DNA from: Candidatus Hydrogenedentota bacterium
GTDB lineage: Bacteria; Hydrogenedentota; Hydrogenedentia; Hydrogenedentales; SLHB01
Assembly (NCBI GenBank): GCA_016209895.1
Contig: JACQVH010000256.1
Coordinates: 1-45,820 of the forward strand
Reading direction: 5' to 3'
DNA length: 45,820 nt
Positions 1 through 45,820 of this stretch are shown here, piece by piece. The first letter of the stretch is position 1; the number at the start of each line of letters is the position of its first letter. Below the pieces are notes generated by a model. That model saw nothing but the letters and a program-made list of their open reading frames with translations, had not been told where the DNA came from and searched no databases. The position numbers were made by a program, and so were the translations under genes.

Positions 1-60
1 CGGCGAAGACGGTGCGGTCCTCCGCTTCCCACCGACGTTGCTTGACGACGTGGCCGGGCA

Positions 61-321
61 TTACAGCCACTTCACCACTGCGATCATTACAAAAATGGAG
101 CCGATCCCCAGCGCCATCTGCCAAACTGCGGGACCCTCCTTCTTCTTGCCTTTTGCCCCTTTCTTCCCGCCCATTTCGTCATACGACGACGAAACGTCGC
201 TAACCCCGGCTGCACCTCCCCCTCGTAGACCGCCCGCCGAGACTTGCGTTGTCACCAAACCAAGCATCAGTCCCGTGGCCAAGCCCAGAACCAGAACGAG
301 CGCCACTGTTTTCATTACCAT
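61..321 (-). CDS. Small two-segment membrane protein of unknown function
   Basis: 86 residues, family not recognised. The N-terminus (about residues 3-28) is a hydrophobic stretch ending in a plausible signal-peptidase site near VSAGG, followed by a glycine-rich segment, a strongly basic patch (GGKKGAKGKKKEG, about residues 51-63) and a C-terminal membrane segment ending KWL. It is probably an inner-membrane or tail-anchored protein with a short basic loop. The start is backed by AAGGAG about 9 bases upstream; a second ATG two codons in is equally possible. It is divergent from the coiled-coil gene at 561, with which it shares a 239-base intergenic region. The function is unknown. Confidence 0.65.
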   Translation of the reverse strand: MVMKTVALVLVLGLATGLMLGLVTTQVSAGGLRGGGAAGVSDVSSSYDEMGGKKGAKGKKKEGPAVWQMALGIGSIFVMIAVVKWL

Positions 322-352
322 AGCCGAACTCCTTTCGAACCCTTCAATCCAT

Positions 353-382
353 ATTTTAGCCTTGAAATTACGAAAAATGCAA
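353..382 (-). promoter_or_regulatory. Candidate sigma70-type promoter for the small membrane protein
   Basis: On the minus strand a TTGCAT hexamer (377-382) lies 18 bases from TAAAAT (353-358). Transcription would start near 346, about 25 bases before the ATG at 321. Found by eye only. Confidence 0.35.
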
Positions 383-489
383 CGCCATTAAACGAAAAAG
401 AAATATCCGAAGGCGACGCCTTGTTCCAGGATGGAACAGGGGCTGCCGCACCAATTCCCACTGCCGGCTGCGGAAGGGAGGGGCGAGTG

Positions 490-498
490 TGCTAATAT
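490..498 (+). promoter_or_regulatory. Candidate extended -10 promoter for the coiled-coil gene
   Basis: TGC followed by TAATAT at 493-498 within GTGTGCTAATATAC. It would give a leader of about 55 bases to the ATG at 561. No good -35 is visible. The GTGCTA core recurs upstream of four other plus-strand genes in the window. Confidence 0.35.
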
Positions 499-560
499 AC
501 AACCCGTCCGAAGAGTGGGGCAACGACGCCTCGCACAGGTGAACTGATGGGTACGCGACC

Positions 561-3500
561 ATGATAAATCCCGAAGCGATAGAGAAGTATCAGCAGGCGC
601 TCAGTTTATTCGAGGACCATAAGTTCGGCGAGGTTATCCCGCTTTTGGATGAGGTCGAACAGAATCTCCCGAACGGCATCAAGAGCGCGGTTCTAAGGGC
701 TCAAGCCCTCCTATCCATGGAATTGCCGGACGAAGCGGAGATCGCCTGCCAATCCGTGTTGGCCCGCTTGGGTGGGATGCGCGCCGACTACGCGGCGATG
801 GCGGAAATCTTCGGACTGGAAGAGGCGCAGGATTTTAAGTCGCTCGTTGACCAAACCGAAGTTGAGACCAAAGCGCTTCAGGTTTCCATCAAATCGAAGC
901 AGCGCGAGTCCGTCGAGAAATCGCAACTGCGTCGCGCCGTCGCCTCGTTGCAGGAACAGCTCGAGGCCGCACGGTCCGAGGCGGAGAAGGCCGCTACGAG
1001 CGAGCAGGAACTAGCGGCCCAATTGGAGCGAATCCGCGGCGAGGAGACGAATCAGGCGGAGGCCTTGGCCGGGGCTCAAACCGAACTGGCCTCGCTAAAG
1101 CAGGCGCTCACCGAGCGGGAAGCGGAGTTGGACGCGCTGCGCAGCAAGGCCGAGCAAGCCGCCAGTTCCGAGCAGGCGCTGGTCGCAGAACTCGAGCAAC
1201 TCCGTACCAAAGAACGAGAGAAGACCGACGCCCTGTCTTCCGCCCGCAAGGAAATGGACGCCCTGAAACATACCCTTCAAGACCGCGAACGCGCCATCGC
1301 CGACGCGGCGCGGCACAGCGCGGAGCGGGAGCAGGCGGTGGCGGCGCTCCAGCGTGAACTCACTTCGTTGCGCGGCAAAGCCGAGCAAGCGTCGGCCTCG
1401 GAGAAAGCGCTGGCCGCCGAGCTTGAACAATTACGCGTCAAAGAGAGCGCGAAGACCGAAGCGCTGGCGGGGGCGCGCAACGAACTTGAAAACCTGAAAA
1501 AAACGCTCACCGCGCGCGAGCAGGCCATCGCCGACGCGACCAAGAAATATGCCGAACGCGAGCAGGCCGTGGCGGCCTTGCAGCGTGAGTTGGAATCGCT
1601 TCGTACCAAAGCCGAGCGGGCCACCGCCTCCGAACAGTCGCTCACGGCGGAATTGGCGCAATTGCGTACCAAGGAGAGCGCAAAGACCGAAGCCTTGGCC
1701 GGCGCGCGGGGCGAGCTCGATAACCTCAGAAAGACTCTTTCGGCGCGCGAGCAGGCCATCGCGGACGCCACGAAGAGATACGCGGAGCGCGAGCAGGCCT
1801 TTGCAACGTTGCAACGGGAGTTCGAGGCCTTGCGGGGCAAAGCGCAGCAGGCTACCGTCGCCGAGCAGGCGCTGGCCGCTGAATTACAGCAGTTGCGCGA
1901 CAAGGAGAGCGCCAAGTCGCGCACCCTGGAATCGGCGCGGTCCGAGTTGGAGGCCGTGAGGGAGAATCTGGCGACCCGCGAGGCCGACCTCACTTCGGCG
2001 CTGCAACATACCTCGCGCACCGATGAGGCGGTGGCCGCGCTTCAACGGGAACTGGAAGGATTGCGCCACCGGGCGCGCCAGGCTTCGGAAGCCGAACAAG
2101 AACTGGCCACCGAACTGCAATCGCTGCGGACCAGCGAGACCTCGAAGTCCCAGGCGTTGTCCGATGCCCGAAGCCAACTGGACAATTTGAAACAAACCCT
2201 CGCCGAACAACAGGCCGCGGTGGCGTCGGCCGGGAACCAAAGTTCCGAAAGCGCGGAGATGGTGGCCGCGCTCCGGCGGGAACTGGATTCGCTGCGTGGC
2301 CAAGCGGCCCAAGCGTCTTCTTCCGAGCAGGAACTGGCCAAGGAACTGGAGTCGCTGCGGGCGGAGCAGGTAAGCAAGTCCGACGCCTTGAACGAAGCGC
2401 GAGCCGAAGTCGAGAACCTGAAGAAGTCGCTGCTCGAACGCGACTCGGCGCTCGAATCGGCGGCGCAACGCAGCGCGGAGAGTGAGGGGATGGTGGCCAA
2501 TCTCAACCGGGAATTGGAAGCTATCCGTTCGAAGGCGGCCCACGCCTCGACCTCTGAACAGGAACTGGCCAAAGAAGTGGAAGTGCTGCGCAGCGAGGAG
2601 GCGAACAAGAGCAGCGCTCTCGACCAGGCGCGGGCCGAGGTGGAAACCCTGAAGAAATCCTTGCTCGACCGGGATGCCGCGCTCGAATCCGCGGCCCAAC
2701 GCAGCGCCGAAAGCGAACAAATGGTGGCCAACCTCCAGCGAGAGATGGAAGCCATCCGCAATCAGGCCCAGCAAACTTCCTCTTCCGAAGAAAAGCTGGC
2801 GACGGAATTGGAATCGCTGCGGGCCACGCAAAGCTCGAAGACCGATGCGCTGTCGGATGCCCGCGCCGAAGTCGAAGCGTTGAAGAAATCCTTGAGCCAG
2901 CGCGATCGTACCTTGGCCCGACTCGAAAAACAGAAGGAAATTATCGAAGGGAAGGCGCCGCGCTCGAAACTGCTGCCAATCGCCGCGAGCGTGGCCGTCG
3001 TTCTGGTAGCTTTGGGTGGTTTCGGGGTGTGGAAGAGCGGGTTGCTCGGCGGCGGCGCCAAGAAGAGTGCGGGCAGTTCGCCGAACTTGCGCCCAAGTGT
3101 GACCGTGATCTTTCCCCTGGACCGGTCGTTGGGAACCGTGTACACACGTCCTATCGGCTCCACCAAGGAACAGGACTGGCAGCGTCTCGGGGAAGCACAG
3201 GGGACGATTTCGCGTGCGGATGACCAAGCGCTTCGGCTCGATCTTTCCCATGCGGCGGGAGACCTGTCGTTGCTGGCCAGCTTGCCTCCCAGCACGTTTC
3301 AGTCCGTGCATGTTCCCGCCAACCTGGCCAAGGCCGACACTTGGACCGTCGTCAAATCCCTTACGCTGCTCCAGGAGTTGGTGATCGAGGCCGACGTGGA
3401 CCATGCCACTCTCACCGCCCTCAAGGATGCGCTTCCGAATTGTTCCATCGAAACCAAAACTCCCACGGAGACCGAGGCTGTCGAGGCCGCCGGACCGCCT

Positions 3501-4169
3501 GAGGAACGCACACTGGTGTTCACTGGCGGGCGTTCCATGGGCACGCTATTGGAGCGGGCATGGGATGCCGATCGCTCTGCGCCCTGGAAGCGGTCTGGCG
3601 CGGCGCAGGGCTCCGTGACCGTGCCCGCCGGCCGTGTCGTGCGACTGGAGGTCGAATACAACGCTTCCAAGAACTTATCGCCCTTGGAGCAACTCGGGGC
3701 GGGCGACCTGTACAGTCTCGTGCTGTCGGCCCCTCACGTCAACGACGCGACCCTCGGCCCGGTGGCAAAATTGACCGGCTTGCGCGAGCTTGAAATCACG
3801 TCAACGAGTATTACCGACGCATCGGTATCCCTGTTCCGCCGTTTGCCCGCGTTGGAAAAACTGAGTCTGTATGAGGCCAAGCTGACGGACAACGGCTTGG
3901 CTGACCTCAAGGATTTGAAGCGATTGCGAGGCCTTGCGCTCTATGGTTCATCGGTCACCGATGACGGCCTCGTTGCGCTGGAACAGCTCCCGCGTCTCGA
4001 AAGCCTGAGTATCTGCCAGACCGATTCCGTCACCAACGCGGGCTTGGTACACATCAAGAAAATTACCGGCCTGAAATTCCTGAACGTGGCGGATACCGGC
4101 ATCACAAAAGAAGGCCGGGCATCGTTGCGATTCGATTTTCCGAACTGTCGCGTCATGCCCGAAAACTAA
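561..4169 (+). CDS. Long coiled-coil protein with one membrane segment and C-terminal LRR-like domain
   Basis: 1202 residues. Residues 1-75 are helical and TPR-like. Residues 133 to about 790 are an almost uninterrupted coiled coil built of nine tandem units of 77 residues (11 heptads). The first unit is only 56 residues and the last is partial. A single hydrophobic segment spans about 804-826, with basic residues just before it (APRSK), so the coiled coil is probably cytoplasmic and the C-terminus periplasmic. The C-terminal part holds two copies of a beta-rich module (about 840-890 and 995-1040, both with RS-LG/MGT and later AQG), the second followed by leucine-rich repeats (LTGLRELEI, LPALEKLSL, LKRLRGLAL, LPRLESLSI). 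No catalytic motif is visible. A structural, tethering or envelope-organising role is an inference. The ATG at 561 has no strong Shine-Dalgarno. The gene stands alone. Confidence 0.85.
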   Translation: MINPEAIEKYQQALSLFEDHKFGEVIPLLDEVEQNLPNGIKSAVLRAQALLSMELPDEAEIACQSVLARLGGMRADYAAMAEIFGLEEAQDFKSLVDQTEVETKALQVSIKSKQRESVEKSQLRRAVASLQEQLEAARSEAEKAATSEQELAAQLERIRGEETNQAEALAGAQTELASLKQALTEREAELDALRSKAEQAASSEQALVAELEQLRTKEREKTDALSSARKEMDALKHTLQDRERAIADAARHSAEREQAVAALQRELTSLRGKAEQASASEKALAAELEQLRVKESAKTEALAGARNELENLKKTLTAREQAIADATKKYAEREQAVAALQRELESLRTKAERATASEQSLTAELAQLRTKESAKTEALAGARGELDNLRKTLSAREQAIADATKRYAEREQAFATLQREFEALRGKAQQATVAEQALAAELQQLRDKESAKSRTLESARSELEAVRENLATREADLTSALQHTSRTDEAVAALQRELEGLRHRARQASEAEQELATELQSLRTSETSKSQALSDARSQLDNLKQTLAEQQAAVASAGNQSSESAEMVAALRRELDSLRGQAAQASSSEQELAKELESLRAEQVSKSDALNEARAEVENLKKSLLERDSALESAAQRSAESEGMVANLNRELEAIRSKAAHASTSEQELAKEVEVLRSEEANKSSALDQARAEVETLKKSLLDRDAALESAAQRSAESEQMVANLQREMEAIRNQAQQTSSSEEKLATELESLRATQSSKTDALSDARAEVEALKKSLSQRDRTLARLEKQKEIIEGKAPRSKLLPIAASVAVVLVALGGFGVWKSGLLGGGAKKSAGSSPNLRPSVTVIFPLDRSLGTVYTRPIGSTKEQDWQRLGEAQGTISRADDQALRLDLSHAAGDLSLLASLPPSTFQSVHVPANLAKADTWTVVKSLTLLQELVIEADVDHATLTALKDALPNCSIETKTPTETEAVEAAGPPEERTLVFTGGRSMGTLLERAWDADRSAPWKRSGAAQGSVTVPAGRVVRLEVEYNASKNLSPLEQLGAGDLYSLVLSAPHVNDATLGPVAKLTGLRELEITSTSITDASVSLFRRLPALEKLSLYEAKLTDNGLADLKDLKRLRGLALYGSSVTDDGLVALEQLPRLESLSICQTDSVTNAGLVHIKKITGLKFLNVADTGITKEGRASLRFDFPNCRVMPEN
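957..2930 (+). repeat. Tandem 231-bp coding repeats (77-residue coiled-coil units)
   Basis: The period is visible at both protein and DNA level: equivalent codons fall at 1353 and 1584, exactly 231 bases apart. Unit starts are at residues 133 (short, 56 residues), 189, 266, 343, 420, 497, 574, 651 and 728. The units share a pattern of E-hxxLRxKA, SEQxLAxELxxLR, KxxALxxARxELxxLK and (in full units) EREQAVAALQR. Units 2-4 are most alike, as are units 7-9, which suggests stepwise duplication. Confidence 0.85.
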
Positions 4170-4233
4170 TACCGCAGCGGTCGTTCGTCTTGGCGGTGGC
4201 TTTGGCCGCCCGCCATCTTTCCCGCCCTGACCT

Positions 4234-4251
4234 TCCCCCGCGGACGGGGGA
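4234..4251. terminator. GC-rich hairpin after the coiled-coil gene
   Basis: A 7-bp perfect stem (TCCCCCG/CGGGGGA) with a CGGA tetraloop lies 65 bases past the stop at 4169. There is no clear T-run, so terminator function is uncertain. The remainder of the 4170-4416 gap shows nothing else I can support. Confidence 0.35.
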
Positions 4252-4416
4252 TAAGAGCCTTCTTGGTTGCTTTGGTCCTTGTCGTCCCTTATCTTCCACA
4301 CGGGGGCCGAGAAACGCCAACTGTTGAAATCGGCGGCATTTCGGGTATTATTGTGGCGTTCTCTTACCCGTACTAAACGCACGCGCGACACGGCGCGAAA
4401 GGAATTACAGGGTACA

Positions 4417-5247
4417 ATGACCAAGCGGGACCAATTGCCACACTTATTGAAGCTGTTAGATGATGATTCGCCGCGCATACGTGAACACATTACCCAGGAG
4501 CTACTCGCATTCGGTCCGGGTTTGTGGGATGAAGTTCGATCGCTCGAGCCGGCGCTGACGGACCGCCAGAAGTCGCTGGTGTATCACCTGCTCTCACGCC
4601 AGCGTCACTCCGTGGTGTTTGCGCACGCTTGGCGCCGGTGGCCGTTGCTCCCCGATGAACTGGACCGACTTGAGTCCGCCTACGAACTCCTGGCGCGTTT
4701 CCAGTACGGATGGACGCCGCCGGTGCGGTTGAGTGAATTGTTGGACGACCTCGCGCAGGAATTCCTGGCCTCGAGGCGCTTCGCGGACCCCGTCGCGCTG
4801 AGCCACTACCTTTTCTCGGTCAAGAAATTCCGGGGAAACATCGAAGATTATTATAACCCGTTGAACAGCAATTTGATGTTTGTAGCTCAGGAACGGAAAG
4901 GCATCCCCGTTACTTTGGCCAGCGTCTTCATGTTGGTCGGGAAACGAGTCGGTGTTGCGATTACCGGCTGCAATTTGCCCGCAAATTTCCTGGCCCGAGC
5001 CCAAATCGAGAACGGAGAACTCTTGTTCGACTGTTTCAACGGCGGCCAGATTCTCACCGCGCAAGACGTGAAGAAACTACGGGCCACACTCGCGCGGCGT
5101 CAAACCGACGGGATTGCCAAGGCCCCCAGCGCGGTGCAGATCATTGCGCGTGTGTTGCGCAATATGATTAACGCCTACGATCTCGTCGAAGATGCCGAGA
5201 AGAGCCGGGCGGCGCAAGGTCTGCTCCAGTCACTACCCGAGAAGTAA
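4417..5247 (+). CDS. SirB1-family transglutaminase-fold protein
   Basis: 276 residues. The N-terminal half (to about residue 130) is helical and HEAT-like. Residues from about 140 carry the SirB1/transglutaminase-like signature: F-RGN-EDYYNPLNSNL, then ERKGIPVTLASVF, GCNLPANFL and LLFDCFNGG. In this family the fold resembles transglutaminase/papain enzymes, but the catalytic cysteine is generally not kept, and none is obvious at the expected place here. Bacterial members are often annotated as transcription or tetratricopeptide regulators without direct evidence. I chose the ATG at 4417, preceded by AAGGA, rather than an in-frame ATG at 4267 whose extra residues look non-coding. purE begins 86 bases downstream, so the two may be co-transcribed. 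Confidence 0.75.
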   Translation: MTKRDQLPHLLKLLDDDSPRIREHITQELLAFGPGLWDEVRSLEPALTDRQKSLVYHLLSRQRHSVVFAHAWRRWPLLPDELDRLESAYELLARFQYGWTPPVRLSELLDDLAQEFLASRRFADPVALSHYLFSVKKFRGNIEDYYNPLNSNLMFVAQERKGIPVTLASVFMLVGKRVGVAITGCNLPANFLARAQIENGELLFDCFNGGQILTAQDVKKLRATLARRQTDGIAKAPSAVQIIARVLRNMINAYDLVEDAEKSRAAQGLLQSLPEK

Positions 5248-5332
5248 CCTCGACGAGACCAGGGAACTCGCACATACCGCGACCGGTCATAATGAAATCG
5301 CCGCTTGCCGCATACCGAGGGAGAAGTGCCGT

Positions 5333-5824
5333 ATGACGAATGCCCGACCAATGGTCGCGATTATCATGGGTAGCAAGACCGACTGGGAGACCATGCGCCA
5401 CGCCTCGGAAGCGTTGCGCGCGTTTCGCATTCACCACGAGTGTCGCGTGCTCTCGGCCCATCGGACTCCATCCCAACTCTCGGAATTCATTCAAGAAATG
5501 GAACAGGGCGGATGCGAAGTGTTCATCGCCGGAGCGGGCGGAGCGGCCCACCTGCCCGGGGTTGTCGCGTCGCAGACTCTCCGACCCGTGCTGGGGGTGC
5601 CGATTGACAGTTCGTCGCTCCAGGGCTTGGACGCGCTTCTGTCCATCGTACAGATGCCCGCCGGCGTTCCGGTCGGCACGTTGGCGGTAGGAAAATCCGG
5701 CGCGACAAATGCCGGGCTGATGGCGGTCGCAATCCTCGCCACCAGCCGTCCCGACCTCCGCGACAAGCTTCGAAAATACCGCGAACAACGCGCCGCAAAA
5801 ATCCTGCGCGAAACCCTAACCTAA
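5333..5824 (+). CDS. purE: N5-carboxyaminoimidazole ribonucleotide mutase (PurE)
   Basis: 163 residues, the normal length for class I PurE. It interconverts N5-CAIR and CAIR in de novo purine synthesis in the cytoplasm. Diagnostic motifs are present: IIMGSKTDWETM at the N-terminus, SAHRTP (catalytic His region), AGAGGAAHLPGVVA, and SIVQMPAGVPVGTLAVGK with GATNAGLMA. The ATG at 5333 is set by homology (MGSKTD about 12 residues in). An upstream in-frame start at 5192 would overlap the preceding gene and add unrelated residues. No purK is adjacent. It is convergent with the GH172 gene; the 101-base junction (5825-5925) has no obvious terminator. Confidence 0.95.
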   Translation: MTNARPMVAIIMGSKTDWETMRHASEALRAFRIHHECRVLSAHRTPSQLSEFIQEMEQGGCEVFIAGAGGAAHLPGVVASQTLRPVLGVPIDSSSLQGLDALLSIVQMPAGVPVGTLAVGKSGATNAGLMAVAILATSRPDLRDKLRKYREQRAAKILRETLT

Positions 5825-5925
5825 GCCGCCAGGCGCCAACCACTACAGGTCCATGGCCGCCGGTTAGCAATTAGGGGTTCTTGACTCAGTACGCATTATT
5901 CGTTACTCATTGCTCGTTGCTTGAT

Positions 5926-7053
5926 TCATTTCCCCCGCCACCGGCGCTTCATGGCCAGCATTTCTCGGTTCGGTTTGATGACGCGAGAGGTCGTCTCAAA
6001 GCGCGGCTCCTTGATCCAGTGGCCCGTATTATCCCTCATAACCGGCAGGCGCTTGAGCATGGGAGGAACCTGGGCCGCACGAGTTGGTCGTTCCGCGTAC
6101 CAATAACTGACGCTGCTCATCTCGTTGCACAGGTGATTGCCATGCCCGTGCTCGATGGTTACCTTGACGGATTTTCCAAACCGAACCGGATTCTCCAGGT
6201 GAAATACGTAGCTCGTCTGATATCCGTTCGTGTGGCCTTCGAAAATCGAAGAGCCGTTGCGCAGGAACGCATTTGGCTGCATGCCCCATGCCTGGTTCAG
6301 ATAGTCTTCGCTGCCCGTGCCGTGCAGGTCCGGCGGCCACTTGTAGCCGTCCACCCAAATCATGTAGTCGCCCTCGCCCCACCACGTGCCCTGGAAATTG
6401 GTCACGCTCAAGTTGCAGCCCACGTAGTGGCCGCGTCCCGTAGTCTCTAAAATGACGTAGTTGTTCGCCCAGGCCGTCTCTTCCTTGTTCACGATGTCCG
6501 CTTCCGGATGGTTTACCGTGATTTCGTGTCCCCAGCCGCCAAATGGATTCTCGCGCCGGAATTCGGCATGGAAGTAGAGCATGTCGTCGTCCAGTGGGCG
6601 GTCGTAACGTTCATAGTCCACGTAGAAATACTGGTCGTGATCTTCCTTACTCTCGTTGACCAGTTCAATGAGGGCGCGCTCGCGAAACGGCATCGGTGCG
6701 TAACAATTCAGCGCGCAGCCGTGGTTCATCTGGTTATTGTGGTGCGTAGACGCCGTGAACAGAAAAGTTTGAAATGAATTCACCACCGAATGGCCCAGAC
6801 AAAAAAAGTCCCCCAAAGGCACGAGCACGCTCGGATACCGCGCGTTGTCCCACGTGAAACGCAGCAGGCATTCGCGGTAATGATTGCGCTGGGTCATCCA
6901 GATATGCGTGATCCGGCCCGGCCCGCGAATGTCCGCAAGGACAACACTTTTCCCCGGTGCGATGCGCCAGCGGTCATTGTTTCGGCCCGTCGTGTCAAAA
7001 GAGGAATAGCGACCGGTTCGGCCGTTTCCGCGGCGACAGATTCCCTCGAACAT
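5926..7053 (-). CDS. GH172-family (DUF2961) protein
   Basis: 375 residues, similar to GH172 proteins, a family whose characterised members act on fructofuranosyl or arabinofuranosyl linkages. Visible hallmarks include SSFDTTGRNNDRWRIAPG, ADIRGPGRITHIWMT, GDFFCLGHS, the core TWWGEGDYMIWVDG and HGTGSEDYLNQAWG. No signal peptide is apparent, so it is likely cytoplasmic. The start is firm: AAAGGAG sits about 10 bases before the ATG at 7053. It lies 104 bases downstream of the MBL-fold gene on the same strand. The natural substrate cannot be read from the sequence. Confidence 0.88.
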   Translation of the reverse strand: MFEGICRRGNGRTGRYSSFDTTGRNNDRWRIAPGKSVVLADIRGPGRITHIWMTQRNHYRECLLRFTWDNARYPSVLVPLGDFFCLGHSVVNSFQTFLFTASTHHNNQMNHGCALNCYAPMPFRERALIELVNESKEDHDQYFYVDYERYDRPLDDDMLYFHAEFRRENPFGGWGHEITVNHPEADIVNKEETAWANNYVILETTGRGHYVGCNLSVTNFQGTWWGEGDYMIWVDGYKWPPDLHGTGSEDYLNQAWGMQPNAFLRNGSSIFEGHTNGYQTSYVFHLENPVRFGKSVKVTIEHGHGNHLCNEMSSVSYWYAERPTRAAQVPPMLKRLPVMRDNTGHWIKEPRFETTSRVIKPNREMLAMKRRWRGK

Positions 7054-7157
7054 GATTTGATTCTCCTTTTCCGGGTCGCGGCGCCAAGAGACTTATACCC
7101 ACCGCACAAACCGCGCCTCATCTGTCATTCCGGCTCCACCCCGCTTGAGAAGCGACG

Positions 7158-8117
7158 CTACTGCTTACGTTTGGCCTTCTCGGCCAAATAGGCCAAACCC
7201 ATGGCGTTCAAGTGCGTATCGTACTCCAACCAAGGCCGGTCGGATTCCGTCAGCGCCACCCCGCACTGCTTCGTAATCATTTCTTCCGTGGCGACTCGAA
7301 TACGCTGCTCGATGTGCTCGATCAGGTCTTCTCCGTGCTTCGGCACACCGACCGCCTCCTGGAGGATTTCCTCCATCTGATCAATGGATTGCAGCAGCAG
7401 TGCCGCGCCTTCGGACAGCGGCGCGTATACTCCATAGTGCGTCAAATACGCCCGCTCCGCGCCGGTTGCGACTATTTTCTGCGCGCTAATCCGCGCCTCC
7501 GCCGCATCAAACTCGGTCGGCGTGCACGAACACGTGATATACCGTCGTCGGCCCCGGTGGACCGCGGGATAAGAGATGCCGAATGAGTCGCCCGTAAATA
7601 CGGCATTCGAGCCGGTATCGTGAATGACGAGATGATGGTTGGCGTGGCCGCGCGTATGTAGGAAAGTGAGAGTCCGCCCCCCAAAAGTCACCTGTTCCCC
7701 GTCGTCCATGGACCGCACCCGGCGTTCATCAGCCGGTTCGATGACGCCATAGATACGATTATATGCCTCCTCGCCGTAGACCTGTTTGGAACTCTCGATC
7801 AGTCGCGATGGATTTATAAGGTGTCGCGCCGCGCGCGGATGGGTCAGCACGGTCGCATTTGGACATTGCTTGAGCAGCGCGGACGTGCCGCCCGCATGAT
7901 CGAGATGCACATGCGTCACGATCAGATACTCGACTTGTTCCGGCTGTAGCCCCCGATCACGGAGCGCTTTCAGCATCAGCGGCGCCGCAAACACCGTATT
8001 GTTATCCACGAAGGCCGCCCGGCCGTCTTCGACGACAAGGAAGGCCGCCGCGCGCTCCGGCTGGTAGTAGTGACAGTCTATTGTGATGACGGAATCGGAC
8101 CCCGGATTTCTGCTCAT
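7158..8117 (-). CDS. Metallo-beta-lactamase-fold hydrolase
   Basis: 319 residues. The metal-binding set is complete: HVHLDHAGG (HxHxDH), a later His in TRGHANHHLV, the bridging Asp in FTGDSFG, and a C-terminal His in LTHYG. This is the glyoxalase-II/RNase-Z-like class of MBL proteins that hydrolyse thioesters, lactones or similar small molecules. The C-terminal third (ISAQKIVATGAERA onwards) is helical and could form a lid. The product is presumably cytoplasmic. A candidate promoter lies 70-100 bases upstream. The gene is divergent from the acyltransferase at 8229 and precedes GH172 on the same strand. The substrate is unknown. Confidence 0.85.
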   Translation of the reverse strand: MSRNPGSDSVITIDCHYYQPERAAAFLVVEDGRAAFVDNNTVFAAPLMLKALRDRGLQPEQVEYLIVTHVHLDHAGGTSALLKQCPNATVLTHPRAARHLINPSRLIESSKQVYGEEAYNRIYGVIEPADERRVRSMDDGEQVTFGGRTLTFLHTRGHANHHLVIHDTGSNAVFTGDSFGISYPAVHRGRRRYITCSCTPTEFDAAEARISAQKIVATGAERAYLTHYGVYAPLSEGAALLLQSIDQMEEILQEAVGVPKHGEDLIEHIEQRIRVATEEMITKQCGVALTESDRPWLEYDTHLNAMGLAYLAEKAKRKQ

Positions 8118-8185
8118 TTGTTAATCCCGCACCCACCGGTGCAAATAAAGGTTGAATTGATGGGGAAGTGTCCTATCAAATACCC

Positions 8186-8214
8186 ATCATACTGACCGGC
8201 AAGCGGAGAGACAA
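8186..8214 (-). promoter_or_regulatory. Candidate sigma70-type promoter for the MBL-fold gene
   Basis: On the minus strand TTGTCT (8209-8214) and TATGAT (8186-8191) are separated by exactly 17 bases. Transcription would begin near 8179, about 60 bases before the ATG at 8117. Identified by eye. Confidence 0.45.
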
Positions 8215-8228
8215 GGATTCCATCGCGC

Positions 8229-8993
8229 GTGATAAGTTCGAGCCTGAGAGTGATTATCCGGATTCTGTTGCTCACACTGCACACGTCATTCTGGCTCGGC
8301 GTGCACTTTGCCGCCCGCCTTGTGGTCCTTTTCACCCCCGGCTTGGACCGAACCAGCCGCGCATTCGTTTTCCGAAACTGGGCCCGCGGCGTGGGACGTA
8401 TCGTCGGTATGCGCCTCCAAATCCGCGGCACACCGCCCCCGAGTCCGTTTTTCCTGGTTTCGAACCATCTGAGCTACCTCGACGTCTTTGTCCTGGCGCG
8501 GAATTCCGGCGGGGTATTCGTCGCGCGGGAAGATTTGCAACGTTGGCCGCTTTTCGGTTTCCTTTCATCCTTGATGAACACCATTTACATCGATCGTTTG
8601 AACCGTAGGGATACGCTGCGCGCGAACGATGCGATTTCGCTGGCCCTGGACCGCAGCGAGAATCTCATCGTGTTCGCCGAAGCCTATATTTCCTCCGGAC
8701 AGGAAGTGCGCCCTTTCAAATCCGCGCTGCTTTATTCGGCGGCGCAACAAGGCCTTCCGGTATACTACGCAACCCTGGGCTATCGAACCCCCAACGACGA
8801 TCCGCCTGCGTCGGTGGTACTCTGCTGGGCCCACGGGGAAACCTTCGGGAGACACGTCCTGCGTCTACTGCAACTCCCGCACTTTGACGCTTCGGTCACC
8901 TACGGCGACCAACCCCTCTCCGGAACCGACCGCAAAATCCTCGCCGACCAACTCTGCGCCGCCGTCCGCAAGAACTTCGTACCCATTAAATAG
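8229..8993 (+). CDS. PlsC-like lysophospholipid acyltransferase
   Basis: 254 residues, normal for 1-acyl-sn-glycerol-3-phosphate acyltransferases, which make phosphatidic acid at the inner membrane. Residues 5-35 are hydrophobic (membrane anchor). The catalytic HX4D box is NHLSYLD (about 79-85). The glycerol-phosphate box, usually FPEGTRS, is degenerate here (FAEAYISSG), so the acceptor may differ. RPFKSALL and VYYATLGY follow as in the family. The start is GTG at 8229 with AAGGA about 11 bases upstream. The stop codon TAG lies inside the first copy of the long palindrome. It is convergent with oppF. Confidence 0.82.
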   Translation: MISSSLRVIIRILLLTLHTSFWLGVHFAARLVVLFTPGLDRTSRAFVFRNWARGVGRIVGMRLQIRGTPPPSPFFLVSNHLSYLDVFVLARNSGGVFVAREDLQRWPLFGFLSSLMNTIYIDRLNRRDTLRANDAISLALDRSENLIVFAEAYISSGQEVRPFKSALLYSAAQQGLPVYYATLGYRTPNDDPPASVVLCWAHGETFGRHVLRLLQLPHFDASVTYGDQPLSGTDRKILADQLCAAVRKNFVPIK

Positions 8994-9045
8994 GGACAGC
9001 CACCTATTATTTGAAGCAAATAATAGGTGGCTGTCCCTATTTAAT
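8985..9045. repeat. Long palindromic repeat, copy 1 (perfect 29-bp arms)
   Basis: Left arm 8985-9013 and right arm 9017-9045 are exact reverse complements, with a 3-base AAG loop. The arms contain AAATAGGGACAG and CACCTATTATTTG. The plsC stop TAG (8991-8993) is inside the left arm, and the oppF stop (9052-9054) is 6 bases beyond the right arm. The length, the position between convergent genes and the related copies at 21583 and 27726 mark it as a dispersed element. A bidirectional terminator role is plausible. Confidence 0.92.
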
Positions 9046-9051
9046 ACTGGG

Positions 9052-10038
9052 TCATCGGATCGAATCCAACTTCAGGCAGGTCGCGGCGTGGCCAGGCTCC
9101 CGTTCGTCAAACGCCGGGACTTGGCATTTGCAACGCTCGTCGGCATATGGACACCGCGGGTGAAAGGCGCAACCTGCCGGGGGATTCAGCGGCGAGGGCG
9201 GCTCGCCGGGAAGGAACTGCCGCATGCGGGCGCGGTCTCGTTTGGGGTCCGGTATGGGGATCGCGTGGAGCAACGCGCGAGTGTACGGATGCAGCGGATT
9301 CATGAACACGCGCTCAGTGGGCCCGATTTCCACGATTTTCCCAAGATACATCACCGCGATCCGTTGCGAAATGTGCCGAACCACTGCCAAGTCATGCGAG
9401 ATGAAGACGAGCGTCAGGCCGGTGCTCTTGCAGAGACCGGCAATCAAATTCAGAATCTGTGCCTGCACCGATACGTCGAGCGCCGACACCGGCTCGTCGG
9501 CAACGAGCAGTTTGGGCTTCAACGCGAGCGCGCGTGCAATTGCGATCCGTTGTCGTTGGCCGCCGGAAAATTCGTGCGGATACTTCCGCATATCGCGCGC
9601 CGACAAGCCAACCGATTCCAATAACTCCACAACGCGAGAAACCGTGCCCTGGCGCGGCGCCAACCGATGGGCGCGCAACGGTTCGGCCAACGCGTCCAAT
9701 ACCGTCATGCGTGGATTGAGCGACGCGTATGGGTCTTGGAAGACCATTTGCAGAGATCGACGCGTCTTCTTGAGCGCCGCGTGCGAAAGACCCCTAAGAT
9801 CTACGCCATCGAACTTGATCTGCCCGCCCGTCGCCGGAACCAGTTGAACTATGGTCCGCGCCAAAGTGGATTTTCCGCAGCCCGACTCGCCCACCAGCCC
9901 TGTGACTTCTCCGGGTTGCACGTCGAGCGTGACCCCATCTACGGCCTTCACCATCGCCGTCCGTCGCCCGAACGGGAGACCGACCCGAACCGGGAAATAG
10001 GTCCTGACATCCTGAAGTTCGAGAAGCGGCTGCATCAT
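9052..10038 (-). CDS. oppF: Oligopeptide ABC transporter ATPase, OppF/DppF type
   Basis: 328 residues. It hydrolyses ATP at the inner membrane to drive peptide import, paired with OppD. Walker A is [13 protein letters not shown], the signature is FSGGQRQRIAIARAL, and Walker B is LLVADEPVSALD. The C-terminal oligopeptide/dipeptide extension follows: HPYTRALLHAIP, then GCAFHPRCPYADERC with the paired cysteines seen in iron-sulfur-type Opp/Dpp ATPases. The ATG at 10038 overlaps the oppD stop by ATGA, so translation is coupled. It is the last gene of the operon and ends 6 bases from palindrome copy 1. Confidence 0.93.
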   Translation of the reverse strand: MMQPLLELQDVRTYFPVRVGLPFGRRTAMVKAVDGVTLDVQPGEVTGLVGESGCGKSTLARTIVQLVPATGGQIKFDGVDLRGLSHAALKKTRRSLQMVFQDPYASLNPRMTVLDALAEPLRAHRLAPRQGTVSRVVELLESVGLSARDMRKYPHEFSGGQRQRIAIARALALKPKLLVADEPVSALDVSVQAQILNLIAGLCKSTGLTLVFISHDLAVVRHISQRIAVMYLGKIVEIGPTERVFMNPLHPYTRALLHAIPIPDPKRDRARMRQFLPGEPPSPLNPPAGCAFHPRCPYADERCKCQVPAFDEREPGHAATCLKLDSIR

Positions 10039-11009
10039 ATCTCCCCGGCTTGCACGCGCAGACACGCCGAGGCGTGGTCGTCACCGACCGGCTGCAAGGA
10101 CACCGGAGTTTCTCGGCACGCGTCAACCACGTGAGGACAACGCGGCGCGAACGGGCAGCCCCGTATCTCGCCCAACAAATCGGGTGGGCGTCCCGGCACA
10201 TTGAGCAACGGTTGACCCGGCTGGTGCGCGGCCGGAAGCGTCTCCAAGAGCGCCTTGGTGTACGGATGTCGAGGCCTATAGAAGATGGCGTCGGTACCGG
10301 CGCTCTCCACGATCCGTCCCGCATACATGACCAATACGCGGTCGCACGTGCCCGCCACAATACCCATGTCGTGCGTGATCAGCGCGACCGCCGCCCCCGT
10401 CTCCTGTTGAGCCTTCTTGATGACGGCTAGCACTTGCGCTTGTACCGTCACGTCGAGGGCGGTGGTGGGTTCGTCCGCGATCAACAGTTGCGGCCCCGTG
10501 ATCATCGCCATGGCGATCATGACGCGCTGGCGAAGTCCCCCGGAAAGTTGATGCGGATACGCGCGCATGCGGCGTTCGGCGTCCGGGATGCCGACGTTTT
10601 GCAGGGCGGTCACGGCTCGTGACCAGGCCTCTCGGCGGGAACACGACGGGTGCAGACGTAACGGTTCCATGACCTGCGTCCCCACCCGCAGATACGGATT
10701 CAGCGCGGACATCGGGTCCTGAAAAATCATCGCGATGTGCCGCCCGCGTATCGCGCGGAGTTGGCCCGTTGTACAACGCAGCAGGTCCCTTCCGTTGAAA
10801 TGCGCCGTACCGCTCTCGATGCGACCCGGCGGCGACGGAATCAAGCCCAGCAATGACAGAAACGTCACCGACTTGCCGCAGCCGGATTCGCCCACGATGC
10901 CCACGGTCTCGCCGCGCTCGATCGAAAACGAAACACTATCCACGGCATGGACGACGCCATGGCGCAGATGAAACCGCAGGCGAAGGTCCTTTACGGAAAG
11001 TACCGACAT
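10035..11009 (-). CDS. oppD: Oligopeptide ABC transporter ATPase, OppD/DppD type
   Basis: 324 residues. It is the second ATPase of the importer. Motifs: Walker [16 protein letters not shown], signature [15 protein letters not shown], Walker [15 protein letters not shown], then [13 protein letters not shown] and a cysteine-containing tail [15 protein letters not shown]. The start is ATG 11009, 18 bases after oppC, with a weak GAGG ribosome site. The stop overlaps oppF. Confidence 0.93.
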
Positions 11010-11027
11010 GAAAACCTCGACTGGAAT

Positions 11028-11912
11028 TCAATCTTTTCCGGCGCGGGGATCGAGTGCATCGCGAAGTCCATCACCAAGAAAATTGAGAGAAAACAGCGTG
11101 AGCGACAATACGATGCTCGGAAAGACCACGAGCCAGGGGAAGTCCTCCATGGTCTCGACCCCTTCCTTGATCAGCAGGCCCCAGGAACTCATCGGCGCTT
11201 GAACGCCCAACCCCAGAAAACTCAGAAATGCTTCCAACAGCATGACCTGGGGGATGGTCAGCGTGCAGTACACGATGATCGGCCCGAGTGAGTTCGGGAT
11301 TAGATGCCGAAACAGGATACGACGCCGAGAATAACCAAGCACGACCGCCGCTTCTATGAATTCCTTCTTCCGGAGCGACATAACCTGACCGCGCACGATA
11401 CGCGCCATCGTGAGCCATTCGACGGCGCCGATCGCCAGGAAGAGTAGAACAAGATTCCGGCCCAGGTACACCATAAGAATAATGACGAGGATCGTAAACG
11501 GCAACGTGTACAGGATGTCCACGACTCGCATCATTACCGAATCCGTACGCCCGCCCAGAAAACCCGCCAGCGCGCCGTAGGTGACGCCGATGAGCAGTGA
11601 CACCGCGGTAGCCGCGAAGCCAACCATGAACGAGACTCGTCCCCCGTATAGAATTCTCGTGAGCAAGTCGCGGCCGAGTTGATCCGTACCCAACCAATGG
11701 GCTTGGCGCGGAGCTACGGAGCCGAGCTCGAGGTTCTGGGCCTCATACGAATAGGGTGCCATCCACGGCGTAATGACGCACAGGAAGAGCATGACAATAA
11801 GCACGCCGCCGCCGCCGACCGCGGCCCGGTTCTGCCGGAGCCGTCGCCAGGCATCCTGCCCAAGCGAGCTCCCCTTCTCGGCCTCAAGCATCGGCTGCGG
11901 CTGCGCGTCCAT
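11028..11912 (-). CDS. oppC: Oligopeptide ABC transporter permease, OppC/DppC type
   Basis: 294 residues. It is one of the two membrane channel subunits. The cytoplasmic N-terminus leads into a first membrane segment (about residues 30-55), then the OppC signature HWLGTDQLGRDLLTRILYG, and five further membrane segments. The EAA loop that contacts the ATPase is KKEFIEAAVVLGYS. I chose ATG 11912, five bases after the oppB stop. An in-frame GTG at 11948 would overlap oppB by 31 bases and is less likely. Confidence 0.92.
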   Translation of the reverse strand: MDAQPQPMLEAEKGSSLGQDAWRRLRQNRAAVGGGGVLIVMLFLCVITPWMAPYSYEAQNLELGSVAPRQAHWLGTDQLGRDLLTRILYGGRVSFMVGFAATAVSLLIGVTYGALAGFLGGRTDSVMMRVVDILYTLPFTILVIILMVYLGRNLVLLFLAIGAVEWLTMARIVRGQVMSLRKKEFIEAAVVLGYSRRRILFRHLIPNSLGPIIVYCTLTIPQVMLLEAFLSFLGLGVQAPMSSWGLLIKEGVETMEDFPWLVVFPSIVLSLTLFSLNFLGDGLRDALDPRAGKD

Positions 11913-11917
11913 ATCGC

Positions 11918-12835
11918 TCAACTCAGGCGCACTCGCGGGTCCAGCCACGCCTGGACGATGTCCACAATCAAGTTGAAAAGCAAGATCAGCCCGGCGTAGA
12001 ACAGCACCGTGCCCATGATCATCGTGTAGTCCCGATTAAACGCGGCTTGAATGAATTCGCGTCCCAATCCCGGCACCTGGAAAATCGTCTCCACCACAAA
12101 CGACCCGGTCAGCAGCCCCGCCGCCGCCGGACCCAGAAACGTGACCACGGGCTGCATCCCACCCCACAGCGCATGGCGCAGCACAACGCCGGTTTCGGAC
12201 ACACCTTTCGCGCGGGCTGTACGCACAAAATCCTGCGCAAGCATTTCGAGCATCCCAGCGCGACTCAGCCGAGCCACGTACGCGGCGTAGGCCGCGCCCA
12301 GTGTGATCGAAGGAAGCACCTTATCCTGCTGCAAGTCCCACCCAGCCACCGGAAACCATTCCAGCCAAAGCGCGAACACGAGCACCAGCAACGGTCCCAA
12401 AACAAAGTTGGGGATGCAGATGCCCGCCATGGCGAGCGACATCGGTACGTGGTCGGTCGCGGTGTTCGGTCGAAGCGCGGCCAAGAATCCCGCCGCCAGG
12501 CCGATGAGCAGCGCCACGCCCAAGGCATAAAGGCCGAGCTCCAGAGATACCGGAAAGCGCAGCGCGATCCACTCGCTCACCGTCAGAGTCGGCTTCTTGA
12601 AGGACGGACCCAGGTCCCCGTGCGCCAAATCTCGAAGGTAATCAAAGTACTGGACGTACAAGGGCGCGTCCAAATTGTAATACTCGTTCAAACGCTTGAG
12701 CACTTCCTCGGGCACCGCACGTTCCGCGGCGAAGGGACCTCCGGGCGCCAGTCGGATGAGGAAAAAAGTCAGCGTTACGATGATGAAGAACACCGGCACG
12801 AATTCGAGCAGACGGCGTAGGACAAATCTCAGCAT
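11918..12835 (-). CDS. oppB: Oligopeptide ABC transporter permease, OppB/DppB type
   Basis: 305 residues. It is the partner channel subunit. The N-terminus MLRFVLRRLLEFVPVFFII is the typical first membrane segment of OppB, followed by RLAPGGPF and the NLDAPLYVQYFDYL region. Six membrane segments are visible, and the EAA-type loop is QDFVRTARAKGVSE. The start has a close GAGGA ribosome site. It lies 25 bases after oppA. Confidence 0.93.
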   Translation of the reverse strand: MLRFVLRRLLEFVPVFFIIVTLTFFLIRLAPGGPFAAERAVPEEVLKRLNEYYNLDAPLYVQYFDYLRDLAHGDLGPSFKKPTLTVSEWIALRFPVSLELGLYALGVALLIGLAAGFLAALRPNTATDHVPMSLAMAGICIPNFVLGPLLVLVFALWLEWFPVAGWDLQQDKVLPSITLGAAYAAYVARLSRAGMLEMLAQDFVRTARAKGVSETGVVLRHALWGGMQPVVTFLGPAAAGLLTGSFVVETIFQVPGLGREFIQAAFNRDYTMIMGTVLFYAGLILLFNLIVDIVQAWLDPRVRLS

Positions 12836-12860
12836 CCATTCCTCGCGCTTTTCGTAACTT

Positions 12861-14486
12861 TCATTTCGCTCCGCACGTCTCGAAATACACGTTCTTGTAA
12901 ATCACGTAGCCTAGCAAATTCTCATCCCAGCCCTTGAGCTCCGGCACGCGCAAATAAACCCTCCGGTATAGGTAGATCGGCGCGATGGGCGCTTGGTCGA
13001 GAAGAATGCGCTCCGCTTCTTGAAACAATCGGTACCGCTCGCCTTGCTCCGGTGTTTTCGCCGCTCGCCCGATCAGTTCGTCGTACCGGGCGTCGGAGAA
13101 CCCCGTGCGATTATTGCCCCCACCGGTCAGAAAACAATCGAGGAAAGAATTGGGGTCATAATAGTCGCCAATCCACGAGGATCGTGCAACGTAGTAATCC
13201 ATGTTCGTGAGGGCGTCCAAATAGACTTTCCAGTCTTGGTTGACCAACGTCACGCTCGCGTTCAGGTTTTTCTTCCACATCTGCTGCACTGCCTCCGCGA
13301 TCAGCTTGTGCTCTTCGCTGGTATTGAAAAGCAGCTCGACGGGCGGCAGGCCGCGGCCGTCCGGAAAACCCGCCTCTGCCAGCAACCGTTTGGCCGCCGC
13401 CACGTCATACGGAATGGACGCCGTGCACGTGTAGCCGGCCGTATTCGGCGGAGTGAAGCAGGCCGTCGGTTCATAGGCTCCGTGGAGGAGATTCTTCGTG
13501 ATCAGTTCACGATCAATGCTCATCGCAAAGGCGCGCCGTACCCGCACGTCCGTGAAGGGCGCGCGCGCGCAGTTGAAACGGTAGAAGTAGCTGCCCAGGA
13601 ACGGATGCATACGAAGATACTGCGGCATGGTCGCACGGAACTTTGGCAGCCGGCTCTTGCGCACCGCGTCGGTGACGTGCAGACCTCCCGCGCGGAAAGT
13701 AAGTTCTTCGGTCTGGAGGTTGTCAATCGGATAAAAGTTGATTTCCTTCAATCGCACCGCATTCGCATCCCAATAATATGGATTCTTCGCGACCGTAATG
13801 ATGCGGTTCGGCCACCATTTCGTTAGAAGGAACGGTCCGTTGCTGACCATGTTCCCCGCCTGAGTCCATTTCGTGCCGCGCTCATCTATGCGCCCGAACC
13901 GCTCGATGTTGGCGCGATGTACCGGGAAGAAGGAGAAGTGGATTTGCATGGCCGGGAAATACGGCGTCGGATTCTCAAGCGTCACTTCCAGTGTGCGCTC
14001 ATCCAACGCCCGCGCCCCGACTTGGCCGAAATCCGTCAGACGCCCCTCATTGAACACCTTGGCGTTCCAGATGCAATGCAACATATAGGCGTATTCGGAA
14101 CCCAGACCGGGGGAGAGATTTCGCTGCCAGGCGTACACGTAATCGTGCGCCGTTACCGGGTCGCCGTTCGACCATTTGGCGTTCTCCCGAATGGTGAACC
14201 GGTATACCTTCCCGTCGTCCGACACCGTCCACGATTCTGCGGCTGCGGGCTTAGGCTCGAGCGTAGTCCCGTCCAGCGTGGCGAGACCCTCGAACAGCGA
14301 GGTCAGGATTTTGTGTTCCGTGAAGCCCGACACCAAGTGCGGGTCCAGCGCCTGTGGTTCCGCCCCATTCCCCATATGAAGCACGCCCTCTCGGATACCA
14401 ATCGCCGCCCGATCCTCGCGAAATAGGCAGCCGGTAAACGCCGCCGTCGAGACTACCGTGAGTATACCTATGCGGATGGGCTTCAC
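12861..14486 (-). CDS. oppA: Peptide-binding lipoprotein, OppA (SBP family 5)
   Basis: 541 residues, the usual size for OppA/DppA. It captures peptides in the periplasm for the OppBCDF importer. I place the start at GTG 14486. From there the protein has a basic N-terminus (MKPIR), a hydrophobic core and a lipobox AFTGC with Cys20, so it is a membrane-anchored lipoprotein. This start also lies about 50 bases downstream of a good promoter, whereas longer in-frame starts would lie upstream of it. Family features include GNGAEPQALDPHLVSG, the AESWTVSDDGKVYRFTIRE strand, WSNGDPVTAHDYVYAWQR and the C-terminal YLYRRVYLRVPELKGW. It is the first gene of oppABCDF. Confidence 0.92.
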   Translation of the reverse strand: MKPIRIGILTVVSTAAFTGCLFREDRAAIGIREGVLHMGNGAEPQALDPHLVSGFTEHKILTSLFEGLATLDGTTLEPKPAAAESWTVSDDGKVYRFTIRENAKWSNGDPVTAHDYVYAWQRNLSPGLGSEYAYMLHCIWNAKVFNEGRLTDFGQVGARALDERTLEVTLENPTPYFPAMQIHFSFFPVHRANIERFGRIDERGTKWTQAGNMVSNGPFLLTKWWPNRIITVAKNPYYWDANAVRLKEINFYPIDNLQTEELTFRAGGLHVTDAVRKSRLPKFRATMPQYLRMHPFLGSYFYRFNCARAPFTDVRVRRAFAMSIDRELITKNLLHGAYEPTACFTPPNTAGYTCTASIPYDVAAAKRLLAEAGFPDGRGLPPVELLFNTSEEHKLIAEAVQQMWKKNLNASVTLVNQDWKVYLDALTNMDYYVARSSWIGDYYDPNSFLDCFLTGGGNNRTGFSDARYDELIGRAAKTPEQGERYRLFQEAERILLDQAPIAPIYLYRRVYLRVPELKGWDENLLGYVIYKNVYFETCGAK

Positions 14487-14541
14487 GAGTCGTTGTCCGC
14501 TCCTGACTCCGGCTACAGTAAATCCCTCGTGGACACACGCG

Positions 14542-14571
14542 ATTATACCGGCTGCCTGACCCAATTCCCAA
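14542..14571 (-). promoter_or_regulatory. Candidate promoter of the opp operon
   Basis: On the minus strand a perfect TATAAT (14542-14547) lies 18 bases from TTGGGA (14566-14571). The start site would be near 14535, leaving a leader of about 49 bases to the GTG at 14486. This supports the shorter oppA start. Confidence 0.5.
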
Positions 14572-14576
14572 GGCAG

Positions 14577-14601
14577 CACGACACGATTGCCAATTGTCGT
14601 G
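14577..14601. promoter_or_regulatory. Possible regulator-binding dyad upstream of the opp -35
   Basis: CACGACA (14577-14583) and TGTCGTG (14595-14601) are exact reverse complements with an 11-base spacer that itself contains ATTG-C-CAAT. The dyad ends 5 bases upstream of the -35 hexamer, a typical place for an activator site. The binding protein is unknown. Confidence 0.35.
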
Positions 14602-14852
14602 GCCTTGACGCCCGCGCCGAACTTGTGCGAGGTTCAGTTCGCAGACTTCGGGGCCTTGCGGTCTCCACTATGCGCAAAGGAGTCCTCAACTGACCTGCGC
14701 CTCGTCCATCGCCGCAATTGTGAATTCGAGGCGTATCTCCGGCGGCTGGTCCTCCACCCCGACCCACCGGCGGAGGAATTCAAACATCGGATGAGCGACG
14801 AATGCCAGCGACGAGCGCTACATCCATACGTGAACGGCCTGGGGCAGTGCGG

Positions 14853-15350
14853 TCATTTTGCTTTGGTGATTTTCTCTCCGTTGAACTCGAGACCGTACCC
14901 CACAATGTCGAGGAAGTGTTCTTCACCTTTATCGTCGTAGATTCGGACGCGGCTGCCGACAACTTCCCATTTAGCGCAGACCCGTCCGTTCATCGCCCAG
15001 CGCCCATCCGGCAGGAACTGCATCCAGATGACGTCCTGTTCCCACTGGGTTCCGGCGAGGGACGCAGCGGTGAGGTAAGCCGCTGGCGCGGGCGGGTCCG
15101 GCGGCTTGGACGCCTCCTCGGTTTTCAGCTCGGGGGCGGCGGGAATCTCTACAACCGGTTCTGGCGGGGGTTGAACGACTGGCTCAACGGGTTCGGGCCG
15201 AGGCGCAGGGGCAGATTGAATGGGCCGGGGCGGGATCTGCGCACTTTCCGGAACATCGGATGGGGCAGGTGTGGTCTTCCAGACGGCAATGGCGCCAACG
15301 CATGCAAGAAGCAGTGACACCACGACAATCAGAACATTCCTCGACTTCAT
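14853..15350 (-). CDS. Membrane-anchored protein with proline-rich linker and small C-terminal beta domain
   Basis: 165 residues, family not recognised. Residues 1-24 form an N-terminal membrane anchor or signal (MKSRNVLIVVVSLLLACVGAIAVW). Residues 27-90 are a proline/glutamate-rich linker (PAPRPEPVEPVV and similar). Residues 95-165 look like a compact beta domain (GTQWEQDVIWMQFLPDGRWAMNG, then KWEVVGSRVRIYDD and FNGEKI), reminiscent of lipocalin-like or META-type small domains. The start has GGGAG about 10 bases upstream. It lies downstream of the PqaA-like gene on the same strand, separated by a strong hairpin. The role is unknown. Confidence 0.65.
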   Translation of the reverse strand: MKSRNVLIVVVSLLLACVGAIAVWKTTPAPSDVPESAQIPPRPIQSAPAPRPEPVEPVVQPPPEPVVEIPAAPELKTEEASKPPDPPAPAAYLTAASLAGTQWEQDVIWMQFLPDGRWAMNGRVCAKWEVVGSRVRIYDDKGEEHFLDIVGYGLEFNGEKITKAK

Positions 15351-15436
15351 TCGGCTGTCTCCCTATCCGTAAGCAGGCTGCACGTTCACTTCGCATTAAC
15401 TCCGCTCAGGGGTTTCACCCACGTCGGCTGATCCTA

Positions 15437-15470
15437 AGCCCCGCCCCGCAGCGAACCGCGGGGCGGGGCT
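15437..15470. terminator. Very stable GC hairpin between the PqaA-like and proline-rich genes
   Basis: A perfect 13-bp stem (arms 15437-15449 and 15458-15470) with an 8-base loop AGCGAACC. It begins 33 bases past the PqaA-like stop (15503) and 87 bases before the next start. There is no T-tract on either side, so it could be a factor-dependent terminator, an RNA-stability structure or a processing site rather than a classical terminator. Confidence 0.5.
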
Positions 15471-15502
15471 CCTCGGCCAGTTAACATCTTACATTTTACA
15501 AC

Positions 15503-17089
15503 TTAGGGAAAGCAGCCCTGTTGGTAATACGGGTCTCCATCGGGATTGACCACGATCCGCGAGGTGTACTTCTCACCAGAGCCGAAGTCGCACTCCACAA
15601 AGTAGGCGGTCCACCCCTGGGGCGGTGGCGGGCAATAGCCATAGTAGTAGCCACCCTGGTTAGACAGAGGCGAACTCGTCCACGCCGCACCGATAGTCTC
15701 GAGCCGGAAATCGCGCGCGCTCGTGTTGGTCGCCTGCCACAGCGTCACTGCCTGCGGTGTGCTCGTATAGGTCACGGTGATCCCAAGGTTCCCATCGAGC
15801 GACCACGTGATGTGCGGATGGCCCGTGCCCCTCAACAGGTCGAGTCCCCAGTCGAGCAGAGCAAGGGCGGTGTTGTAGTCGTCCAACACCCCACTCATGT
15901 AGTGGTCCTGGTTGGGGAAGTACCGCAGAAACGTCTGGGCCTGGTTCGGAAGGTCCAGGTAGTAGTAGCGCGACGAATCCGACACGAAGAACTGATCGCC
16001 GGACGCGTTGACGATCAACTTCGGCATCGTGAACTTCGCGTTGTACGAATAGGGGTCTACGATCTGGATCAGACTGGGACCAAGCGGGTCGTTCCAAGCG
16101 CGGCAGAACAGGTCGAAGTCCACATAGTCCTGGATCGCCGACGAGTATGTCCCGTAGGCTTCCCAGTGATGCCTGGTCTGCATGGGGAAATTCGCCAGGT
16201 CAGCCACGAGCGGCATGATGACCTTCACGCGGGGATCAACGCCCGCGGTGAGCCAAGTGGTCCAACCGCGTTTGGAGCCCCCGAACACCAGGAAATCATC
16301 CATAAACTTGAATTCCTGCTGAACCATGTCCATGGCTTTCACGACCGCCTTGACCATAGGGTTGAGCACGGGCCATTCGTCATTGCCGGTCACGAGGTAC
16401 TTGTCAAGGCTATATGCAATGATCTCGTCCTCGGTGCGCGGGTTGCCCGGGTCATCGGGGAAGTTTAGCGGCTGACTCGGAATCTGCTGCAGATCTATAT
16501 AGTTTACGCCCAGGGCGAGGCACACCAACGAAAGAGTGCCGTCCGGCCCAGGGTGCGACAGGGGATAGCTTCCGCCGTTGATGAGCAGGAGCACGTCATC
16601 GGTGGTGAACCACGGAATTGTCCACAACGTGTCGTGCTCCCAGAGCGGGCGGTCCACTTCCGACGAGCTCCGCCAGCTCTGTGAGTTTAGCTGCTTCGTA
16701 TAATGGTCATATCCAGCGTGGCTGTGGTGGTTAATCGTCCAGTTAGTGGTAGAGGAGTCGTATTTCCCGACGTACCTCACGAGCGCGTTGGCCGGGGTTG
16801 GCGTCTGCGGCCGGAAGATCGCGTAGGCCCGCTTGTCGGACGTCACATACCACGTATAAGGATTCGGCTTCCCGGCCATGTCGCCTTCCCAGCGGTCAAA
16901 CACCCAGCCGGACGCGGGCGTGGCGCGAATAGTGCATTTCTTGAACAAGCCATAGCTGTTCGCGCCGATGTTCGGGCTGACCGTTCCCTCCCCGATCTTG
17001 CTCATCGTGACATAATACGCGCTTGCGGGAAGCGCGACAAAAAGAACTATGACAACTGGCACTGCGATTTTGAGAACGTGTGATCTCAT
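15503..17089 (-). CDS. PhoPQ-activated pathogenicity-related (PqaA-like) secreted protein
   Basis: 528 residues. Residues 1-24 are a clear signal peptide ending PASA-YY. Residues 25-90 form a beta repeat like the Listeria-type bacterial repeat (GEGTVSPN ... CTIRATPASGWVFDRWEGDMAG). The rest matches the PqaA family: LLINGGSYP, DEIIAYSLDKYLVTG, and the alpha/beta-hydrolase-like nucleophile elbow FGGSKRGWTTWL, followed by GVDPRVKVIMPLVADL. The family is named after a Salmonella PhoP-regulated gene but is common in environmental bacteria; its enzyme activity is not established. The start is firm: CAGGAG lies 9 bases before ATG 17089. The added N-terminal repeat is unusual for the family as I know it. 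Confidence 0.85.
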   Translation of the reverse strand: MRSHVLKIAVPVVIVLFVALPASAYYVTMSKIGEGTVSPNIGANSYGLFKKCTIRATPASGWVFDRWEGDMAGKPNPYTWYVTSDKRAYAIFRPQTPTPANALVRYVGKYDSSTTNWTINHHSHAGYDHYTKQLNSQSWRSSSEVDRPLWEHDTLWTIPWFTTDDVLLLINGGSYPLSHPGPDGTLSLVCLALGVNYIDLQQIPSQPLNFPDDPGNPRTEDEIIAYSLDKYLVTGNDEWPVLNPMVKAVVKAMDMVQQEFKFMDDFLVFGGSKRGWTTWLTAGVDPRVKVIMPLVADLANFPMQTRHHWEAYGTYSSAIQDYVDFDLFCRAWNDPLGPSLIQIVDPYSYNAKFTMPKLIVNASGDQFFVSDSSRYYYLDLPNQAQTFLRYFPNQDHYMSGVLDDYNTALALLDWGLDLLRGTGHPHITWSLDGNLGITVTYTSTPQAVTLWQATNTSARDFRLETIGAAWTSSPLSNQGGYYYGYCPPPPQGWTAYFVECDFGSGEKYTSRIVVNPDGDPYYQQGCFP

Positions 17090-17747
17090 TGCAGATTCTC
17101 CTGAGTAGCTGTGATTTGCCGACCGCCCCGGACGACACCCATTGCCTTGCACGCCTCTGCCGTTTCCAGAGCGAATCGATCCAAATGGTTGGAGTCTTGA
17201 CTTCTTCCCCGTGTTTGAACGATCCCCCCTCTCCCCGCGCGAGCCTGGAATCCCTCAATACGGACCGCTTGCCCTCAATATTGCCCCGCCTCACCTCCCT
17301 CCGGGTGTGATTCACCCTCCGATGACTTACTTTGCCCACATTCTTAGGCTAACCAGCAATCTTAGCCCCATATGACTGCTGCAAAGCCGCGTCCGATAGC
17401 AAGAAAATATCATCATACGTGCGATCTGTCAAGTGGATTTTTCGATATTCTTAAAATTAGAAGAAATCGGATATCTTGCTCTTTTATGGGCTGTTTCCGC
17501 CCGAGCTTCAGGCTGAGGAAGGTAACCCCGATTTCTGAATCGGGACCTTGTGATATCGTCGTCAACATAGCTCGAGGCCACTGGTCACCGACTACTGACG
17601 GCTGGCTATTGGTGCAACCGAGAAGACTTCGCACGGTGGCTGGTGCTATACTCTCTCGTAGTTTCGTCTTGCGGCCGAGCTTGCATCTCCTCAAGGGGTA
17701 ATGTTTGGCCCGCTTCTTACCGACCAAAGAGAAAGGGGTTTTGCAGC
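17090..17747. other. 658-base divergent intergenic region (PqaA-like / transketolase)
   Basis: This is the longest non-coding stretch in the window, AT-rich around 17400-17500. It contains a 6-bp-stem hairpin (17347-17367, GGCTAA/TTAGCC), a 7-bp hairpin with TCTG loop (17527-17544, CCCGATT/AATCGGG) and a candidate extended -10 at 17647. Open frames here lack ribosome sites and recognisable products. Confidence 0.5.
17644..17652 (+). promoter_or_regulatory. Candidate extended -10 promoter for the transketolase gene
   Basis: TGC followed by TATACT (17647-17652), in the context GGTGCTATACT. No good -35. The leader to ATG 17748 would be about 90 bases. Confidence 0.4.
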
Positions 17748-19667
17748 ATGGGTTTTCCGATTGACGTGAGCCGGTACCAGCCGCTTAAGCTCGATCCGAC
17801 GCAAGAACATTTGACCGAGGCCCAAAAACAGCGGTGGTTGAGTAACGTGCAACTGCTCCGCGACACCATCGTATTCTACACCGCCATCGCCGGCATCAAA
17901 GGACTCGCCGGCCATACGGGTGGCGCTTTTAACATCGTTCCTGAATTGCTGCTCGCCGACGGCTTCATGCGCGGGTCCGGCAGCGTATACCCGGTACTGT
18001 TCGATGAGGCTGGACACCGTGTGGCTATCCAGTACGCGATGGCGGCTTTCAACGGCGAAATGCCCTTCGAGAAATTGCTGCATTATCGTGAGTATGACAG
18101 CGGCCTCTACGGTCACCCGGAACTCGATCCGCATTTGGGTGTCCGTTTCAGTTCTGGCCGCCTCGGTCATCTCTGGCCCTTCGTCAACGGCGTCGCCCGG
18201 GCGCACCCCGATCAGGCCGTGGTGATTTTCGGCAGCGACGGCTCGCAACAAGAGGGAAACGACGCGGAGGCGGCGCGCTTCGCGGTGGCCCGTGGGCTGA
18301 ACATCAAGGTTCTCGTGGACGATAACGACGTGACCATCGCCGGGCACCCTAGCCAATACCTATCGGGATTCGATCTTGAAAAGACACTGGGTGGGCACGG
18401 TTTGCGAACCGACGTCGGAGATGGGGAAGACTTGGATTCGCTCTATACCCGCGTGCAACGAGCATTGGCCGTGAACGGCCCCGTGGCACTGATTAACAAG
18501 CGGAAGATGGCGCCCGGCGTACCGGTCATCGAGGGTTCGCCCAAAGGGCATGACGTCATATCCGCCGACGCGGCCATCCAGTACCTCGAGCAACGTAATC
18601 AGCCGGATGCGGTCACTTATTTGAAGTCGGTGACCAAGCCCAAAGTCAGTATCTCCTTAGTCGGCAGTTCGAAAGAAGTCTCCAGGAATCGCGACGAGTT
18701 CGGGAAGATCATCTGCGGTCTCCTCGACAAGATGTCCCCGGAAGAGCGCAGACAGAAAGTCGTGGTGATTGACAGCGACCTCGAGGGTTCGTGCGGCCTC
18801 CACCATATTCGGAAGCAGTTTCCGGAGGTGTACATCCCCAGCGGCGTTATGGAGCGCGGAAACTTCTCGGCCGCGGCCGGCTTCGGATTCGAGAAAGGCC
18901 GCCAGGGCATCTTCGCTACCTTCTCCGCTTTCCTCGAAATGGTCGTATCCGAAATCACCATGGCCCGTCTGAATAAGTCCAATGTGCTCGCGCATTTCTC
19001 CCACGCCGGCGTGGACGGCATCGCCGACAACACGTGTCACTACGGCATAAACATCTTCTTCGCCGGAAACGGACTGGCCAGCGGCGATAACACTCGGCTT
19101 TATTTCCCCGCCGACGGGCATCAGTTCAAAGCGGCCATCGAGACCGTGTTCAATCACCCCGGCTTACGTTTCGTTTTCTCGACTCGCTCGGAGGTGCCCT
19201 ACATCCTCAAGGAAGACGACACGCCCTTTTTCGATTCCAAGAACGGTTATCAGTTTGTGCCCGGGAAAGATGACATTATCCGCGAGGGCACGGCCGGATA
19301 TGTGGTTTCCTTCGGCGAGATGCTTTCCCGGTGCCTCGATACCGTGGACCGGATGCGCGCGGATGGGATGGATGTCGGTCTGGTCAACAAAGCCACCCTG
19401 AACGTCGTTGATGAAGCGACGCTCGCCCAGGTCGGCGGCACGCCGTTCGTGCTAGTCGTCGAGACGCAGAATTTCAACACGGGTCTCGGCTGTCGCTACG
19501 GTACGTGGCTCTTGGAGCGCGGATTTGCGCCGAGATTTGCCCATATGGGAACGGCTCGAGCCGGAAACGGCGGGCTCCACGAACATATCGGCTACCAACA
19601 CCTTGGTCCGGAACATATCAAGGACAAGATCCAATCGCTGATGGAACGAGAAGTCTCAATGGCCTAA
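17748..19667 (+). CDS. Transketolase-family TPP enzyme
   Basis: 639 residues, near the usual 650-680. Transketolases move two-carbon units between sugar phosphates in the cytoplasmic pentose phosphate pathway. The N-terminal TPP domain has GHTGGAFN (for the common GHPG) and the metal/pyrophosphate motif GSDGSQQEG ... DDNDVTIAGHPS (about 162-202). The middle pyrimidine-binding domain has the proton-relay Glu in VMERGNFSAAAGFGF and a GIFATFSAFLEMV strand. The C-terminal domain ends GLGCRYGTWLLERG. The motifs diverge from housekeeping TktA, so substrate preference is open. The start ATG 17748 is preceded by AAAGGGG. The lipoprotein gene follows after 55 bases. Confidence 0.88.
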   Translation: MGFPIDVSRYQPLKLDPTQEHLTEAQKQRWLSNVQLLRDTIVFYTAIAGIKGLAGHTGGAFNIVPELLLADGFMRGSGSVYPVLFDEAGHRVAIQYAMAAFNGEMPFEKLLHYREYDSGLYGHPELDPHLGVRFSSGRLGHLWPFVNGVARAHPDQAVVIFGSDGSQQEGNDAEAARFAVARGLNIKVLVDDNDVTIAGHPSQYLSGFDLEKTLGGHGLRTDVGDGEDLDSLYTRVQRALAVNGPVALINKRKMAPGVPVIEGSPKGHDVISADAAIQYLEQRNQPDAVTYLKSVTKPKVSISLVGSSKEVSRNRDEFGKIICGLLDKMSPEERRQKVVVIDSDLEGSCGLHHIRKQFPEVYIPSGVMERGNFSAAAGFGFEKGRQGIFATFSAFLEMVVSEITMARLNKSNVLAHFSHAGVDGIADNTCHYGINIFFAGNGLASGDNTRLYFPADGHQFKAAIETVFNHPGLRFVFSTRSEVPYILKEDDTPFFDSKNGYQFVPGKDDIIREGTAGYVVSFGEMLSRCLDTVDRMRADGMDVGLVNKATLNVVDEATLAQVGGTPFVLVVETQNFNTGLGCRYGTWLLERGFAPRFAHMGTARAGNGGLHEHIGYQHLGPEHIKDKIQSLMEREVSMA

Positions 19668-19722
19668 TCGGAGGAGCGGGTCGTGCCGCCGCACCCGGCT
19701 CGACGCGGCATCAGGTAGGAAA

Positions 19723-20739
19723 ATGAAACGTTGTGCACGGATACTCGTGTTGTCCTGGATGATTGCGGGTTGTACCCAGGTGGTCTCGGAACCGAACCAT
19801 TCCACCGTAGCCGCCGCTACGCCGCTGGCCCAAACACCGGACGTGCGTGCGCCCGAACAAACGCTCGGACTGCCGGCGGAAAATTACCCCACCGAGTCCG
19901 TCAACCCTCTCGAGGAACTTCAGGAAGCGTTGCAGGCGATCGAGTCCGTGAGCAAAGCGTATCGCTCAGACCTCCCGATATCGGAAGGCGTTTACAGTGT
20001 ACCTGCGACGGCGGTAGCGGCCGATCCCGCCGAGGCCGAATTGCCGGCTACAGAACCCGCTGAAACGGCTGAAGATTTCGCGGGCCCAAACGCCTTGCGC
20101 CAAGTCACTCTCGCCCGACTTCACGATGAATTAGTGGAATTGAAAGTCGAGGTACAGCGGCTTCACGACTCATTTGAATTCTACTCCGGGCCATTTGTGG
20201 ATGATCTGAAATCCGAAAACGCGCGGTTACGAAACGAAGTGCGACGACTCCGCGGCCTCGAGGGCGCCCCGCCCGACACGGAGTTGGCCGGCGCGCAAAT
20301 CCCGGGCGCCGCGCCGACTGAGGAGACGGTCGAGCCGCTGACCGAGGAAGCCCCGATCCCGTCCGCGCCGCCGGCGTTGGCCAACGTCAACGGCATCAAC
20401 TACTCCGTAGTAACCGAATGGGGCCGCTCTCCCGAGGACGCCAGGGATTTCGGAAAGGACGTCACCTCGCTTAAGGGTATGGTCTGTGTCGTACCGTCAA
20501 AGACCAAGGATGACGACTTGATCGCGCTGGGACGATGGTTGCGGCAGGAGCATGCCGATTACGACAACATCAACATCGAAGTATTCGATGACCTTGACGC
20601 TGCGAAAACGTATGCCGAACAGAACTCGGCCCCCGGCGATCATCGGGTGTTGAGTGTTTCCAAGCACCGGAGTTCCGGCCGCGATCTGATCATCCTGACG
20701 CGAGGCGAATCGCCGCGTGAGTTGTCGCCCGGTCCCTGA
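19723..20739 (+). CDS. Lipoprotein with coiled coil and unknown C-terminal domain
   Basis: 338 residues, family not recognised. The N-terminus MKRCARILVLSWMIAGC is a lipoprotein signal with Cys17. Residues 18-125 are low complexity (Pro, Ala, Glu, Thr). About 128-182 form a coiled coil (LARLHDELVELKVEVQRL, LKSENARLRNEVRRLR). Residues 226-330 look like a folded alpha/beta domain (GINYSVVTEWGRSPEDA, LKGMVCVVP, DNINIEVFDD, HRVLSVSKHRSSGRDLIIL). TAGGAAA sits just before the ATG. It follows the transketolase by 55 bases and may share its transcript. Confidence 0.72.
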   Translation: MKRCARILVLSWMIAGCTQVVSEPNHSTVAAATPLAQTPDVRAPEQTLGLPAENYPTESVNPLEELQEALQAIESVSKAYRSDLPISEGVYSVPATAVAADPAEAELPATEPAETAEDFAGPNALRQVTLARLHDELVELKVEVQRLHDSFEFYSGPFVDDLKSENARLRNEVRRLRGLEGAPPDTELAGAQIPGAAPTEETVEPLTEEAPIPSAPPALANVNGINYSVVTEWGRSPEDARDFGKDVTSLKGMVCVVPSKTKDDDLIALGRWLRQEHADYDNINIEVFDDLDAAKTYAEQNSAPGDHRVLSVSKHRSSGRDLIILTRGESPRELSPGP

Positions 20740-20844
20740 AAACGGGAAGTCGGTCGAGCGCGAGTTGCGAAATTCTAAGCCCGTTCGATAGCTTCTATAG
20801 GTCGTTTAGGTCCTATTGGGGGTCTACCGTCTCGCGCTCGGCTG

Positions 20845-20853
20845 TGCTATGCT
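20845..20853 (+). promoter_or_regulatory. Candidate extended -10 promoter for the AMMECR1 gene
   Basis: TGC followed by TATGCT (20848-20853), in the context CTGTGCTATGCT. It gives a leader of about 75 bases to ATG 20932. No convincing -35. Confidence 0.4.
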
Positions 20854-20931
20854 AAAGTCAGTTGCGAGCCGCGATATGCGGTCCGGACACAAACCGAGGA
20901 CCCCGTACCTACAAACGGCAGGGAGTGGAGC

Positions 20932-21588
20932 ATGGGCAGTGGGGGAGGCGGCATCATGAATCTCGATACGAAAGAGAATTATCTGACCGATGAGGAAGAG
21001 GTCAGCCTGCTCCTGGTTGCACGGGACACACTCGAATACTGGGTTCGACGTGGCCAACGAGTCGGCGTTGAACGGTACGCCCTCACACCGAAGCTTTGGG
21101 AAAAACACGGGGCTTTTGTCACACTGAAAAAAGCGGGCGAATTGCGCGGCTGCATCGGCTACACCGCCAATCGCGAGCCGCTCGTGATCGCGGTGCAAGA
21201 CAACGCCATCAATGCCGCCTCTCGAGACCCGCGATTCTCATCGGTAACTCCGGACGAGTTGGACGATATCACTATCGAAATCTCCGCCATGACCTCGGGC
21301 GATGACCCGGATACACCGTTCCGGCAAGTGCACGATATCCAAGAGATTATCATCGGCAGAGACGGACTGTTTATCGAGACGCCGCCGCTGCGCGGCGGGC
21401 TGCTCTTACCGCAGGTAGCCGTCGAGGAGGACTGGAACGTCCAGCAATTCCTGTCTGCGCTCTGCCGCAAGGCCGGATATCCGGACGGCGCTTGGCGCGA
21501 TACCGAACGCACCCGCTTATACCGTTTTTCCGCACAAGTCTTCCGAGAGGTGCAGCGCCGAGACCTCGCGATCAATCCGGATGATTAA
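20932..21588 (+). CDS. AMMECR1-domain protein (AmmeMemoRadiSam system A type)
   Basis: 218 residues. The AMMECR1 core is clear: GAFVTLKKAGELRGCIGY (with the conserved LRGCIG), AVQDNAINAASRDPRFSSVT, DDITIEISAMT, then IIIGRDGLFIE and LLLPQVAVEEDWNVQQFL. In many bacteria this domain is encoded with a Memo-like dioxygenase and a radical SAM enzyme, but neither is adjacent here. The molecular role is not established. ATG 20932 has GGGAGTGGAG upstream; an in-frame ATG at 20956 is an alternative. The TAA stop (21586-21588) lies in the left arm of palindrome copy 2. Confidence 0.9.
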   Translation: MGSGGGGIMNLDTKENYLTDEEEVSLLLVARDTLEYWVRRGQRVGVERYALTPKLWEKHGAFVTLKKAGELRGCIGYTANREPLVIAVQDNAINAASRDPRFSSVTPDELDDITIEISAMTSGDDPDTPFRQVHDIQEIIIGRDGLFIETPPLRGGLLLPQVAVEEDWNVQQFLSALCRKAGYPDGAWRDTERTRLYRFSAQVFREVQRRDLAINPDD

Positions 21589-21660
21589 ATAGGGACAGTC
21601 ACCTATTATTTGCAGTAAATAATGGGTGACTGTCCCTATTTAATCTGTCCCCATTTAAAG
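21583..21660. repeat. Long palindromic repeat, copy 2, with extra half-site
   Basis: Arms of 29 bases (21583-21611 and 21617-21645) differ at one position that would still form a G-U pair; the loop is GCAGT. An additional half-site, CTGTCCCCATTTAAA, follows directly (21645-21659). The AMMECR1 stop lies in the left arm and the purine phosphorylase stop (21655-21657, minus strand) in the extra half-site. The arm sequence differs from copy 1 mainly by compensated changes (CAGTCACC/GGTGACTG against CAGCCACC/GGTGGCTG), which indicates the hairpin is maintained. Confidence 0.92.
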
Positions 21661-22359
21661 TGTCCGGATAGCATCGCGCAAGACTCGAATGATTCCTTTC
21701 GAACTCCGGCGTGCGGTCTCCAGAACCTCTCTATGCGTGAGGAGCCGCGCGGCGCAGCACGAGTTCGTCACGCACGAAAGGACCGCCGTGCGGATGCCGA
21801 GGGACTGCGCACGCTCTAATTCCGGCGCCGCGCTCATCCCGATTACCATACCACCGAGTGACTGTAGCGCACGGATTTCAGCCCGGGTCTCATAACTCGG
21901 ACCGTGCATCCAAATGTACTCGCCTGTGACGGCGCACCCGGGAACCAGGACGTTGGGGGTGAGCGTATCCGGCGTATTCTCCCAGCCTGGGTACGGCCAG
22001 CATCGTACCGAACTGACTGCGACTAAGTCGCCGGGCCGCAGTTCCGGACACAGACCTCCAGCGGCGTTGAGCAGCACCGCGGTATCCACACCAAATTCCC
22101 GCAAAATCCCCATGGGTCGGGTAACCGCTTCAAAGTCTAAGCCTTCGTAAACGTGTAGACGGCCGCTTTGCAGGATTACCCGACGCGTTCCGCAACGACC
22201 GAAAAGAAAGCGCCCTTCGTGTCCTTTGATGCCGGCGGGATGAAGCTGTGGGAAGGATGCGAAAGGACGCTCCCACAACACTTCGTCCAGTAACGGACCG
22301 GCGTCCATTCCCGAACCGGACACGACGCCAATCGTGGAAGACTGCTCTACGCCGGCCAT
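21655..22359 (-). CDS. Purine nucleoside phosphorylase / MTA phosphorylase family
   Basis: 234 residues, somewhat short for the family (about 260-280). It phosphorolyses purine nucleosides in salvage. Family motifs: IGVVSGSGMD (phosphate loop), LNAAGGLCPELRPGDLVAVSS, MHGPSYETRAEIRALQ, VIGMSAAPELERAQ and SCVTNSC, where the Asn contacts the purine base. Whether it prefers guanosine/inosine or methylthioadenosine cannot be settled by eye, though the Asn favours 6-oxopurines. The ATG at 22359 overlaps the end of the dGTPase gene by 13 bases, so translation is probably coupled. The stop is provided by palindrome copy 2. Confidence 0.85.
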   Translation of the reverse strand: MAGVEQSSTIGVVSGSGMDAGPLLDEVLWERPFASFPQLHPAGIKGHEGRFLFGRCGTRRVILQSGRLHVYEGLDFEAVTRPMGILREFGVDTAVLLNAAGGLCPELRPGDLVAVSSVRCWPYPGWENTPDTLTPNVLVPGCAVTGEYIWMHGPSYETRAEIRALQSLGGMVIGMSAAPELERAQSLGIRTAVLSCVTNSCCAARLLTHREVLETARRSSKGIIRVLRDAIRTL

Positions 22360-23369
22360 GCCGCTGGAAAGAAAAGCTGCTGGTACAGTTGCAGCGCGTA
22401 GTGATCAGTCATTCCCGCGATAAAGTCCACCGTACGCCGTTCGAGCGAATCACTGGAGTCGCCCGCCGCACTCTCGTTCGTGGGGCGCTCCAGCAGGCGG
22501 AAATACATTTCCCCGAGCAGCTTCTTGGCTTTCGTGATTTCGGTGTAGATCGCCGGATGGGGATACACGTGCTCATAAAGGTGATTGCGTAACTCGTGCG
22601 TAGCGGCGCGGACCTCGTCGGTCATGCTGATGGGGCCGCCCTGGCTGCCGCCAATCAGGGCGCCGACCATCATATTGATGCGTTCCGACGTGGTCCGTCC
22701 CAAAACGCGAATGGAATTCCGGGGCAAATCCTCCATTGTGATCAGTCCGCCGCGGATGGCATCGTCTATGTCATGGTTCACATACGCGATCGCGTCGCAA
22801 ATACTGACCAGTTCGCCTTCCAACGTTGCGGCGCTGCGAATACGCTGGCCTTGAAAGAGGGACTTGCCTTTCGAGTGGTTTAGAATCCCGTCGCGGACCT
22901 CGAACGTCAGGTTCAATCCGGGACCGGCGCGGCCCGCTTCGAGTTTATCCACGATGCGCAAGCTCTGCTCGAAATGCCGGAAGCCGGGTTCGTACACCTC
23001 GTTTAGCGCCGCCTCGCCGGCATGACCAAAAGGTGTATGGCCGAGATCGTGGCCCAGCGCTATGGCTTCAGTGAGATCCTCGTTTAGAAACAGGGCTCGC
23101 GCTGCGGTGCGCGCAATCTGCGCGGCTTCCAAGGTGTGCGATAGCCGCGTTCGATAGTGATCGCCTTCCGGCGCGAGGAACACCTGGGTCTTACGTTTGA
23201 GTCGGCGAAAGGCTTTGGAATGAAGAATCCGATCCCGGTCCCGCTGGAAGGCCGTCCGATACTCATGTTCCGGTTCGGGATGCAGACGACCTCGGGACTG
23301 CGCCGCCTGCGCTGCGTGGGAGCCCAAGGTCTGTCGTTCGCGTTCCTCCAGCGCTTCCCGGATGGTCAC
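22347..23369 (-). CDS. dgt: dGTP triphosphohydrolase-like HD protein
   Basis: 340 residues, the size of the shorter dGTPase-like (type 2) proteins. These remove triphosphate from deoxynucleotides and help set dNTP pools. The N-terminus has EYRTAFQRDRDRILHSKAFRRL. The HD set is H in RLSHTLEAAQIART, HD in ALGHDLGHTPFGHAGE, and a distal Asp in ICDAIAYVNHDIDDAI. The start is GTG 23369, 10 bases after the phosphoesterase stop. It is followed by the purine phosphorylase, an arrangement that fits a purine nucleotide turnover operon. Confidence 0.9.
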   Translation of the reverse strand: MTIREALEERERQTLGSHAAQAAQSRGRLHPEPEHEYRTAFQRDRDRILHSKAFRRLKRKTQVFLAPEGDHYRTRLSHTLEAAQIARTAARALFLNEDLTEAIALGHDLGHTPFGHAGEAALNEVYEPGFRHFEQSLRIVDKLEAGRAGPGLNLTFEVRDGILNHSKGKSLFQGQRIRSAATLEGELVSICDAIAYVNHDIDDAIRGGLITMEDLPRNSIRVLGRTTSERINMMVGALIGGSQGGPISMTDEVRAATHELRNHLYEHVYPHPAIYTEITKAKKLLGEMYFRLLERPTNESAAGDSSDSLERRTVDFIAGMTDHYALQLYQQLFFPAAWPA

Positions 23370-23379
23370 GTGCGGCTTC

Positions 23380-24111
23380 TTATTTCCCCCTTACCAAACG
23401 ATTGGCGAGTTCAATGGGCAACCCGGACTGTACGATCTTCCGGGCGCAGGCATCTATGTCGTAATCCACGCGGCAAAACTCGAACGTCAACTTGTCGGTA
23501 TCGAACAGGCCGAAAGCGGCGCGCGAATCACGGTCCCGAGGCTGGCCCACGGCGCCCGGGTTAATGAAGTACCGATTGCCGGCCCGCAACTGGTGAACAC
23601 TGCAAGAAGTGAGATTATTGATGGAACCCTTTTCACTGAAGAGGGAAGGACGATGGCTGTGACCAAAGAAGCAGATGGTAATTTCCCGGCCATCAAGAAA
23701 CTCGAGCTGGCGCATCGCGTCGAGCCAGTCCGTAATATAGTCATCACGACTGCTCGGCGACCCATGCACCCCCAGGCAAGTACAGTTGAACCGGACTTGT
23801 TCCGGCGCGTTGGAGAGCCAGCGCTTGTGTTCTTCGTGAAGTTGCTCGAATTGCCACTCGATAGCCTTTTTCGCGGCCGCTCGGAAGAACCACGGGTCTT
23901 CGAGACCGCACACGGCCGCGTCATGATTCCCCATCACGGTCGGGATTTCGCGCTCGCGAACCAACTCGACTACTTCGTTGGGGTTGGCGTTGTAACCGGT
24001 CAAATCGCCCAGACAGACAATCTTATCCGGCTTGCGCTGGTCAATTTCCTTGAATATGGCCTGCGTGGCCTCCAGATTGGCGTGGAGGTCAGCGATAACG
24101 GCGATCAACAT
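23380..24111 (-). CDS. Calcineurin-like metallophosphoesterase (YfcE/MJ0936 type)
   Basis: 243 residues. The five metallophosphoesterase blocks are all present: ADLHANLEA, CLGDLTGYNANPNE, MGNHDAAV, GVHGSP and FGHSHRPS. These proteins use two metal ions to hydrolyse phosphomonoesters or diesters, some acting on cyclic nucleotides or nucleotide signals. The ATG at 24111 has CAGGAAG about 9 bases upstream. Downstream genes follow within 10 bases, which suggests a shared transcript with the dGTPase-like and purine phosphorylase genes. Confidence 0.9.
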   Translation of the reverse strand: MLIAVIADLHANLEATQAIFKEIDQRKPDKIVCLGDLTGYNANPNEVVELVREREIPTVMGNHDAAVCGLEDPWFFRAAAKKAIEWQFEQLHEEHKRWLSNAPEQVRFNCTCLGVHGSPSSRDDYITDWLDAMRQLEFLDGREITICFFGHSHRPSLFSEKGSINNLTSCSVHQLRAGNRYFINPGAVGQPRDRDSRAAFGLFDTDKLTFEFCRVDYDIDACARKIVQSGLPIELANRLVRGK

Positions 24112-24194
24112 GCGATACTTCCTGCGTAAACATATATGAACAAATATGAATACTTAGTTAACAACTGGCGGCCCCGAAGTCATCCAGAAAAACG

Positions 24195-25154
24195 CTATAC
24201 CGTTTCCTCTTTCGGGCTTTCCGGCGCAACGCGCGCTCCTTTTTCCATTATCCGGCGCAACTGGGCCGCTTTCTTTATGGCATGGCCGTTTCGCGGGTCC
24301 ACTTTGAGGATGCCCTCCATGCACTCCAGCGCCTGGGGGTATTCGCGCCGCTTGATAAACTGAATACCGATATTGTACTGGGCGAAAAGTATCTTCTTCC
24401 GTAACCGGCCAGACTGCGGATGGCGTTTCCCCGCCAACCGATATTGCTCCAACGCCGCAGAATAGTTCCGAGTCTCGAAATAGAAGTCACCCATCGTCTC
24501 TTCTTGACTTAAGTCGCTCGTGCCTTCCAGTTTAGTCTTCGCTTTTTCCTCTCGCGCTTTTGCCGCGTATTCTTCCGGGCTGTAGACGCCTTCTACTGCG
24601 CTGCCTTCGACCAGAATGCTGATGTTATTGGACCGGGTGTCCTGCGGAATCAGGAAAAAGCGGGGTTCCTCTTCGTCGTAGCGATGCAGCGAATATCCTC
24701 GCACGACTTCACCGTCGTGAAACTCGACCACCAACTCGCCGCCTTCCGGGGTCCAATCCCGAAACCGCAGCGACTTGTCAAAGTTGCCGTCGAAGCTCTT
24801 CACATTAAACACGGCTTTCAGTTCCGAAAAGCGAACTTCGATCGTCTTTCCACTGCTTACACCATCCTTGTCCACCGGCTCCAAATAGAAGTCGTGGGCT
24901 TTGGGATTCAGCGCCAAGCACACTCCGTACACGGTACGACCATCCTGATATCGAACCACCAAACGCTGGCGTGAAGGTTTCCGTCGCGCGCCTTCGAGTT
25001 TCTTCTCCTCTTCCAGCTTCTGCGCAATGGGCCGGTAGTGTTTGCGGCAGAGCAGACTACCATCGTGCGTACTAAGACATTCCGCACACCCGAATGTCCC
25101 GCAGACACTACAATAACCCGTTACGTCGTTGCTCGGATGATTCGGACATTTCAT
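24195..25154 (-). CDS. B-box-like zinc finger protein with tandem unknown domains and TPRs
   Basis: 319 residues. Residues 1-40 form a Cys/His zinc-binding module like a B-box (C3, H6, C15, C18, C23, C26, H30, C36, H39). Residues 62-118 and 139-192 are two copies of one small beta-rich domain, each beginning V-(R/E)-(Y/F)-(Q/H)-DG-(R/E)-V-x-G and ending in a V/A-F/V-G/N turn. Residues 218-290 hold two or three TPR-like helical repeats (GDFYFETRNYSAALEQYRLA; NIGIQFIKRREYPQALECME). No membrane segment, so it is probably a cytoplasmic interaction protein. The start ATG 25154 is set by GAGGAG about 7 bases upstream. It lies 83 bases before the phosphoesterase gene. Confidence 0.75.
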   Translation of the reverse strand: MKCPNHPSNDVTGYCSVCGTFGCAECLSTHDGSLLCRKHYRPIAQKLEEEKKLEGARRKPSRQRLVVRYQDGRTVYGVCLALNPKAHDFYLEPVDKDGVSSGKTIEVRFSELKAVFNVKSFDGNFDKSLRFRDWTPEGGELVVEFHDGEVVRGYSLHRYDEEEPRFFLIPQDTRSNNISILVEGSAVEGVYSPEEYAAKAREEKAKTKLEGTSDLSQEETMGDFYFETRNYSAALEQYRLAGKRHPQSGRLRKKILFAQYNIGIQFIKRREYPQALECMEGILKVDPRNGHAIKKAAQLRRIMEKGARVAPESPKEETV

Positions 25155-25474
25155 GTCACGCTCCTCGCCGGGTCGTCCAGCGGAACCACGTAATTCACCT
25201 GCGGGAGCGTTCATCATACCTTCTACCTGAAAGGTACCATGAACCTCTCGCACTGTCAAAAGGTAAAAACTGCCTAACCCTTTGACACGGCGTCGGTTGG
25301 ACGATGGGTGAGGCCTGCCACACAAGCCCCGCCGGCCACCTCAGACTTTCCGGCGGAATCCCGTAATAGCGACCCCACGTGCACCGAACCATTTTAATTC
25401 ATCCGAAAGGACAAAACAAGCCAAATCTTCGCTAAAACCGGAAAACTGCGATTCTTATCCTCTGCCGAGAGGAA
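25155..25474. other. 320-base intergenic region between galK and the zinc-finger gene
   Basis: It holds a small hairpin directly after galK (25458-25473, TCCTCT-GCCG-AGAGGA, possible terminator) and a candidate promoter with palindrome (25224-25259). Nothing else I can support. Confidence 0.5.
25224..25259 (-). promoter_or_regulatory. Candidate promoter with overlapping 13-bp palindrome
   Basis: On the minus strand a perfect TTGACA (25254-25259) is 17 bases from TACCTT (25231-25236). The weak -10 lies within TACCT-GAA-AGGTA (25224-25236), a perfect inverted repeat that could be an operator. Transcription would start near 25224, 70 bases before ATG 25154. Confidence 0.45.
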
Positions 25475-26848
25475 TCAGCTTGGCGCCAGATAACCTGCGC
25501 CGGCACTGGTTCGCGCAATTAACATTCTTTCCGGCAGCTCCACCGTTTGCTGCCGACGGCTCATGAACGCGTGATAGTACTTTCGCTCGACCTCCGCACC
25601 GAACTGCTCGAGGAGACCGTTGTGCACCAAGTTGACCGTACATCCCCCAAAGCCGGCGCCGGTCAGTCGCGCACCCAGCGCCCCTGCCTCACGAGCGATG
25701 GCCACCAGCGCCTCGAGTTCCGGACAGCTCACGTAGTAGTCCGTTGCACAACTTTCGTGGGAACGGTTCATCAACTGGCCCAACTCATCTGCATCGCCGG
25801 CCTGCAAGGCGTCACGAGCGGCTTCGACCCGCTGATACTCGGTAAGTTGGTGTCGAGCGCGCGACCGCAGATGAAAGCCACGCTCCGGCTCTTTGAGATC
25901 GCCCAACCACCGCCGCCGAATTTCCTCTGTGGTTATGTTTAAGCGCTGTGCAATCTGCTTCAGGGTCATACGTTCGGTCGGCAAAGACCGGTCAAAAAGG
26001 GATTGCACCTCCTCGTGCGTGAGGCATAAGTGCCCGTGCCACAGGTCCGCTAGGCGCGCAATCTCGACGGTGCTATCGAAATCGGTTTGAACTTGTCGTT
26101 CCACGAGCGCGCAGATCAAACGACAGGTCAGCGGGCCCTCGTTGTAGCGATGCATCATGTCGCCGGTCTTTTCGGCGCGTACCAGCGAATGACACACGAT
26201 GAACGAATAGTCCGTTAAGAGTGGAACCTTCTCTGCGCGCAGCGGGAAGAAATCAATCTTGCACGCGGCGCCCTCCTCGCCCAGTAGCAGGATCGCCTGA
26301 TCCATTCCACCGCCCCGCGTCCCCACGTAGTGTTCGGCCTCGGCCAGAACCTGGGCCAACTCCAGGCGTGAGAGATCCTCGTCCAGGCGAATGCCCAATA
26401 TCGCGAGATACGCCAACCCGGCGGCCACCACCAGCGCGGACGACGAACTGAGGCCCGCCGCGATGGGAATGTTTCCCGACACGTACGCGTCCATCCCCGG
26501 AAACGTAGTCACGCGGAAGTATTCATTCAGTCCATGAATCGCCGCCTTGCAATAGTTTCCCCACGACCCCGGAGGCGAGGGTGGAATCGAAGCCGCATTA
26601 TTGAATTGGCAAAACGGAAAACCTGGATCGCCGGCGCGAAGCTGAACGAGACTATCGCTGCCGCCTGCAAAAGCGATCCGTATTTCGCGGTCAAGCGTCA
26701 CCGGAAGCACGGGTAAACCGTTATAGTCCGTGTGTTCTCCGATCAGATTGATACGGCCCGGTGCGCGACAGACCCGCGGCGCAGATGCACGCGGGTACGC
26801 CATCGCAAACGCCTTGAGTAATGGGTCGGCAGGATCGTTGATGATCAT
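25475..26848 (-). CDS. galK: Galactokinase (GHMP kinase family)
   Basis: 457 residues, longer than the usual 380-400. It phosphorylates galactose at C1 in the Leloir pathway, in the cytoplasm. Signature motifs: CRAPGRINLIGEHTDYNGLP (galactokinase N-terminal signature), the ATP loop AAGLSSSSALVVAAGLA, and ARLTGAGFGGCTVNLV near the C-terminus. The extra length lies mainly between about residues 225 and 345 (for example ITTEEIRRRWLGDLKEPERG). I chose ATG 26848 because it places the signature about 28 residues from the start as in E. coli GalK; a TTG at 26869 is possible. There is no clear Shine-Dalgarno. No other gal genes are adjacent. Confidence 0.88.
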   Translation of the reverse strand: MIINDPADPLLKAFAMAYPRASAPRVCRAPGRINLIGEHTDYNGLPVLPVTLDREIRIAFAGGSDSLVQLRAGDPGFPFCQFNNAASIPPSPPGSWGNYCKAAIHGLNEYFRVTTFPGMDAYVSGNIPIAAGLSSSSALVVAAGLAYLAILGIRLDEDLSRLELAQVLAEAEHYVGTRGGGMDQAILLLGEEGAACKIDFFPLRAEKVPLLTDYSFIVCHSLVRAEKTGDMMHRYNEGPLTCRLICALVERQVQTDFDSTVEIARLADLWHGHLCLTHEEVQSLFDRSLPTERMTLKQIAQRLNITTEEIRRRWLGDLKEPERGFHLRSRARHQLTEYQRVEAARDALQAGDADELGQLMNRSHESCATDYYVSCPELEALVAIAREAGALGARLTGAGFGGCTVNLVHNGLLEQFGAEVERKYYHAFMSRRQQTVELPERMLIARTSAGAGYLAPS

Positions 26849-26891
26849 CTGGAAACTAAGTTCCCGCAAGCGCGGCGCGATTGTTCCTCAT

Positions 26892-26915
26892 TCGTCCACT
26901 CGGTCCACTCCGTCC
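26892..26915. repeat. Short tandem TCNGTCCAC-type repeat
   Basis: Three imperfect units of 8-9 bases (TCGTCCAC, TCGGTCCAC, TCCGTCCA) lie between galK and the EF-hand gene. A similar GTCC-based array occurs at 40664-40693. Confidence 0.5.
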
Positions 26916-27049
26916 AAAAAGCTCCCGCAAACACGGCAGGATTGTACCGGCTCAGGCACGGTGCGTCAACGCCATCCCGGAACCTTCAATGGGATTCTGG
27001 GTTTCAAAAGTCATAACGAGCATCGGATGAATTTGAAGGAGTGAGGGTT

Positions 27050-27730
27050 ATGGATAAGTTAACTACGTGGAGCATCGCCATGGGCTTCGTGCTGGTCGTG
27101 TCGGCGAGCGCCTTGGCGGAGCCAAGGGCCGCAGGCCCGGCTAAGATGCGGGAACTGTTCGCGAAAGCCGACCAGAATGGCGACCGGCAAGTGACTCTCG
27201 AGGAACTGAAGACGGTTGCGCCGAATATGACGCCGGAGAAGTTCATGCAGCTCGACCGGAACCATGACGGCGTTCTCAGCGCGGCCGACCGGGCTCAGGC
27301 CGGTCCGGGGCAATTCGGCCCGAAACAAGGGGCGGATCGCGAACATGCCGCCCAGAAGCTCCGCGAAGCCGACGCGAACAGCGACGGCAAAGTCAGCTAC
27401 GACGAAGTGGTGGCCAAGAAACCCGGATTCCCAAAGGAAGCATTTGATCGGTACGATAGCAACCACGACGGACTGCTCTCGGCGGAAGACCGTCCCGCGA
27501 GTCCCCGTCCGCAAGGAGCCATCAGCGCGGGACCCGGCAGACCTGGACCACGACCCGGCGCTGCGGCGCGCGGACAGTTTCTTCAGAAGATGCGCGCCGC
27601 CGACACGAATAGCGACGGGAAGGTCTCCTGGGACGAAGCCCATGCGGCGTTCCCGAATATGGCCCAGGACTATTTCCAGCGCCTGGATCGAAATGGCGAC
27701 GGCGCGCTCAGCCCCGAAGACCGCAATTAA
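27050..27730 (+). CDS. Secreted six-EF-hand calcium-binding protein
   Basis: 226 residues. Residues 1-23 are a signal peptide ending ASALA-E. Six canonical 12-residue EF-hand loops follow: 41-52 DQNGDRQVTLEE, 69-80 DRNHDGVLSAAD, 108-119 DANSDGKVSYDE, 136-147 DSNHDGLLSAED, 185-196 DTNSDGKVSWDE and 213-224 DRNGDGALSPED. They form three pairs separated by proline/glycine-rich linkers (about 83-95, 148-174). Loops 2, 4 and 6 end in Asp rather than the usual Glu, so metal affinity within each pair may be unequal. ATG 27050 has GAAGGAG 9 bases upstream. The TAA stop is in the left arm of palindrome copy 3. Confidence 0.88.
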   Translation: MDKLTTWSIAMGFVLVVSASALAEPRAAGPAKMRELFAKADQNGDRQVTLEELKTVAPNMTPEKFMQLDRNHDGVLSAADRAQAGPGQFGPKQGADREHAAQKLREADANSDGKVSYDEVVAKKPGFPKEAFDRYDSNHDGLLSAEDRPASPRPQGAISAGPGRPGPRPGAAARGQFLQKMRAADTNSDGKVSWDEAHAAFPNMAQDYFQRLDRNGDGALSPEDRN

Positions 27731-27828
27731 ATGGGGACAGGCACCTATTATTTGTGCGCGTAAAGCCCACCTGGCGCATCTCCGAAACGATACACGCGCA
27801 GCAAATAGCAGATGGCTGTCCCGTTTAA
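27726..27828. repeat. Long palindromic repeat, copy 3, with expanded loop
   Basis: Left arm 27726-27754 (AAATGGGGACAGGCACC then TATTATTTG) and right arm about 27802-27828 (CAAATAGCAGATGGCTG then TCCCGTTTAA) pair imperfectly. The loop is expanded to about 47 bases and its ends (TGCGCG, CGCGCA) also pair. The left arm contains the stop of the EF-hand gene (27728-27730) and the right arm the stop of the sialidase gene (27825-27827). It is more degenerate than copies 1 and 2. Confidence 0.8.
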
Positions 27829-29879
27829 CGAAGGAAATCCGCCTCGTGGAAGGAGAGCCGCAGATCGCCCTGCATGGTCGTGACCCAGATTTCGCCAGGC
27901 TGCGCCTCGAACACATAGGAGTACGCCAACGATGTGCCGGGCGCGTCGTGGCGGCGGGCCAAGACCGCCGGCGTGGACCAGGTCTTTCCGTCGTCGCTCG
28001 AGAACGCTACCGAGAGTTCCGCGCGATAATTGCTCACCCGCACGTCGGACCATTGATTGTCTCCGCCGGCCCAAGCCTCGTCCGGCACTTCGTTCCCGCC
28101 ATCGGGGATCGGGCGATTCCATACCAGCATCAGCCGACCACTGGCTAGGTGCGCAAACGTTCCAGGGGAACTGCTCGCCGGGATATCTGAGGGCTGAAGG
28201 AAGCGCCAGTCCTCGCCATGGTTGTCCGAATACGCGGACCAAAACCGTTGGAGATTGGTCCGGCACAGCAGCCAGAGACGACCGTCGGCGAGTTCGGCGA
28301 GCGTGCCTTCGATCAGCCCGTCGTGGTGCCCGCGTCCGCCGATATCCAGTAGATTGGCCCGCTGCCAGGTTTTTCCCCCATCGGCGGAATATCGTGGCCG
28401 CAGCGCATGGCGGCCATCTTCATAGAGCAGTTCCTGCACCGGCGCGACCACGGTGCCGTTGCTGGTCTCGAGCATATGGTGGATGTCGCCGCAATAGCCG
28501 TCGTAAATCATCTGCGCGTCCACCCACGTCTGGCCCTCATCGAGGCTGCGTATCGCCCAGACATCCAAGCGTGTATCCGGCTCCGGTAGGCTCTTCTCGG
28601 CGTTCCACGCCCATTGGTAGTCGGCCATGTTCATGAACACGAGGATGATGGTGCGCTTCTTGGTGCGAATCATCGCCCGTTCGGTGGCAACTCTGAGATT
28701 TTGTCCCGCACCGAACAAAGGACGCGCCTCCCAGGAATCACCTTCGTCGTCGCTTACGAGGACTTGGTTTTCCGACACACCTAAGATTCGGTTATCGGCG
28801 AGGCGAACGAAAGGTCCCAACGGCACGCTCTTCATCCATTGCGCTTTTTCGGAAATCTCGACCCATCCGGCGCGCGTCGAGCAAGGCTTCCATCCCGGGC
28901 GCGCAGTAGGTACCTCTCCGGCCGCGGCCGGCCGCTTTTCCTTCGGGAAGTCCTCGGCCACCCGCCCTAGCAGAGCTTTGGGATTGTTCTCCATCGCGTA
29001 GATACCCAGACGCCACCGCCGTTCGGCCACCGGCGCATCCTCCGGCAGCCACTTCGGGTTGTTATGCATGCAATCATGCCACGCCTGGGCCATCGAGTCC
29101 GCCGAATCGTTTGCGATGGCCGCGAGAAACTTTCCGTCGCGCGACACCGCCCCGATTACCGGCGTGAGGTAACGGTCCGCACTGAAACCGGCCCAGGAGT
29201 TCGGCGGCGTTTCCGGCACCGGCAGTCGCGCATCCATATACATCTGCACCCAGGGCGGAGTGTTGTGTTCAGAATCGGGTTTTTGAACCGGGATTTTCTT
29301 GCGGTCGGTGTCGAGCAGAAACGTCCTCCCACGCTCGGTGAAGATAAAGCACCTGCGAACGAATTCGGGATAGGGGTCCGGCTTGCTCGCGAATCCGGGA
29401 GCATGCCGGAGTTGCCAGCACAGGTTAAGACCCGTCGGCGCGGCGGGCAGCGTCGCGGCCGGATAGCCCTCGCGATCAAGTTCCATCCGCGCCTCGACCA
29501 CAACCGACCCCGGACGAGGCGTGGCCGTCGTAATCACGAGCGCCTGCCGGTTCTGCCGATCGCGGTGCCGCATCTCGACCCGTCCGCCGTCGAGGGCACG
29601 CGCGTCGAGAAAGTCTACCTCGGCCTCATAGCACCAACTATCGCACGCAAATTCGGGCACGTTCGGGAAGGTCACGGAGAGCATCGGAAAATACTTATCC
29701 CAGAGCTTCTCCCGCGCCACCCGAATCCCCGGCAACACCCCCGGCTCTGGATTCTCCGGCTCCGCAACCACTACGAGGTCCGGCCCGCTTTCCTCACCCT
29801 CTGCCGCAGCACAAATGCCATGCGGTAGACATAGCAGGCACATCAGCAATCCAGCGAGAACGATAACGACATACTGCAT
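27825..29879 (-). CDS. Secreted sialidase-like BNR-repeat protein
   Basis: 684 residues. Residues 1-25 are a signal peptide (MQYVVIVLAGLLMCLLCLPH, then GICAAA). Residues 26-345 form an N-terminal region I cannot assign. Residues 350-684 are a sialidase-type beta-propeller with five Asp boxes: 376-383 SDDEGDSW, 445-452 SLDEGQTW, 498-505 SADGGKTW, 551-558 SDNHGEDW and 627-634 SSDDGKTW. Such proteins release sialic acid or related terminal sugars; many environmental homologues have unproved substrates. The start has GGAGAAGGGG upstream of ATG 29879. It would act in the periplasm or outside the cell, like the glycosidase at 31457. The stop lies in palindrome copy 3. Confidence 0.85.
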   Translation of the reverse strand: MQYVVIVLAGLLMCLLCLPHGICAAAEGEESGPDLVVVAEPENPEPGVLPGIRVAREKLWDKYFPMLSVTFPNVPEFACDSWCYEAEVDFLDARALDGGRVEMRHRDRQNRQALVITTATPRPGSVVVEARMELDREGYPAATLPAAPTGLNLCWQLRHAPGFASKPDPYPEFVRRCFIFTERGRTFLLDTDRKKIPVQKPDSEHNTPPWVQMYMDARLPVPETPPNSWAGFSADRYLTPVIGAVSRDGKFLAAIANDSADSMAQAWHDCMHNNPKWLPEDAPVAERRWRLGIYAMENNPKALLGRVAEDFPKEKRPAAAGEVPTARPGWKPCSTRAGWVEISEKAQWMKSVPLGPFVRLADNRILGVSENQVLVSDDEGDSWEARPLFGAGQNLRVATERAMIRTKKRTIILVFMNMADYQWAWNAEKSLPEPDTRLDVWAIRSLDEGQTWVDAQMIYDGYCGDIHHMLETSNGTVVAPVQELLYEDGRHALRPRYSADGGKTWQRANLLDIGGRGHHDGLIEGTLAELADGRLWLLCRTNLQRFWSAYSDNHGEDWRFLQPSDIPASSSPGTFAHLASGRLMLVWNRPIPDGGNEVPDEAWAGGDNQWSDVRVSNYRAELSVAFSSDDGKTWSTPAVLARRHDAPGTSLAYSYVFEAQPGEIWVTTMQGDLRLSFHEADFLR

Positions 29880-29968
29880 AATATACCCATCCCCTTCTCC
29901 ACTCTCGGGGTTCGGCGAAGCATTGCCTACTCTTGATAATGCATTCTAACGAGAGCGATTTCGCCCGG

Positions 29969-31030
29969 CTAGGTCGGCGGACGAAGACAGTTCATGAACT
30001 GGGCGGCCACTTGTTCACTGCACGCGAGAACGTAGTAAAGCTTGGAGGCTGTAGCGGCCGGCCGGTCCAGCATCATCGCCAGTTCTATTTCGGACAAAGC
30101 GTGAGGCTGGGACTGAGGTATACCGAAGCTAAGGCGATACAGTTTTGCCTGAGCTTTGAGCGCTAGATAAGCGCCAGGAACAACGTCGTGAGGCGCCTGG
30201 CCACACAAGTCGAAGACTACGTTGATGGCTTTTCCGGCGACGTAAGGATCAATTAGGTGCATCATTAAAGGGTTGCCGGCCAGCGTGTAAAGCCGTAGCG
30301 CTAGTTTTTCTCCGGCATCCTTATGGTCCGCATTTATTTTGATAAGATTTCTGCGAAGGGCGTCAAAGGCGGGATTGTCAGGAAACAGATTGGAAACTTG
30401 CTGTCCGTAGAAGGAAAGTGACGCTTTGGCCAAGTCGCCGCAGTCGGTACGGGGTCCGGTAACTTCCTTCAGTGTATGGGGATAAGGATGGCGCGTTTTT
30501 CGAATGGCCTTGGACACGTGATGATCACCGTACATTGAAAAGTAAATTGTGTCGTGGTGTCGGATCCAAGTGGCATCTTTGTCTACGTTGGGATCCCAAA
30601 GAAGTTGGTCCGGAATGCCAATGAAAGCTCCCAGTATCTGGTGTTGGGCTGGGTGGTAAAAAACCAGTGCGGAGCACCAATTCGAGAGGTTTCTCTCGAG
30701 AAGGTCTGTTCCGTCAACCATGTCCATGAGGACCACGAGGCCGTCAAAATCCTTGACGCCCGGGTTGTTCAGTAAAGTCTCTTCACCGAGAACTTGGAGC
30801 TCAGGATACTTTGGTTTGAGGAATTGGTTGAGTTTGAGGCTGGCATCGATTTCGGCATAAATGTCAATGTGTACGGCAGGTTTGACTTTGCCTCCCCCCT
30901 CAATCTTGTCTGGGTTGAGAGCGCGCGCGGGATCAAGCGCGATCAACTTGCGAACACTGTCTTGGACGTTCCAGATGGTTTCAATAGCCGCGCATTTGAT
31001 GAATTCCAAATCGCGCTCTTCAAACTTCAT
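29969..31030 (-). CDS. Inositol monophosphatase / FBPase superfamily protein
   Basis: 353 residues. The lithium-sensitive phosphatase metal sites are visible: GEET at 82-85 and DMVDGTDL at 103-110 (the DPIDGT motif), with a plausible third site in the C-terminal HDVVPGAYLALKAQAKL (compare WDVAAG). The substrate (inositol phosphate, fructose bisphosphate, PAP or other) cannot be called. ATG 31030 gives a family-like N-terminus; a start five codons earlier (31045) is possible. The gene is visibly less GC-rich than its neighbours (one sampled 60-base line is about 47%), which suggests recent acquisition. A small gene lies 65 bases upstream on the same strand. Confidence 0.8.
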   Translation of the reverse strand: MKFEERDLEFIKCAAIETIWNVQDSVRKLIALDPARALNPDKIEGGGKVKPAVHIDIYAEIDASLKLNQFLKPKYPELQVLGEETLLNNPGVKDFDGLVVLMDMVDGTDLLERNLSNWCSALVFYHPAQHQILGAFIGIPDQLLWDPNVDKDATWIRHHDTIYFSMYGDHHVSKAIRKTRHPYPHTLKEVTGPRTDCGDLAKASLSFYGQQVSNLFPDNPAFDALRRNLIKINADHKDAGEKLALRLYTLAGNPLMMHLIDPYVAGKAINVVFDLCGQAPHDVVPGAYLALKAQAKLYRLSFGIPQSQPHALSEIELAMMLDRPAATASKLYYVLACSEQVAAQFMNCLRPPT

Positions 31031-31095
31031 AACAGGCCCCCGCATTATAGGCTATGAAAAGTAGCGCGTTAGACTCATTTCTGTTTGAGAAGCGG

Positions 31096-31293
31096 TTATC
31101 GGCCAGAACGCCTGGTCTTGCCATTAGCAATCCTGGGTTTGGTAGCGATGGCGTTGTTACATTCGAGCGATATCTGTGCCCATTGCTTGGCTTGACGGCG
31201 ATTGACACCGAACCGCTTCATTTGGAAACGGATTCGCTCCTCCATAAACTCTTTAGCTTCTTTCCCTTCGAGGAATTTGGTCAAGGTGCGCAT
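31096..31293 (-). CDS. Small charged protein of unknown function
   Basis: 65 residues, not recognised. Mostly helical and rich in Lys, Arg and Glu (FLEGKEAKEFMEERIRFQMK), with a basic tail. The ATG at 31293 has GGAG about 9 bases upstream, and a candidate promoter with a perfect TTGACA lies 80-110 bases upstream. It sits in the lower-GC patch and precedes the phosphatase-like gene, so the two may be co-transcribed. It could be a small nucleic-acid-binding or antitoxin-like protein, but nothing in the sequence proves it. Confidence 0.5.
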   Translation of the reverse strand: MRTLTKFLEGKEAKEFMEERIRFQMKRFGVNRRQAKQWAQISLECNNAIATKPRIANGKTRRSGR

Positions 31294-31375
31294 GGCCTGT
31301 TTCTCCGTATGTTCCGTGGGTTTGCACAAGCGTCCACCGTGACTCCCAAATTACAAGCCCACTTCTTTGACTCAA

Positions 31376-31406
31376 ACTATACCCATATTTTGAACTATTT
31401 TGTCAA
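31376..31406 (-). promoter_or_regulatory. Candidate promoter for the small gene and phosphatase
   Basis: Minus strand: perfect TTGACA (31401-31406) and TATAGT (31376-31381), but with a 19-base spacer, longer than optimal. The surrounding 31370-31420 is AT-rich. Confidence 0.35.
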
Positions 31407-31456
31407 AATGCGCAACTCCACTCGTCCCGCTAACGATCGCAGTCGGGAAGCAACAT

Positions 31457-33922
31457 TTAGGGAGTGTCCGCTTCGTTCTTTTTGATCAGCCAGACTTCGG
31501 CGACTTGGCAGCCGCGGCCGCTACCGCCTCGGCCTAATTCCTGGGTCCACGACAGCGTGAGTGTGCCGTGGGCGGTGGCTTCGGGTGGAATGTCGAACTC
31601 GGCGGGCCGCAGCGGCACTTCCTTGGGTATGTATGGATGAATCTCGAACTGGTCGTCGGCTACCAAGCGCATCTTGACGCTGAAGTTGTCGCCGGAATAG
31701 ACCACGCGCACCTTGTACGTGGCCTGCGGGTCCAACCCCTCGTATCGGAGACGCAATGGCGAGTCATACCGCGTTTCCGTGTACGCGCACCACGACGTCC
31801 TCATTCTCGGATCGTATTCGGTGCCGAGTATCGGCGCTTGCCGAAATTCAGGATCGGCCTCCGGCGCGGGTTCGCGAATCAGATGCGGCCGTTCCGTCAA
31901 GCTTCCCAAATTGTCGTAGAACCCGCCCGGACCGGGATTCTTCCAGTTGACAATCTCCGCGGCTTTTTGCTCCCGCGCACGCTCATCTTCGGATTTTCGC
32001 AATTCAGTGAACTGGGCTTTGAGCCACGCCCGATTGTTTAACGGCACGTCTATCAAATCGAGGTTCGCGCCCCGGTCCACGTGGATGGCCTTGTACCGGG
32101 GCACGCTCAACTGCATGCGAATGCTCTGGTAGAGCGCTTCCGCGAGTTCGAAGACACGGGCGCGGAGGTCTTGCGCCACGGGCGCCATCACGGCTTGGTC
32201 TAGGATTCGTTCGGCCTCGTTCATCGCGACGGTCGTGCCGAGCCGCGGCGCCTGACGAAGCACATCGAGGGCCTGTTGTTCGAGTTCGGTCTCGTAGGCC
32301 AGCCGCCGCGCCGTGTACGCGTCGTAGTAGGCGCGATACCGCGCCTGCTGAAACCGCCAGTTGAGCAAGAGTTGAGGGCTCGCATTGCGCTCCATATCCT
32401 GGAACTGCGCCAGCGTGGTGAACACGCCCCGATTCGTCAGCAACGGCCCATGCCAATTGCGCTCGAGGGCCAGCAGCCCCTGCGCGAAGGTGTCTTCGTA
32501 ATCCGGCCCGATGAAGTAGCGGGCGTACTGTCGCAGGACATCGAGCACCGGCATTTCTGGGTCCCAACCCAGGCAACTCCACACGATCTTGTTCACGTCG
32601 TCGTTGCATCCCTCAGAATAGGCGAGGAATCCGATCGTGTACTCGTCGTACCTCCGGATAATGTTCGCGAAATCCATGGGACGCGGGTTGATGACCTCCC
32701 GCTGCTCGGTGAACCCATAAGCCGGGTCCCATTCGCCCATCGGAAACTGACACTGGACGCCGTGCGTGATGTCCGGATAGTGCCGTATCGGGTATTGCGT
32801 CGGGAGTGCCTCACGCAATTGGGCCAGGGGCATCCGGTTTTGTGGACCGAAGACGATGCCCGACAACCAAGAGGGTTGCTTCGATTTCAACAAACCAAGA
32901 AACTCGTCAAATCGTTCCTGGTTGAATCCCTGCATCGAGACCCATAACTGCGCCTTCGGATGCACATTGCGCACGGTCTCAGCGGCTCGTTCCAGGAAAT
33001 CGAGGAGGTCCTTCGGCGCGAGATGACCCGGATCGCCGCTCGGAACGAATACTGCGTCTACGCGCGGCAGCTTCGAAAGCACGTCGGCCCATTCTTCTAT
33101 CGCGGCATTCACCGTCTCCCGCTTCGCGTAATCCACGCCCATCGCCGGGTACCACACCCAAACGTCGAGTCCGTAGTCATCCGCCAGTTGCGACATGGCC
33201 GCCATCATCACGATTTGCGGAAGTGGGAAATGCGGGCTGTCGGCCGCATCGTCCGTGCGCGGCGGCAACAATTCGACTGCGTTTGTGCCGAAAACCGCGA
33301 GGTCGCGATAGTACTGTTCCCACATCGGGACCGTCCACCCATCGTAGGAGTTGACCTTGGGCCGGAATCCCAGTTGGTGCCCCCGCAACGGGTAATGGGG
33401 CGCGGTAGTGATGTCGAGCGAGTTCAAAACGCGGACCGCCCCACGGGTCATATGCATTTCGCGCAATAGCCGCCCAATTCCGAAAAGCACGCCACGCGCG
33501 TCGTTTCCGACGACGAGCACCGCCTTGTTTTCCATCACGCGCAACCGAAACCCCTCAGCCGCTGGCGTAGCCGAGTCTGCGCGCAACGCCCCGGCATACG
33601 GTCCCGCAAACACGTCCACCTGCGCTGCCGAACCCACCGCGACGACGACACCGTCGCTCGGCCAAGCGTGCGCTTCTTCCCAGCGCACCAGTGATCGCTT
33701 CTCCACCTCGTCCAACAACATCTCGACCGCCTTGCGTTCCTGCCGACTGAGGTTATCGGGGGTCACAAGTACGGCATGACTCAGGTCCAGGTCCATGGCA
33801 ACATCCGAAGCTCCCTCTGCTTTGGCCGGTATCATGAATACTGCTGCGAGCGCGACGCAACAGCACCAATGTCGGAAAAAGGCCGGCCTCCCTCCGCGAT
33901 GATTCCTCGTCTCGATTTTCAC
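31457..33922 (-). CDS. Large secreted glycosidase-like protein (GH20/GH67-like architecture)
   Basis: 821 residues. The start is taken as GTG 33922, with GGAG 10 bases upstream. It gives a signal peptide with hydrophobic core CCCVALAAVFMI ending AKA-EG. Residues about 40-150 resemble the alpha/beta domain that precedes the barrel in GH20 and GH67 enzymes (AVEMLLDEVEKRS, VVVAVGSAAQ, GVLFGIGRLLREM). Residues about 155-500 look like a TIM barrel (YPLRGHQLGF, FGTNAVELLPPR, DVWVWYPAMGVDYA, DAVFVPSGDPGHL, LWVSMQGFNQ, FLAYSEGCNDDVNK). A helical region and a C-terminal beta-sandwich (about 690-821) follow. The catalytic acids cannot be assigned with certainty, so substrate and even hydrolase activity are inferred. 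It is probably part of a polysaccharide-foraging set with the sialidase-like gene. Confidence 0.75.
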   Translation of the reverse strand: MKIETRNHRGGRPAFFRHWCCCVALAAVFMIPAKAEGASDVAMDLDLSHAVLVTPDNLSRQERKAVEMLLDEVEKRSLVRWEEAHAWPSDGVVVAVGSAAQVDVFAGPYAGALRADSATPAAEGFRLRVMENKAVLVVGNDARGVLFGIGRLLREMHMTRGAVRVLNSLDITTAPHYPLRGHQLGFRPKVNSYDGWTVPMWEQYYRDLAVFGTNAVELLPPRTDDAADSPHFPLPQIVMMAAMSQLADDYGLDVWVWYPAMGVDYAKRETVNAAIEEWADVLSKLPRVDAVFVPSGDPGHLAPKDLLDFLERAAETVRNVHPKAQLWVSMQGFNQERFDEFLGLLKSKQPSWLSGIVFGPQNRMPLAQLREALPTQYPIRHYPDITHGVQCQFPMGEWDPAYGFTEQREVINPRPMDFANIIRRYDEYTIGFLAYSEGCNDDVNKIVWSCLGWDPEMPVLDVLRQYARYFIGPDYEDTFAQGLLALERNWHGPLLTNRGVFTTLAQFQDMERNASPQLLLNWRFQQARYRAYYDAYTARRLAYETELEQQALDVLRQAPRLGTTVAMNEAERILDQAVMAPVAQDLRARVFELAEALYQSIRMQLSVPRYKAIHVDRGANLDLIDVPLNNRAWLKAQFTELRKSEDERAREQKAAEIVNWKNPGPGGFYDNLGSLTERPHLIREPAPEADPEFRQAPILGTEYDPRMRTSWCAYTETRYDSPLRLRYEGLDPQATYKVRVVYSGDNFSVKMRLVADDQFEIHPYIPKEVPLRPAEFDIPPEATAHGTLTLSWTQELGRGGSGRGCQVAEVWLIKKNEADTP

Positions 33923-34100
33923 GAATTCACTTCTCCACGCGTACCACTGCAAAAAATTACGAGAAAGATACTTTCCACCACAGCATCAAGGACATAGCCC
34001 GATTGCTCCACGCATCGTGCACGCACAGGATATTACATCCAGTCCCGGCGGAAAACCTATTCACTCAAGAGAAACGCGCTTGCCCAATGGCTCGCCGGTG

Positions 34101-34109
34101 TGCTATCTA
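34101..34109 (+). promoter_or_regulatory. Candidate extended -10 promoter for the toxin-antitoxin-like pair
   Basis: TGC followed by TATCTA (34104-34109), in the context GGTGTGCTATCTAA, about 28 bases upstream of ATG 34138. No good -35. Confidence 0.3.
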
Positions 34110-34137
34110 AGAGGCAATGACTGCTAAAGGAGATACC

Positions 34138-34566
34138 ATGCCGTCTACGCCTTCGGCTTCAAGCCTAAGCCGGGATGCGCTTCTGAACGCATTGCGACGT
34201 CTGTCCGATGAATTGGGTCCGCACGGCGTTACCGGGGAAATTTGCCTGTGCGGCGGCGCGGTGATGGTATTGGCCTTCTCCGCGCGTCACGAAACTACCG
34301 GGGCGCAACTGCCACAGTTCCCGCACCTCCGCGTGAGCATGCCCGTACCCGAGTACGTCCTGGCTATGAAATGCATGGCAGCGCGGATCGGTGGAACCGG
34401 CGGCGAGCAGTCGGATGTGCCTGACATTGTTTTCCTTATTCATCATCTGCAACTAAAGACCGCGCAAGAGGTCCTCGATCTGGTCGCGCGATACTATCCA
34501 GGTAATCGCATCCCGGTACGGACACAGTACCTCATAGAGGGACTGTTCCAGGAGGGCAAAACATGA
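34138..34566 (+). CDS. Nucleotidyltransferase-type antitoxin-like protein with internal deletion
   Basis: 142 residues. The start has a strong AAGGAG 5 bases before ATG. It matches small nucleotidyltransferase-fold proteins (DUF6036-like): GEICLCGGAVMVLAF at the N-terminus, and VPEYVLAMKCMAARIGG, SDVPDIVFLIHHL and ARYYPGNRIPVRTQYLIEGLF at the C-terminus. In the family as I know it, the segment between these ends contains STKDVDA, the metal-binding Asp pair and about 50 further residues. Here LAFSAR runs directly into HETTGAQLPQFPHLRV. The reading frame is kept. It therefore appears to be a truncated, probably non-catalytic member. The stop overlaps the next gene by ATGA. Confidence 0.7.
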   Translation: MPSTPSASSLSRDALLNALRRLSDELGPHGVTGEICLCGGAVMVLAFSARHETTGAQLPQFPHLRVSMPVPEYVLAMKCMAARIGGTGGEQSDVPDIVFLIHHLQLKTAQEVLDLVARYYPGNRIPVRTQYLIEGLFQEGKT

Positions 34567-34943
34567 GACCGCAGACGTTGGCGGAAGTGGCGCGACTTGT
34601 CATCGGCGGCGATTCATTCGACCGATGTTTGGCAAACTTCCTTGACGATTTCTATGCGGAGCCGAAAGAGTCTGCTCTCACCGAAGCGCCGCTTCTGCTG
34701 GCGCCCAGCTTCGGAGAACTGGGCCAAGTCCAAGACGCTTACCTCGCGGCCACGGCGGAGGAACTCGCTCGACATATAGGCTTTTCCATGCCGGCGTGGG
34801 CCTTCGGCGAAGAGCGCCGGCTAAGAAGAGCATGGTTCGCATCCCCCTTGGAGGCGCTGCGCGCGGTGCTGCTCGTAGAAAGTCCGACAGGCTTCCGATC
34901 TCGCAATCTTTTTGTGAGTGAAAACGCGTTGACACGCGTTTGA
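34563..34943 (+). CDS. Partner protein of the nucleotidyltransferase-like gene
   Basis: 126 residues. The start overlaps the preceding stop (ATGA at 34563-34566), so the pair is translationally coupled, as in many toxin-antitoxin operons. Visible blocks: LAEVARLVIGGDSFDRCLANFLDDFY, APLLLAPSFGELGQVQDAYLAATAEELAR, FSMPAWAF, then the distinctive RAWFASPLEALRAVLLVES and FRSRNLFVSENALTRV. I recall this last block from proteins encoded next to similar nucleotidyltransferase-like genes. No enzymatic motif. Which of the two would be toxin and which antitoxin is not evident. Confidence 0.65.
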   Translation: MRPQTLAEVARLVIGGDSFDRCLANFLDDFYAEPKESALTEAPLLLAPSFGELGQVQDAYLAATAEELARHIGFSMPAWAFGEERRLRRAWFASPLEALRAVLLVESPTGFRSRNLFVSENALTRV

Positions 34944-34966
34944 GGCGGGCCTTGGGCAATCCCGCC
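34922..34966. terminator. Two adjacent hairpins at the end of the toxin-antitoxin-like pair
   Basis: AAACGCGT-TGAC-ACGCGTTT (34922-34941, 8-bp stem) covers the last codons, and GGCGGG/CCCGCC (34944-34966, 11-base loop) starts directly after the stop. No T-run. It lies between convergent genes. Confidence 0.4.
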
Positions 34967-35009
34967 AAGGCGGGGTAAGCCAGGGTTGACACCGCTACAA
35001 ATCACCGGA

Positions 35010-36467
35010 CTAGCGGTTCCGCTCGGGCATTCGCGTGACTTCGCGGCGTACGGTCATCACCGCCAGCACAGTAAGTCCAATCGCGCAGATCGTGAAGATA
35101 ATTCCGTTGGGCGTACGGCCGGTCCATGGGGCCCAAGGCCAGGGGAATCGGAAGAACGCGAAATTCAGCAAGAAATATATCCAAGTCGTCAGGAGCAGTG
35201 CGCGGCGCGTGAAATCTCGTCCCGTCTGACCGGCGTCGGATTGCCGTTTGAACCAGACCGCCGCCGCCGTGGCGATAATCAACGGCACAATCAGATACAG
35301 AATCCACCCCGCTGGGACGTTGATCGCATGCGACTCATACACGAGATTGCGCACCGTCTTACCGGTAATCGGCACGAGAGTCACCGGGAGTGCCAAAAGG
35401 TATGGCCACCAGCGTCCGCCAACCACCGCCATAATGGGAAGGACGCCGATGATTAGACCGAGATCGTAGAATGCCTCGATGACGGGAAAGGATAGGAATT
35501 CGGCCGTGACCAGCAACGAAACGTGAACCACGAGTATGGCCCACTCGACGGCGACGGGCAAATACTTTACATCGCGATCATCCACGAATCGAATGCGTTT
35601 CCGATGCAGCCAAAGGCCAAGACCAAGTGTGGCGCCCATGGTCGCGCCGAAGGTGGTTTCCATCATGTTCCACCAGTTCATATTCGGATCGAGCTGCGCC
35701 CACAGGCCCTCGCTGAAGGACTCGACGTTCCAAGCGTGATACGCCTGGAGACATTGGCCCAAGGGAAAGCCAATTGCGCCGCCCAGGACGCCCCATCCGG
35801 CGAGCCGAAGCGCGAGACCATCTTTACGCCACCAACCCGCGTAGGCGACCACGGTTGCAAGTGCGAATAGAAGTCCGCCCCAGAATTCGGGCCGCGGCTT
35901 AAGCGTCTTGATATCCGCGTTCGGTTCCCAATACCAGTGAGCGGAGAAGTAGACCGCGGGTAGAGATTTGTTTTCAGGATAGAACGGTGAATTGAGGAGG
36001 TACAAACCGAGGGCGCACGCCGCAAGTACGCCGAACATCAGCAACAGAAGTTCCAACCAGTGATAGCGAATCCCGCCCAGTCCCATTCCGAGAAAGACGC
36101 CTGCGAAACCGATCCAGAGTCCGCCTTTGATCGCAAGACCGAGCATGCCCCACCGCAGTGCCTCCCAGTTGCCGATCATGGGCGCGTTCTGCGTTAGTCC
36201 GATCGTCTGGCCGTAGGTCATCGTTCCCCCGAACCCGATGGCCACGGTTGCCAGTGCGACCGCGCGCGCTACAGATAGTGAGCGCGCGCGCGGGCACAAC
36301 AGCAAGGTAAGAGTGAGGCTGACGAGCAAGCCGGCGATCATGGCGCCGGTCTCGTGACCGTATTGACCGCGGATACCCCAGCCCATCCCGCCGGCCATGG
36401 CCGCAAACAATACCGGTTGCCACCAGCCTACATCGGTTTCTGATTCGTGTATCACTTCATTGGGCAT
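35010..36467 (-). CDS. Multi-pass inner-membrane protein of unknown function
   Basis: 485 residues with about a dozen hydrophobic segments. Not recognised. Conserved-looking loop motifs are GGMGWGIRGQYGHETGAMIAG near the N-terminus, GGTMTYGQTIGLT, NMNWWNMMETTFGATMGATLG and KTVRNLVYESHAINVPAGW; the glycine-rich first motif within a membrane segment might line a pore. Start: ATG 36467 with a strong GGGGAGG, 5 bases spaced, rather than an upstream in-frame start at 36578 that overlaps the next gene. A transport role is a guess from topology only. Confidence 0.75.
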   Translation of the reverse strand: MPNEVIHESETDVGWWQPVLFAAMAGGMGWGIRGQYGHETGAMIAGLLVSLTLTLLLCPRARSLSVARAVALATVAIGFGGTMTYGQTIGLTQNAPMIGNWEALRWGMLGLAIKGGLWIGFAGVFLGMGLGGIRYHWLELLLLMFGVLAACALGLYLLNSPFYPENKSLPAVYFSAHWYWEPNADIKTLKPRPEFWGGLLFALATVVAYAGWWRKDGLALRLAGWGVLGGAIGFPLGQCLQAYHAWNVESFSEGLWAQLDPNMNWWNMMETTFGATMGATLGLGLWLHRKRIRFVDDRDVKYLPVAVEWAILVVHVSLLVTAEFLSFPVIEAFYDLGLIIGVLPIMAVVGGRWWPYLLALPVTLVPITGKTVRNLVYESHAINVPAGWILYLIVPLIIATAAAVWFKRQSDAGQTGRDFTRRALLLTTWIYFLLNFAFFRFPWPWAPWTGRTPNGIIFTICAIGLTVLAVMTVRREVTRMPERNR

Positions 36468-36546
36468 AGCTACCTCCCCTGTTGAATGACAGTGTTGACC
36501 GGACACGCAAGTTTTGTGAAATGGCGCGAAGAGAATTCGTAACTGC

Positions 36547-36789
36547 CTATTGGTCCGCGGGCCTTTCGACGTCTTCACTCAATCCCTGAAGCAAACGTTG
36601 GCGGACGCCGAGGATAGTCACGCCAACCACTTCTTTTCGGGATTCGTTGTAGCGCAGAATGACTCCCTCGCCGATATCAACACCGAGTGCCGGAATAGGA
36701 TCGCCGACGGAGAGGTACAGTACATCTGCTTCCTCGTCGTAATTCCAAGTGATTCTTTCCGGGTTCTCCAATATCTTTAGCGTGTCCAT
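36547..36789 (-). CDS. DUF2283 small protein, putative antitoxin-like
   Basis: 80 residues, typical for DUF2283: ITWNYDEEADVLYLSVGDP, VDIGEGVILRYNESRKEVVGVTILG. These small proteins are often encoded beside toxin-like genes. The ATG overlaps the end of the upstream gene by 13 bases, with GGAGG 8 bases before it, so translation is probably coupled. Confidence 0.85.
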   Translation of the reverse strand: MDTLKILENPERITWNYDEEADVLYLSVGDPIPALGVDIGEGVILRYNESRKEVVGVTILGVRQRLLQGLSEDVERPADQ

Positions 36790-37088
36790 AAAGTCTTCCT
36801 CCGGGGCGATGGCCGGTTTGTGAAGTACGCGGTCATCACGAAGCCATCGTGAGGGGCCGTTTCTCGGTAGGCCACAACCACAAACTTCGAAGCCAGTGGA
36901 GTGGTTGGGTAGTATCGAATTGCCAGGAGCTCGCCAAAATCACCTTCTTGAATCGAGTCCAGAGACTCCACCGTTTCCAACAACATGATACGCTGACCTT
37001 CCATTTCGGGAGGGCGTTTGCGAATATGCGCCCAGCGCTCCTGCGTCAGGCGGATTGGCACCCTATTCTTCGAGTAGACCAAAACCAT
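36777..37088 (-). CDS. Small RelE/barnase-like (PBECR-type) protein, putative toxin
   Basis: 103 residues. Pattern: RLTQERWAHIRKRPPEMEG, LLETVESLDSIQEGDFGELLAIRYY, KFVVVAYRE, GFVMTAYFTNRP. This resembles small nuclease-like proteins grouped as PBECR (phage-barnase-EndoU-ColicinE5/D-RelE-like) and often paired with a DUF2283 gene; the assignment is from memory of the pattern. ATG 37088 begins MVLVYSKN; a GTG at 37130 would add 14 residues, but its Shine-Dalgarno is only 2 bases away. The family's usual second histidine or lysine catalytic residues cannot be verified by eye. Confidence 0.65.
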   Translation of the reverse strand: MVLVYSKNRVPIRLTQERWAHIRKRPPEMEGQRIMLLETVESLDSIQEGDFGELLAIRYYPTTPLASKFVVVAYRETAPHDGFVMTAYFTNRPSPRRKTLWTR

Positions 37089-37214
37089 AAACTTGATCTG
37101 GCGATTATGCTCCTCGCCTAGTCCCGACACCGCTCCAATCTGGCTGGTAGCAGTATATCAAAACGGACCCATCAAAAAGCTCATCCCCTTGGCGAATTCA
37201 CCCTTGGGGACGCC

Positions 37215-38486
37215 TTACGCAAATTGTGCCGGTTGTCCCGTGCAGGCGAGCACGCCGTGCCATAGATCGCCGTCCATTTTAACCTCTTTTCGCGACTGCA
37301 CGGGCAATCCGATAGGCACATGCACGAGTTCACCGTGCAGCAAACCGACGATCATCCCGGTCTTCCCGGCCATCGCGGCATGCACCGCGCCGCGCGCGAA
37401 GCGATCGCACAGCACGGCGTCGTCGCTGTTCGCGGGGCGGCTGCGAATTTGGTAACTCGGATCAAAGTAGCGCACTACCACCTCGAGTTCTTGTGCCTTG
37501 AAGCACTTCGTTATCTCGTCGCACAAGAACTTGCCGATATCCTCGAGTTTAGCGTTGCCGGAGGCGTCTACCGCGCCCGTCTCGCCGGGAATCAAATCCT
37601 GCCCGGCCCCTTCGGCCACGACAATGACCGCGTGTCGCCGGGCGACCAAGCGACGCTGTAGCGCCGCGAGGAACCCGCCGTCGCCGTTCAACACGAACGG
37701 CGATTCCGGGATCAGGCAGAAATTCACGTCCTGGCTGGCCACCGTGGCCGTGGCCGCGATGAATCCCGCGTGACGCCCCATCAGCTTCACCACGCTGACG
37801 CCATTGTGAACGCTGTGCGCCTCGGTATGGGCGTTCGCGATCACTTCCCGAGCCGCCTCCACCGCCGTGCTGAAGCCGAACGTCCGCGCCACAAAATGCA
37901 CGTCGTTGTCTATGGTCTTCGGGACCCCCACGACCGCCAGCGGGTATTCGCGGCGCATCGCTTCTTCGTAGAGCGACTTGGCGCCCCGTTGCGTCCCGTC
38001 TCCACCCACCGTAAACAGAGCGTCAATCTCGAGACGTATGAGGTTGTCCACGGCGGTCTTTGTATCCACCGGGCCGCGGGAGGTCCCGAGGATGGTTCCC
38101 CCTTCCTCGTGGATATCGTCCACAAGGTCGAGCGTCAGCGGGATCGGTTCCTCTCCGCGTTGCGGGTCTAACCCGCGGTAGCCATCGCGGAAGCCGAGGA
38201 CCTCCTTGACGCCATATTGGTGGTGTAACCCATATACGAGCGAACGAATCACATTGTTCAGGCCGGGACACAGCCCGCCGCACGTGACAATCCCCGCCCG
38301 GACTTGCTTGGGATCAAAGTAAAGCTTGGCGCGCGGCCCGGCCTTCTCAAACAATTGCAGGTCCAATGGCACTTGCCCGCGCGTCCATTCGATTCCCGCC
38401 GGAACCAAGACTTCATCGGATACATAATGCGTCAGCGGCGAATCGTAGGGGCACTCGCCCAGCGAGGTGACAGTCATGAAGCGCAT
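37215..38486 (-). CDS. 6-phosphofructokinase, ATP-type with mixed active-site residues
   Basis: 423 residues. It phosphorylates fructose 6-phosphate in glycolysis, in the cytoplasm. Motifs: GGLCPGLNNVIRSLV, LGFRDGYRGL, GGTILGTSRGP, VGGDGTQRGA, VVGVPKTIDNDV, VKLMGRHAGFIAA and IPESPF. The GGDG motif (Gly at the E. coli 104 position) favours ATP, while Lys in PKTIDND (the E. coli 124 position) is the residue seen in PPi-dependent and plant-type long PFKs. This G/K combination occurs in the long 'group III' ATP-PFKs. ATG 38486 has GGGGA upstream; a TTG at 38504 and an ATG at 38477 are alternatives. It is divergent from the SLOG gene. Confidence 0.92.
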   Translation of the reverse strand: MRFMTVTSLGECPYDSPLTHYVSDEVLVPAGIEWTRGQVPLDLQLFEKAGPRAKLYFDPKQVRAGIVTCGGLCPGLNNVIRSLVYGLHHQYGVKEVLGFRDGYRGLDPQRGEEPIPLTLDLVDDIHEEGGTILGTSRGPVDTKTAVDNLIRLEIDALFTVGGDGTQRGAKSLYEEAMRREYPLAVVGVPKTIDNDVHFVARTFGFSTAVEAAREVIANAHTEAHSVHNGVSVVKLMGRHAGFIAATATVASQDVNFCLIPESPFVLNGDGGFLAALQRRLVARRHAVIVVAEGAGQDLIPGETGAVDASGNAKLEDIGKFLCDEITKCFKAQELEVVVRYFDPSYQIRSRPANSDDAVLCDRFARGAVHAAMAGKTGMIVGLLHGELVHVPIGLPVQSRKEVKMDGDLWHGVLACTGQPAQFA

Positions 38487-38594
38487 AACGTTCCCCAATT
38501 CCAAACCCGAATCCAGCTATGATTTCTCTCATACACCGAGACCCGTTGTCAACGAAGGAACCGGTCCCGCTTCGTTCGACTACGGTCCGAGTTG

Positions 38595-38603
38595 TGCTAT
38601 GAT
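38595..38603 (+). promoter_or_regulatory. Candidate extended -10 promoter for the SLOG/beta-CASP pair
   Basis: TGC followed by TATGAT (38598-38603), in the context GTTGTGCTATGATCC. The leader to ATG 38640 is about 30 bases. Confidence 0.45.
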
Positions 38604-38639
38604 CCGCGCACGTTAAGGACGAGAGCATAGGAGGCGTTC

Positions 38640-39218
38640 ATGGGGCAAGGTCGTATCAAGGTGGGCGTGATGGGTTCGGCGGGCGGCATGATGGCGGACG
38701 CGATCGTCGAGAAGTGCAAGGAACTCGGACGGGCCATTGCCGACACGGGCTGTGCGATCGTGACCGGCGGGTGTCCGGGATTGCCGCATTACGCCGTGAT
38801 GGGATGCAAAGAACGCGGCGGATTGACCGTGGGCGTATCACCGGCATTGAGTCTGTACGACCATGTGAACGTGTACAAGAGTCCGACCGATCACATTGAC
38901 GTGATGATCTACACGGGAAGCGGTCTGATGGGCCGGGAGGTCGTCGGCGTCCGGACCTGCGACATCGTCATTATCGTGGGCGGGCGTTCCGGCACGTTGG
39001 GCGAGTTTGCGATCGCCTACGATGAAGGGCGACCCATCGGCGTGCTGACGGGCACGGGCGGCGTGGCCGACCATGTGGACGACGTGCTGGCGTTCATCCA
39101 AAAACCAACGGGATCACGGATCATATTCGACGATGACCCGCGGCAGCTCATTGTGCGGTGTGTGGCCGAGTTCCAGGCCAACCCGCCGGATATTCATGAA
39201 CGGGAGGCGGCAGTCTGA
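38640..39218 (+). CDS. SLOG/LOG-superfamily nucleotide-binding protein
   Basis: 192 residues. The Rossmann-like SLOG signature is clear: KVGVMGSAGG near the N-terminus, IADTGCAIVTGGCPGLP, and IVGGRSGTLGEFAIAYDEGRPIGVL, equivalent to the PGGxGTxxE motif of LOG (lysine decarboxylase-like) proteins. The superfamily binds nucleotides or cleaves N-glycosidic bonds, as in cytokinin-type nucleotides; some members sense nucleotide signals. Start: AGGAGG 5 bases before the ATG. The stop overlaps the next start (TGATG), so it is coupled to the beta-CASP gene. Confidence 0.85.
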   Translation: MGQGRIKVGVMGSAGGMMADAIVEKCKELGRAIADTGCAIVTGGCPGLPHYAVMGCKERGGLTVGVSPALSLYDHVNVYKSPTDHIDVMIYTGSGLMGREVVGVRTCDIVIIVGGRSGTLGEFAIAYDEGRPIGVLTGTGGVADHVDDVLAFIQKPTGSRIIFDDDPRQLIVRCVAEFQANPPDIHEREAAV

Positions 39219-40597
39219 TGCGAGTTACTTCGTATGGCGCGGCCGGGGGGGTAACCGGCAGTAAACATCTTCTGGAAGTGAACGGCCATCGGATTCTGTT
39301 CGATTGCGGCATGTTTCAAGGACGCCGGGAGGAATCGGACCGGCGAAACCGTGGGCTGCCCTTCGCCCCCAACGAGTTGGACGCGGTGGTGCTCACCCAT
39401 GCCCACATTGATCACAGCGGCGTAATGCCGGTCCTGACGAAGCAGGGGTATCGTGGGCGGGTTTACATGACGCCGGCCACGCGCGACCTCTGCGCCATCA
39501 TGCTCTTGGACAGCGCACACATTCAGGCCCGCGATGCGGAATGGCTCTCGAAGAAGAACCGATCGTTTGTAGCCCCTTTGTATCACCCGGAAGACGTGCA
39601 GCAACTGATGAAACACGTGATGAGCGTACCGTATGACGAACGATTCGAGTTGTTACCGGGGGTACACATCACGTTTCGCGACGCGGGCCACGTGCTCGGC
39701 TCGGCCATGGTCATGGTGGAATGCCGGCATAACGGCGCCGCGAAGCGGTTCCTGTTCGGCGGCGATCTGGGACGTAAGAACATGCCGATCCTGCGGGACC
39801 CATGGGAGCCCGAACCGGCCGACTTCATGATGATGGAAAGCACCTACGGCAATCGCGACCACGACCCCATCGAGACCATGGAGGACAAACTGGCGGCGGT
39901 CATCGAGAATACGCACCGGCGTGGCGGGAAGATCATCGTCCCCAGCTTTGCGCTCGAGCGCGCGCAAGAGATCATCTACGTGTTGAAGCGGTTGGAGAAA
40001 CGCAACGCGATCCCGCCGATCCCCGTGTACGTGGATAGCCCGTTGACGGTAAATATCACCGAGATTTTCCGACTGCACCCCGAATGTTTCGACACCGAGA
40101 TTCGAACCCTGATGGCCGAAGCGGGCGACCCGTTCCAACTGAAACAAATCGAGTACGTGCGAAACGTCGAGGATTCGATGGAGCTCAACGCGCTCCGGAA
40201 GCCCGCGATCATCATTTCGGCCTCGGGCATGTGCGAAACCGGCCGCATTCTTCACCATCTGCGCAACAACTGTGAAGACGACCGCAACACGATTCTGATC
40301 GTCGGATTCCAAGCCAAGAATACCCTGGGCCGCCGGATCGTCGAGCGGGAACGCGAAATCAAAATATTCGGCATTAAGTGCCGTCTGAACGCCGAAGTAA
40401 AGATTATGAACGCCTTTAGCGCCCACGCCGGTCGGTCGGAACTGATCGGATTCGCCAAGAAGTTCAAAGATCGCGCCGAGCGCATCTTTCTGGTCCACGG
40501 CGAAGACGAGGCGCTAGAGGCCCTGGCCTCGGGGTTGCGCGCCGAAGAGCTCTCCAACGTCACCATCCAAAAAGAAGGCGTGCCGGTGGAATTATAG
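39218..40597 (+). CDS. MBL-fold beta-CASP RNase-like protein
   Basis: 459 residues, the standard size for bacterial beta-CASP proteins that cleave RNA. MBL motifs: LFDCGMFQG, LTHAHIDHSGVMP, DAGHVLGSAMV, FGGDLGR. Beta-CASP motifs: MESTYGNRDH (motif A region), FALERAQEIIYVL (B region), SASGMCETGRILHHL and the C motif NAFSAHAGRSE, ending with the RNA-specificity segment LVHGEDEALEALASGLR. GFQAKNTLGRRIVE is also conserved. Translationally coupled to the upstream SLOG gene. Its target RNA is unknown. Confidence 0.92.
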   Translation: MRVTSYGAAGGVTGSKHLLEVNGHRILFDCGMFQGRREESDRRNRGLPFAPNELDAVVLTHAHIDHSGVMPVLTKQGYRGRVYMTPATRDLCAIMLLDSAHIQARDAEWLSKKNRSFVAPLYHPEDVQQLMKHVMSVPYDERFELLPGVHITFRDAGHVLGSAMVMVECRHNGAAKRFLFGGDLGRKNMPILRDPWEPEPADFMMMESTYGNRDHDPIETMEDKLAAVIENTHRRGGKIIVPSFALERAQEIIYVLKRLEKRNAIPPIPVYVDSPLTVNITEIFRLHPECFDTEIRTLMAEAGDPFQLKQIEYVRNVEDSMELNALRKPAIIISASGMCETGRILHHLRNNCEDDRNTILIVGFQAKNTLGRRIVEREREIKIFGIKCRLNAEVKIMNAFSAHAGRSELIGFAKKFKDRAERIFLVHGEDEALEALASGLRAEELSNVTIQKEGVPVEL

Positions 40598-40616
40598 CGA
40601 ATCCGGTGCTCGTGCA

Positions 40617-40640
40617 GTCCCAAGCCGCATTCTTTGGGAC
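40617..40640. terminator. Hairpin after the beta-CASP gene
   Basis: GTCCCAA (40617-40623) pairs with TTGGGAC (40634-40640) across a 10-base loop, 20 bases past the stop. No T-tract. A second small hairpin (CACGCC/GGCGTG) lies near 40709-40723. Confidence 0.35.
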
Positions 40641-40663
40641 GGCGCACCAGTACCTTGTCTGAC

Positions 40664-40693
40664 GCGTCGGACCTGTCCGACCCGTCCGACGAC
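40664..40693. repeat. Short tandem GTCCGAC repeat
   Basis: Units GTCGGAC, GTCCGAC and GTCCGAC spaced 9 bases apart in the convergent junction between the beta-CASP and GT9 genes. The first two pair with each other. Resembles the array at 26892. Confidence 0.5.
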
Positions 40694-40749
40694 GTGGGTG
40701 GCGCGGGTCACGCCCGTGGCGTGATTTGCCTGTGCACTGTTCCGTGCCT

Positions 40750-42432
40750 CTACCTAGTACCCAGTACTGTGACTGCCCGCCCGAGCTTCTGCTGCATGAG
40801 CCGGGCGCGGGCACGGAGGTCTCGGTAAATCTGGTCGGTAGTGCGCGCCAAAGCCAGCGGGTCGGCGCCTTCCAAATTATCCCGTTCGAAGCGCGAGATG
40901 ACTACCAGCGGCTTGCAGGCCGGATGCACTTCGCCAAAGATTCGGGTCTCCTCGTCGAGGCGCGACAGTTCGGCCACGCATTCCTTCGCGCGTCGCATGC
41001 TCATCTTTCCACCAAGTCCTTCCAGCAATTCGCGCGTGGTCATCATCCCGCGCTCGGCCAGTTCGGCCAGTTGATCAAAAGTCTGATTCAATGACGCTGA
41101 AATCTCACGCCGATCGAACGCGGGCGCGCGATAACAATCGAGGATCGCTCGCAGACCAGCTTCTTCTTTATCAACATCTTTGCCGCCACTCAGATGATCA
41201 AGCCACATGGCCCGATAAACCATGCGCAGGAATTCGCTTTCCGCGAGAGGCCGAGGCAGCACCGGGTACCATTGCAGGCAACCATCCGAAGCAAAACGTG
41301 ACATGTACACGTCCACGTCGTTCATGTCCACCGTGCTTGATGTTTGAGATCGTGCTTCCGAGAAGTTCCGAGCAAGCATGAACTTGACACCTTCAAAAAC
41401 CTGTTCGGGACGAATTTGACTTTCCGCCGTTCCCTTGCCGGAAACGGAACCTGCATGACCGATCCGCTCCTGTCGCCGCTCGATGGCGCAGTGGCCCTCC
41501 CCGTAAGGACCGGTCTCACGGAAATGCACGTAGCCGATGGACACCAACATGACCGGACATCCCACGGCCGCCGCCACGTGCATGGTGCCGGTGTCGTTGG
41601 TGATTAGCATCCGGGCGCGTTCGAGCACTGCCGCCAATTCGGGAAGAGTGGTCTGACCGAAGAGGGGAATGGCCATTCCCGGAGCGTGCTGCTTAAAGAC
41701 CGCGCCGAAGCGCGCCTCCTCCTTCACGCCCAGCAACAGGATACGCGCTTGGTATTGCTGGATGAGCAGACGGGCCAGCGCCGCGAAATTCGGCTCCAAC
41801 CAGCGCTTGTGGTCTTCACTCGCGCCGAGTTGGAAACAGACGATGAAGTCCTCACTCCTAAGCTGATGTTCTTCGAAGAGAGTTGATACGAAAGCCGTAT
41901 CTTCTTCCTCAACCTGAAAACGAAGCCGAGCAGGCGCTGGTGGATTTTCCAGAAAATGAAGGAAAATGTCACAAAGATTGAGGTCATTGAATTCACGATG
42001 GAGCACGTTGGTGAAGAAATAGTTGACCCACGCGCCCCGTAGCACGAACTGCCAATCGTCACTCAGATGCGCGCCGACGACCGTCTTGATGCCCGCCAGC
42101 TTGAGCAACATCGCCGAAGCAATACTGTTGGTGCAGTTGTAGACCGCGTCGAAGTTCCCGGCGCGTAGCCGCTCGATATAGCGTTCGGCGTTCTCGTAAG
42201 CCCGCAGCAATCGGTCCGAGTCCTGAGATCGGAGATCGCGGAACATGGCCTCCTCGTCGTACACGATCACCTCATCCACGTCCGGATGGCGCTCGGCCAC
42301 TGCCTTCCCCATGCGGCGGACCATGGCGGTGAGATGAACGCCGGGATACTTGCGCTTAAGCGCGGCTATCAAGGGAGAGGTCTGTACCATGTCCCCCATG
42401 CGCGCGGTCTGGAAAACCAGGATACGTTTCAT
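40750..42432 (-). CDS. GT9-family (heptosyltransferase-like) glycosyltransferase with C-terminal extension
   Basis: 560 residues, about 200 longer than typical GT9 enzymes. GT9 features: MKRILVFQTARMGDMVQTSPLIAAL (N-terminal acceptor/phosphate loop), YNCTNSIASAMLLKLAG, IVCFQLGASEDHKRWLEPNFAAL, and the ADP-sugar site LITNDTGTMHVAAAVGCPVMLVSIGYVHFRETGPYG. These enzymes add heptose or related sugars to lipid A-core or other glycans. The last 200 residues (from about 345) are helical, with no recognised fold. The ATG overlaps the upstream stop by ATGA. Last gene of the glycan cluster. Confidence 0.85.
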   Translation of the reverse strand: MKRILVFQTARMGDMVQTSPLIAALKRKYPGVHLTAMVRRMGKAVAERHPDVDEVIVYDEEAMFRDLRSQDSDRLLRAYENAERYIERLRAGNFDAVYNCTNSIASAMLLKLAGIKTVVGAHLSDDWQFVLRGAWVNYFFTNVLHREFNDLNLCDIFLHFLENPPAPARLRFQVEEEDTAFVSTLFEEHQLRSEDFIVCFQLGASEDHKRWLEPNFAALARLLIQQYQARILLLGVKEEARFGAVFKQHAPGMAIPLFGQTTLPELAAVLERARMLITNDTGTMHVAAAVGCPVMLVSIGYVHFRETGPYGEGHCAIERRQERIGHAGSVSGKGTAESQIRPEQVFEGVKFMLARNFSEARSQTSSTVDMNDVDVYMSRFASDGCLQWYPVLPRPLAESEFLRMVYRAMWLDHLSGGKDVDKEEAGLRAILDCYRAPAFDRREISASLNQTFDQLAELAERGMMTTRELLEGLGGKMSMRRAKECVAELSRLDEETRIFGEVHPACKPLVVISRFERDNLEGADPLALARTTDQIYRDLRARARLMQQKLGRAVTVLGTR

Positions 42433-44204
42433 TCCAACTCGGCCAACAACGTCTCGTTGAAATTGCGCATTTCGCGCAAGTAGGCAAGAACCGATTCCGG
42501 ATAGCTCAATTGCGAACGGGCGGACGTGATCTGCACGTTGATATTCTCTTGAAGGAAGGGGAGATCGGACGGCAGCGAAGCCAAGTACGACCCGAGCGGC
42601 GTATCCAGTCCCACTCGCTTCGCCGCCTCGGCCGCCGAACGTTCGGTACGGACACCTTTGCGCAGGATAGTTGGCGTGCCCCCTTCGAGGAGGTACTCCA
42701 ACATTTGGCGGGCGCGATGCTCATACGTATGGTCACGCAACGCCCGGCCGCGGGCACTTTCCGCGATTTGCCGGCGCGCGTCGTCGTGGTCCAAGTAATA
42801 ATCAATCTTGCGCCGCAACTCGGCCAAGTTCCGATACACGGGCAGTTCCGAATCGAGATCAAAAAACTGATCCATTCCGGCGCAGGGGTCGCACAATTGA
42901 AAACCACCGCACGCGGCAATCTCGAACACCCGCGGATTGATCGCGTCGCAATTCGGGTCCACGCCCGGAGTGACGCTGCTGGAATGCAAGTTCAGGTTGA
43001 TCTTCGAACCGGCGACGATCTTGCCGAATTCTTCGGGCGTAAAACGCGTCTCGGCACGACTCACATGGTTCTGCAACTCGCGGGCAGTCCAACCCACGCC
43101 CCAAATTTTGAAACGGTAGTCCGTGAGACCCAGAAACATCTGGAGGCGGTTATAATAACCAGCCCCCGCGAAAGAAAGATCGCAACCGTACTCTTCAATT
43201 TCCTCCGCCATAAGCTTGACGGGCCGGTGGACTTCCGGGTCGCAACCGGTCTGAACAAACGGATGACGGTGGCAGCCAATCTCCTCGAGTTTGTGTTCGA
43301 ATACCCCAGGCTGGATATGAAAGAAGCAATCATAAAGCGGCGCAATATCCTCCCAATATGTGAGATGCCGCCAGTTTTCGATGAACCAGTAAGCCGTCAC
43401 GATGTCGGCTTGGGCGAGTTGTAGTGGAAATTGCCGAGTAACTGGCGCTTGGGCAAGCACGATACAGACGTTGGCCGCGAATTCCGTAACACGAGCGTAG
43501 GTATATTCGCTCAAGAAATTCACGAGCATCTCATGGAGGCGTCCCGCTGATTTCTTCGACTGGACACTGCGCTGGATACAGTCGTACAAGTCCCAGAACG
43601 GGCTGTGGTCCACAAACAACGTGCGATGGCCCAGCCGCCGAAAAGCACGCGCGAGATAACCGGCAATTGGCAGGGAGCCACCGTAGAGGGGACCTACTAC
43701 CGCAATCCCCAGGCGTCGGCCACTCAACGCGACTTGCCCGACCAGTTTCGCAAAAGCCGCCGTTTGCTGCGGAAAGACCGTCGCGGTCGGTGGATGTATT
43801 AGAAGCTGTGGGATTCGCTCGCAGAACCGCGCAAATTCCGTGTCCGCGCGGTATTCGTCCGGATTGCCGACGCACAGTGAAAAATCTTGGTCCCGAAGCA
43901 GACCTTCCAACGCCAGCTTTGCGACCACGGGTTCCGGTTCCAGGACGGCAAGCTCTGCGCCGCGCTGGAGCAACTCCGCAACGTGATATCCGAGCCCCAC
44001 GCCGATAACTACTACCGGCCGGGTAAGCTCCAATCGCGCCGAATCAATCAGTCGAGTGGCCTCTTCCCGCGGCCGGTACCGGCTGTGCATCGAGATGCCC
44101 TTAACCTGCAACGTTGGTTCGTCCGAACGGCCTTGAGACCGCTTGATCCATTCCGGCACCTCGACGCCCGCCAGGAGCTCCTTCCATTCACGCGCCGGTC
44201 TCAT
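42429..44204 (-). CDS. CgeB-like glycosyltransferase
   Basis: 591 residues. The N-terminal 150 residues include a Rossmann-like stretch (RPVVVIGVGLGYHVAELLQRG). The C-terminal half matches CgeB/Glyco_trans_1_2 proteins: HIQPGVFEHKLEEIGC, CDLSFAGAGYYNRLQM, WGVGWTARE, SKINLNLHSSSVTPG, and NPRVFEIAACGGFQLCDPCAGM, ending with the helical RDHTYEHRARQMLEYLLEG. This end is nearly the same as the glycosyltransferase tail of the upstream protein (SEHTYDRRAEQMLTMVLE), so the two are probably paralogues. It overlaps that gene by 17 bases and the GT9 gene by 4. Acceptor and sugar are unknown. Confidence 0.82.
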   Translation of the reverse strand: MRPAREWKELLAGVEVPEWIKRSQGRSDEPTLQVKGISMHSRYRPREEATRLIDSARLELTRPVVVIGVGLGYHVAELLQRGAELAVLEPEPVVAKLALEGLLRDQDFSLCVGNPDEYRADTEFARFCERIPQLLIHPPTATVFPQQTAAFAKLVGQVALSGRRLGIAVVGPLYGGSLPIAGYLARAFRRLGHRTLFVDHSPFWDLYDCIQRSVQSKKSAGRLHEMLVNFLSEYTYARVTEFAANVCIVLAQAPVTRQFPLQLAQADIVTAYWFIENWRHLTYWEDIAPLYDCFFHIQPGVFEHKLEEIGCHRHPFVQTGCDPEVHRPVKLMAEEIEEYGCDLSFAGAGYYNRLQMFLGLTDYRFKIWGVGWTARELQNHVSRAETRFTPEEFGKIVAGSKINLNLHSSSVTPGVDPNCDAINPRVFEIAACGGFQLCDPCAGMDQFFDLDSELPVYRNLAELRRKIDYYLDHDDARRQIAESARGRALRDHTYEHRARQMLEYLLEGGTPTILRKGVRTERSAAEAAKRVGLDTPLGSYLASLPSDLPFLQENINVQITSARSQLSYPESVLAYLREMRNFNETLLAELE

Positions 44205-45820
44205 CGGGACGCTTTCGTATGATGTTCAACAGTTTCGCAGCTCGCTCGTGCTCGGGTACCAACAGTAAGAGTGTATCGAGACGCTCCACCGCCTCGGAGT
44301 CTCTTCCCAGGCGATGCAGAAGTTCCGCGTATCGGCAGGCCATTTCGAGCCTGCCCGGATAGAAGTCCACGAAGCGGCGCAAGATCGGTTCCGCCTCAGC
44401 CAGGCGCTCCAGGCGAGTCGCGGTAAGCAGAAACTGATCGAGTAATGGTTCATTGTCGAAGTTGATGGTGAGCGCGCGGCGAAATTGTTTAAAAGCCGTC
44501 GGCGAATCCCCCTCGAGCAGGCTGACTAGCCCCAGACCCGCGATGGCGCGGTCATCGTCCGGGTTCGCCGCCAGCGCGCGATCAAAAAAAGACCGAGCCT
44601 CGTCGGGTCGCTTTGCCGCCACCAGAACGAGTCCGAACTCCCGCGCGCTGTCGGTATCGAACGGGCTTAGTTCGAGCACTTCGCGATACAAGCCTTCGGC
44701 GCGATCAAGTTTGCCCACGCGCGCAATTGCTTTGGCCATGATCTTTTTCCGTTCCGCCTCGTTTGCGCCAATTGCGGAGTCCGCCAGCCGATAGGCTTCG
44801 TCATTGTCGTTGGCCTCCAGGGCGTGTTGAGCGCGGGCTAGGGGATCGGCCTGCAGCTTACCCGCAACGACCAAGTACTGATAGACGAGCAGATCGAGAT
44901 AGTCGGCATCGTCCGCCGGTCGAAGTGTGGCGCGTCCAAGCGCAACCGTTCCGTCCGTTTGGCGCGGTAGTTGTCGGGGCGCGAGCATGGACAACGGCTG
45001 CAGCTTCACCAGTTCCAGACCGGCCTCCTGTACCAACTCACGCATCTCGGGGGCGGTAAAAAACCGAAGGTGGGTGCGGTCCAGAATTCCCGCGTCTTCA
45101 TATTTCCAGCGCCCGTTCGCGAGCATGGCAATAACCTGACAAAAGCGCACGTTGGGAATGCTCATCACGATGAGACCGTCCGGAGCAAGCACCCGCGAAA
45201 CTTTCCGCAGCACGGCCGCGGGATCAACCAGGTGTTCGAGGACGTCCCCGAAACAGATACAATCGAAGTAACCGTCCCCGAAGGGCAATTCGAGGTGCTC
45301 GATGTTGCCGAGCAGCGCGTCATCCAGCACCCGCTTCGCCATTTTCCAGGCGCGCTCGACGACTTCGATGCCCACGACTTCGACCACCCCACGTTGTTTC
45401 AATGCCCGGCCAAACTCGCCCGCCCCGCAGCCGCAATCAAGGACTCGGCGCGCAGTGGTCGGGATGTGTTGCATCAACTCCGGCCTCGGGGAGCGATAGT
45501 AACCGCCGAAGTGGAATCGGGATTCCCCCCCGCCGCTTAAGACGCCCAGCGCTTCCAGCACCATGGTCAACATCTGTTCCGCGCGGCGATCGTAGGTATG
45601 TTCGGATCGGACTAAGGTCGAGCCGGCATCGGCGATGCCTTTTCGCGCCTCGTCGTTTTTCAGGTACTCCTCGATCAACTCAAACAATTCGCCGTCCTCG
45701 CGGTACAACACGAAATGCTTTCCCGGCTCAAAGAGCTCGGCAAGACCATCCGCCTCATCTGTAATCAGAAGCGCGCCCGAGGCCATCGCCTCGAATACCC
45801 GCATGTTGAGATCGCGGTTC
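44188..45820 (-). CDS. Glycosyltransferase/methyltransferase/TPR fusion protein (5' end outside window)
   Basis: The frame is open to the right edge of the window, so the N-terminus is missing; at least 543 residues are present. Near the visible start is the end of a CgeB-like glycosyltransferase domain (MRVFEAMASGALLITDEADG). A SAM methyltransferase domain follows, with motif I VLDCGCGAGEFG, acidic loop VVGIEVVE, and DVLEHLVDP and LAPDGLIVMSIPN. Then TPR repeats extend to the C-terminus (AEGLYREVLELSPFD, ARSFFDRALAANPDDD, AFKQFRRALTINFDNE). The combination suggests a multifunctional enzyme modifying surface glycans. It overlaps the CgeB-like gene by 17 bases. Confidence 0.82.
   Translation of the reverse strand, partial: NRDLNMRVFEAMASGALLITDEADGLAELFEPGKHFVLYREDGELFELIEEYLKNDEARKGIADAGSTLVRSEHTYDRRAEQMLTMVLEALGVLSGGGESRFHFGGYYRSPRPELMQHIPTTARRVLDCGCGAGEFGRALKQRGVVEVVGIEVVERAWKMAKRVLDDALLGNIEHLELPFGDGYFDCICFGDVLEHLVDPAAVLRKVSRVLAPDGLIVMSIPNVRFCQVIAMLANGRWKYEDAGILDRTHLRFFTAPEMRELVQEAGLELVKLQPLSMLAPRQLPRQTDGTVALGRATLRPADDADYLDLLVYQYLVVAGKLQADPLARAQHALEANDNDEAYRLADSAIGANEAERKKIMAKAIARVGKLDRAEGLYREVLELSPFDTDSAREFGLVLVAAKRPDEARSFFDRALAANPDDDRAIAGLGLVSLLEGDSPTAFKQFRRALTINFDNEPLLDQFLLTATRLERLAEAEPILRRFVDFYPGRLEMACRYAELLHRLGRDSEAVERLDTLLLLVPEHERAAKLLNIIRKRPDETGA

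Follow-up and report, generated by a model that had tools for sequence, protein, structure and literature searches.

The three long palindromes in the window (the whole 45,820-nucleotide stretch of Candidatus Hydrogenedentota DNA analysed here, contig C219 of a 5.34 Mb genome in 312 contigs) are very likely arm-only, non-autonomous miniature derivatives of a Y1/HUH element of the TIRYT kind that resides in the same genome. We base this on matching arms, the several lengths in which the elements occur, their dispersal, a filled site with its empty counterpart in a related genus, and a marked bias toward stop codons. It also draws on Y1 genes inside elements with these ends, the excess of arm matches over a control pattern, and GGGACAG-core terminal inverted repeats (TIRs) in the order. 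The placement rule is the gene 3' end, not the convergent junction.

Table 1. Palindromes in the window and the genes that flank them.
Feature	Position	Strand	Remarks
plsC-like acyltransferase	8250..8993	+	ends FVPIK*; length as in orthologues
Compact palindrome copy 1, TTAAATAGGGACAGCC subtype	8985..9045		between plsC and oppF; supplies the plsC TAG
oppF-like ABC ATPase	9052..10038	-	stop 6 bp beyond the palindrome; ~6-7 residues shorter than orthologues
AMMECR1-domain gene	20932..21588	+	gene caller, Pfam, orthologue comparison
Compact palindrome copy 2	21583..21645		between AMMECR1 and purine phosphorylase; supplies the AMMECR1 TAA
Extra partial arm (CTGTCCCCATTTAAA)	21645..21660		contains the phosphorylase TAA
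PNP_UDP_1 phosphorylase gene	21655..22359	-	gene caller, Pfam, orthologue comparison
EF-hand protein gene	27050..27730	+	gene caller, Pfam, orthologue comparison
Degenerate longer copy 3	27726..27828		between EF-hand gene and sialidase; its two TTAA ends hold the TAA of both genes
BNR-repeat (sialidase-like) gene	27825..29879	-	gene caller, Pfam, orthologue comparison

The sequence-only reading described three related palindromes between convergent gene pairs, occupying half of the convergent junctions and nothing else. This is what we find: the inverted repeats lie where it placed them (Table 1), its names for the flanking genes match the Pfam assignments, the codon-model gene caller gives six convergent junctions of which three carry a copy, and an arm search of the window returned no further copies. 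Copy 1 has perfect 29-bp inverted arms around a loop of 3 nt, and copy 2 is a 29-bp inverted repeat at 97%; copy 3, at 103 bp, is their degenerate relative. RNA folding z-scores are -12.6, -11.0 and -4.0, respectively, and an Rfam gathering search gave no match. The arm ends had also been said to form the stop codons of every flanking gene except oppF. Checked base by base, the TAG of plsC (8991-8993) lies inside the arm of copy 1, the TAA of AMMECR1 (21586-21588) within that of copy 2, and the TAA codons of the EF-hand gene (27728-27730) and the sialidase (27825-27827, minus strand) inside those of copy 3, and oppF does end 6 bp outside. The claim needs qualifying for the phosphorylase, whose stop (21655-21657, minus strand) falls in the extra half-arm ~10 bp outside the main palindrome. 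Elsewhere in the window, positions 561-4169 hold a large gene with an internal repeat of period 231 bp.

A genome-wide search for inverted arm pairs, which the same reading had proposed, shows that the palindrome is dispersed. Allowing up to two mismatches, the arm pattern matches 61 places in the genome, against none for a reversed control pattern, and ~19 of these are compact palindromes measuring 53-103 bp. Their consensus reads TTAAATAGGGACAGTCACCTATTATTTG-AAG-CAAATAATAGGTGACTGTCCCTATTTAA, with CACCGTTTATTTG as a second subfamily; nearly every compact copy has TTAA at its two ends, and the foot of the hairpin is TTAAATAGGG. Elements in the genome fall into several length classes (transposase-bearing, internally deleted ~630 bp, ~175 bp and ~59 bp). 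In a scan of named genomes, the arm was also found in Candidatus Hydrogenedentota MAGs, Planctomycetota/Phycisphaerales, Eremiobacterota, Aminicenantes and others.

The sequence-only reading supposed a REP-type (Y1) transposase behind a mobile palindrome, and genes for one are indeed present in this genome, inside elements with the same ends. The protein matches PF01797 above its cut-off, carries the motifs NHVH and YVELNP, and has a C-terminal extension, where subclass 2.1 would have an HTH-like domain, in which no Pfam domain was matched. Its match to the solved TnpArep 4ER8 is weak (E=0.0024), and NCBIfam NF047646 scores 61.5 bits on a partial protein, under the cut-off of 80. The transposase gene sits in longer elements whose TIRs are the palindrome arm (AAATAGGGACAGTCACC). 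Part of the gene reaches the element end, (T)AAATAGGGACAG[TC]CACCGTTTAT, at the contig ends of C181, C248, C252, C207, C10 and C24, with a base change in some copies. Many contigs break off within the element, as a multicopy repeat would cause; this genome has no full-length, intact transposase element assembled on one contig, nor was an autonomous partner identified in it for the TATTATTTG subfamily, the one in the window. The two TIRs flanking the transposase gene were seen one at a time on contigs here, and both ends of one element are seen in relatives. Shortened forms include an internally deleted copy of ~630 bp (C254) and two ~175-bp end-to-end derivatives (C252). A relative occurs in 31 of the 68 genomes of the order, and where ends are detectable they are mostly GGGACAG-core TIRs on elements mostly of 740-815 bp. 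Against the GGGGWSAS consensus, most copies in this genome have AGGGACAG, one base off, and window copy 3 and relatives such as L124 and L131 have GGGGACAG. A second Y1 transposase gene (L067:2150-3170, on C56) has inverted ends of another kind (AAAGGGGTCAGTCAATAGTA-type), partial copies of which lie nearby.

Copy locations were judged on individual genomic loci with a home-made codon-model gene caller. By hand tally, a gene stop lies no more than 24 nt from 15 of the 19 compact copies (p=2e-8), against a null of 18.8% for TTAA sites outside coding interiors; plain TTAA targeting is thus insufficient as the full cause of placement. The bias toward convergent 3' ends predicted by the sequence-only reading is partly borne out: 9 of the 19 occupy convergent junctions (p=0.002, hand-tallied), but convergence is not enriched once stop proximity is allowed for (p=0.21). 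Longer copies of the same TIR type show no clear enrichment at stops, with 4 of 16 near one (p=0.002 against the compact copies; hand-tallied, many with one visible side). Relative to the arm, stops are found in each of the three registers. Depending on frame, translation that runs into a perfect copy reads ATT AAA TAG, or TAA, or reaches TGA after 14 codons, the last exit being seen as C-termini that end in LNRDSHLLFEANNR*.

Related genomes repeat the pattern. In G009, 10 of 18 arm loci, a hand-tallied set that includes single arms, are within 24 nt of a stop (p=6e-4). One G009 copy is matched by a syntenic empty site in the congener G021: in the empty site the stops of two convergent genes overlap at CTAA, and in the filled site the element supplies the stops of both genes. 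Precise loss in G021, instead of insertion in G009, would be a possible reading of this one pair, at ~80% identity. A further palindrome family in G009 (GAGGGACAG[AG]CACCGTGTTTCGC; L242-L247, L250, L251 and L254) has no clear tie to gene ends.

The strongest case is G035, with 30 elements of ~131 bp (L274-L302, e.g., L286:1501-1613). Of these, 26 lie within 11 nt of an upstream stop (p=3e-11 on the 24-nt test). Tandem spacers hold 24 of the 30, with the next gene beginning 12-43 nt away for most copies, and none is in a divergent spacer; together with the conditional test above, this rules out convergent junctions as the primary rule. The elements are of constant length, with perfect shared ends (GGGACAGTCACCTATTATTCGA plus an outward GAAATTA) and interiors of 68-71 nt whose similarity from copy to copy is close to random (mean identity 0.517, versus 0.492 when shuffled). 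They are REPIN-like in form, and two such hairpins bracket the transposase gene. At positions 7-10 outside GGGACAG, the copy-specific bases on left and right are inverted-complementary in 97, 97, 80 and 73% of cases (79, 50, 38 and 27% when shuffled), with an abrupt fall at position 11; the window's genome shows a weak echo at position 8. This symmetry could reflect a palindromic target, inverted duplication or template switching.

We propose that the TIRYT would drive single-strand transposition of arm-only copies, which may then be retained at, or directed to, gene 3' ends owing to the stop codons that every arm carries. The outer end of an arm would provide TAG or TAA in two frames and perfect copies a TGA after 14 codons in the third, so that translation entering on either strand and in any frame would end within a few codons of its native site. 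Bidirectional termination or RNA stabilisation may be a by-product. The scattering of the longer copies favours retention by selection, and the tight offsets, the TTAA at both ends and the dyad-symmetric flanks in G035 favour some target preference. A broader view, which we hold tentatively at a little under even chances, is that miniature TIRYT elements are a class specific to translation stops, where the stop codons they carry make insertion nearly harmless. In some lineages, such as G035, they would exist as hairpins of constant length whose ends are invariant and whose interiors drift freely, giving a REPIN-like population to a transposase subclass reported without REPs.

Active choice of gene ends by the transposase or the compact derivatives, guided by a TTAA/YTAR-like target or by structure at the stop codon, would make this targeting and not tolerance. 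We regard this as possible but lean against it. It would account for the very tight offsets in G035, the sharp edge of the flank complementarity at position 10, the TTAA termini and the CTAA that spans both stops of the empty site. However, it sits poorly with the scarcity of TTAA sites near stops, with stops in all three registers and with the dispersed longer copies that share the same TIR.

The hairpins might instead belong to the host and be kept at gene ends by selection, as bidirectional terminators or as stabilisers of RNA 3' ends; we consider this unlikely. Their position at gene 3' ends fits this idea, as does their stability: perfect copies fold at about -45 kcal/mol (z -11 to -14). 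A loose terminator consensus is matched by copy 1 on both strands and by copy 2 on the plus strand only, and by copy 3 on neither. However, terminator-like matches across the region are at chance in a consensus scan (21 versus 20.5), and the arm tail, UAUUUAA, is weakly T-rich and itself paired. Strong termination would also often be costly in the tandem spacers of G035, where the next gene starts so close. Paired copy-specific arm changes had been taken as a sign of selection on the hairpin or of recent copying. Such pairing is seen in copies 1 and 2, though not in copy 3, and in a set of 12 distinct compact sequences, where 97.6% of cells are paired and 5 pairs have changed on both sides. 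The changes reduce mostly to one T-A/C-G position plus a TATT/GTTT block that tracks the TIR subfamilies. They are not sufficient as proof of selection. A role as bidirectional terminators is nonetheless plausible from the predicted folds, alongside the origin as miniature TIRYT derivatives that we prefer.

Most genes that end in a palindrome keep nearly their native length. About 14 affected genes end within ~8 codons of the ends of same-family orthologues, as in plsC (FVPIK*, orthologue FTPVG*), a membrane protein (MRYDPIK*, orthologue MKYDPSA*) and RVWQIPL-NRDSH... (orthologue RVWQIPLNALAE*); one gene on C206 is ~22-26 residues shorter than its single orthologue. Five gene pairs flanking G035 elements were scanned, and where Pfam assigns both members the families differ, so these elements do not split genes. 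Random insertion inside genes, with the stop at the arm marking truncation, is suggested by the stops in two frames of the arm outer ends and by the short C206 gene, but the orthologue comparison and the G035 families largely refute it and leave it very improbable.

Among described systems, the closest are TIRtrons with their TIRYT, or TIR-associated tyrosine transposases (PMC3733652; TnpA-Y1 subclass 2.1, PMC6006769). Common to both are a Y1 transposase that carries NHVH and Y-x-x-NP motifs, long TIRs that appear related to GGGGWSAS, and further copies of the TIR sequences in the rest of the genome. Unlike those of TIRtrons, the TIRs here also form compact perfect palindromes on stop codons, and G035 has REPIN-like hairpins around its transposase gene, whereas no REP-like sequences were reported near subclass 2.1 (PMC6006769). 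REPs, including GTAG REPs and BIMEs with RAYT (PMC2817692, PMC3733652), are likewise dispersed extragenic palindromes tied to a Y1 transposase and near gene 3' ends. Most REPs are found between convergent or unidirectional genes; those at convergent junctions are usually no more than 20 bp from the 3' ends, and GTAG REP termini often supply a TAG stop (PMC3733652). The compact copies differ in having no GTAG/GTRG foot, in a unit that is a 59-bp fully symmetric double arm, and in a transposase closer to the TIRYT type. REPINs (PMC3116915) combine a pair of conserved inverted ends with a fixed-length spacer that is less conserved, a likeness strongest in G035; the window copies are almost without a spacer, and their ends are TIRYT-type TIRs, not REPs. 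As in MITEs, end-only non-autonomous copies share their TIRs with an autonomous element of the genome they reside in, but the parent is a Y1/HUH element and not a DDE transposon, and there is no clear direct target duplication. That REP ends supply stops near gene 3' ends was already known (PMC3733652). New relative to these papers are the compact palindromic MITE forms of TIRYT placed on stop codons, the orthologue evidence that genes keep their length, and a REPtron-like arrangement in which a transposase resembling subclass 2.1 is accompanied by hairpins of constant length and variable interior. A dispersed gene-end hairpin is tied here to a specific transposase type, with stop-codon placement in three genomes, and targeting versus tolerance of single-strand transposons at gene ends becomes directly testable. 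The G035 arrangement suggests that TIRYTs may maintain REPIN-like hairpin populations. The literature search on transposase repeats in Hydrogenedentes found nothing relevant.

The palindromes themselves harbor another element. An IS-like sequence with ends GAATGGCGCTAAGTTAAG lies inside them at at least six places (L055, L061:5048-5582, L062, L065:2969-3207, L069 and L070), comparable to the insertion sequences that target REPs (PMC1525189), and in L065 it is bounded by an 11-bp direct repeat, GTGACTGTCCC.

What the first reader, a model, noticed from the sequence alone, without database searches (positions are those of the whole stretch)
34138..34566. In-frame loss of the catalytic core of a nucleotidyltransferase-type antitoxin-like protein
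The N- and C-terminal blocks of the family are intact, but the STKDVDA/metal-binding region and about 50 residues between them are absent. LAFSAR joins directly to HETTGAQLPQF. In the family, as I recall it, both LAF-AR and FLSARHE occur, so recombination at the shared SAR codons would produce exactly this. The frame, strong ribosome site and coupled partner are kept, so it may be a still-used binding-only form, or a decaying system.
Basis: partly seen in the sequence, partly recalled or inferred. Interest (0 to 1): 0.6.

Follow-up and report, generated by a model that had tools for sequence, protein, structure and literature searches.

The report
Toxin-like enzyme missing its catalytic core
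A bacterial gene pair that looks like a toxin and its antidote carries a clean 45-codon in-frame deletion that removes the enzyme's metal-binding catalytic motif while the partner gene stays intact; across relatives it is repeatedly the enzyme that is lost and the partner that survives, which suggests a disarmed toxin rather than a damaged antidote.

Summary
Confirmed: window 34138-34566(+) encodes a 142-aa member of a DUF6036-like nucleotidyltransferase (NTase) family that lacks exactly 45 codons found in its closest relatives (L002, L003; 68-72% identical elsewhere). The lost block holds the metal-binding motif TKDVDA, present in all 36 other full-length homologues of my alignment. The start, Shine-Dalgarno sequence, both flanking blocks and the ATGA overlap with the downstream partner (34563-34943) are kept. 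The missing block is nowhere else in the genome assembly.

Corrected: the NTase is probably the toxin, not an antitoxin. Its nearest solved relative is MenT1 and its motifs match AbiEii. Forty-eight of 49 motif-intact NTases sit beside the partner (the 49th has a weak partner-like match). The four partner-less NTase-like genes all have broken motifs. The reverse state, intact partner with broken or missing NTase, occurs in about 15 loci. Some partners carry helix-turn-helix or basic tails, one sits beside a Fic gene, and in mycobacterial plasmids partner and NTase are fused.

Best reading: a disarmed toxin with a retained antitoxin. A binding-only role is not excluded. Age and selection could not be measured, reads are unavailable, and no full-length structure could be modelled.

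The parts
34126..34131 (+). Shine-Dalgarno sequence of the truncated NTase gene (within AAAGGAGATACC-ATG)
   Evidence: sequence
34138..34566 (+). core-deleted DUF6036-like nucleotidyltransferase, 142 aa; predicted inactive toxin component
34138..34287 (+). retained N-terminal block: helix 1, motif I (CGGAVM) and the Arg that opens motif II (FSAR)
   Evidence: aligned to L002 residues 1-54
34287..34288 (.). deletion junction (FSAR / HETTG): 45 codons (135 nt) present in L002 and L003 are absent, including TKDVDA and WLND; placement can slide by a few bases
   Evidence: codon alignment
34288..34563 (+). retained C-terminal block with AbiEii-type motif III (LAMKCMAAR) and motif IV (D-x-x-D, SDVPDIVFL)
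   Evidence: motif definitions from PMC3985639
34550..34555 (+). AGGAGG Shine-Dalgarno sequence of the partner gene, inside the NTase C-terminal codons (coordinates to within a base or two)
34563..34943 (+). intact partner gene, 126 aa, start overlaps the NTase stop (ATGA); candidate antitoxin

Best explanation
The locus is a two-gene toxin-antitoxin-type module, probably acquired by horizontal transfer. Its upstream gene encodes an AbiEii/MenT-like nucleotidyltransferase (DUF6036-like) and its downstream, overlapping gene encodes a small, mostly helical protein that is the likely antitoxin. A single 135-nt in-frame deletion removed the catalytic motif II core (TKDVDA, both metal-binding aspartates) and the following WLND segment. 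The protein should no longer bind metal or transfer a nucleotide, so the toxin is disarmed. The antitoxin-like partner stays intact, either because too little time has passed, because it still represses or protects, or because the operon's translation signals remain. Shown: the deletion, its extent, the lost motif, the intact partner and the conserved pairing. Inferred: loss of activity (by analogy with AbiEii mutants), toxin/antitoxin polarity (comparative genomics) and the reason the remainder is kept.
For: Clean 45-codon gap against full-length relatives. The motif is universal in 36 full-length homologues. In AbiEii, D67A, D69A or even D-to-E changes abolish toxicity, and D67A/D69A greatly reduces GTP binding (PMC3985639). 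Nearest PDB relative is MenT1 (8an4, E=0.0031); PADLOC and Pfam matches are AbiEii, DUF6036, DUF2204. Pairing: 48 of 49 motif-intact NTases have the partner 1-169 nt away, in both gene orders. The four partner-less NTase-like genes (L038, L060, L062, L067) all have broken or missing motifs. Intact partners occur without an intact NTase in about 15 loci, several with C-terminal NTase remnants (L004, L061, L085, L013). Antitoxin-like features of the partner: XRE-type HTH tail with an MqsA_antitoxin match (L098; a similar tail in L066), basic GRP tails, fusion to the NTase in mycobacterial plasmids, a Fic gene beside it in L097. The window partner departs from consensus at only 1 of 29 conserved columns. 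Horizontal gain: none of 67 other genomes of the phylum has the NTase, while the closest relatives lie in other phyla.
Against: No experiment has tested toxicity in this family. MNT-type NTases can be antitoxins (HepT-MntA). The retained blocks show no excess of substitutions at conserved columns (0 of 18 at the 85% level), and the window branch (0.25) lies between those of L002 (0.13) and L003 (0.32), so there is no positive sign of decay; a recent deletion or continued constraint would look the same.
Confidence: 0.66

Rival explanations
1. The short protein is a retained, functional pseudoenzyme: it still binds the partner and acts as a co-repressor or decoy, without catalysis.
For: Frame, start site, overlap and all highly conserved residues outside the deletion are kept; no acceleration on its branch. 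Other catalytically broken family members persist as open frames, e.g. L067.
Against: Only one genome shows it; no clade of short forms was found in about 1,250 genomes searched with the NTase. In known NTase folds the lost block carries a core strand and helix, so stable folding is doubtful (general knowledge); the model of the full-length relative was too poor to judge (pLDDT 56). A recent deletion gives the same pattern.
Confidence: 0.2
2. The NTase is the antitoxin (like MntA, which AMPylates HepT) and the partner is the toxin; the deletion removed the neutralising activity.
For: MNT-fold proteins act as antitoxins in HEPN-MNT systems (PMC7641770, abstract listed). The two genes are strictly paired.
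Against: Intact partners survive without an intact NTase in about 15 loci, whereas motif-intact NTases essentially never lack the partner. The partner has no convincing match in Pfam, NCBIfam or PDB, HEPN included. Partner tails look like DNA-binding antitoxin tails. The NTase motifs and nearest structure are those of AbiEii/MenT toxins.
Confidence: 0.08
3. The deletion is an assembly or consensus artefact, or a minority strain variant, in a draft genome.
For: The genome is a fragmented assembly (312 contigs, 93.8% complete) and no reads can be checked here.
Against: The gap is exactly in frame, at a sensible junction, with undisturbed flanks; the shared words possible at the breakpoints (about 9 nt by inference) are too short to make a typical assembler skip 135 nt. 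The missing block is not on any other contig.
Confidence: 0.06

Closest known systems
AbiEii (DUF1814/PF08843), toxin of the type IV AbiE system
   Same: NTase superfamily; motif I hGG, motif II R...DxD, motif III K...R, motif IV DxxD all recognisable in full-length relatives; two-gene operon with a partner
   Different: Relatives are shorter (about 175-190 aa) and match AbiEii only weakly (2 of 17 at E<0.1 in Pfam); partner shows no AbiEi-type match; the window copy lacks the motif II aspartates
MenT1/MenA1 of Mycobacterium tuberculosis (PDB 8an4, 8an5, 8rr5)
   Same: Best solved-structure match of the family, over its C-terminal half (E=0.0031); MenT1 D41, K137 and D152 mutants are inactive (PMC11375011); small antitoxin partner
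   Different: Low sequence similarity; partner not detected as MenA1-like; the window copy lacks the Thr-x-Asp region that in MenT1 carries T39 and D41
DUF6036 (PF19502) nucleotidyltransferase family
   Same: All 17 full-length relatives tested match it at E<0.1; plasmid homologues are annotated DUF6036
   Different: The window protein itself matches no Pfam model; L002 and L003 score below the gathering cut-off
HepT-MntA (HEPN-MNT) type VII system
   Same: two-gene module with a minimal NTase
   Different: partner shows no HEPN match and the loss pattern gives the opposite polarity

Membership tests
DUF6036/AbiEii-type nucleotidyltransferase superfamily | homology over N- and C-terminal blocks | tested here: met
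   68-72% identity to full-length relatives over shared columns; clade support 0.998 with L002 and L003
DUF6036/AbiEii-type nucleotidyltransferase superfamily | motif I (GG) | tested here: met
   CGGAVM kept
DUF6036/AbiEii-type nucleotidyltransferase superfamily | motif II metal-binding DxD | tested here: not met
   deleted in the window, present in all other full-length members aligned
DUF6036/AbiEii-type nucleotidyltransferase superfamily | motifs III and IV (K...R, DxxD) | tested here: met
   LAMKCMAAR and D-x-x-D kept
DUF6036/AbiEii-type nucleotidyltransferase superfamily | profile match at the curated cut-off | tested here: not met
   no Pfam or NCBIfam match for the window protein; closest relatives below the gathering score, mycobacterial homologue L005 above it
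NTase toxin-antitoxin module | conserved adjacent partner gene | tested here: met
   48 of 49 motif-intact NTases have the partner within 169 nt
NTase toxin-antitoxin module | toxicity of the NTase and neutralisation by the partner | not testable with these tools
   needs expression assays
NTase toxin-antitoxin module | asymmetry of loss (toxin lost, antitoxin kept) | tested here: met
   about 15 partner-only or broken-NTase loci; no clear motif-intact NTase without a partner. L059, counted as partner-less, has a weak adjacent partner-like match (E 0.15)
HEPN-MNT system | HEPN-domain partner | tested here: not met
   21 partner homologues: no HEPN match in Pfam or NCBIfam; partner model without a PDB fold match

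The most novel reading that the evidence does not exclude
A catalytically dead, core-deleted NTase has been kept as a working regulatory subunit: it still binds the partner and tunes repression of its own operon or shields the cell from related intact modules, i.e. a toxin turned into a non-enzymatic regulator, within an NTase-partner toxin-antitoxin family for which I found no published description.
Probability: 0.15. Interest if true: 0.6.

Novelty: new variant of a known kind. Interest (0 to 1): 0.38.

Why it matters
The deletion itself is an ordinary way for a toxin-antitoxin pair to be disarmed. The comparison made to check it is worth more: it points to a widespread pairing of DUF6036-like NTases with a partner family that no library used here describes, found in the phyla of the Pedosphaera, Planctomycetia and Gammaproteobacteria loci and on actinobacterial plasmids, with swapped gene order, fusions, DNA-binding tails and one Fic neighbour. 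It gives a testable prediction of which component is the toxin.

Tried and rejected
Codon-model test for relaxed selection on the window branch: synonymous sites saturated, no power. Parsimony counts by codon position show more first- and second-position changes on the window branch (29 against 20 and 25) and fewer third-position changes (20 against 33 and 28); too weak to use. AlphaFold model of L002 with a three-row alignment: pLDDT 56, unusable. Partner model: pLDDT 79, all helical, but no PDB fold match. eS19 ribosomal-protein matches of the partner profile (E 0.02 and weaker): judged chance. Viral contigs: no relatives of either gene. Synteny of one flanking gene in family relatives: homologues found, but none of the other tested window neighbours beside them, so no empty site could be shown. 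Paper search for DUF6036: no hit. The '1 TGA' flags on L052 and L053 fall at the edge of the reported match; the NTase frames themselves are open.

Full report
Observation. The ORF exists as described: 142 codons from ATG 34138 with a good Shine-Dalgarno sequence, ending in an ATGA overlap with a 126-aa partner gene at 34563-34943. The nearest full-length homologues found, L002 and L003, have 191 and 192 aa. Codon alignment shows one contiguous gap of 45 codons in the window gene between FSAR and HETTG, with 72% and 68% identity elsewhere. The missing block is not encoded elsewhere in the 5.34-Mb assembly, and the window is a whole contig of it.

How unusual is it? An alignment of 36 full-length homologues has the motif T-x-D-[VI]-D in every row; only the window lacks it. 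Searches with the NTase in 388 genomes of the phylum of L003, 392 of that of L004 and 399 of that of L002 gave no second core-deleted form of this type. Losses of other kinds do occur: C-terminal remnants beside intact partners in L004, L061, L085 and L013, N-terminal loss in L060, motif loss in L062 and L067, a motif IV change in L038.

What the protein is. The window protein matches no Pfam or NCBIfam model, but its full-length relatives match DUF6036 (17 of 17), DUF2204 and AbiEii, PADLOC AbiEii models (12 of 17) and, in the PDB, MenT1. The four motifs defined for AbiEii (PMC3985639) can be placed: motif I GG kept, motif II Arg kept but its two aspartates deleted, motif III LAMK...R kept, motif IV D-x-x-D kept. 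In AbiEii each motif was required for toxicity, and the double aspartate mutant lost most GTP binding. In MenT1, D41A and K137A are inactive and T39 is the site of antitoxin-induced phosphorylation (PMC11375011); the equivalent T-x-D region is inside the deletion. The window protein is therefore very likely inactive (inference from these studies).

Which component is the toxin? Of 49 loci with all motifs intact, 48 have the partner within 169 nt, 32 as NTase-partner and 16 as partner-NTase. The remaining one, L059, has a weak partner-like match next to it, and L057, scored broken because of a D-to-E variant in motif IV, also has the partner. The four NTase-like genes without a partner (L038, L060, L062, L067) all have broken or missing motifs. 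A Fisher test of intact/broken against partner/no partner gives p=0.0014, on loci that are not all independent and were partly chosen by search. Conversely, intact partners occur with a broken NTase or none at all in about 15 loci, including L012, L014, L016, L018, L050, L082, L087, L097, L098 and L100. A partner homologue carries an XRE-type HTH with an MqsA_antitoxin match in L098, a similar tail occurs in L066, and basic GRP tails mark a large subclade. The partner is fused N-terminally to the NTase in mycobacterial plasmids (L006, L017), and in L097 it sits directly before a Fic/DOC gene. It is comparative evidence, not an assay.

State of the window copy. All ten near-invariant residues outside the deletion are kept, none of 18 columns conserved at the 85% level is violated, and the branch length is ordinary. 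The partner departs from consensus at 1 of 29 conserved columns, among the best of 65. So either the deletion is recent or the remainder is still constrained; synonymous saturation prevents a test. A deletion is in frame by chance one time in three, so the kept frame alone is weak evidence. Because the partner's start overlaps the NTase stop, with a purine-rich Shine-Dalgarno-like stretch in the NTase's last codons in all four closest loci, keeping the frame may simply preserve partner translation; this is an inference.

Origin. No other genome of the same phylum tested (67 genomes) has the NTase. One genome of the same order, G032, has a distant partner homologue with no NTase found beside it (L050). 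With the closest relatives in other phyla, horizontal acquisition is the simplest reading. The breakpoint may have used a short repeat: relatives read S[APT][RKN]H at the right side and FSAR or FAAR at the left, but no relative seen reads FLSARHE.

Verdict. A retained binding-only role remains possible. The larger by-product is a recurrent DUF6036-like NTase-partner module for which I found no published description in the open-access library searched.

Noticed in passing
L097 (G300 contig 46) 679-1866, - strand: The partner family sits directly upstream of a Fic/DOC-family gene (Pfam Fic E 1.6e-21) instead of the NTase; the same genome also holds an NTase-partner pair. Suggests that the partner can be combined with different toxins.
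   Followed up: partly
L098 1477-2103 (+) and L066 partner ORF: Partner proteins with a C-terminal XRE-type helix-turn-helix; L098 has an MqsA_antitoxin profile match (just below its cut-off).
   Followed up: partly
L006 1826-2938 and L017 1688-2767 (Mycobacterium plasmids): Partner and DUF6036 NTase domains fused in one protein of about 360-370 aa.
   Followed up: partly
L013 888-2878 (Azospirillum plasmid): A TnpB gene (1172-2461) lies between an NTase C-terminal fragment and the intact partner gene.
   Followed up: no
L067 1446-1973 (G213 contig 7): Full-length NTase-like paralogue that has lost motifs I and II and has no partner, in a genome that also holds an intact pair.
   Followed up: partly
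window 36547-37130, - strand: Small gene pair: a DUF2283 protein (36547-36789, Pfam E 4e-8) overlapping a 117-aa protein without a Pfam match; looks like a second small toxin-antitoxin-type pair about 1.6 kb from the NTase module.
   Followed up: no
window 35010-36578, - strand: 522-aa gene (looks membrane-associated by eye) without a Pfam match; strong homologues (57-65% identity) in several genomes of the same family.
   Followed up: partly
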